23,071 nt of DNA. It comes from a virus. Below, piece after piece: positions 1 to 23,071 of this stretch (position 1 is its first letter; each line of letters begins with the position of its first letter). Below the pieces are notes generated by a model, which worked only from the letters and a program-made list of their open reading frames with translations, was not told the DNA's origin and ran no database searches. Both the position numbers and the translations under genes were made by a program. Where the stretch lies: the IMG/VR virus record IMGVR_UViG_3300044825_002541, positions 1 through 23,071 of that record. One strand, written 5' to 3'.

Positions 1-2041
1 TTTGATTGTAGATTGATTCGCCTACGGATGAGAGCTCACTCAAACGAATATTGTCACGAATCTTGTCCTTTACAACCTTAGCTTCAGACTCATGTATCTT
101 ATAGCCTTTTTCCAAAAGCTCATTATAGCGCTGGCGGAACTCCAATTCCACCTGACGATCCTCGCCACTTAGGCCCGCTAGGAATGCATTGTCGTTCAAA
201 GATCTGTACATCTTATCACGGGATTCACTAGCCGCAATGATAAGACTTATTTGCTCTGTTATAACCTTATTATAAGATTTAGCAGATGCATTCTCTTCCC
301 CAAGCATTTCCCGCATGAAGGGCTGCTTATCTAGCAAATCGTCACGGGCTCTTGACAATGCCTCAGTACTAAGCTTACCCTGTTTCATCAGAATATCAAG
401 GTTAGCCCACTCCTGAACAAAATCTGGATTTAACCCTTGGGACCGAGCGTAAGTGGCATCTAGCTTTTTCTGGAACGGGTCTGCCTTACCTTTACCACCC
501 AATACATCCGTCAACTTGGCCGAATCAGGCGATAGTATTTGACCCGTCTTTGAAAGCCATTGAGCAGCATTAGCCCTATCAGCATCAGTCTTGAATCTAG
601 AATCACCCAAAATGCTAGCCAATTTTGAGGCCATCTCTTGGTTCAGATTTTCAGGCTTCATAAGACCCGAAACACTGCGCAGATTTTTTAGACCATTAAA
701 CTGCTGCAGTAATGGCATGATCATCTGCCATTTGACTTTAGATTGCTCTGCAGATAGTGCTTCAGCCTGTTGGCGGGCCTTAAGGTCGGCCTCCATGCGT
801 TTAACCTCGTCGTCCAGACTGGATCCCATTTTGGATCCAGCATAGGCTCCGCCAACAGCGCCCAGTGTTCCGGCTGCCGCAGCGCCCCACGGCCCTGCAA
901 CAGCCCCGCCTGCCAAAGCTCCGCCCACGGCGCCTACTATAGCACCAAATTTGGCCGAGTTATTTATGACCCAAGTCATGGCATCAGCTAGCTTTGATAT
1001 AACCGTAACCACCATATCGACGCCTTTAGAAAAGGTGTCGAAGCCATTACGTATATCGTCGGCAGTAAGATTAGCTATGAAAGAGCTTACCCGCTCTGCC
1101 ACATTCTTAATCAGATCTGCGAATCGTGAGATCACATATGGATCTGATAACTTCTTTCTAAGTTCATCAAAGACACCTACAATAGCCTGACCAGCCCCAG
1201 AATCTAATACCTCTTTGACAAAATCTACCCATACATTAGTTAACCTATTCATGGATGCTGAGACACTTTGCGAGGCTTTCTCAGCAGAATCCGCAAAGGT
1301 TCTTATCAATGCATCGCCAAATATAGGCAGGAACTTGTCAGAAACTACTATTCCCTTACGGATGGCCTTTTCAAGCTCTTCTGGAATAGTGTTCAACGCC
1401 TTAGCGGCAATCTGTATCACTCCAGGAAGTTTTTCGCCCAACTGCCTGCGAAGTTCTTCCATAGACACGATACCTTTGGATGCAATCTGGGTAATTGCAT
1501 AGAACATCAGTTGTGTATCTTGATTGGAAGAATGCAGCGTTCTGGCGGCCATAGCCACGCCCAGAAATGCCCTATTAGCTATATCCAGCTTTTCAGATCC
1601 CTCTGGAATCGCTGCAACAAGTTTGGCATAGTTACCGGTCAGGGCATCAAACTGAACACCTAATTGGTCGGCAGTTTTACGCAGGAAGATGTAAGAGTTT
1701 GCGGCCTCTGCGCTACTCTTAGTACTTACTGACATAATGGCATTGAAGCCTTGGAGCTTATCCAGCTCATTCAGCAGCGAATTAAATACCAGCGTTATTG
1801 CGCCGGATACATTTCGCAACACATTTAGCAATGTGTTAGCAAGGCTTGACAGGCGCTGAAAAGCCCCGCCAATGCCTTGCTGGATATTCTGGCCATAAGC
1901 AATGGCCGCACGGCTACCTTGTTGAAGGGTATTTGTAAGCGAATTAAATGCGCCTTGCGCAGTATTTATCGCTGCCGCTAGATTGTTAAACGCCCCTACC
2001 GCCTGACTGGTCTGCGCGTTGACTTGTAGATTTGTTGCCAC
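1..2041 (-). CDS. Tail tape measure protein, N-terminal part (runs off the window)
   Basis: The tape measure protein sets tail length, occupies the tail tube lumen and helps DNA enter the host. About 680 codons are visible, starting at a GTG (2041-2039) directly after an in-frame TAA, and the frame stays open to base 1. Residues about 60-185 match the tape measure N-terminal domain pattern (TIGR02675-like), with FNAIMSVSTKS, LGVQFDALTGNYAKL, LFLGVAMAARTL-like and MEELRRQLGEKLPG segments. Residues about 364-400 form a glycine/alanine-rich zipper (GAIVGAVGGALAGG, AGTLGAVGGAYAGS), which is typical of membrane-inserting segments. The following region is charged and helical. The gene overlaps the 3' end of the frameshifted chaperone G-T by 56 nt, the usual arrangement in siphoviruses. 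The C-terminus lies outside the window. Identification is secure. Confidence 0.95.
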   Translation of the reverse strand, partial: MATNLQVNAQTSQAVGAFNNLAAAINTAQGAFNSLTNTLQQGSRAAIAYGQNIQQGIGGAFQRLSSLANTLLNVLRNVSGAITLVFNSLLNELDKLQGFNAIMSVSTKSSAEAANSYIFLRKTADQLGVQFDALTGNYAKLVAAIPEGSEKLDIANRAFLGVAMAARTLHSSNQDTQLMFYAITQIASKGIVSMEELRRQLGEKLPGVIQIAAKALNTIPEELEKAIRKGIVVSDKFLPIFGDALIRTFADSAEKASQSVSASMNRLTNVWVDFVKEVLDSGAGQAIVGVFDELRKKLSDPYVISRFADLIKNVAERVSSFIANLTADDIRNGFDTFSKGVDMVVTVISKLADAMTWVINNSAKFGAIVGAVGGALAGGAVAGPWGAAAAGTLGAVGGAYAGSKMGSSLDDEVKRMEADLKARQQAEALSAEQSKVKWQMIMPLLQQFNGLKNLRSVSGLMKPENLNQEMASKLASILGDSRFKTDADRANAAQWLSKTGQILSPDSAKLTDVLGGKGKADPFQKKLDATYARSQGLNPDFVQEWANLDILMKQGKLSTEALSRARDDLLDKQPFMREMLGEENASAKSYNKVITEQISLIIAASESRDKMYRSLNDNAFLAGLSGEDRQVELEFRQRYNELLEKGYKIHESEAKVVKDKIRDNIRLSELSSVGESIYNQ

Positions 2042-2737
2042 TTAGTTCTCTTTTGGTTTGATCCATCAAACCTAGTAAATCAACAAATACGTCCATTGGT
2101 ACAGACGGATGTCCGAACAACTGAACGTATGCCACAATCTCCGATAGTTGGATTGGCTCTGCGGCGAATCCTATTGACCGGCGCGCATCTAGGGATTGAA
2201 ATGCGTCAACAATTTCCTTGGTTACTGGATAGAGTATTGGAGCATTGGTGAGAGCCTGCGGAGGATCCAGTCCTGCGGCTAGATTAGCTGACTCTATCTC
2301 CTTCAGCTTATCTAACTTGGAGCCCCATTCGGAGCTCCAAGTAACCCAATGCTTTAGCTGTTTCCCAGTTCAGCCACCTGCTCATCGCGATAGTGACCAA
2401 TATTGGTGGCAAAATCGCTGACGAAATCGCGAAACTCCACATTAGCCAGCAATGCCGTATTCGCGGCTTTAGTGCTAAAGGGCACGTCTTCGCCGGATTT
2501 GGTTTTAACATCCTTCCAATCCATCAAAATACCTTCAGACATGGCCTGGCAAAGGATGGATTTATTAACCGCCGGATCGAGACGACCCTCTGTAATCTTC
2601 CGCATGTGAGGCTGCTGAAGACGTGCAAGAGCTCGCTGGAATTTCAGGTTGGAAATATGGGCGATCTTGAATTTGGAATCGTCGAATTCGGTCCAAACCC
2701 CATCGTCCACTGTGGAAAGGTCAGCATCGATAATCAT
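1986..2737 (-). CDS. Tail assembly chaperone G-T-like fusion made by -1 frameshift
   Basis: A -1 slip on the heptamer GGGAAAC (plus-strand 2360-2366, zero-frame GGA AAC) moves ribosomes into a frame that stays open to a TAA at 1988-1986. The extension begins QLKHWVTWSSEWGSKLDK and ends SQRADQSGGRGV, about 124 residues, giving a fusion of about 250. The extension has no good independent start and exactly fills the gap between the short form and the tape measure gene, overlapping the latter by 56 nt. By analogy with lambda gpGT the extension would bind the tail tube protein while the shared N-terminal part binds the tape measure. I translated the -1 frame by hand and found it open throughout. 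Confidence 0.85.
2315..2366 (-). promoter_or_regulatory. -1 ribosomal frameshift signal (GGGAAAC plus hairpin)
   Basis: The slippery heptamer G GGA AAC lies at 2366-2360 in the correct phase. Seventeen nucleotides downstream is a 12-bp stem (ACTTGGAGCTCC at 2342-2331 pairing with GGGGCTCCAAGT at 2326-2315, one G-U pair) closed by a GAAU loop. The lambda site is GGGAAAG, so the heptamer class matches known tail chaperone recoding sites. The spacer is longer than the usual 5-9 nt, so the stem may act as part of a larger fold. Confidence 0.85.
2354..2737 (-). CDS. Tail assembly chaperone G-like (short form)
   Basis: This 127-residue protein begins MIIDADLSTVDDGVW and follows the tail tube gene by 17 nt, with an AAGGAAA-type ribosome site. 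Its place between tube and tape measure, its length and the slippery heptamer seven codons from its end identify it as the short form of the tail assembly chaperone, functionally equivalent to lambda gpG. Such proteins coat the tape measure and recruit tube subunits during assembly, and they are absent from the virion. The C-terminal part is acidic and helical (FRDFVSDFATNIGHYRDEQVAELGNS, ending at TAA 2356-2354). Sequence similarity to lambda is not evident; the assignment rests on synteny and the recoding site. Confidence 0.85.
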   Translation of the reverse strand: MIIDADLSTVDDGVWTEFDDSKFKIAHISNLKFQRALARLQQPHMRKITEGRLDPAVNKSILCQAMSEGILMDWKDVKTKSGEDVPFSTKAANTALLANVEFRDFVSDFATNIGHYRDEQVAELGNS

Positions 2738-2754
2738 AATTATGGTTTCCTTGA

Positions 2755-3693
2755 TTAGACTGGATCTGCGATCAGTTTGATGACATTCGTCGCCGTTGCA
2801 TCATACAGAGCGCGCCACTTGCCGGACAGCATGACGTCGGTGTTCTTGCCGCCCGCAACCACGGTCCCCGCCTCGAACTTGCAACGAGGCAGCGTAACCA
2901 GGTACTTGTTGCCATCGATATCCACCAAATCGAAGGCTATGTCAAAAGTAGTACCGGCAATGTATGCCGCATACTGGTCACCATCATTAAAGTAGAACTC
3001 GATATCGCCAGTAACTTCAAGGGTACCGAGTTTGATGTCCTTAGGTCCCACAGAACCTATACACATTGTTGCCCGCAAGTTATTCTTGATCATCAAGGAC
3101 AACGAGCTAATGCAACCAGTATATGGCACACCACCGAGCGTCAGATTCTGCACGTTGGCCACCGCATTCATGGGCGTAGTGGATGGTGCAGCAGGAGTCG
3201 TAGCGCCTGAGAACTGTGTGGTTGACGGCGTGCAACCGACGGATAGGAAATTGAAGGATCCTTCGACAATCTTCCCCAATTCCATTTTAAGACTCAGGCT
3301 CTCAATGACACAACCCTTAAAGTTATGGAATTGAGGAGTGCTCAAATCAGGGAAATGCTTTTGAATGGTAAAAGACGATCGTGTAGTACCATTAGTCAGC
3401 TCTTCTTGATCACCTATACCGGCCGTCCAGGCGGAGCAGAATAGTGCCGCAAGGAAATCCTTATAACTACCGTACGACAATTCGATATTGATGTCGCCAG
3501 CACCTTGAACGGATGTTTGCACCAGATCTTGCTGGGTACGATCAGGGCGAATCTCGTTCGAGGTTGTATTCTCGATGTTATGATTCAGGGATTCGCCAGT
3601 AAAGCGGATTTGCTTCAACGCTGGCGAGCTGGGCGTCACGCCAAAGGTAGTCTCTTTAACAGCACGGAGTGCGACCAGGTCTGCAGATGACAT
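2755..3693 (-). CDS. Major tail tube protein
   Basis: This 312-residue protein (start MSSADLVALRAVKETTFG, GAGG ribosome site) has the organisation of siphovirus tail tube proteins. The N-terminal stretch with TTFGVTP and LKQIRFTGESL is typical of the phage tail tube protein families (TTP_3/PF18906-like). The rest is rich in beta strands and Thr/Gly, with no membrane segments. It would polymerise into hexameric rings around the tape measure. It lies directly downstream of the tail terminator gene and directly upstream of the chaperone, the standard order. The exact Pfam family is a judgement from sequence style; the role is well supported by position and length. Confidence 0.88.
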   Translation of the reverse strand: MSSADLVALRAVKETTFGVTPSSPALKQIRFTGESLNHNIENTTSNEIRPDRTQQDLVQTSVQGAGDINIELSYGSYKDFLAALFCSAWTAGIGDQEELTNGTTRSSFTIQKHFPDLSTPQFHNFKGCVIESLSLKMELGKIVEGSFNFLSVGCTPSTTQFSGATTPAAPSTTPMNAVANVQNLTLGGVPYTGCISSLSLMIKNNLRATMCIGSVGPKDIKLGTLEVTGDIEFYFNDGDQYAAYIAGTTFDIAFDLVDIDGNKYLVTLPRCKFEAGTVVAGGKNTDVMLSGKWRALYDATATNVIKLIADPV

Positions 3694-3695
3694 GA

Positions 3696-4109
3696 TTAAA
3701 TCCTCAAATCATAGTAAAATGGGCAAGACACAATTGATTGAACCCAGCCATTAGCTTCCTTGTTATCGGCCGATAATGATGGGGTAGTCATTTGAATCTT
3801 AGGATCGACTGCTGGAGCAATCGGATTAATGACAACAGAGTCCACTAACTGTGCAGCTACAGCAGCCAATTCTAATCGTCTTTGAGAACCTGTACCAGGC
3901 TTGGTAAACACCGTTAGAAACAGTATACCTGTTTGACGAATGCACCCACGAGCAATAGATCTCGGAATGCCTTCACCGAATGCCACATGGCATCTTAGAT
4001 ATTCTGTATACAGTTCGCTATTGAATGCTACATTGTCGTATTGGACTGTACCGGACCAATTATCCTGAATGTAATTCTCTATAGCGGCCTGGGCTACATC
4101 GTATTTCAT
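3696..4109 (-). CDS. Tail terminator / tail completion protein
   Basis: This 137-residue protein (MKYDVAQAAIENYIQDNW) starts inside the preceding gene through an ATGA overlap (4106-4109), so it is probably translationally coupled. It is followed after 2 nt by the tail tube gene. Small proteins of 130-150 residues at this position, with an N-terminal helix followed by a beta-rich body (GILFLTVFTKPGTG, SIVSCPFYYDLRI), correspond to tail terminators (lambda gpU-like, DUF4128-like). These cap the finished tail tube and join it to the neck. No catalytic motifs are present. The function is inferred from synteny and general fold pattern. Confidence 0.72.
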   Translation of the reverse strand: MKYDVAQAAIENYIQDNWSGTVQYDNVAFNSELYTEYLRCHVAFGEGIPRSIARGCIRQTGILFLTVFTKPGTGSQRRLELAAVAAQLVDSVVINPIAPAVDPKIQMTTPSLSADNKEANGWVQSIVSCPFYYDLRI

Positions 4110-4480
4110 CGCAATGTGACGGATGCAACAGCTAAACCTAGGACGCCGAATGGCGCTTGTGACGAGCTACCATTCTCCAATAATTCAGCATAAGGCTGAT
4201 TATTAGAAATGATAACTGTATAACCGAGTTTGAAACCTTTAGGCCAGCGAAAGTACGCACCCCGAATAGGTGCCTCAGGTACGTAACCTTTAGTTACGTC
4301 TTCTCTAGGTTCGTTGAAGGACACCCTCCAACTAGCCCTGAATGCACCTGTCAGTACTGGAGATAATTTAACTGCAGTGCGGAATATCGCACCCATTACC
4401 TCTTTAACATGCTCTTCCGCCAAATCGTCTAGATCCGATTTCGTAGGCCATCCAGACGATTTGGTAGAAAATGATATCAT
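4106..4480 (-). CDS. HK97 gp10-like neck / tail joining protein
   Basis: This 124-residue protein has the features of the HK97 gp10 family. A helical N-terminal region (LDDLAEEHVKEVMGAIFRTAVKLSPVLTGAFRASWRV) contains the characteristic SPV-x-TGAFRxSW signature. It is followed by a beta segment ending in NNQPYAELLENGSSSQAPFGV. The signature TG-x-x-R-x-S and the Y-x-x-x-L-E-x-G motif are both visible. These proteins act at the head-tail connection or in tail completion. The start ATG overlaps the preceding gene's TGA by 4 bases, and the end overlaps the next start in the same way, showing tight coupling in the neck gene cluster. Confidence 0.85.
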   Translation of the reverse strand: MISFSTKSSGWPTKSDLDDLAEEHVKEVMGAIFRTAVKLSPVLTGAFRASWRVSFNEPREDVTKGYVPEAPIRGAYFRWPKGFKLGYTVIISNNQPYAELLENGSSSQAPFGVLGLAVASVTLR

Positions 4481-4854
4481 AGTCGCAATTGAATCTGTGA
4501 CAATGCAACAGTGTTTCCGGCCATTACTCGATCATTCCTAATGACTCGGTAATCCTTAACGCCCAATTTATCAATATCGCCGCGAATTATGTCATTAGTA
4601 TCCGGAATAGGCTGACCCGATTCTGGAAAAATGATTACCTTATGATCAGAGGCCCTGATACGATCTCCATCAATCTCTTTTGATGTAAACTGATCATGAA
4701 CGATCATTACATCAAATTCAGTCTCTGTTGATGATGGCGTAGTTCCAGGGACATGCACAGGCATAGTCCTCTGAATTAATACACAAGGTACAGCAAGATC
4801 TTGAGCCGCTAATTTAGCAGCCGCAACAGCTTGCAATACAACTTGCTTAAGCAC
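4477..4854 (-). CDS. Head closure / head-tail connector protein
   Basis: This 125-residue protein starts at GTG (4854-4852), 8 nt before the end of the adaptor gene. No ATG is available for the first 30 codons, so GTG is the only reasonable start. The sequence is mainly beta (PCVLIQRTMPVHVPG, FDVMIVHDQFTSKEIDGDRI, HKVIIFPESG, LGVKDYRVIRNDRVMAGNTV), consistent with an SPP1 gp16/HK97-type head closure or stopper fold that seals packaged heads before tail attachment. The call rests on order: adaptor, closure, gp10-like, terminator, tube. I see no diagnostic motif. Confidence 0.65.
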   Translation of the reverse strand: MLKQVVLQAVAAAKLAAQDLAVPCVLIQRTMPVHVPGTTPSSTETEFDVMIVHDQFTSKEIDGDRIRASDHKVIIFPESGQPIPDTNDIIRGDIDKLGVKDYRVIRNDRVMAGNTVALSQIQLRL

Positions 4855-5395
4855 GATAAGTACGAGCGACCTTCAACTGCTTAGCACCTGGCAATTGAGG
4901 GTTTGACATTGAGCCTAAATCGCGCAACAGCATTGCTACGATATCAGGAAAGTATTTTTCTGCGGATCCACCTACTTGCTCACTGAAATCAATATTGATT
5001 GGGCCGACCTTAATGGAATCAAATGCAGCGTTCTGACCTACAGCAACCAGTCCATTATTGGTCATGGACCAAATAGCCATTTCGCAGGTGGCATCCTTAA
5101 CGCTTTGCGGCACTATAGTCACGTCCAGCATGTAGGAGTCAACCCACACATCGTATCGTGGCCAATCAAGCTTCTGATCTCTGGAATACTTAAGACCTCG
5201 CCAATCACAAGAATTATCGATTGACCTCGTAGCATTTACCAGGTACATCGATTTCTGATCGGATGTAAGGGCGGCCCATGCAGTTAGGACTGTAGAATCA
5301 GGCACTCGCGTAGTGACGTAATCAAGCATCTCCGCCAAACTCACATAAGAGTTGGCGGAGATGCTGAACGGATCGTTGTCTACAACGAGTGCCAT
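4847..5395 (-). CDS. Head-tail adaptor, DnaT-like ssDNA-binding family name
   Basis: This 182-residue protein begins MALVVDNDPFSISANSYVSLAEMLDYVTTR and contains SMYLVNATRSIDNSCDWRGLKY and LDWPRYDVWVDSYMLD. The pattern SYVSLAEAxxY, then a TRxID-x-x-xWxG motif, then LxWPR, is that of the phage family named putative DnaT-like ssDNA-binding protein (PF20557). That name is historical. Directly downstream of the major capsid gene these proteins act structurally as head-tail adaptors on the portal (HK97 gp6 role). It ends KVARTYRA and overlaps the following GTG start. The family assignment is strong; the adaptor role is inferred from position. Confidence 0.82.
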   Translation of the reverse strand: MALVVDNDPFSISANSYVSLAEMLDYVTTRVPDSTVLTAWAALTSDQKSMYLVNATRSIDNSCDWRGLKYSRDQKLDWPRYDVWVDSYMLDVTIVPQSVKDATCEMAIWSMTNNGLVAVGQNAAFDSIKVGPINIDFSEQVGGSAEKYFPDIVAMLLRDLGSMSNPQLPGAKQLKVARTYRA

Positions 5396-5408
5396 GATTC
5401 AGGCCTAA

Positions 5409-6338
5409 TTAGCCCTTAACCTTGACATCGTTCAGCTTGGCCACACCGAGCTCACTGAAGATGGCCATAGAGGCATAGAAGCGCAGGCGATCGATGATGT
5501 CGTTGGTCGTTTCGGATTCACCGACGTGAGACACAAAGATGCCGGACTGAATGGCACTGGTCAGCCCTGCAATGCCAACCTTGCGGCTACCGTCGTCGAA
5601 GCAGCCGAGGTAGATGTCGGTAGTCTGGGTGGACGTACCAGCAACCGGGATCCAATCATTGCGGAACATCGGAATGCCGCGATAAACCGGAATCTGATCA
5701 CCGTTCGGCATCGTGATGACCTCACCGATACCCGCGCCGCCCAGGGTTCGCAAGACGCTTGCGTGCTTGCGGAGAGCCACATCAGGAGCCATGATGAAAT
5801 CAACATGACCGTCCTTGCCGGTAACCTTACTGATGACTTCGTCCAGCAGATCCAGGCTGTAATTGGCCGAAGCGGCCTCAACAGTTTGAGCGGCCGGCAC
5901 GAGCTTCTGAAGGCCGTCGAATTCCAGAGAATCGCTGCTGGAATCGCCCAGAATCAATTGACGCTGATATTCGCGGCCCAAACCCTTGGCCTTGGATGCG
6001 ATCTGAACGCCGGATTGGCTGTTCTGAGTCCCCATCGTAGTTTCGATGAAGTGGTCAACCATCGCGTCACCGATCAACGCCTTAAGAGGGGTCGTGACCG
6101 GGGTGAAGGTTGCGGGCGTCTTAGCGCCGGCGGGGATGGTATTGGAGCCACCACCGATGCCGATCGGGGCCACGCCACCAATTGCGTTCTCACGAGTATA
6201 GAGCAACGCATTGCCGACGATCTGATCGAACGGCAGGAAATTGTACATCTGATTGACGGTGACGATCGATTCGATCACGCCGGCGATCAGCGGGTTCTGT
6301 TGAATCTTGGCCGATTCGACCAGGGAAAGAGATGCCAT
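5409..6338 (-). CDS. Major capsid protein
   Basis: The start is ATG 6338-6336 with GGAG seven bases upstream; an in-frame extension to 6413 lacks a ribosome site and is rejected. The 309-residue product (MASLSLVESAKIQQNPLIAG) has the shape of an HK97-fold capsid protein. The N-arm leads into an extended segment (FDQIVGNALLYTRENAIGG). The core holds a helix-rich P domain (DLLDEVISKVTG, VDFIMAPDVALRKHASVLRTLGG), then MPNGDQIPVYRGIPMFRNDW, a segment seen in many phage capsid proteins. It follows the scaffold-like gene and precedes the adaptor. A 208-bp structured leader with its own promoter lies upstream, which would allow strong independent expression. Confidence 0.9.
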   Translation of the reverse strand: MASLSLVESAKIQQNPLIAGVIESIVTVNQMYNFLPFDQIVGNALLYTRENAIGGVAPIGIGGGSNTIPAGAKTPATFTPVTTPLKALIGDAMVDHFIETTMGTQNSQSGVQIASKAKGLGREYQRQLILGDSSSDSLEFDGLQKLVPAAQTVEAASANYSLDLLDEVISKVTGKDGHVDFIMAPDVALRKHASVLRTLGGAGIGEVITMPNGDQIPVYRGIPMFRNDWIPVAGTSTQTTDIYLGCFDDGSRKVGIAGLTSAIQSGIFVSHVGESETTNDIIDRLRFYASMAIFSELGVAKLNDVKVKG

Positions 6339-6388
6339 GATTAAACTCCAGTGGGAATTGAGATTGTCAACGTTCTGCGTTAACCTAC

Positions 6389-6539
6389 CCCTCCACCGGA
6401 GGGTCCTACGCATTTCATACAGGCTACCAGCCTGTATGAAATGGTTTAGAGATTCTGAAGCGCTAGGACCCCGAGGCTTCAGATTAGTACAAATTATAAC
6501 TTGCCAGCTTTAATTTGTACACTCCTTTGATCAAGGAGT
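6389..6539 (-). other. Highly structured capsid-gene leader (five dyads, possible pseudoknot)
   Basis: The gap between the scaffold-like and capsid genes contains several perfect inverted repeats. These are CCCTCC/GGAGGG (6389-6403), a 15-bp stem with 3-nt loop (6411-6425 with 6429-6443), TCTGAAGC/GCTTCAGA (6454-6461 with 6476-6483), GTACAAATTA/TAATTTGTAC, and ACTCCTT/AAGGAGT (6521-6527 with 6533-6539). In addition GGGTCCTA (6401-6408) pairs with TAGGACCC (6464-6471), which lies in the loop of the third stem; this is pseudoknot topology. No stem is followed by a U-run on the coding strand, so these look like leader or processing/stability structures rather than terminators. Confidence 0.6.
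6493..6531 (-). promoter_or_regulatory. Promoter P1 for the capsid gene (ATCAAA / TGTACA / TATAAT)
   Basis: On the minus strand, ATCAAA (6531-6526) is followed after 4 bp by TGTACA (6521-6516), then a 17-bp spacer and a perfect TATAAT (6498-6493). The -35 and -10 partly coincide with the arms of the dyad GTACAAATTA/TAATTTGTAC (6487-6496, 6511-6520). The architecture matches the other seven sites described in this window, so this is probably a real promoter giving extra transcripts of capsid and downstream genes. Confidence 0.75.
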
Positions 6540-6546
6540 TTTTGGA

Positions 6547-7275
6547 TCAAGCGCCTGGCAAATTGGCCATTGTCGAGTCACGGGCCGCGAGACCAGCATT
6601 GATTTTATCGACCGGAGACAATTTACTGAAGTCCTTGACACCAGAATTACTACCGCCGCCCGCACCGGAGCCTGTGGAGCCTTGGAACAAGTGGCCAGCG
6701 CCTGTGCGAAGGTTCACCAACCATTCTTCCACGGACATGGGTGTCTTGCCATCTTTACCATAGATCACCTGACCATCTGGACCCTTAGGTGTCGGCACTC
6801 CGTCCACGACAGTATAGACTGTTTTAGCTCGAAGCACAACATCCTCTACGGCGGACGGTACCACACCATTCTTGATGGCGGCAGTCTTCACAACATTATC
6901 AATCAGTAGAACTTCCAGTTGCCGGTTAGCAATGGCTAACTTCTGGTCACGTTCCGACAATTGGCCGTCATAGGTGGCTTTCATAGTCTTAACCCGTAGG
7001 TCGACCACTTCAGCCACCTTACCTTCCTTGATAAGTTTGCCCTCCTCAATTTCTTGCTGAATAGCCAGAAGCTCCGCGTGTTTGGCAGGGTCAATACCCT
7101 TAAAGCGATCGATTTGTCGCTGCAACTCGATATTGTTATTGCGGAATTCGTCGACGCGCTCCTTAGGAACAACGCCGTCAACATCCAGGAAGTACTTACC
7201 ATCTCGTGCAACGTATAGCCCACGTGAAGCTTCCGGCACGTCTTCCAGCTTGTCAACTTGATACTTGAGTCCCAT
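6547..7275 (-). CDS. Capsid scaffolding-like protein
   Basis: This 242-residue protein lies between portal and major capsid genes, the usual place for a scaffold or head-assembly chaperone. Residues about 40-130 are charged and strongly helical with coiled-coil character (VPKERVDEFRNNNIELQRQIDRFKG, AELLAIQQEIEEGKLIKEGK, LSERDQKLAIANRQLEVLL). A Gly/Ser linker (GSTGSGAGGGSNSG) precedes a short C-terminal segment, DFSKLSPVDKINAGLAARD, which could be the capsid-binding helix-loop. No protease catalytic motif is seen. Start ATG 7275-7273 follows the portal stop by 14 nt. It would direct procapsid assembly and then leave. The function comes from position and composition. Confidence 0.75.
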   Translation of the reverse strand: MGLKYQVDKLEDVPEASRGLYVARDGKYFLDVDGVVPKERVDEFRNNNIELQRQIDRFKGIDPAKHAELLAIQQEIEEGKLIKEGKVAEVVDLRVKTMKATYDGQLSERDQKLAIANRQLEVLLIDNVVKTAAIKNGVVPSAVEDVVLRAKTVYTVVDGVPTPKGPDGQVIYGKDGKTPMSVEEWLVNLRTGAGHLFQGSTGSGAGGGSNSGVKDFSKLSPVDKINAGLAARDSTMANLPGA

Positions 7276-7289
7276 GATAAGGCTTTCTA

Positions 7290-8669
7290 TTACGCCGTAG
7301 TAGGCGAGGGTTTAGCAGCAGGCGGCTTGTTTGGATCCAAGACTGGATCAGGTTCACGGATAGCCGCCAATTCATCCGCGTCCGTTCGGTGCGGGTCAAG
7401 AGCTTCGAGACGACGAAGATTGAACACCAGAGTTTCTTTGCTGATGCCGCCCTTAAAGTAAGCATCAAACAGTATGTTAAGGTCCTTGAATGTAATACCA
7501 AGGCCAATGATTTCACGTGAGAACAGTACCTCGACTACACTGCCGGCCTTCATCAGTTTGGCCAGCATATTATACAGTAGGGTCAGCCCCTGTTCAACAG
7601 CATTAATTATGTGAATCAGGCTTGCGGATTCGCTCATGTAACGTAGGCGCACTGTTTCAGCAGCCTCGGAGCCACGAGTTGAATTATCTATCAGACGTGC
7701 GGATACTGATGCCATGAGGCCCACTTTCTCCGTCATAGCTTTTTCTAGTGATTGCAAACCTTGACCTAGGAACTCCATGTAATAGGCTTTAGAGTTTGGG
7801 TCAGGCAGAATCCATGCTGAGGTACCTCCGATGGATAGCGCAGTGGTAGATTCTACACCAGATACCACAGGGGTTGGAAGCCCTGTAATATGTCGGCCCC
7901 ACTCCAAGTCCGCACTGGATAGATAGTGCGAAAGATTGATGGTGGATATATCCAGCATAGGAGGGCGGTCTGGATCCATATGGATGCCAGAAGCCCCGAA
8001 TGATACATATGGAATGTAATTTATTACTGAACCACTAAATGACGGCGTAATGGCGGGACCTTGAGGTGACAGCTCGTCGTCATACAACTGGACTGTGTAC
8101 ACACCATTATTAAGAAAACATTGGCGGTACCGGCATATCAGCTTGGTTGCAAATTTCTCATTCGGATCATCTTCGTAAGTATACTCACGAAACATGATAT
8201 CGATAGGTTCACCGGAGACTGGATCCGTCGTCCATCGCACAATATTTTCTGCAATGTACGGGGCAAATATCGGGTCCTTACTTCCTGATAGAGGCGCGTC
8301 GATCAGGATACCGTATCGACCCATTAGAGTTACCTCAGTAAAAACAGTTACATATAGCTCTGTAAACTGATTTTTGCCTGATGTATCCGTAAAGTATGGC
8401 TTCATCAGGTCCGGGTAAGTGCACTTAGGAGGCTTGGTAGTAGCCAAGCCAACCATTGTGGTTGTGGTCTTACCCGTAATAGGGAAAAACAACGCACGAC
8501 GCTTATAATTTTCGTAATCTTCGTTAGATTGACCCTTCAATCGAGGAAGATATAATTCACCGGCTTCTTTAATAGCCCGCTCGCCTTTGAAGCAATCCCT
8601 AATCTTGGCATAGTCTTCGCAATGGTACAAATACTGCGGATGGGCGAATTTCTTGAGATCTTTTGCCAT
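7290..8669 (-). CDS. Portal protein (DUF4055-type)
   Basis: The portal forms the dodecameric ring through which DNA is packaged and to which the neck attaches. The start is ATG 8669-8667, because AAGGA lies six bases upstream; a TTG two codons earlier overlaps the ribosome site. The 459-residue protein has features of the DUF4055 family (PF13264): N-terminal YKRRALFFPITGKTTTTMVGL, then YVTVFTEVTLMGRYGILIDAP, IVRWTTDPVSGEPI, IPYVSFGASG, and a long helical stem-like region (EKVGLMASVSARLIDNSTRGSEAAE). The C-terminus is Pro/Ala-rich (PPAAKPSPTTA). It lies 9 nt downstream of the terminase gene, the standard order. Confidence 0.9.
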   Translation of the reverse strand: MAKDLKKFAHPQYLYHCEDYAKIRDCFKGERAIKEAGELYLPRLKGQSNEDYENYKRRALFFPITGKTTTTMVGLATTKPPKCTYPDLMKPYFTDTSGKNQFTELYVTVFTEVTLMGRYGILIDAPLSGSKDPIFAPYIAENIVRWTTDPVSGEPIDIMFREYTYEDDPNEKFATKLICRYRQCFLNNGVYTVQLYDDELSPQGPAITPSFSGSVINYIPYVSFGASGIHMDPDRPPMLDISTINLSHYLSSADLEWGRHITGLPTPVVSGVESTTALSIGGTSAWILPDPNSKAYYMEFLGQGLQSLEKAMTEKVGLMASVSARLIDNSTRGSEAAETVRLRYMSESASLIHIINAVEQGLTLLYNMLAKLMKAGSVVEVLFSREIIGLGITFKDLNILFDAYFKGGISKETLVFNLRRLEALDPHRTDADELAAIREPDPVLDPNKPPAAKPSPTTA

Positions 8670-8678
8670 ATCCAATCC

Positions 8679-10097
8679 TTAGGTGCCGTGTACAGCACTA
8701 GTGCCTGCTGTAAGGGAGCTCTTCAATGCACGGTATTTCCATGCATCATAAATATGATCATTAGCACTGGAATCGACATCTTGAGGATTCTCCGGATCTA
8801 TTGGCAACTCGGGTAGTTGGCTTATGGTATGAACACAGTTCCTATGCACCAAAAGCCATGGCTGCTCAAAATTACGGGTGACAGCGGCCTTTAGTCGCTG
8901 CCTGGTTAATACAAAACCCCGCTCACGACTACCGGGTCGTTTATCAGCCTTAGTGAATCGAACGCCACGCTTTACATACTCATCATGAATCGAGGTCATG
9001 CCTCGATCCTTATCGAAAATGGATGAATCAGCTGGGCCAGCCTGAGTACGAGGTCTAAGGCCAAGATTTTGCTCATGATCATGAATACGCTGACCTATCT
9101 CAAAAGGCAGCAATCTCAGGCCCTTATCCTCCTTGTCAGCAAGATACTGCTCTGACAGAATGATAATTGACTTTCTTGGAACGATTACGTATCGGTTATT
9201 GATAATGGCACGTGTACCATCACTTTCTGCGCACCAGAGCGTGGCTCCTGGGGCAGAATAGCCGTAATCATGGCTTCTATCTAGAGTCCAAGTTCTCGGG
9301 ATTTCGATTTGCTCGATAATGTGCACATTTGGATCCCAAAGATCACTGAAGGCTGCACCCTCTTCCAGATCCCAATTACCTTCAAGGTAGGCCTGGGCAA
9401 GGCGATCATCGCCCAGACCCATAATTCGCTCACTATAAGATGCATCATTACGCATCAATATAGAGTTCTCCTTAGACAAGGCTGGGATGAATTCGCGGGT
9501 CATGCCTCCATCACTTACGGGCGCCTTAAATACATGACCTGATCCATGAGATACAAAGCCACGCTTAAAATAGCTATGACTGACCCCACCTGGATTAGTG
9601 CCATATATGATTTTTGGCAATAGATTTTTCCACTTATCAGGAACATTAAGGCCACCGAGTCGCACACGTGTGCGAATGAATCGAATCATTTTCTCAGTGA
9701 ATTGCGTAGCCTCATCAATGAGCAAAAGATGAATCTCAGCGCCCAGATAGCTGTTGATGTCGTTTTCGTGCTGGCAATGGCACAAATAAATCTGAGCGCC
9801 GTTCCAGAAATTCAGAACACCGTCTGACTTATTAAATACAACATCTCCTGCATCAATAAACGGCTTCAGCATTACCAGGAAGCCGTCTGCAGAGAAGACG
9901 TGGTTAATGTAAAGTTCCTTATACAACCGCCTGAACAGAAACACCTTAATGTTGGCAATTTCCATACAGAGTACGATTGCAAGTACTCGCATCATATAAC
10001 TCTTACCTGCGCCGGCAGCTCCGCCGTACAAGATTTCCAAAGCAGGCGAGGTTAGGGCTCGCTTCTGCTTTGGATAGAGTTTAAAATGGACGGTCAT
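8679..10097 (-). CDS. Terminase large subunit
   Basis: This 472-residue DNA-packaging motor protein carries the expected motifs. They are Walker A GGAAGAGKS (residues 25-33), Walker B LLLIDEATQ (D128, E129), the coupling motif GTNPGG (166-171), and the RNase H-like nuclease start LDRSHDYG (D273, D277). Further nuclease acidic residues lie in the C-terminal half, including the SSANDHIYDAWKY segment near the end. ATP hydrolysis would drive DNA into procapsids and the nuclease would cut concatemers. The ATG at 10097-10095 has no clear Shine-Dalgarno sequence and is preceded by GC-rich DNA belonging to the spike module. Normally this gene follows the small subunit directly; here about 4.3 kb of structural genes separate them. 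Confidence 0.97.
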   Translation of the reverse strand: MTVHFKLYPKQKRALTSPALEILYGGAAGAGKSYMMRVLAIVLCMEIANIKVFLFRRLYKELYINHVFSADGFLVMLKPFIDAGDVVFNKSDGVLNFWNGAQIYLCHCQHENDINSYLGAEIHLLLIDEATQFTEKMIRFIRTRVRLGGLNVPDKWKNLLPKIIYGTNPGGVSHSYFKRGFVSHGSGHVFKAPVSDGGMTREFIPALSKENSILMRNDASYSERIMGLGDDRLAQAYLEGNWDLEEGAAFSDLWDPNVHIIEQIEIPRTWTLDRSHDYGYSAPGATLWCAESDGTRAIINNRYVIVPRKSIIILSEQYLADKEDKGLRLLPFEIGQRIHDHEQNLGLRPRTQAGPADSSIFDKDRGMTSIHDEYVKRGVRFTKADKRPGSRERGFVLTRQRLKAAVTRNFEQPWLLVHRNCVHTISQLPELPIDPENPQDVDSSANDHIYDAWKYRALKSSLTAGTSAVHGT

Positions 10098-10149
10098 TAA
10101 ATGTTAACGATGGAGGGGTGGACTGGTCCCACCGGCAGGGGATGGGAAA

Positions 10150-11763
10150 TCAGGTGACCTGCGTCCAGCTTGAGCCGTCCGACACGTACTGGTGGTGATC
10201 ACTGCGCTGCACAAGTAGAGCGTTTGGGTACTTGATCGCGGGCGGCAGGGTCTCCACAATTCGCTCGCCACCTGGGTAGACGTGCAAGCGAGTCAAGGCG
10301 GTGCCGCCCCCACCGATGGATAAGCGGCTCGCGATGTACTCGCCGTAGGTATTGACCGTGACCGACTGATTGATGGTCAGTGCGGCAATCGCCGTTTGTG
10401 GGGTAGGCGGATCAGTGGCGATGACGCTGCGGAGCGTCCAATCGACATGCAGCGATGAGATGACAGTGAAGAGCATCACCAGGGGCAGGGGTCCATTGGA
10501 TAGCTCTAGCGTGCAAGTGCCTGTCTTTGCGCCGTTCACGTCCAAAGGGTTCTGGTTGAACTCGATCCCGCAGCACCCGCTACTGAGCACGTTGCGAGCG
10601 TTGATCGTGATCCTCCACCGATCACCGAAGTGACCACCACCAATCTGGATCAGAGGCACCTGCGAGCGGACATCGAAAAGTTCACCAGATGTCTTGCTGA
10701 AGTCGCTCAGGTCGAGCGTTCGGTGCGCGAGCTGATACTGTCCGCCGCCGCCAGCTTCCGAGAGCACCGAGGAGATGTATGTGCCCGGCGGGACGGCTGC
10801 ATTGCAGATGTACTGGGCGGCCGCGAACTGACCTTCCGCCAGTCCTCCCGCAGCCACCGTCATAACTCCATTCGTGATCGAGGTTGCGCCGTTTGCAGCA
10901 CGCGCGAATGCCACGGGCGGCATCACTGGCGAGTCCACCGTGATCTCGATCTCGTTGTTCGACGAGTTGTTTGAGTTGACGTTGTAAGTGTTCGTTTGGA
11001 AGCCGGTGCCTTCGCAGAAGATCACCTTGATGTCGCGAAGCCGGTTGTAGTTGCAGGCGTCGTCATAGGACGCCGACCCCTTGTCGGTCGAGTTGAGCAC
11101 CAACGCCGGCCGTGCTGTGGCCATGTCGCCGCACCAGCGCAGTTGCACGCTGCTGATCTCTGACTCGCGCAGCACCGAGGCCGCGTTGCTCGCTGGGTTC
11201 GACGGGATGCCAGAAAGGCACAGCCCAATGCCCTTAATGCACTGCACCTCGACGTGCGACATCTTCACTGTGTCGTTGCGGTCGTAGAAGATGATCCCGT
11301 TCTGGGTCTGCGAGGTGCGCCGGTCACCGATGATGGAGAAGCCGTGAAGCGTCACGCCAGACTTGCGAGCCGTGTTGTTGGGCCATGTCACGGCAGTGAC
11401 TGGGTGACCAGTCGAAGTGGAACCATCCGGCATGGTGACGACATCTGTGCCGTACCAAGTGTTGCTGAAGGCCAGGACATCACCGGACATTGCCGGGTCA
11501 ACGACGATCCAGCAATTTGATATTCCATCACCCCAGATCGCCAGGGCTCGCGTGATCAGCCCGCCCAAGGGCTTGGTGATCCGATACACACCAGAGCCCA
11601 GGTAAACCCCACCATTGCCCATCGCCAGGGCCTGTGTGATGGCCCAGATGATGGCGTCACTGTCGTCGTTGACGCCATCGGTGCGGCCGGCGTAGATGTT
11701 GTACATCTGCGGCGTCACAACGCGGGGCGTCATGAACGCTTCATTGCCTACGGGATACTGCAT
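10150..11763 (-). CDS. Tail spike with pectate-lyase-like beta-helix (putative depolymerase)
   Basis: This 537-residue protein has residues about 20-75 matching the N-terminal part of the pectate lyase superfamily (Pectate_lyase_3, PF12708): NIYAGRTDGVNDDSDAI, then GNGGVYLGSGVYRI and LGGLITRALAIWGDG. The rest is rich in short beta repeats, Asn, Ser and Gly, as in right-handed beta-helical tail spikes. Such proteins bind and often hydrolyse surface polysaccharide. The C-terminus ends HQYVSDGSSWTQVT. There is no obvious particle-binding anchor of its own, so it may dock on the preceding fibre protein. Start ATG has GAGG six bases upstream. The gene is much richer in G+C than the flanking terminase gene (hand count for 10741-10800: 43 of 60). 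Confidence 0.85.
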   Translation of the reverse strand: MQYPVGNEAFMTPRVVTPQMYNIYAGRTDGVNDDSDAIIWAITQALAMGNGGVYLGSGVYRITKPLGGLITRALAIWGDGISNCWIVVDPAMSGDVLAFSNTWYGTDVVTMPDGSTSTGHPVTAVTWPNNTARKSGVTLHGFSIIGDRRTSQTQNGIIFYDRNDTVKMSHVEVQCIKGIGLCLSGIPSNPASNAASVLRESEISSVQLRWCGDMATARPALVLNSTDKGSASYDDACNYNRLRDIKVIFCEGTGFQTNTYNVNSNNSSNNEIEITVDSPVMPPVAFARAANGATSITNGVMTVAAGGLAEGQFAAAQYICNAAVPPGTYISSVLSEAGGGGQYQLAHRTLDLSDFSKTSGELFDVRSQVPLIQIGGGHFGDRWRITINARNVLSSGCCGIEFNQNPLDVNGAKTGTCTLELSNGPLPLVMLFTVISSLHVDWTLRSVIATDPPTPQTAIAALTINQSVTVNTYGEYIASRLSIGGGGTALTRLHVYPGGERIVETLPPAIKYPNALLVQRSDHHQYVSDGSSWTQVT

Positions 11764-11771
11764 CGCCTACC

Positions 11772-12656
11772 TCAGCTTGGCAGCAGCCAGAGGGCGCAGT
11801 AACCGATTTGCGGCAGCGTTGAGCCGGTGGCTGCAGCGAGTTGCACAGTCGGCGCGAAGTAGAGGCGCTGTGTGGTGTCGCCGACGTCCCACGCCCCAAC
11901 GGCAAGTGACGTCCCACCGGCAGCGAACCCGGCCCCTGACGTCGTTGGTGCCCCCACCTTTTCGACTTGTGTTGCACCCACGACTCTAAGGCGATACGAG
12001 TTGCCATAGGTTCGGACAGTGGATGTCAGGGATGCGCATCCACTACCGTTTCCCCGGGCCGCGTCCGAAATCGTCCCAAGGTTCCCGATGCGGAAGCTGG
12101 CTGTTGTTCCGGCATCGGTCGTGTTTGAGCGCGCAAGCGTGTATTCAAAAAGAATTTCGCAGCCGGTGAACAGCAGACCGGCAGGGATGCTCAGGCTTTT
12201 GATGTACTGCTCTGCCGTCGAGTTGACGCCGCTGTCAAGCGTCAGGCTTCGGTCAACAAGCACCATGGCTGTCGGGCGCCACTTGCCGCTGGCCTGGTGG
12301 TACGCGAAGAGTCCGCGCACGCCAGAGTAAAGGTCGGTGACGTAGCAGCTCGTGCCATCGGCCGGAGCCCACGCAAGCATTTCCGCTAGCGTCTTGAGCG
12401 AAATCCCGGCCCTTGACACTAGAGCGTCGGCTTCAATGGCGCTTTTGGCCGTCACAATCGCTTGACCTCCGCCGTCATCCAAATCGATCGGCGTGATTAC
12501 TTCAGCCTGAAGCCGCTTCATCGAATCATGCGTAGCAAGATCCGAAGTTATCGTCGAAAGATCTGTAAAAATCTTATTCTCGAATGGCTTCAGCGTATAC
12601 GCAGGATTGAGCAGTGTAATGGCATAGTTAACCAAACTGACGACTTGGACAGCCAT
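11772..12656 (-). CDS. Tail fibre/spike protein with duplicated N-terminal anchor
   Basis: The start is ATG 12656-12654, with AAGGAA upstream and the lipoprotein stop only 2 nt before. The 294-residue protein begins MAVQVVSLVNYAITLLNPAY. Its first ~63 residues align without gaps to the gene at 13249 (about 39 of 63 identical), so they form a shared module, probably a virion anchor. After it, from about residue 70, DNA becomes GC-rich and the protein is beta-rich (SGVRGLFAYHQASGKWRPTAMVLVDRSLTLDSGVN, QIGYCALWLLPS), resembling small phage head-binding or carbohydrate-binding fibre domains. It lies 8 nt upstream of the spike gene. Receptor binding or spike attachment is the likely role, by inference. 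Confidence 0.72.
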   Translation of the reverse strand: MAVQVVSLVNYAITLLNPAYTLKPFENKIFTDLSTITSDLATHDSMKRLQAEVITPIDLDDGGGQAIVTAKSAIEADALVSRAGISLKTLAEMLAWAPADGTSCYVTDLYSGVRGLFAYHQASGKWRPTAMVLVDRSLTLDSGVNSTAEQYIKSLSIPAGLLFTGCEILFEYTLARSNTTDAGTTASFRIGNLGTISDAARGNGSGCASLTSTVRTYGNSYRLRVVGATQVEKVGAPTTSGAGFAAGGTSLAVGAWDVGDTTQRLYFAPTVQLAAATGSTLPQIGYCALWLLPS

Positions 12657-12658
12657 GA

Positions 12659-12862
12659 TTATTCCTTCTTGCCACAAATGACTGCGGCATCGTCCGGTGA
12701 AATTTTGGAAGCAACCCCGATTGGACCATACAGCGATGCTACCAGCAATTGCTTACCGTCAGCTGTGCATGCAACACGGTTTTCGAAGGTCTTCTCCATA
12801 CTACTACAACCTGTCAGGGTCATGATAAGGAGTACGGCTGCAATGGAAGAGCTGTATTTCAT
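12659..12862 (-). CDS. Small phage lipoprotein
   Basis: The start is ATG 12862-12860 with AAGGA seven bases upstream. The 67-residue product (MKYSSSIAAVLLIMTLTGCS) has a classic lipoprotein signal: two-residue basic N-region, hydrophobic stretch 7-17 and lipobox L16-T17-G18-C19. Ser at +2 predicts outer-membrane sorting. The mature part is about 49 residues, with two more cysteines (VACTADGK, AAVICGKKE). Candidate roles are an outer-membrane spanin or a T5 Llp-like superinfection-blocking lipoprotein. It is not embedded in an inner-membrane spanin gene, so I cannot choose. A lipoprotein of this kind points to a Gram-negative host. It sits between two fibre-anchor genes. Confidence 0.75.
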   Translation of the reverse strand: MKYSSSIAAVLLIMTLTGCSSMEKTFENRVACTADGKQLLVASLYGPIGVASKISPDDAAVICGKKE

Positions 12863-12866
12863 GATC

Positions 12867-13249
12867 TCATCCTTTAAAGATACCGACCTGGACTGCTCCT
12901 GATTGAGCAATCTTTCGATGGGTTTTAGTGATCATATGAACACCGTCGGAAGTGCGAGCAGGTGTAGCGGACCCTGTATCAATAGCAAAGAATCCAGAAT
13001 TACGGCCGGATTCAACTGCATCTGCAATTTGCGAGCCCTTTTGGAGACCTTGGCATAGCCGCTACTGTCATACTCATCTATATTGGGCAGGACCTCCGCG
13101 GTTAGCGTTGCTGCGGCATCCTCAGCGGCCAGATTAGATGTGATAATGGAAATATCTGGGAAAATCTTAGTTTCGAAGGGTTTAAACGTATACGCTGGAT
13201 TCGTAAGAGTTACAGCGTAATTGACAAGACTTTGAACTCGGACGGCCAT
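12867..13249 (-). CDS. Fibre-anchor protein, frame changes at about 13040
   Basis: The zero frame starts at ATG 13249-13247 (or ATG 13255, coupled by ATGA to the gene before). It encodes MAVRVQSLVNYAVTLTNPAY and the same anchor module as the 12656 gene. In the zero frame it would continue to a stop at 12932 with an unconvincing hydrophobic tail. In the -1 frame, from AAAA at 13042-13039 onward, the sequence reads KGSQIADAVESGRNSGFFAI and ends VGIFKG at TGA 12869-12867, exactly 4 nt before the lipoprotein start. That leaves no gap. The full product would be about 127 residues. There is no canonical slippery heptamer, so this is a programmed shift of unusual type, a true mutation, or a sequence error in a homopolymer. 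Confidence 0.6.
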
Positions 13250-13251
13250 GA

Positions 13252-13614
13252 TCATTTCCCCTGCGGAGTTTTGAGAGCACGGATTTCGTACTCATTACCT
13301 AGTGTCTTTTCGGTCAGCAGTCTGATTGTCGTATCACGTTCGTGCTGCGAACGCTCCAGACTTTGAAGCCTAAGCTCGATTGTAGCTGAGGCTAAATTAT
13401 TCTTATTCACAGCGTCTTCGACCGCTTGCAGACGCCCAAGCACCGCGTTCAGTGCCCACAATGACATTGGAATAAACACCGCTGTCATTATGTACTGCAG
13501 CACTTTCAGCAGAGCTGAATCTGCAATTGATTGAAGTTTTTGCTCTGCCATACGCCTATGGTAAGGTTGTTTGGACAAAGGATTGAATGATCCAGGCTTC
13601 GAATCTTCAGCCAT
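13252..13614 (-). CDS. Single-span membrane protein with C-terminal coiled coil
   Basis: The start is ATG 13614-13612 with GGAGG four bases upstream; longer forms lack a ribosome site. The 120-residue protein has a polar basic N-terminus (NPLSKQPYHRRMAEQK) and one transmembrane segment at about 38-59 (VLQYIMTAVFIPMSLWALNAVL). A charged coiled coil follows (LGRLQAVEDAVNK, IELRLQSLERSQHERDTTIRLLTEK). The C-terminus carries no enzyme motif. One membrane span plus a coiled coil is compatible with a holin-like, inner-membrane spanin-like or superinfection-exclusion protein; the neighbouring lipoprotein makes a two-protein envelope pair possible. It ends in an ATGA overlap with the next fibre-anchor gene. 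Topology is confident, function unknown. Confidence 0.7.
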   Translation of the reverse strand: MAEDSKPGSFNPLSKQPYHRRMAEQKLQSIADSALLKVLQYIMTAVFIPMSLWALNAVLGRLQAVEDAVNKNNLASATIELRLQSLERSQHERDTTIRLLTEKTLGNEYEIRALKTPQGK

Positions 13615-13627
13615 ATGGCCTCCAATA

Positions 13628-13882
13628 TTAGCCTCCCACCGACTCTCTCCACACTCGCACCACTGTGGACTCATTCATTTCGTCGACTGGATTACCGTCC
13701 GCAACCAGTTGAATGGATATATCGCGAGTCAATTTGGCCCGATTCAGGCTCTGCTGTACATCCTGAGGCAGTGCCTGATAGTCAGCATAGTTGACTTCTA
13801 CGAATTTCCATGGCGCAATAGTAATTGGACCAAACTCCAACTTACGCCCAACATAGCTGCGGATAACCGTAACCATTCGCAT
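13628..13882 (-). CDS. Hypothetical 84-residue protein
   Basis: ATG 13882-13880 has AGGAG six bases upstream. The protein begins MRMVTVIRSYVGRKLEFGP and has a beta-rich first half (ITIAPWKFVEVNYADYQAL) followed by a helical segment (PQDVQQSLNRAKLTRDISIQLV) and a conserved-looking DGNPVDEMNE. I do not recognise a family. It lies between the 158-residue structural-like gene and the membrane protein, with gaps of 42 and 13 nt. That position in the late operon makes a minor virion role plausible, but nothing in the sequence proves it. Confidence 0.7.
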   Translation of the reverse strand: MRMVTVIRSYVGRKLEFGPITIAPWKFVEVNYADYQALPQDVQQSLNRAKLTRDISIQLVADGNPVDEMNESTVVRVWRESVGG

Positions 13883-13924
13883 GCAGTTCTCCTGAAATTG
13901 CGGGCTCCGAAGAGCCCGCGATCA

Positions 13925-14401
13925 TCAACCGATGCGATACCAGGTTGTGTCTGCGGCGTTCCACTTCCACTTGCTGAAGCCATTGGCGGTGCCGGCAGTC
14001 AGTGCGCCCCGGAGAGTGCCGACTGGAGCCGTGTGGGTGAGCGCGGTCACAATCTGAGTAGTGGCAATGCGCAGTTCTTGACCATCATAGGGCGCCGGAG
14101 GCATGGTCAGAGTGAGCGCCGCAATTGTGCCGGCCGGCACAATGTAAACTTCTTCGGCGTCATTGGGGATGGCCTGAGTCACGCCGGTCAGTGGGGTGTA
14201 CTTGTACACCTTCTTCTTATCGGAGACTTCCTTGGCGGCATCATCGACATTCACACCGGTAATAGTGCGAGCGAGGATGGCAGCAGCCACATTGGTGTCA
14301 GTGATCAGGCCGGGGTGGTAAACCGAAGCTTTGAAGGCAGCGACGACCGTGCCGTCGATGGTGACATCGGCATTGGTCAGATTGGCAAGATAGCAAGGCA
14401 T
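13925..14401 (-). CDS. Putative structural protein (decoration or fibre-like)
   Basis: ATG 14401-14399 has AGGAG six bases upstream. This 158-residue protein starts MPCYLANLTNADVTIDGTVV. It is rich in Ala, Thr, Val and beta strands. The C-terminal half, from VYIVPAGTIAALTLTMPPAP to WKWNAADTTWYRIG, resembles the end of phage fibre or capsid-decoration domains, where a Trp/Tyr-rich strand closes a beta sandwich. There are no membrane segments or catalytic motifs. It is the first gene after the small terminase-like gene and precedes the envelope/fibre group. A virion surface role is inferred from composition and context. Confidence 0.65.
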   Translation of the reverse strand: MPCYLANLTNADVTIDGTVVAAFKASVYHPGLITDTNVAAAILARTITGVNVDDAAKEVSDKKKVYKYTPLTGVTQAIPNDAEEVYIVPAGTIAALTLTMPPAPYDGQELRIATTQIVTALTHTAPVGTLRGALTAGTANGFSKWKWNAADTTWYRIG

Positions 14402-14430
14402 GAGATTCTCCTAAGAATCAGTTGAAATGG

Positions 14431-14763
14431 TTAATCCAATCGCACAAGTTCGTCAGCTTCTGTCACAAGGGGTACCTCCACGTCCACTATGGAGCCATTT
14501 CCCAACTCGCGTGTTTCGAAAAGGCTTACGATCACGCGTCGTTGGTCGGAATTGTCATTTTTTACTTCTACGGACGACAATTTTGGCGTAACGTACGGCA
14601 AAATTGCTTTGTGGACTTCAAGTTCGAGCTTTGGGTCGGCAGTTACATCTGCACTATGAGCCAGGCGAGCAAGTGCAATGAGTGGATGGTAGTTCTGAAA
14701 CTCAGACTGTACCAAACTCAGCGCCATTTCACTAGCATTTCGGACCCGAACAACCGAGCTCAT
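14431..14763 (-). CDS. Terminase small subunit-like protein
   Basis: This 110-residue protein begins MSSVVRVRNASEMALSLV. Its core NYHPLIALARLAHSADVTAD-PKLELEVHKAILPYVTPKL has the pattern hPhxxLxxhAxxxxxx-xhxhxxHxxhhPYVxPKL, which is common in phage small terminase subunits. These bind the packaging start site and hand DNA to the large subunit. The C-terminal part (RRVIVSLFETRELGNGSIVDVEVP) could contact the large subunit. It is the first gene of the late operon, with promoter P2 20 bp upstream and GGTGG before the ATG. The call is inferred from motif style and position, and the large subunit gene is unusually far away. Confidence 0.62.
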   Translation of the reverse strand: MSSVVRVRNASEMALSLVQSEFQNYHPLIALARLAHSADVTADPKLELEVHKAILPYVTPKLSSVEVKNDNSDQRRVIVSLFETRELGNGSIVDVEVPLVTEADELVRLD

Positions 14764-14783
14764 AATCCTACCACCTTTTGATC

Positions 14784-14822
14784 ATTATAAATAGCTCGAA
14801 AGTCCTTGTACAACGTTTTGAT
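14784..14822 (-). promoter_or_regulatory. Promoter P2 for the late (terminase) operon
   Basis: On the minus strand, ATCAAA (14822-14817), 4 bp, TGTACA (14812-14807), a 17-bp spacer and a perfect TATAAT (14789-14784). The start codon at 14763 is 20 bp from the -10, so the leader would be only about 14 nt, just long enough for the ribosome site. It has the same architecture as seven other sites here, so it is a strong candidate. Confidence 0.82.
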
Positions 14823-14932
14823 CGAATCCTTTTGGTACGGATCCAGGACCATGTGCGTTGTTCTTCGAAAATTTCGGTAAAACCACTGGTCATCGACCAA
14901 CTCTCAACGCACTTCGTTTAGATCTCAACACG

Positions 14933-14960
14933 CATCGCTCATCGCTCATCGCCCATCGTA
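14933..14960 (+). repeat. Tandem heptamer array, 4 x CATCGYN
   Basis: Four consecutive 7-bp units read CATCGCT, CATCGCT, CATCGCC, CATCGTA without gaps. A second four-unit array with the same core and the same terminal CATCGTA lies at 16587-16614. Two-unit inverted versions occur at 17052-17065, 17109-17122 and 17825-17838. The repeats are outside coding regions and near promoters, so they may be protein-binding sites. Confidence 0.7.
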
Positions 14961-15114
14961 CACTGTAAAAGGGCTGCAAAGTCTCAAAATCCCGGGCGAC
15001 CTGGGCCCCGAGCCTGGCCAGGACTAGGGCCCCCTGTTACACTTTACAGACGTAATGGATTGTAACAAGATGTTAGATATGTAACAGAATGAAATGATAC
15101 AAACTCTTACATAT

Positions 15115-15179
15115 TGTGTGAAACAAGACACACATATGTCGGTATATTCTATCTTGTAGGTTGCACTAACGCACCTACA
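15115..15179 (+). promoter_or_regulatory. Putative promoter/operator and leader hairpin of the plus-strand regulator
   Basis: Upstream of the gene at 15200 is a perfect dyad TGTGTG-N8-CACACA (15115-15120, 15129-15134), then a TATATT -10-like element (15143-15148). After it comes an inverted repeat TGTAGGT/ACCTACA (15155-15161, 15173-15179) in the expected leader RNA. No good -35 is spaced correctly, so the promoter may need an activator or may use another element. Autoregulation by the downstream protein is possible but only inferred. Confidence 0.4.
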
Positions 15180-15199
15180 TAACCAAAGGAAACTGCATC

Positions 15200-15523
15200 A
15201 TGACTACCCATACCGATACCCAAGTCGCGGCCGTCCGGTCCATGACCAACAAGGAGATGGTCGTCGCCATCCTCGAGTTGCAAGCTCAAGTGAAGGCTTT
15301 GCAAGAAGCATCCACCAAGCCGAAGACCGAAGGCAAGGAAATGACCGATGATGACGCATACAAGGTCATCTTCGGCGACATGTCTTCGGTGAGGCACAAG
15401 GATGCCGCGGACAAGCTCGGACTCACCTACGGACAAGTCTACTCGGCACGACTCGGCTTCACCTTCAAGAATGTGCACAAGCAAGGTGCAGCCGAGGGTA
15501 AGAAGAATCCTTGGGCGAAGTAA
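15200..15523 (+). CDS. Helix-turn-helix-like regulator, plus-strand paralogue
   Basis: This 107-residue protein is one of the few plus-strand genes, with AAAGGAAA before the ATG. The N-terminal part (MTNKEMVVAILELQAQVKALQEA) is a short coiled coil. Residues about 47-93 form a helical domain with the motif HKDAADKLGLTYGQVYSARLGFTFK, which looks like a helix-turn-helix or homing-type DNA-binding unit. The C-terminus (GKKNPWAK) is basic. The domain is clearly shared with the minus-strand gene at 16473 (MTD-x-DA, GDM, HK-AA, GLTY-QVYS, GFTFK). I do not recognise a named family. Transcription regulation or DNA binding is the best inference, possibly acting on the repeat-rich sites nearby. Confidence 0.78.
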   Translation: MTTHTDTQVAAVRSMTNKEMVVAILELQAQVKALQEASTKPKTEGKEMTDDDAYKVIFGDMSSVRHKDAADKLGLTYGQVYSARLGFTFKNVHKQGAAEGKKNPWAK

Positions 15524-15533
15524 GCACCAAGGC

Positions 15534-15584
15534 AGGCCGGCGAGAGCCGGCCTCCTATAGAGAGCGCCCATCCCGGACGCTCTC
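15534..15584 (+). other. Two GC-rich hairpins between plus-strand genes
   Basis: AGGCCGGC-GAGA-GCCGGCCT (15534-15553) is an 8-bp perfect stem with a GAGA tetraloop. GAGAGCG/CGCTCTC (15560-15566 with 15578-15584) forms a second stem. Neither is followed by a U-run, so they are more likely RNA stability or processing elements than intrinsic terminators. A closely similar hairpin ends the operon at 15822-15840. Confidence 0.55.
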
Positions 15585-15599
15585 ACCTAGGAGCACTAC

Positions 15600-15767
15600 A
15601 TGTACCGTATCACTTGGCTTATGCGGCAGCCTGATGGCCTCACCCTCTACACCATGACTACACCTTCGGCCGTTGTGGCATGCACGGTGTACACCGCACT
15701 TCGCCTTCGCCGCTCGGTGATCGCCCCTCGCCTGTGGACACGCAACAACGGACTTATCCGAGCATGA
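15600..15767 (+). CDS. Small basic hypothetical protein
   Basis: This 55-residue reading frame starts at ATG 15600 with AGGAG six bases upstream, a near-perfect ribosome site. It begins MYRITWLMRQPDGLTLYTMT and ends IAPRLWTRNNGLIRA. It has a mildly hydrophobic middle (SAVVACTVYTALRLRRSVIAP) that could associate with a membrane. No family is recognised. It lies 76 nt after the helix-turn-helix-like gene in the same direction, and its TGA overlaps the start of the next short frame as ATGA. The good ribosome site and the coupling support real translation. Confidence 0.6.
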   Translation: MYRITWLMRQPDGLTLYTMTTPSAVVACTVYTALRLRRSVIAPRLWTRNNGLIRA

Positions 15768-15817
15768 TCCTCATCCTGATCCTGGTCACCCTCTTCAAAC
15801 ACCGGACCCGCCGGTAA
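15764..15817 (+). CDS. 17-residue hydrophobic micropeptide
   Basis: A very short frame starts at ATG 15764 within the TGA of the preceding gene (ATGA) and encodes MILILILVTLFKHRTRR. Eleven hydrophobic residues followed by a basic tail would make a minimal membrane-inserted peptide. It is followed within 5 nt by a terminator-like hairpin. The arrangement suggests translational coupling, but a frame this short can arise by chance, and there is no independent ribosome site. Confidence 0.35.
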   Translation: MILILILVTLFKHRTRR

Positions 15818-15821
15818 CCCG

Positions 15822-15840
15822 AGGCCGCCGAGAGCGGCCT
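15822..15840 (+). terminator. Terminator-like hairpin ending the plus-strand operon
   Basis: AGGCCGC-CGAGA-GCGGCCT is a perfect 7-bp GC-rich stem that begins five bases after the last stop codon and is followed by TTTCCC (counting the last stem base). The U-tract is weak. It repeats the sequence style of the hairpin at 15534-15553. Confidence 0.45.
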
Positions 15841-15856
15841 TTCCCACGTCCCCGCG

Positions 15857-15952
15857 CCCCTGCGGGCCTACCACCCAGTGGCCCCTGCGGGCCCGTCAGC
15901 CCCGTCAGCCCCCGCCCGTCAGCCCCTGCGGCCTCGCGGATCCCCGTCAGCC
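15857..15952. repeat. GC-rich short direct repeats (CCCGTCAGCC and CCCCTGCGG)
   Basis: CCCGTCAGCC occurs at 15892-15901, 15901-15910, 15915-15924 and 15943-15952. CCCCTGCGG(G) occurs at 15857-15866, 15882-15891 and 15923-15931. They fill the gap between two convergent transcription units and contain no gene. Their base composition is very different from the AT-rich DNA 900 bp to the right. Confidence 0.65.
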
Positions 15953-16014
15953 TGAATCCGTCGATCCTCTGGGGAGTGCACACCGCACATCGGGCCTCGT
16001 GGGCCCTTAAGATG

Positions 16015-16473
16015 TCACTTCTTGTGGATCGTAGTACTCTTTTCCCAAGTATTCTTCCATCCAGTCTTCTCGAGGTCATGGATGACATGCTTGAATGTGA
16101 ATCCACCCCTACACGAATACACCTGAGCGTAGGTCAAGCCCATTGCAATTGCAGCCTCTTTGTGATTGAGGTCTTTCATGTCACCTTGCAACACCCGCAT
16201 TGCATCGGCGTCCGTCATATTCCGCTTTGTAGGGGCACTCTTATTGCGGCCCTCGACCTTGGCAGTTAGTGTATCCACTTGGTCGGTAAGACCAGCGAGT
16301 ACACCACCGATGTGCGATGTGATTTGGGTCTCCAAATCCACGATCTTGTGACCGTGTGCATCGGAGGTTTTTCCGGCTGCCTCAGCAAGCTCAAAAAGCT
16401 TATTGATTTGCACTTGGAGGCTGTCGAGACGGCCCTTGATTTCGGTAAGGTCTTGGTCAACACGGGGGTTCAT
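16015..16473 (-). CDS. Coiled-coil, helix-turn-helix-like regulator (minus-strand paralogue)
   Basis: The likely start is ATG 16473-16471, giving 152 residues (MNPRVDQDLTEIKGRLDSLQ); longer forms need TTG or upstream DNA without a ribosome site, although the Shine-Dalgarno before this ATG is also weak. Residues 1-80 form a long coiled coil (LTEIKGRLDSLQVQINKLFEL, VDLETQITSHIGGVLAGLTDQ). Residues about 85-145 repeat the DNA-binding-like domain of the 15200 gene (MTDADAMRVLQGDMKDLNHKEAA, GLTYAQVYSCRGGFTFK). Oligomerisation through the coiled coil and binding to repeated sites is plausible. It has its own promoter P3, and its 3' end converges on the plus-strand paralogue's operon. Confidence 0.78.
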   Translation of the reverse strand: MNPRVDQDLTEIKGRLDSLQVQINKLFELAEAAGKTSDAHGHKIVDLETQITSHIGGVLAGLTDQVDTLTAKVEGRNKSAPTKRNMTDADAMRVLQGDMKDLNHKEAAIAMGLTYAQVYSCRGGFTFKHVIHDLEKTGWKNTWEKSTTIHKK

Positions 16474-16520
16474 GTAGTGCTTTCGGATGGGGCGTTGATC
16501 CAGTACCAACGCTCAATGAT

Positions 16521-16560
16521 ATTGTATACCATTCTGGCGTCCCTTGTACATATATTTGAT
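16521..16560 (-). promoter_or_regulatory. Promoter P3 for the minus-strand regulator
   Basis: ATCAAA (16560-16555), 4 bp, TGTACA (16550-16545), then either TATACA after 16 bp (16528-16523) or TACAAT after 18 bp (16526-16521). The leader to ATG 16473 is about 40 nt. The ATCAAA-N4-TGTACA half is identical in layout to P1, P2, P4 and P5. Confidence 0.72.
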
Positions 16561-16586
16561 CGAGGTCCTGCACCTTTATCATGGCC

Positions 16587-16614
16587 CATCGCACATCGTG
16601 CATCGTGCATCGTA
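16587..16614 (+). repeat. Tandem heptamer array, 4 x CATCGYR
   Basis: Units CATCGCA, CATCGTG, CATCGTG, CATCGTA follow without gaps, about 27 bp upstream of the P3 ATCAAA box. They share the core and final unit with the array at 14933-14960, also placed upstream of a promoter of the same family. Confidence 0.7.
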
Positions 16615-16707
16615 TTCCTGATGGAACCGCATCGTACACCGGGCATCGATCCAGGACTTATGACAATGGAGATCACCAGGAAAAGCCTCGAGGGCCCAAG
16701 TGGAGTA

Positions 16708-16737
16708 CTTTTGTGCGCTTTTGTGCACTTTTGTGCG
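16708..16737 (+). repeat. 3 x 10-bp tandem repeat CTTTTGTGCR
   Basis: CTTTTGTGCG, CTTTTGTGCA, CTTTTGTGCG follow directly at a 10-bp period, close to one helical turn, so bound proteins would sit on the same face of DNA. It lies 18 bp before the first GTGGGTAAAC site. Confidence 0.75.
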
Positions 16738-16754
16738 CCCCAGATAGCAATTGT

Positions 16755-17200
16755 GTTTACCCACCCCGAACAAGACCTACCCACCTTAGGTGGGTAAACC
16801 TAATTGCCAAAAGTCGTTATAAATTAATAACTTAAGTGTTTACCCACTATTTACTACATAAGTACGTACAAGTTCCTACTTTATTTTTTTAATACTTACA
16901 GAGTATTATGGCAATGATTACTCCTTTTATTATTTCTTTAATAATATATAGTTATGTAGTAAATAGTGGGTAAACACTTAAGTTATTAATTTATAACGGC
17001 TTTTTACTATTAGGTTTAGCACACGCCGACGGTAACTATTGTGGTAAATCATACGATGTGCGATGCACAACGGTGGGTAAATACTTGTCCGGAGTACATT
17101 GGGCCTTGTACGATGTGCGATGTGTAACGTACCAATTCTTCCGGACGAGTGTACAGGTGTCACAGAAGCTACCCTCCTGGATCGTTTTGAGTGGGTAACA
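16755..17200. repeat. Seven GTGGGTAAAC-type sites (iteron/operator candidates)
   Basis: Minus orientation: 16755-16764, 16775-16784 (GTGGGTAGGT) and 16838-16847. Plus orientation: 16790-16799, 16966-16975, 17073-17082 (GTGGGTAAAT) and 17191-17200 (GTGGGTAACA). Most extend toward GTGGGTAAACAC. The second and third sites in order form a perfect palindrome TACCCACC-TTA-GGTGGGTA at 16778-16796. Two sites lie inside the arms of the long inverted repeat. No such sites were noticed elsewhere in the window. Confidence 0.75.
16795..17018. repeat. 67-bp inverted repeat with 90-bp AT-rich centre
   Basis: Arms 16795-16861 and 16952-17018 are reverse complements at 63 of 67 positions; the inner 47 bp (16815-16861 and 16952-16998) are perfect. 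The centre (16862-16951) is very AT-rich and contains a small dyad AATACT/AGTATT. The structure could extrude as a large cruciform, form a long RNA stem, or present paired sites for a dimeric or looping protein. Confidence 0.9.
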
Positions 17201-17276
17201 CTAATTTTCTCCCGGACGAGATTAAAGGATCGCACAACTACGACACCTGTTCGCGGTTCCTGTTGCGGAAAACGAC

Positions 17277-17310
17277 GATGGCCTCCAATGCCGAAGCATT
17301 GGAGGCCATC
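17277..17310 (-). terminator. Rho-independent terminator with UUCG loop
   Basis: A perfect 15-bp stem (17296-17310 with 17277-17291) closed on the minus strand by TTCG, the stable C(UUCG)G tetraloop. It is followed by GTCGTTTT. It lies about 50 bp after the stop codon of the 17785 gene and closes the rightmost group of minus-strand genes, insulating the repeat-rich region. Confidence 0.82.
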
Positions 17311-17359
17311 CCGATGGGCGTTGCGTGGTGGGCGCCGGAGCGGCTACGAGAACCGCTGG

Positions 17360-17785
17360 TTAGAAGTACTTCTCAACAGCGGGTTGGAAATGACGGATCA
17401 TATTGTCCGTATCCATGTAGAATGCCCATGCACGACGTATGGCGTCCGTACGACTGAAACTAGTATCATCGTCTTGAAAGGAGCCTTCCGAGTGCATCCA
17501 GCGGTATTGACCGTGCCAGCCGTTGCCGTACACCTTGCCCATGTCTTCGATGATGAAGCCGTGTTGGATGAGGATCTCTTCATGACGGCAGTCGTAGACT
17601 GCGTTCATCATGCTGAGCCATTCGAGGTCATCTGCACTGAGGCCGTATTCTTGCGTCGGATCGACGGCAAATAGGTTGGAACTTGAGACGTACGGGTCTG
17701 TCACGAAGATGCCGGACTGTTCGTCGTAAAAGCCAAATGCCGGCTCAGATGAAGCTTCGGCAGTTCGGTTGAGTTCAAGTTGCAT
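17360..17785 (-). CDS. Hypothetical acidic 141-residue protein
   Basis: The start is ATG 17785-17783 with GGTGGAG five bases upstream; a longer frame to 17845 would run through promoter P7 and is rejected. The protein (MQLELNRTAEASSEPAFGFY) is acidic and rich in aromatic residues. Its C-terminal half contains GKVYGNGWHGQYRWMHSEGS and DAIRRAWAFYMDTDNMIRHF, with no recognised motif or membrane segment. It is transcribed alone, between promoter P7 and the UUCG terminator, so it is probably expressed as a single-gene unit. Early phage genes arranged this way often encode host-interaction factors, but that is inference only. Confidence 0.75.
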   Translation of the reverse strand: MQLELNRTAEASSEPAFGFYDEQSGIFVTDPYVSSSNLFAVDPTQEYGLSADDLEWLSMMNAVYDCRHEEILIQHGFIIEDMGKVYGNGWHGQYRWMHSEGSFQDDDTSFSRTDAIRRAWAFYMDTDNMIRHFQPAVEKYF

Positions 17786-17813
17786 GGTTACTCCACCAGT
17801 TGATGATAAGAGT

Positions 17814-17852
17814 ATTATACTGCGCCCGATGCACGATGTACACACAATTTAT
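17814..17852 (-). promoter_or_regulatory. Promoter P7 for the 17785 gene
   Basis: TGTACA (17842-17837), a 17-bp spacer and perfect TATAAT (17819-17814). The upstream box at the expected position is ATAAAT (17852-17847), four of six matching ATCAAA. The spacer contains two CATCG heptamers (17825-17838). The ATG is 28 bp downstream. Confidence 0.75.
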
Positions 17853-17868
17853 TTGGTATCATGCTTGG

Positions 17869-18096
17869 CTATTCGTTAACCCAGGCTTTGATATCGATGC
17901 CGAAGCGGTGGCAATCAATCATGAAGTCGACTAATTGACCAGTGCCAGTGATGAACTCAAAGAAATCATTGATTGGAATGGTGTAGGCATCTCCGATAGA
18001 GATTCGTGGAAGCAATTGACGGCTGTAAATACTAAAGCTTACAGTCGGTGCAATGCCAGGCTCGCTCGAAGGATGGATGGTATAATCGATGTACAT
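17869..18096 (-). CDS. Hypothetical protein, paralogue of the 18929 gene
   Basis: This 75-residue protein (MYIDYTIHPSSEPGIAPTVS) has GAGGA four bases before its ATG. It aligns with the 72-residue gene at 18929-18711. Both begin M-aromatic-I-acid-YTI-aromatic-P. Both share PTV, PRI-x-hydrophobic-G, DF near the middle and GT-x-Q-hydrophobic-DF. Both end with an acid-C-x-R segment (DCHRFGIDI versus ECKRLQLPL). It is a small alpha/beta protein with no membrane segment. It is the last gene of the operon read from P5. Function unknown; tandem duplication within one operon suggests diversification or hetero-oligomer formation. Confidence 0.72.
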   Translation of the reverse strand: MYIDYTIHPSSEPGIAPTVSFSIYSRQLLPRISIGDAYTIPINDFFEFITGTGQLVDFMIDCHRFGIDIKAWVNE

Positions 18097-18119
18097 GCTG
18101 TCCTCAATTAGATTGGGAT

Positions 18120-18299
18120 CTAGGTTTGCTGTCGAGGCAGTTTCAAGCCCGCCCGAAGAGTGGCCTTACCATGAGTCATGCGCATAGCCTCACATAGTCG
18201 TTCGAAACTGTGGGCAATGATGACCGGCCGATTGGCACATCTGTGAGCCAGGGCAAACCATTTGCGAGAATGGTTGTCGAATCTGATATGGGGCTTCAT
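18120..18299 (-). CDS. Small basic hypothetical protein (59 residues)
   Basis: This short gene starts at ATG 18299-18297 with a strong AAGGAG seven bases upstream, overlapping the TGA of the preceding gene (ATGA). It encodes MKPHIRFDNHSRKWFALAHR and ends ATLRAGLKLPRQQT. It is rich in Arg, Lys and His, with a predicted helix in the middle (VIIAHSFERLCEAMRM). The overlap, ribosome site and basic composition argue for a real nucleic-acid- or protein-binding microprotein. No family is recognised. Confidence 0.68.
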   Translation of the reverse strand: MKPHIRFDNHSRKWFALAHRCANRPVIIAHSFERLCEAMRMTHGKATLRAGLKLPRQQT

Positions 18300-18478
18300 C
18301 CGAAATCTCCTTCATCTGGCATGACCATATCCTTGAATTCGGCGTCGGTCATGCCGTAAAGATCTTCACATGTTTCATCGCAAGTATACGGCCTGGGATA
18401 GTGGCTGCAATTGGACAAATGACTATACGATTCACTGAAGATCGATTGGCGGCATTCCATGCAAACGTATGTGATCAT
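18296..18478 (-). CDS. Cysteine-rich putative zinc-binding microprotein
   Basis: The start is ATG 18478-18476, overlapping the stop of the preceding gene by 4 bases; the frame is open upstream but lacks a better start. The 60-residue protein MITYVCMECRQSIFSESYSH has a CxxC (VCMEC), then LSNCSHY and TCDETCEDL, giving three cysteine groups. These could bind one zinc ion or form a small treble-clef or ribbon. The C-terminus is acidic (GMTDAEFKDMVMPDEGDFG). Phage microproteins of this sort often bind host transcription or replication enzymes, but no target can be named here. Confidence 0.62.
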   Translation of the reverse strand: MITYVCMECRQSIFSESYSHLSNCSHYPRPYTCDETCEDLYGMTDAEFKDMVMPDEGDFG

Positions 18479-18708
18479 ACCATGCTCACATAGGCATGTG
18501 CCACGACATCGCCGTGCGATGTGTCGCAATACAAGCACACAGAGTGGGCCACCAAGGTTTGACCCTGATACTCAATATGGTCCTTAGCACGAGGCACGAT
18601 GCACAGGTTAGCATTAACTCGCTCCTGCTGGTCAAAGTGCTTCATAAGGCAACTCAACTGGTGATCGGTTGAGTTAGCGAACGATGGGCGAAGTTCGATG
18701 AGGAACAT
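18475..18708 (-). CDS. Hypothetical 77-residue protein with Cys/His residues
   Basis: The likely start is ATG 18708-18706, 2 nt after the preceding stop, so it probably relies on reinitiation; no Shine-Dalgarno is visible. The protein begins MFLIELRPSFANSTDHQLSC. Its C-terminal part contains LVAHSVCLYCDTSHGDVVAH, with CxxC and nearby histidines that could coordinate a metal. It overlaps the next cysteine-rich gene by 4 bases. No family is recognised. The shared Cys pattern with its neighbour suggests related structural roles. Confidence 0.62.
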   Translation of the reverse strand: MFLIELRPSFANSTDHQLSCLMKHFDQQERVNANLCIVPRAKDHIEYQGQTLVAHSVCLYCDTSHGDVVAHAYVSMV

Positions 18709-18710
18709 GA

Positions 18711-18929
18711 TTAGAAGTATTGTTGCAGAGGCAGCTGAAGCCGCTTGCATTCGAAGATGAAATCGAGATGCTGCGGGGTACCCGCAATCATCCGAGCGAA
18801 GTCTGCGATGTCCATTGACGGGTTTCCACCGACCTGGATGCGAGGGTGCATCTCACTTTCATAGGCAGTATAGCCTACTGTGGGACGACCGCCGCCGCGT
18901 ACTGGGTAAATGGTGTACTCGATGAACAC
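18711..18929 (-). CDS. Hypothetical protein, paralogue of the 18096 gene (GTG start)
   Basis: It starts at GTG 18929-18927, 2 nt after the preceding TAA. The aligned start of its paralogue (MYIDYTI versus MFIEYTI) confirms the choice. The 72 residues include RGGGRPTVGYTAYESEMHPR and GTPQHLDFIFECKRLQLPLQ. It has no membrane segment or known motif. It shares about 20 aligned identical positions with the 75-residue gene two cistrons downstream. It is part of the seven-gene operon driven by P5. Confidence 0.7.
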   Translation of the reverse strand: MFIEYTIYPVRGGGRPTVGYTAYESEMHPRIQVGGNPSMDIADFARMIAGTPQHLDFIFECKRLQLPLQQYF

Positions 18930-18931
18930 GA

Positions 18932-19180
18932 TTAGTACACCAGCTTCGGGATCGTGGCCAGACCCTTGCGCTGCTTTTCCACCATGTCGTCCAAGGTGGT
19001 GGCCAATTGCTTGGCTCGCATTGCATTGTCTGCATGAGCGGCCTTCATGAGAAGAACCGCATCAAGCTCGTCCGAACTCATATGCATGTTAAGGCAGAGT
19101 TCGAGAAATGTCACAAGCCCCGCATTGTATTGCTCAATGAGGGCGATGCGGTCTTTGAAAGGTTGAGCAGATGTCGACAT
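18932..19180 (-). CDS. Helical hypothetical protein (82 residues)
   Basis: ATG 19180-19178 has AAGGAA seven bases upstream, inside the end of the preceding gene. The protein (MSTSAQPFKDRIALIEQYNA) is almost entirely helical: FLELCLNMHMSSDELDAVLLM, then ADNAMRAKQLATTLDDMVEKQ. It has a basic C-terminus. It might dimerise through its helices. There is no recognised domain. It follows the 71-residue gene by 3 nt and is followed after 2 nt by a GTG start, so it is translated as part of a compact operon. Confidence 0.68.
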   Translation of the reverse strand: MSTSAQPFKDRIALIEQYNAGLVTFLELCLNMHMSSDELDAVLLMKAAHADNAMRAKQLATTLDDMVEKQRKGLATIPKLVY

Positions 19181-19183
19181 GGG

Positions 19184-19399
19184 TTATTCCTTGAATGTGT
19201 TTTGCACGATGCTGATGATATCGTCGGTGTATCCGACGATGCCGTTCCAAGTGAGCCACGCATTAACGACGTCTCGCTTGGAATAGAGTTCAGCGCCCTT
19301 ATTAGCGCTCAAGAACTCTTCGACATGGTACTGCTGCTGGCCGTTGAGTTGCTGGAACGCATCTATTGCGGGTCCAGTAATACGGTCTGTGATGCTCAT
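19184..19399 (-). CDS. Hypothetical protein (71 residues), first gene of the P5 operon
   Basis: ATG 19399-19397 has AGGAG six bases upstream and lies about 38 bp from the P5 -10. The protein MSITDRITGPAIDAFQQLNG is helical and mixed in charge, with QQQYHVEEFLSANKGAELYS and NAWLTWNGIVGYTDDIISIV. It has no membrane segment and no motif I recognise. It leads a run of seven small genes separated by -4 to +23 nt, so it is probably co-expressed with two cysteine-rich microproteins and a paralogous pair. Confidence 0.7.
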   Translation of the reverse strand: MSITDRITGPAIDAFQQLNGQQQYHVEEFLSANKGAELYSKRDVVNAWLTWNGIVGYTDDIISIVQNTFKE

Positions 19400-19436
19400 A
19401 TAATGCTCCTACACCGCATTATCGCGATGTACATCC

Positions 19437-19474
19437 ATTATACTGCTCCGATCACGGATGTACACCAGTTTGAT
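19437..19474 (-). promoter_or_regulatory. Promoter P5 for a seven-gene operon
   Basis: ATCAAA (19474-19469), 4 bp, TGTACA (19464-19459), 16-bp spacer, perfect TATAAT (19442-19437). The upstream box and -35 lie within the last codons of the gene ending at 19452. Confidence 0.8.
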
Positions 19475-19709
19475 TAGAGCGAATGAATTCGTAGACATCC
19501 CCGTCGCGCATCCTACCATCATACATCCATTTATCGCGACTGGGCCAGTATTGGAGTCTTCGGCCATTCACTGTCCGTGACCAATAGACTTTAGTGTGCT
19601 TGACCCATAGACCGTCGTCGGCCTTGATTGCGGCCTCCAGACGCTCATCACGAGTCTTATTAAGACCCATAATCTGCTCTTCGGTCCACACGCCTTCGCT
19701 GTAGTTCAT
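19452..19709 (-). CDS. Hypothetical basic protein (85 residues)
   Basis: The start is ATG 19709-19707 with GGAG nine bases upstream; an in-frame extension to 19757 runs through the AT-rich dyad and is less likely. The protein MNYSEGVWTEEQIMGLNKTR is basic and rich in Trp, Tyr and Arg, with LWVKHTKVYWSRTVNGRRLQ followed by YWPSRDKWMYDGRMRDGDVY. These short beta strands suggest a small OB- or SH3-like nucleic-acid-binding fold, but that is only an impression. It is separated from the preceding gene by a 100-bp structured gap and contains part of promoter P5 at its 3' end. Confidence 0.68.
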   Translation of the reverse strand: MNYSEGVWTEEQIMGLNKTRDERLEAAIKADDGLWVKHTKVYWSRTVNGRRLQYWPSRDKWMYDGRMRDGDVYEFIRSNQTGVHP

Positions 19710-19715
19710 GCGTAT

Positions 19716-19797
19716 TATCTCCGGTAGCCGGGTAATATATATTATTACGGGGTGCATATCCGGAAGCGCCGGAGCTATATTACGGGCTTCCGGACGT
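19716..19797 (-). promoter_or_regulatory. Dyad-rich leader of the 19709 gene
   Basis: It holds TCCGGAAGC (19759-19767) with GCTTCCGGA (19786-19794), an AT-rich palindrome GTAATA-TATAT-TATTAC (about 19732-19748) and the 12-mer TCCGGTAGCCGG (19720-19731), repeated at 23057-23068. No member of the TGTACA promoter family fits here. TATAGC or TAATAT elements could form a weaker promoter. It may be an operator or an RNA element. Confidence 0.4.
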
Positions 19798-19810
19798 ACA
19801 TAGTTGTGTG

Positions 19811-19987
19811 CTACAAACGTTCGTTTTTATTAATTGTGTGACCCAAAGTTGTGAGCTTACCACACTTACGGCAGCGATACGTACGGAGCACGTAGACCTC
19901 ACTGCTAATAGGGGTCTCAGTGAGCATGATGAGAGATTGTTCATGCTTGCAAAACAGGCGCTTCAAGTATTTAAGGAGTTTAGTCAT
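19811..19987 (-). CDS. Putative zinc-ribbon microprotein (58 residues)
   Basis: ATG 19987-19985 overlaps the previous gene's TGA (ATGA). The protein MTKLLKYLKRLFCKHEQSLI continues to YVLRTYRCRKCGKLTTLGHT and ends KNERL. FCKH and CRKC supply three Cys and one His, a pattern found in many phage zinc-ribbon microproteins that start with a basic amphipathic helix and FCxH. It would fold around one zinc ion. It is the last gene of the ATPase operon read from P8. The family resemblance is clear in pattern; function unknown. Confidence 0.72.
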   Translation of the reverse strand: MTKLLKYLKRLFCKHEQSLIMLTETPISSEVYVLRTYRCRKCGKLTTLGHTINKNERL

Positions 19988-20208
19988 TTCCAGTAAGGCC
20001 TTTCAATAGGCTTGTCATCAAGAGGTGCAGGTGAGGTCATGATTTCGTCCATTGCTCGTTGGCAATCCTCATCACCACATTCTGCCATACATCGGAGGCA
20101 GTCCCCGCCGCAGTCCTCAGTAGTCCGATCATTAGGATCGTTCAAGGCCCGCTTGCAGATACCGCAATAATGGATGAATGGCTTTGAGCATTGTGGATAT
20201 GTTTTCAT
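19984..20208 (-). CDS. Cysteine-rich putative zinc-binding protein (74 residues)
   Basis: ATG 20208-20206 overlaps the ATPase stop codon (ATGA). The protein MKTYPQCSKPFIHYCGICKR contains a first CxxC (CGIC) with a preceding Cys and His. A second group follows (DCGGDCLRCMAECGDEDC), so there are nine or more cysteines in about 50 residues. Two zinc ions or an iron-sulphur site could be bound. The C-terminus is Pro-rich and polar. No family is recognised. It sits between an ATPase and a zinc-ribbon microprotein, with both junctions coupled by ATGA, suggesting coordinated stoichiometry. Confidence 0.7.
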   Translation of the reverse strand: MKTYPQCSKPFIHYCGICKRALNDPNDRTTEDCGGDCLRCMAECGDEDCQRAMDEIMTSPAPLDDKPIERPYWK

Positions 20209-21293
20209 GGTTCCCAATCCTTAGCCGTCTTTATCAAGTCTTTGAAAGCCTCAATCGCCTTGCTCCGCATTTCACTGCGGTTAGCTTTGAGCCATCGTTC
20301 CAATTGCACATACGGCAATGCCGCAGGCTCTTTAACCGGCTGGGAAGTCCTGTAACTGTGGGAACTAGATACAAGGGTCGCATATGGACCACCCATAGTA
20401 ACGATCTGAGTCTCGATGAGGCCTGATTTAACCTTTTCTTCAAGATCAGCACGATTCTTGGCAATGATCTTGCCAGGATGCTTCTTCGTAAAGATGCGAT
20501 ACAGTGTCTCTTTGAGAATTTCAGGAGCCCCGTATTCAGCGTATTCCATGTCAGGCACTTCGGCCTCGATGAGCGATGCGATTTCTTCCCAGCGCTCAGT
20601 TTGGAACCAAAGCTCCTTGGTCCACCATCCGAGATTGAAGCCGTCAACAGTCTTACGATCCCGTTCCAAGGCCACAGTACCTGGATTCAGGTTGTAACCA
20701 TACTTCATCTTGGTGTCACAGATGTATAGACCACCGATGTACAGCTTACCAGGCTTCTCCAGCAATATCGTACCGCTGACAGCCTGTGCAATTTGGCCGA
20801 TGTGCTTTTGCATCATGAGGCAAGACTCAATGATGGCATCGATTTCGGATGGCGATAGCTTTTCAATGACAAAACGAAGGCCTTCATTACGACGAGGCGA
20901 AATCGTATCCTCGATGCATAATACATCCGCATCATAGGTTTTGCTGAACTTGAACATGGGTCGCCATACACGATCACCATTGTAAATGGTCACAGCCCGG
21001 TTTTCACGGGCCAACACCAGCAATGCAATCTTGTAGCCCTCACCGAATGATCCAATCGCATCCGTACGTTCGGCTTTGGACGTAGAACCAAGCAGCAAGG
21101 TCGTAGGAGAAAGCGTTGCATAGCGGCTGATGATATGCAGATCGCCCTGCTCGGTGAATTCATACTCGAACGGAGATTCCGAGTCAATGGCGTTTTGAAT
21201 GAGCTCACGTACTGCTTCGACCAAGCCCCAGTGACGGACGTAGGTTGGTGAGATTGGAAGCTCGTAAGTCTTCTTAGTAAACATGTCCATCAT
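20205..21293 (-). CDS. GHKL (Hsp90/rIIA-like) ATPase
   Basis: The start is ATG 21293-21291 (MMDMFTKKTYELPISPTY) with GGGAGG six bases upstream. The 362-residue protein has a Bergerat ATP-binding fold. The N box is ELIQNAIDS (E30, N34, D37) and the lid/G2 box is GSFGEGYK (81-88). The intervening G1 region reads ISRYATLSPTTLLLGSTSK, so the usual DxGxG is degenerate. Phage relatives include T4 rIIA-like proteins and Hsp90-like ATPases; the rest of the protein (GWWTKELWFQTERWEEIASL, YRIFTKKHPGKIIAKNR) would be a substrate or partner domain. T4 rIIA counteracts host exclusion; a similar host-defence role is plausible but inferred. It is coupled at both ends by ATGA. Confidence 0.82.
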   Translation of the reverse strand: MMDMFTKKTYELPISPTYVRHWGLVEAVRELIQNAIDSESPFEYEFTEQGDLHIISRYATLSPTTLLLGSTSKAERTDAIGSFGEGYKIALLVLARENRAVTIYNGDRVWRPMFKFSKTYDADVLCIEDTISPRRNEGLRFVIEKLSPSEIDAIIESCLMMQKHIGQIAQAVSGTILLEKPGKLYIGGLYICDTKMKYGYNLNPGTVALERDRKTVDGFNLGWWTKELWFQTERWEEIASLIEAEVPDMEYAEYGAPEILKETLYRIFTKKHPGKIIAKNRADLEEKVKSGLIETQIVTMGGPYATLVSSSHSYRTSQPVKEPAALPYVQLERWLKANRSEMRSKAIEAFKDLIKTAKDWEP

Positions 21294-21412
21294 AGTTCGC
21301 CTCCCATACAGAACATTCTCCAGAAATCGCGATGATTCATATACGGAAGATGCTGCATAGCAGCTTCCCATTCGGCATCGTCAAACCACTCATTGGCCTC
21401 ATGTGTGCTCAT
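21290..21412 (-). CDS. 40-residue acidic microprotein leading the ATPase operon
   Basis: ATG 21412-21410 has AGAGG four bases upstream. The frame encodes MSTHEANEWFDDAEWEAAMQ and ends RMFCMGGEL, with TGA overlapping the ATPase start (ATGA). It is acidic at the N-terminus and Trp-rich and Met-rich throughout. The position directly between promoter P8 and the ATPase, plus the overlap, suggests it is translated and couples ATPase translation. No known family. Confidence 0.68.
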   Translation of the reverse strand: MSTHEANEWFDDAEWEAAMQHLPYMNHRDFWRMFCMGGEL

Positions 21413-21430
21413 ATAACCTCTAGAAGTAAC

Positions 21431-21486
21431 AACGGCGTATAGATACATTATACGCCGTTGCTGCTATCCATGTAAACCAGAATTAC
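21431..21486 (-). promoter_or_regulatory. Promoter P8 with -10 inside a perfect 11-bp dyad
   Basis: TTTACA (21476-21471), an 18-bp spacer and perfect TATAAT (21452-21447). The upstream box is not conserved here. The dyad AACGGCGTATA-N7-TATACGCCGTT (21431-21441, 21449-21459) covers the -10 and the probable transcription start, so a repressor bound there would block initiation, or the first transcribed bases could take part in a structure. Confidence 0.68.
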
Positions 21487-21490
21487 TCGG

Positions 21491-21610
21491 CTAACCTTGA
21501 TCACTCCGCACGCGGCGCGATTTCCAAGCCGCTACCGCAAACAGTGGCCAAAGCACGAAGCCGAACAGGGCACAGACTGCTGAGCCGTACAGGTTGTCGA
21601 TGTCTGACAT
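21491..21610 (-). CDS. Small single-span membrane protein (39 residues)
   Basis: ATG 21610-21608 opens a frame MSDIDNLYGSAVCALFGFVL that continues WPLFAVAAWKSRRVRSDQG. It has an acidic N-terminus, one hydrophobic helix (about 10-29) and a basic tail, so positive-inside topology puts the C-terminus in the cytoplasm. No good ribosome site is visible, and it overlaps another possible reading frame. It ends 5 bp before the expected P8 box region. The amphipathic layout is unlikely to be accidental, but translation is unproven. Confidence 0.42.
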   Translation of the reverse strand: MSDIDNLYGSAVCALFGFVLWPLFAVAAWKSRRVRSDQG

Positions 21611-21820
21611 CCGGCTTGGTACTTGAAGGAGGCAAGCCGTCCTTGGCGGTGAGTTCCGCCCCTACTGCAGGAGATAGAGCCGCATCGAACTTCCGCCACG
21701 CCTCAATGGTAAATACAACAGTAATAGCTTCAGAGCCGTTCGGTTTACCAGTCAGATAAGCCCCACAAGACTCAGCAAGAGCCAAAATTCAAGTCTTGGT
21801 TTATCAGTCGGATTGCTCAT
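21501..21820 (-). pseudogene. Possible membrane-protein gene with broken frame
   Basis: After the tRNA, ATG 21820-21818 with AGAGG five bases upstream begins MSNPTDKPRLEFWLLLSLVG, with a hydrophobic start, but meets TGA at 21754-21752 after 22 codons. The -1 frame overlapping this stop continues AYLTGKPNGSEAITVVFTIE and reads on sensibly through RKFDAALSPAVGAEL to about 21610, with a formal stop at 21501. Joining at the GTGGGG run would give a signal-anchor protein. It may be a recoding event, a decayed gene or a homopolymer error. Confidence 0.35.
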
Positions 21821-21834
21821 CATTACCTCTAGGG

Positions 21835-21906
21835 TTGCGCCAGTAGGACTCGAACCTACGACCTGGGACCGATGACATCCCCGCTCTACCGCTGAGCTAT
21901 GGCGCG
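21835..21906 (-). tRNA. tRNA, anticodon read as CAT, initiator-like C1xA72 end
   Basis: A full cloverleaf folds from 21906 to 21835. The acceptor 5' strand is CGCGCCA (21906-21900) pairing with TGGCGCA except for a C1-A72 mismatch. The D arm is GCTC-AGCGGTA-GAGC, and the anticodon stem is GGGAT/GTCCC (one U-G pair). The T arm is GTAGG-TTCGAGT-CCTAC with a canonical TTCGA loop, and G15-C48 Levitt pairing is possible. The 7-base anticodon loop reads GTCATCG, giving CAT after U33, but G32 and C37 are unusual. The 3' end reads CGCAACC, like initiator tRNA but without the final A. Initiator-type GGG/CCC at 29-31:39-41 is absent. The amino acid identity (Met or Ile) is uncertain. Confidence 0.8.
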
Positions 21907-21910
21907 CCAA

Positions 21911-22097
21911 TCACAGGTATTCAGTAGGTGAATCATATAATTCTTTCTTAATGGTCGTACCATTAAGAAAGAACCGTGCAACTGGTTCTGTTGCACGGCG
22001 GTTGACCACTCCCAATTTAGCTAGCCATAGGAACTTGGCAGGCGAGCGGGCCTGTTGTTTAAGTATAGACGGCAAACGGCCGCCGCGTGGTAGCCAT
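21911..22097 (-). pseudogene. Small gene with +1 frame break, ending 4 bp before the tRNA
   Basis: A strong AAGGAGG lies 10 bases before ATG 22097-22095, which encodes MATTRRPFAVYT and then TAA (22061-22059). The +1 frame at that point reads KQQARSPAKFLWLAKLGVVN and continues RRATEPVARFFLNGTTIKKE to a stop at 21913-21911. The two parts together give a natural-looking basic 61-residue protein. The junction ACT TAA A resembles a +1 shift context (tRNA slip from ACU to CUU), but an extra base in the sequence would look the same. The region also forms two perfect RNA dyads (15 bp at about 21940-21972, and CCGTGCAAC/GTTGCACGG). Confidence 0.4.
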
Positions 22098-22194
22098 GAA
22101 GCTGATACCTCCTTGGTACCGGAACGGCTGCTACCACATAATCATCAATTGCGGCCTCCAAGCGGGAGCTGATTAGGAGCATGTCGCGAAACAT
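22021..22194 (-). CDS. Possible 57-residue hypothetical protein
   Basis: ATG 22194-22192 lies 6 nt after the stop of the preceding gene, with a weak TAAG ribosome site. The frame encodes MFRDMLLISSRLEAAIDDYV and ends RPARLPSSYG. It overlaps the start of the gene at 22097, whose Shine-Dalgarno lies inside it. It contains a hydrophobic middle (VVAAVPVPRRYQLHGYHAAA). It could be a short coupling frame or a real protein; evidence is limited to position and reasonable composition. Confidence 0.4.
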   Translation of the reverse strand: MFRDMLLISSRLEAAIDDYVVAAVPVPRRYQLHGYHAAAVCRLYLNNRPARLPSSYG

Positions 22195-22200
22195 GATTGC

Positions 22201-22461
22201 TTAACGCCCAGCGCGAAGCGGCTTGCCCGCAATCTTGACCTTGCGACGTGCGTTGAGCTCAGCCTTACGCTCAAGGGCCATACGTTCGGCGGATGCCCGC
22301 ATACGGGCTGCCAAGGCCGTATTGCTGTTGATCAGCCGAAAACCAGCATTGGGGGCCACATTCTTGGCCTGACGACGAATTTCGCGCGTCTCACGACGGG
22401 CGAGGAACGCCGTAAAGGCCTCAGTGAACTTCTTGAATTCACGCTTGCTAGCAAATTCCAT
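22201..22461 (-). CDS. Very basic helical protein (86 residues)
   Basis: ATG 22461-22459 has GGAG six bases upstream; two upstream in-frame starts (22476 TTG, 22473 ATG) lie within the ribosome-site region and are rejected. The protein MEFASKREFKKFTEAFTAFL is rich in Arg, Lys and Ala, with FLARRETREIRRQAKNVAPN and RMRASAERMALERKAELNAR. It ends KIAGKPLRAGR. It is almost all helix and strongly positively charged, so nucleic acid or nucleoid binding is likely. It is the first gene of the unit driven by P6, which also contains the tRNA. Confidence 0.72.
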   Translation of the reverse strand: MEFASKREFKKFTEAFTAFLARRETREIRRQAKNVAPNAGFRLINSNTALAARMRASAERMALERKAELNARRKVKIAGKPLRAGR

Positions 22462-22509
22462 GTAGTGCTCCATCAAATTGTACAGTTGAACTATTCAACC
22501 GTTAATACA

Positions 22510-22549
22510 ATTGTACATCCTTCTGGCTGCCTATGTACACACATTTTAA
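22510..22549 (-). promoter_or_regulatory. Promoter P6 for the basic-protein/tRNA unit
   Basis: TGTACA (22539-22534), an 18-bp spacer and TACAAT (22515-22510). The upstream box at the conserved spacing is TTAAAA (22549-22544), four of six matching ATCAAA. The leader is about 40 nt. A second TGTACAAT-like word occurs at about 22476-22483 within the leader. Confidence 0.68.
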
Positions 22550-22553
22550 TCGG

Positions 22554-22778
22554 CTATTTGAGCTCGAACAGATAATCCTGCATTCGAAGATCCTCAAGCT
22601 GCCAAATAAAGTGGATGTGGGTTACGCCGGCCATTTTGAGTTTCGTAGTCTCATTGCCGCTGATTAGAACGCCGCCAGAGAGGTATACTCTATAAGGCTT
22701 GCCATCGTGCCAGTCTGCAAGGATCTCATCCCGAGATTGCGGAGTACGACGATGAGGTGTTACGTACCATTTAAGCAT
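22554..22778 (-). CDS. Hypothetical protein, probably leaderless mRNA (74 residues)
   Basis: ATG 22778-22776 is only 6 bp from the end of the P4 TATAAT, so transcription would start at or next to the A of the start codon. No ribosome site could be transcribed and no other ATG occurs before about residue 48. The protein MLKWYVTPHRRTPQSRDEIL has a basic beta N-terminus, then YRVYLSGGVLISGNETTKLK and HIHFIWQLEDLRMQDYLFEL. It has small alpha/beta character, with no recognised family. It is the only gene of its unit before P6. Confidence 0.66.
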   Translation of the reverse strand: MLKWYVTPHRRTPQSRDEILADWHDGKPYRVYLSGGVLISGNETTKLKMAGVTHIHFIWQLEDLRMQDYLFELK

Positions 22779-22784
22779 GACGGT

Positions 22785-22824
22785 ATTATACCTTCGAGTA
22801 ATGCCCAGTGTACACTCTTTTGAT
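22785..22824 (-). promoter_or_regulatory. Promoter P4 for the leaderless gene
   Basis: ATCAAA (22824-22819), 4 bp, TGTACA (22814-22809), 18-bp spacer, perfect TATAAT (22790-22785). The upstream box begins 7 bp after the stop codon of the preceding gene. Confidence 0.8.
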
Positions 22825-22830
22825 TGGGCC

Positions 22831-23034
22831 CTATGCAGGGTTCAGGTCATCGAACCAACCAAGATCATCAGCTTCATTCAGCCTTACCGGCTCGCAACAT
22901 GCACTGCATGGAGGTGAGATATGACAACTACAGCCGCCACGGTAATCTACCAACTGTGTGCGTTGCTCATCGGACATATCTTCCGCAATGCGGTCCATAA
23001 AATCCAATTCGGCTTTGGTATACGATCGACCCAT
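22831..23034 (-). CDS. Cysteine-rich hypothetical protein (67 residues)
   Basis: ATG 23034-23032 has GAGG five bases upstream. The protein MGRSYTKAELDFMDRIAEDM starts with an acidic helix. It has a central cysteine cluster (YRGGCSCHISPPCSACCEPV) with five Cys and one His that could hold a metal ion, and ends acidic (EADDLGWFDDLNPA). No family is recognised. Its own promoter would lie beyond the window edge; the 12-mer TCCGGTAGCCGG occurs 22 bp upstream, as in front of the 19709 gene. Confidence 0.68.
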   Translation of the reverse strand: MGRSYTKAELDFMDRIAEDMSDEQRTQLVDYRGGCSCHISPPCSACCEPVRLNEADDLGWFDDLNPA

Positions 23035-23071
23035 AAGTGCCTCGTGTGATGAAACGTCCGGTAGCCGGCTA

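Follow-up and report, generated by a model that had tools for sequence, protein, structure and literature searches.

The stretch of DNA analysed here, referred to throughout as the window, is a virus record of 23,071 bases, a fragment that carries the siphophage gene set of a DUF4055 portal, terminase, scaffold, major capsid protein and tail tube. Judged by the portal, its best cultured relatives are Xanthomonas phage Xp15 (41%) and the Acinetobacter phages HHU4, Effie and MD-2021a (38-39%), and IMG/VR holds one near-identical contig and several further relatives. Positions 5300-14900 gave no match to phages by megablast, and a tRNA was the sole match in a search of Rfam.

Promoter sites and candidate regulator genes in the window

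The first-pass annotation had described eight minus-strand sites in which TGTACA (once TTTACA) precedes a TATAAT-like -10, five of them with an exact ATCAAA box 4 bp before this -35. All eight are present at the positions in Table 1, and the description was confirmed by exact matching and by matrix scores. TGTACA-N16-18-TATAAT occurs exactly five times in the window, against none in 100 dinucleotide shuffles, and the full ATCAAA-N4-TGTACA-N16-18-TATAAT four times, always on the minus strand and never in the reversed control; the fifth exact box belongs to the site at 16521-16560, whose -10 is TACAAT. With a refined matrix, seven sites score 21.5-38.3, and the one at 21447-21486 is the only weak and a doubtful member of the eight. 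Elsewhere in the window no further site exceeds a score of 11.5, the maximum in the reversed window being 6.3.

Table 1. Positions of the promoter sites and of the associated candidate regulator features in the window (score, refined matrix)
Feature	Position	Strand	Description
Major capsid gene promoter	6493..6531	-	exact match (ATCAAA 6531-6526, TGTACA 6521-6516, N17, TATAAT 6498-6493); score 38.3; predicted start ~6486; leader long, structured
Promoter of terminase small-subunit-like gene (14431-14763)	14784..14822	-	ATCAAA, TGTACA, N17, TATAAT; score 35.5
TGTWACA-like repeat cluster	15035..15086	.	between HTH-A gene 1 and terminase small gene; candidate operator array or packaging/origin site
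HTH-A gene 1, candidate motif reader	15200..15523	+	N-terminal coiled coil, C-terminal helix-turn-helix
HTH-A gene 2 (paralogue)	16015..16473	-	downstream of motif promoter 16521-16560
Promoter of second HTH-A gene (16015-16473)	16521..16560	-	ATCAAA, TGTACA, N18, TACAAT; score 29.5; hairpin at beginning of transcript
Promoter of small gene 17360-17785	17814..17852	-	box ATAAAT, TGTACA, N17, TATAAT; score 28.3
Promoter of small gene 19184-19399	19437..19474	-	ATCAAA, TGTACA, N16, TATAAT; score 33.8; 5' hairpin
Weak site ahead of phrog_6077 gene (20205-21371)	21447..21486	-	GTAATT, TTTACA, N18, TATAAT; score 12.3
Promoter of small gene 22201-22473	22510..22549	-	box TTAAAA, TGTACA, N18, TACAAT; score 21.5; 5' hairpin
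Promoter of gene 22554-22778	22785..22824	-	ATCAAA, TGTACA, N18, TATAAT; score 33.4; ATG exactly 6 nt past -10; mRNA predicted leaderless

The genes behind these sites are those for the major capsid protein, the terminase small subunit, a helix-turn-helix (HTH) protein, phrog_6077 and four small accessory proteins. The statement that the sites precede nearly every transcription unit was slightly overstated: it stands for several units, including capsid and terminase small subunit, but the portal, terminase large-subunit, scaffold and tail genes have no motif site of their own in the window and are presumably cotranscribed. The capsid-gene promoter is equally placed upstream of the capsid gene in the related contigs G001, G037, G003, G021, G036, G007 and G002.

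One promoter class across a siphophage lineage

An exact scan of IMG/VR returned 46 DNA stretches with the motif, and the contigs with many copies turn out to be relatives of the window. Among cultured phages it is carried by Xp15, in which the box reads ATTARA instead of ATCAAA, and by the Acinetobacter phages Effie, HHU4 and MD-2021a; uncultured carriers number in the dozens, and their G+C spans 37 to 64%. A motif limited to this fragment is thus rejected. All nine near-exact copies of box and -35 lie on a single strand in contig G036 (58.9 kb), as do eight of nine in G017 (35.2 kb). The refined consensus is TRATYAAA-N3-GTGTACAW-N16-18-TATAAT (in the aligned seeds, TRATYAAA-RNN-GTGTACAW-N16-18-TATAATR), in which the flanking T, R, G and W lie outside the seed definition and came out of the aligned data. 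The box was found at a gap of 4, as ATYARA, in 34 of 42 sites of the close clade and 18 of 74 distant ones; other gaps have mostly low counts (gap 9 in 9 of the 42 close-clade sites), and the box is looser in the distant members.

When all 4096 hexamers were ranked by how often they occur 16-18 nt ahead of a TA[TC]AAT, TGTACA came first, with 58 against 1.74 expected (p = 6e-66), a count that is inflated because some of the 30 lineage contigs sampled had first been retrieved for carrying the motif. GTGTAC (49 against 1.1), TTTACA (34 against 2.5) and TGTACT (24 against 1.3) were likewise in excess, GTGTAC being the preferred form of the -35 and GTTTAC a minority form (27). Many of the contigs were not chosen by motif, and the same top hexamers emerge singly from several of these, namely G054, G058, G066, G046 and G044. 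A cross-validation matrix trained on the window's clade only was applied to 21 contigs outside the training set, found via an HTH gene or portal similarity and not via the motif; it recovered 49 sites, against one in the reversed sequence, and had no match in seven outgroup phages (350 kb). Together with the shuffles, the hexamer ranking leads us to reject a chance origin. As to placement, 125 of 137 sites are intergenic against 34.4 expected, with genes called by a simple home-made caller, which upholds the strand-consistent, intergenic arrangement noted at the outset and goes against the objection that the motif is no commoner between genes than within them. The phage-wide promoter family of the first-pass annotation is therefore real and in fact lineage-wide, and it is well established as a promoter class, the standard one of this whole lineage of siphophages.

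The sigma70-type character of the -10 and its spacing also held, with a TATAAT-like -10 and a spacer of 16-18 bp; conservation of both implies recognition through region 2 of a sigma70-type factor. Plain sigma70 promoters with TTGACA are unsupported, since TTGACA occurs once against 1.77 expected upstream of TA[TC]AAT in the 30 lineage contigs; yet a T4 control block has no TTGACA excess either, and its absence alone therefore does not discriminate. One could imagine that the -35 is adapted to hypermodified phage DNA, its modified bases being read by a host or phage sigma factor. Genes for a thymidylate-synthase-like protein, a deaminase and a carbamoyltransferase are annotated in Xp15 and MD-2021a and are near-universal in the group, but modification leaves the upstream box unexplained and we consider this idea very improbable.

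Of 129 non-redundant sites, 24 have an ATG exactly 6 nt past the -10, whereas other offsets have about 2-3 each; the spike marks the predicted start site as well as some leaderless mRNAs. If its position is taken as +1, this base is A in 59% of sites, with a pyrimidine at -1 in 77%, a signature 6-7 nt after the -10 that would match the sigma70-type start at 6-8 nt with a purine at +1. Predicted leaderless examples include the DNA polymerase in G036, G017 and G039 (ATG 5-7 nt after the -10), the ligase in G036, the helicase in Xp15 and gene 22554-22778 of the window. In other transcripts the 5' end folds as a hairpin, such hairpins being moderately enriched (50 against 33), and the rest mostly carry leaders of at least 20 nt.

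HTH-A and HTH-B as candidate readers

The first-pass annotation had also suggested a phage-encoded activator of the motif promoters, and this remains plausible, with a concrete candidate family now in hand. The two window paralogues of the HTH-A family share a coiled coil at the N-terminus and, at the C-terminus, a strongly conserved HTH domain, which an AlphaFold model predicts with a pLDDT of 95.5, so that HTH-A as modelled has a DNA-binding fold. Weak profile matches to Sigma70_r4_2, HTH_23 and HTH_28 were found in 18-22 of 36 HTH-A members; the one to Sigma70_r4_2 (22 of 36; best E 2.6e-5, in one member) is comparable to those of the other HTH families, and 30 of 36 match an I-HmuI_NUMOD-like profile. 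Sequence and fold searches of the PDB gave no significant relative. HTH-B has an N-terminal HTH-like domain and an acidic C-terminus, and is related to HTH-A by profile (hhalign E 2.6e-5); an Xp15 protein of HTH-B length is the second-best viral structural neighbour of the HTH-A domain.

Among INPHARED genomes, HTH-A occurs only in Xp15 and four Acinetobacter records (Effie, HHU4 and two of MD-2021a). IMG/VR contains 41 HTH-A loci, and prokaryote genomes a single match, on a contig in an Acidimicrobiia MAG that itself has motif-like sites. All 15 near-complete members of the lineage encode both HTH-A and HTH-B, while neither occurs in any of seven outgroups sharing portal, terminase or replication genes, a co-occurrence with the motif that is confounded by shared descent, a primase and one further gene being just as universal in the lineage. 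Four HTH-A contigs (G067, G070, G071 and G076) have just 0-1 matrix sites. In many contigs, motif sites precede the HTH-A or HTH-B genes, as with the second HTH-A copy of the window; since several HTH genes thus lie behind motif promoters, the circuit probably feeds back on itself. The candidacy of HTH-A as the reader would accordingly be one of co-occurrence and gene position.

These gene positions could also be taken to mean that the double element is an operator, at which HTH-A or HTH-B represses until a later stage, the -35 being a compromise between operator and sigma recognition. HTH-A gene 1 of the window and the terminase large-subunit gene are encoded on opposite strands, an arrangement found in 20 of 25 contigs and reminiscent of a repressor gene. 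Moreover, TGTWACA-like arrays with 10-bp phasing adjoin several HTH-A genes at their promoter region (TTACA/TAACA 111 against 23 expected, with 21 repeat pairs at exactly 10 bp), and could be operators for HTH-A or else a packaging or origin site; their place beside HTH-A genes counts equally in favour of HTH-A as the reader of the motif. However, nothing about an operator requires it to fall exactly on the -35 of each promoter or to displace TTGACA throughout the genome, and the sites govern almost every class of gene, those for replication and capsid among them. Repression by this route therefore appears unlikely to us.

A proposed mechanism and its relation to known systems

The best explanation, which we hold with moderate confidence, is that host RNA polymerase of the sigma70 type acts at the -10 and a phage HTH protein at the ATYAAA/TGTACA pair. 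One promoter class serves replication, accessory, regulatory and capsid genes across the Xp15-like siphophages. The TATAAT would be recognised by host RNA polymerase through its principal sigma factor, one of the sigma70 type, transcription starting at the 7th base after the -10, and the element from about -47 to -29 would be read by the small HTH-A, possibly with its relative HTH-B, which may assist or replace sigma region 4 at the -35. The centres of TRATYAAA and GTGTACA are 10 bp apart, on adjacent helical turns, and one protein can therefore read both from one face. The motif itself, its enrichment, position, orientation, conservation and start-site signature, and its co-occurrence with HTH-A and HTH-B are the observations from which we infer that these proteins bind the motif, that they activate rather than repress, and that host sigma70 serves the -10.

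The precedent of the T4 early promoters is, by analogy, the strongest argument against a required activator. These promoters carry GTTTAC at -36 to -31 and an A-rich element at -44 to -40 and are used by host polymerase alone (PMC1524935, PMC2988021), so that the sequence does not by itself demand an activator. The host sigma70 holoenzyme might in the same way take GTGTACA for its -35, with ATYAAA serving as proximal UP element, and need no phage factor. With transcription beginning on the 7th base past the -10, GTGTAC would have the position of the T4 GTTTAC, TTTACA is a common alternative -35, and the lack of a TTGACA excess is shared with the T4 block; genome-wide use and TATAAT are further likenesses. 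On the other side, the box is specific, with its middle pyrimidine and a conserved T-R before it, and sits rigidly 4 bp ahead of TGTACA; in both respects it differs from a UP element made of an A-tract. GTGTACA is preferred here, and the -35 is unchanged across differing G+C and in hosts as unlike as Xanthomonas, Acinetobacter and, for contig L115, probably an actinobacterium. The class further extends to capsid and terminase genes and is tied to phages with HTH-A and HTH-B, the motif being absent from outgroup phages with common structural or replication genes. These points favour a specific factor, and we regard the host enzyme acting alone as less likely, though it is the main rival.

Were HTH-A or HTH-B to read the element, they would represent a second, unrelated solution to sigma appropriation, working in several host genera, and offer a portable promoter/activator pair for tools. 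Xp15, Effie and HHU4 constitute an experimentally accessible lineage that gains a promoter code and a named candidate regulator for genes annotated only as hypothetical. The fixed distance from -10 to ATG would further be evidence that leaderless phage mRNAs are widespread in Gram-negative hosts. A search of the open-access literature, with subscription papers outside its scope, turned up no account of the promoter or of the HTH proteins. We tentatively propose a previously undescribed system in which HTH-A and HTH-B appropriate host polymerase at a two-box element replacing the -35, in a lineage of very different hosts, for one partly leaderless promoter class spanning replication, accessory, regulatory and capsid genes.

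The middle promoters of T4 come close to this proposal, since in the MotA/AsiA system, too, the host -10 is kept, a phage-specific box stands in for the -35 and a small phage DNA-binding protein is involved, which here is a candidate. The MotA box TGCTTtA, however, is centred at -30, 12 +/- 1 bp from the -10 (PMC2988021). In contrast, the lineage boxes lie at about -45 to -40 and -35 to -30 and differ in sequence, and HTH-A is a predicted coiled-coil HTH without the double wing of MotA. At the CII-dependent promoters of lambda, too, there are two elements spaced by one turn of the helix, to which the activator binds around the -35. The lambda pair, TTGC-N6-TTGC, flanks a poor -35, whereas in the lineage the -35 itself makes up one of the two. 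Sigma region 4 and the NUMOD-type HTH of phage homing endonucleases give weak profile matches and are the top structural neighbours of HTH-A from outside its family, yet HTH-A is a short coiled-coil protein with neither sigma region 2 nor a nuclease domain, and the fold matches are not significant. Overall, the combination of a promoter peculiar to a phage and a suspected regulator of phage origin is of a known kind, while the layout and the protein family appear to be new.

Leader and promoter of the major capsid gene

The long hairpin in the 5' leader of the major capsid gene carries compensatory changes at 12 of its 15 pairs when relatives are compared, with a covariation of 0.887 against 0.25 for shuffled sequences; 94.7% is paired, falling to 40% or less on sliding. 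The leaders of relatives share an invariant CTCCGGTGG, whose CTCC could pair either locally or with GGAG, the capsid ribosome-binding site. The leader, which had no match in Rfam, is a candidate translational operator. At the promoter itself, the ATCAAA-type box lies within the inverted repeat ACTCCTTGATCAAAGGAGT, and the counterpart in the related contig G037, CCCCTCGATCAAAGGGG, has arms altered in paired fashion.

Features of the window
Feature	Position	Strand	Remark
Structured 5' leader, major capsid gene	6339-6486	-	long hairpin conserved in relatives
Inverted repeat ACTCCTTGATCAAAGGAGT	6513-6540	-	contains box of capsid-gene promoter
Predicted transcript starts with near 5'-terminal hairpin	22503, 19430, 16514, 6486		also at other lineage sites
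TGTWACA-like repeat cluster	15035-15086		between HTH-A and terminase small gene
Dispersed short repeats, CATCGCA/CATCGTG type	14933-14960, 15978-16001, 16584-16613, 17052-17129		flanking HTH pair
388-aa protein, PHROG 6077 (function unknown), E 7e-95	20205-21371	-	downstream of weakest motif site
tRNA-Met (CAT) gene	21833-21906	-	within accessory block

Predicted transcript 5' ends

Across the lineage, 24 of the 129 non-redundant motif sites have an ATG exactly 6 nt after the -10 element (for example, window 22778), and the ATG lies at nearly that distance in G036 (31377), G017 (10900) and Xanthomonas phage Xp15 (36857). The corresponding mRNAs, which include those of DNA polymerase and helicase genes, are predicted to be leaderless. 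A hairpin near the 5' terminus is found in 50 of the 129 predicted transcripts, as against 33 in shuffles, and such hairpins possibly protect the mRNA 5' end.

Repeats around the HTH genes and the possible reach of the system

TGTWACA-like clusters also occupy the homologous places in G044, G045, G043, G003 and G011, with 10-bp phasing of the repeats in several relatives; they could be autoregulatory operators, pac/cos sites or an origin. Repeats similar to the CATCGCA/CATCGTG type occur in G044.

An Acidimicrobiia MAG contig (JASJBC010000013.1) encodes a relative of HTH-A, the coiled-coil and helix-turn-helix candidate reader of the motif, and carries six motif-like sites in 20 kb, in which a TGTACA/TTTACA-type -35 accompanies TAGAAT/TACAAT. 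Together, these two features suggest that the system extends to an actinobacterial host, provided that the contig is correctly binned.

Follow-up and report, generated by a model that had tools for sequence, protein, structure and literature searches.

A repeat-dense, AT-rich stem-loop region as a candidate replication origin in a siphovirus of the Xp15/Acinetobacter-Effie lineage

Organization of the locus

The window, by which we mean the whole stretch of 23,071 nucleotides analysed, is a 23-kb fragment of an uncultured siphovirus whose minus strand encodes the tape measure protein, the capsid protein and the large terminase. One of its non-coding regions contains clustered short boxes, a long inverted repeat and an AT-rich core, together referred to below as the island. 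A preliminary description had pictured this region as a candidate replication origin or master operator, composed of seven sites in both orientations, three 10-bp tandem units, a 67-bp inverted repeat and an AT-rich core, and lying between a strongly terminated gene block and a regulator gene. All these structural elements were found again in our analysis (Table 1).

Table 1. Coordinates of the island, its repeats and neighbouring features (positions in the window)
Feature	Position	Strand	Remark
Non-coding region	16474-17276		flanked by terminator 17310-17277 (-) and by HTH-like gene 16015-16473 (-) plus its promoter-like site
Three 10-bp tandem units, GCACAAAA type	16708..16738	-	
Second, smaller inverted repeat	16747-16765 / 16789-16807		centred on two GTGGGTAAAC sites
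GTGGGTAAAC box, exact	16755..16764	-	contains GTGGGTA at 16758
GTGGGTA box, 7-mer only	16778..16784	-	
GTGGGTAAAC box, exact	16790..16799	+	CCTAA next, much as in G012 and G019
Long inverted repeat, left arm	16795..16864	+	includes CGTTATAAATTAATAACTTAAGTG and one GTTTACCCAC site
GTGGGTAAAC box, exact	16838..16847	-	inside left arm; contains GTGGGTA at 16841
AT-rich core (loop) between arms	16865..16948		proposed unwinding element
Long inverted repeat, right arm	16949..17018	-	93% complementary to left arm
GTGGGTAAAC box, exact	16966..16975	+	inside right arm
GTGGGTAAAT box	17073..17082	+	one mismatch to GTGGGTAAAC
GTGGGTAACA box	17191..17200	+	two mismatches to GTGGGTAAAC
Intrinsic terminator, strong	17277..17310	-	closes gene 17360-17785
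Promoter-like TGTACA-N18-TACAAT of HTH2 gene	16521..16550	-	outside island
HTH2, coiled-coil and HTH-like protein	16015..16473	-	family accompanying island in relatives
HTH1, paralogue of HTH2	15200..15523	+	
Putative small terminase gene	14431-14763		weak profile match only

The repeat cluster is real and not due to chance. All seven GTGGGTA copies of the window (at 16758, 16778 and 16841 on the minus strand, at 16790, 16966, 17073 and 17191 on the plus strand) fall within 16758-17197. Dinucleotide shuffling of the 506-bp region, repeated 1000 times, gave 0.17 copies on average and never more than three. The seven are not all independent, as one inverted repeat carries two of them, one in each arm. 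Four of the seven belong to exact copies of the box GTGGGTAAAC. The arms of the long inverted repeat, each 70 nt in length (67 bp under stricter extension) and separated by 84 nt, can form a giant DNA stem-loop whose predicted fold is far better than that of shuffled DNA (z about -15; range -14.9 to -15.8), and no comparable inverted repeat was found elsewhere in the 23-kb window. The 84-bp core between the arms is the lowest-GC stretch of the window, with about 23% GC compared to 50% overall. Clustered short repeats adjoining an AT-rich candidate unwinding region are an arrangement that iteron-type origins have.

The terminator at the right border shields the island from transcription coming from that side. 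Eight promoter-like sites of the form TGTACA/TTTACA-N16-18-TAnAAT are present on the minus strand (22814, 22539, 21476, 19464, 17842, 16550, 14812 and 6521), mostly directly upstream of minus-strand genes. Some of them carry a GCCAGAA motif in the spacer, which recurs in the related contig G019 and at the related locus L056, and the spacer of the HTH2 site resembles those in the same two relatives. A tRNA-Met gene lies at 21833-21906.

The regulator gene adjacent to the island encodes HTH2, whose predicted model consists of long N-terminal helices and a confidently predicted HTH-like part. The family had no match above cut-off in Pfam, and its profile had none in PDB. It carries the signature MTDEDA..GLSYGQVYS.R..FTFK and is present in several copies in some phages. 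A search with the family identified 41 viral loci in IMG/VR, L056 and L075 among them, and one locus in an Acidimicrobiia MAG; IMG/VR searches with HTH2 alone, and with the protein at 20205, returned no relatives.

Conservation of the island in related phages

Relatives were collected from IMG/VR by protein and by DNA. A capsid-based search gave eleven contigs. The arm-derived DNA motif AATTAATAACTTAAGTG also gave eleven, mostly AT-rich and without a second copy; one of these, G012 (58.9 kb, 64% GC), was found by the DNA motif alone and was then shown to encode a 73% identical capsid protein. A gapped pattern for an outward-facing box pair matched three contigs, namely G004, G012 and the new G019, in which no terminase match was found but which encodes a primase-helicase (64% identical) and a polymerase (72% identical). 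The exact 17-mer GTGGGTAAACACTTAAG had no copy in IMG/VR. The closest cultured relatives found are Xp15, Effie, HHU4 and MD-2021a, phages of Xanthomonas and Acinetobacter, which share with the window the HTH family and AT-rich inverted-repeat islands (degenerate in Xp15) and differ from it by early genes that diverge from the block of structural genes.

Equivalent islands occur in G012, G004, G019, L056, G011 and L075 and in the isolates Effie (49.85-50.12 kb), HHU4 (4.39-4.70 kb) and MD-2021a. In Xp15 the box of the AT-rich islands is degenerate. The gene order terminase - HTH - island is the same in the window, G004 and G011, and also in G012 if the contig is closed into a circle. AT-richness is kept even in G012, where the island has 19% GC in a genome of 64% GC. 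The preliminary description had proposed comparison with related phages as a check; the inverted AT-rich islands prove to be kept in place, with boxes shared in the closest relatives, and this positional conservation favours the origin half of its interpretation.

The element shared by the islands is an inverted TAAGTTRTTRAWWW pair flanking the AT-rich core. This shared TAAGTTRTTRAWWW element reads CTTAAGTTATTAATTT in the closest relatives of the window and is of the AAGTTGTT type in G011, L075, HHU4 and Effie, these divergent forms having been aligned by eye. The pair faces inward in the window and outward in G012, G004, G019 and L056; no copy of the inward-facing pair was found in IMG/VR. 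AATAACTTAAG is confined to islands in the window (2/2 copies), G012 (3/3), G004 (2/2) and G019 (2/2). The box GGTAAA[C/T] lies within the island in 5/7 cases in G012 (58.9 kb), 3/3 in G019 (36 kb), 2/3 at the L056 locus and 5/13 in the window,; the islands of G004, G011, L075, HHU4 and Effie have none, and the last two lack GTGGGTAAAC boxes as well. G012, G019 and L056 have GCACAAA-like copies of the 10-bp unit close to their islands, and L056 also carries the box pair, GGGTAAAC and a GCACAAA box.

Sequence similarity aside, the large non-coding stem-loop is conserved in structure. Its z-score as DNA is -8.1 in L075, -7.2 in G012, -6.8 in G011, -5.2 in L056, -4.9 in G004, -4.8 in HHU4 and -3.4 in Effie; in G019 it is weak (-1.5). 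When the stems of G011 and L075 are compared, 42 pairs are kept in both, ten of them through double changes and none with a single-sided change, whereas a control with the partner slid yields only 0-2 doubles. Pairing maintained through double changes supports selection on the inverted symmetry, although conversion between the arms could be an alternative source of this covariation.

Other repeats were observed in these genomes. Dispersed heptamers of the CATCGCA/CATCGTG type, alternatively described as CGATGTGCGATG, have 23 matches in the window compared with 2.8 expected, mostly in intergenic DNA (14933-14958, 16580-16641, 17054-17122 and 17827-17838), and 7-bp-phased arrays of other sequence and similar layout are present in G012, G011, HHU4 and Effie. 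Repeats of another type than those of the window are seen at loci L070, L078 and L085: the AT-rich inverted repeats there, which lie upstream of the HTH gene, come with palindromic ATGATTATCAT-like repeats.

Candidate initiator and GC skew

The preliminary description stated that the window holds no recognisable initiator and named the paralogous HTH-like proteins as candidates for binding. The first statement is correct, though the window is a fragment and its relatives do encode a candidate. Pfam places a Prim-Pol domain and DUF5906, which we take to be an SF3-type helicase domain, in a single protein of G012, Xp15, Effie and DLP4, and homologues are present in G019, G011 and HHU4. In relatives that have the replication module, it further encodes a family-A polymerase as well as a helicase of the SNF2 type. 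This primase-helicase, encoded outside our fragment, is the likely initiator, rather than the HTH paralogues. Its gene does not adjoin the island in G012 (gene at 28.9-31.3 kb, island at 58.4 kb) or in G019 (gene at 2.4-4.8 kb, island at 35.6 kb), and in neither of them is the stem-loop situated 3' of the gene. In the papers searched we came upon no tailed phage with a primase-helicase of the Prim-Pol/SF3 type whose origin has been defined by experiment.

GC skew, another check proposed at the outset, gave a divided answer. Cumulative minima lie at or near the islands in Xp15, Effie and HHU4, where they are confounded by divergent gene orientation. They lie elsewhere in G012 (minimum at 41.5 kb, island at 58.4 kb, almost all genes sharing a strand) and in G011 (minimum at 44.9 kb, island at 36.3 kb). 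DnaA boxes (TTWTNCACA) were found in none of the islands tested, and the window has one, at 13403. IHF was rejected as a general explanation, its exact consensus being present among the islands only in that of G011.

Several observations count against an origin: the GC skew of G012 and G011, the lack of DnaA boxes, the separation of the island from the primase-helicase gene, the weak stem-loop of G019, the missing GGTAAAC boxes in five relatives, the differing orientation of the inverted pair and the ends of the Effie record inside its island. A further one is DLP4, which codes for a protein of this type yet lacks a comparable inverted repeat. An inverted repeat of window-like strength was not found in DLP4, Mallos or PaMx11, and the AT-rich DNA located 3' of the primase genes of DLP4 and Mallos holds none that is long and of similar quality.

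Relation to known origins

The closest parallel comes from the archaeal plasmid pRN1, in which a 100-bp stem-loop, the putative origin, is essential and, together with the replication operon, sufficient for replication; the authors of that work made the same proposal for Bordetella phage BIP-1 (PMC4234260). The island is similar to the pRN1 and BIP-1/BPP-1 elements as a large non-coding stem-loop with low sequence but high structural conservation, and the initiator type, an archaeo-eukaryotic primase joined to an SF3-type helicase, is found in the relatives of the window. The arms of the island are longer (70 nt), AT-rich and accompanied by additional iteron-like boxes. Moreover, the island and the replication gene are not neighbours, whereas a pRN1-type stem-loop lies 3' of that gene. 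The pRN1 initiator ORF904 is composed of prim-pol, SF3 and winged-helix domains; a C-terminal winged helix had no Pfam match in the phage Prim-Pol and DUF5906 protein.

By its layout, the island can also be likened to the origin of SaPI satellites, used by a Rep helicase, with repeats on either side of an AT-rich core. A similar layout is seen in satellite phage P4, where short repeated boxes in both orientations lie beside AT-rich DNA; primase and helicase are fused there in one protein, and the repeats are bound by the alpha protein. P4 alpha has a Toprim-type primase, unlike the Prim-Pol discussed here, and the same source (PMC4234260) describes no long stem-loop at the P4 origin. Initiators of P4 and SaPI also couple helicase and primase functions, SaPI having its primase and its initiator helicase as two distinct proteins (PMC7145576).

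Alternative explanations

Alternatively, a phage regulator, such as the HTH paralogues, might use the boxes and inverted arms as operators, and DNA looping between these would control the leftward operon beginning with the HTH2 gene. Paired inverted sites would suit looping, and in 22 of 31 loci, against 6.4 expected, the stretch of 200 bp with the lowest GC lies upstream of the HTH gene and no more than 1.3 kb away from it. An operator, however, needs neither a long low-GC core nor a stem of about 50 perfect pairs, and the HTH model had no significant match among known structures (Foldseek). The master-operator half of the preliminary interpretation is the weaker one: GTGGGTA occurs only in the island, being absent even at the HTH1 promoter, and the neighbouring sigma70-like promoters (TGTACA-N17/18-TAnAAT), that of HTH2 included, lie outside it. 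We consider a regulatory function of this kind unlikely.

It is rather improbable that the island is a packaging or genome-end site, in or near which terminase recognises and cuts the DNA. The island does lie about 2 kb upstream of the putative small terminase gene. In addition, the record of Effie (MW176033) has a near-identical 3.6-kb end repeat (1-3598 and 50001-53598), starting inside one AT-rich island and ending near another; its start at 50001 falls between island arms (left from 49857, right from 50076). Nevertheless, this repeat may represent an assembly overlap breaking at the AT-rich hairpin, which is plausible because the offset is exactly 50,000 and the deposited record of the close relative MD-2021a is circular. 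Pac and cos sites are not known to have, as a rule, iteron-like boxes and a long AT-rich core.

Despite its very stable fold, the inverted repeat is quite unlikely to act as RNA, either as a structured non-coding transcript or as a bidirectional terminator: its boxes are conserved between species, as expected of protein-binding DNA, its arms are AT-rich and not GC-rich, no promoter-like site lies inside it, and Rfam has no match for it, the only one obtained being to a tRNA. The chance insertion of a small MITE-like mobile element, suggested by terminal inverted repeats around an AT-rich interior of about 220 bp, is scarcely credible given the same gene context in divergent relatives, the lack of a target duplication visible by eye and the lack of any useful match to PLSDB plasmids. 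A DNA comparison of the region with phages likewise gave no useful match. A hairpin telomere of the protelomerase type was rejected because the arms are 84 bp apart and form no continuous palindrome.

A proposed model of initiation

With comparative evidence behind it, an origin appears the best of the several interpretations of the island, and we lean towards it with some reserve. The region probably serves a siphovirus of the Xp15/Acinetobacter-Effie lineage as its replication origin. The Prim-Pol and SF3-type (DUF5906) primase-helicase encoded by the relatives would recognise the boxes, the stem-loop or both, assemble on both arms and then melt the AT-rich core. It would prime two diverging forks, both of which would be extended by the phage's own family-A DNA polymerase. 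Such a mode would combine a pRN1-like stem-loop with iterons as in phage P4.

We propose, more tentatively, that a lineage of tailed phages may initiate replication at a conserved hybrid origin, in which a giant AT-rich stem-loop held by covariation and a set of iteron boxes are read by a Prim-Pol/SF3 primase-helicase. If this is true, the hybrid origin would extend the initiation mode of the archaeal plasmid pRN1 to phages that infect Xanthomonas, Acinetobacter or uncultured hosts. The comparative footprint in about ten phages, including the cultured Effie and HHU4, names a fragment of 200-300 bp and a protein, and these offer the means to learn whether stem-loop initiation, as proposed for pRN1, works in bacterial viruses.
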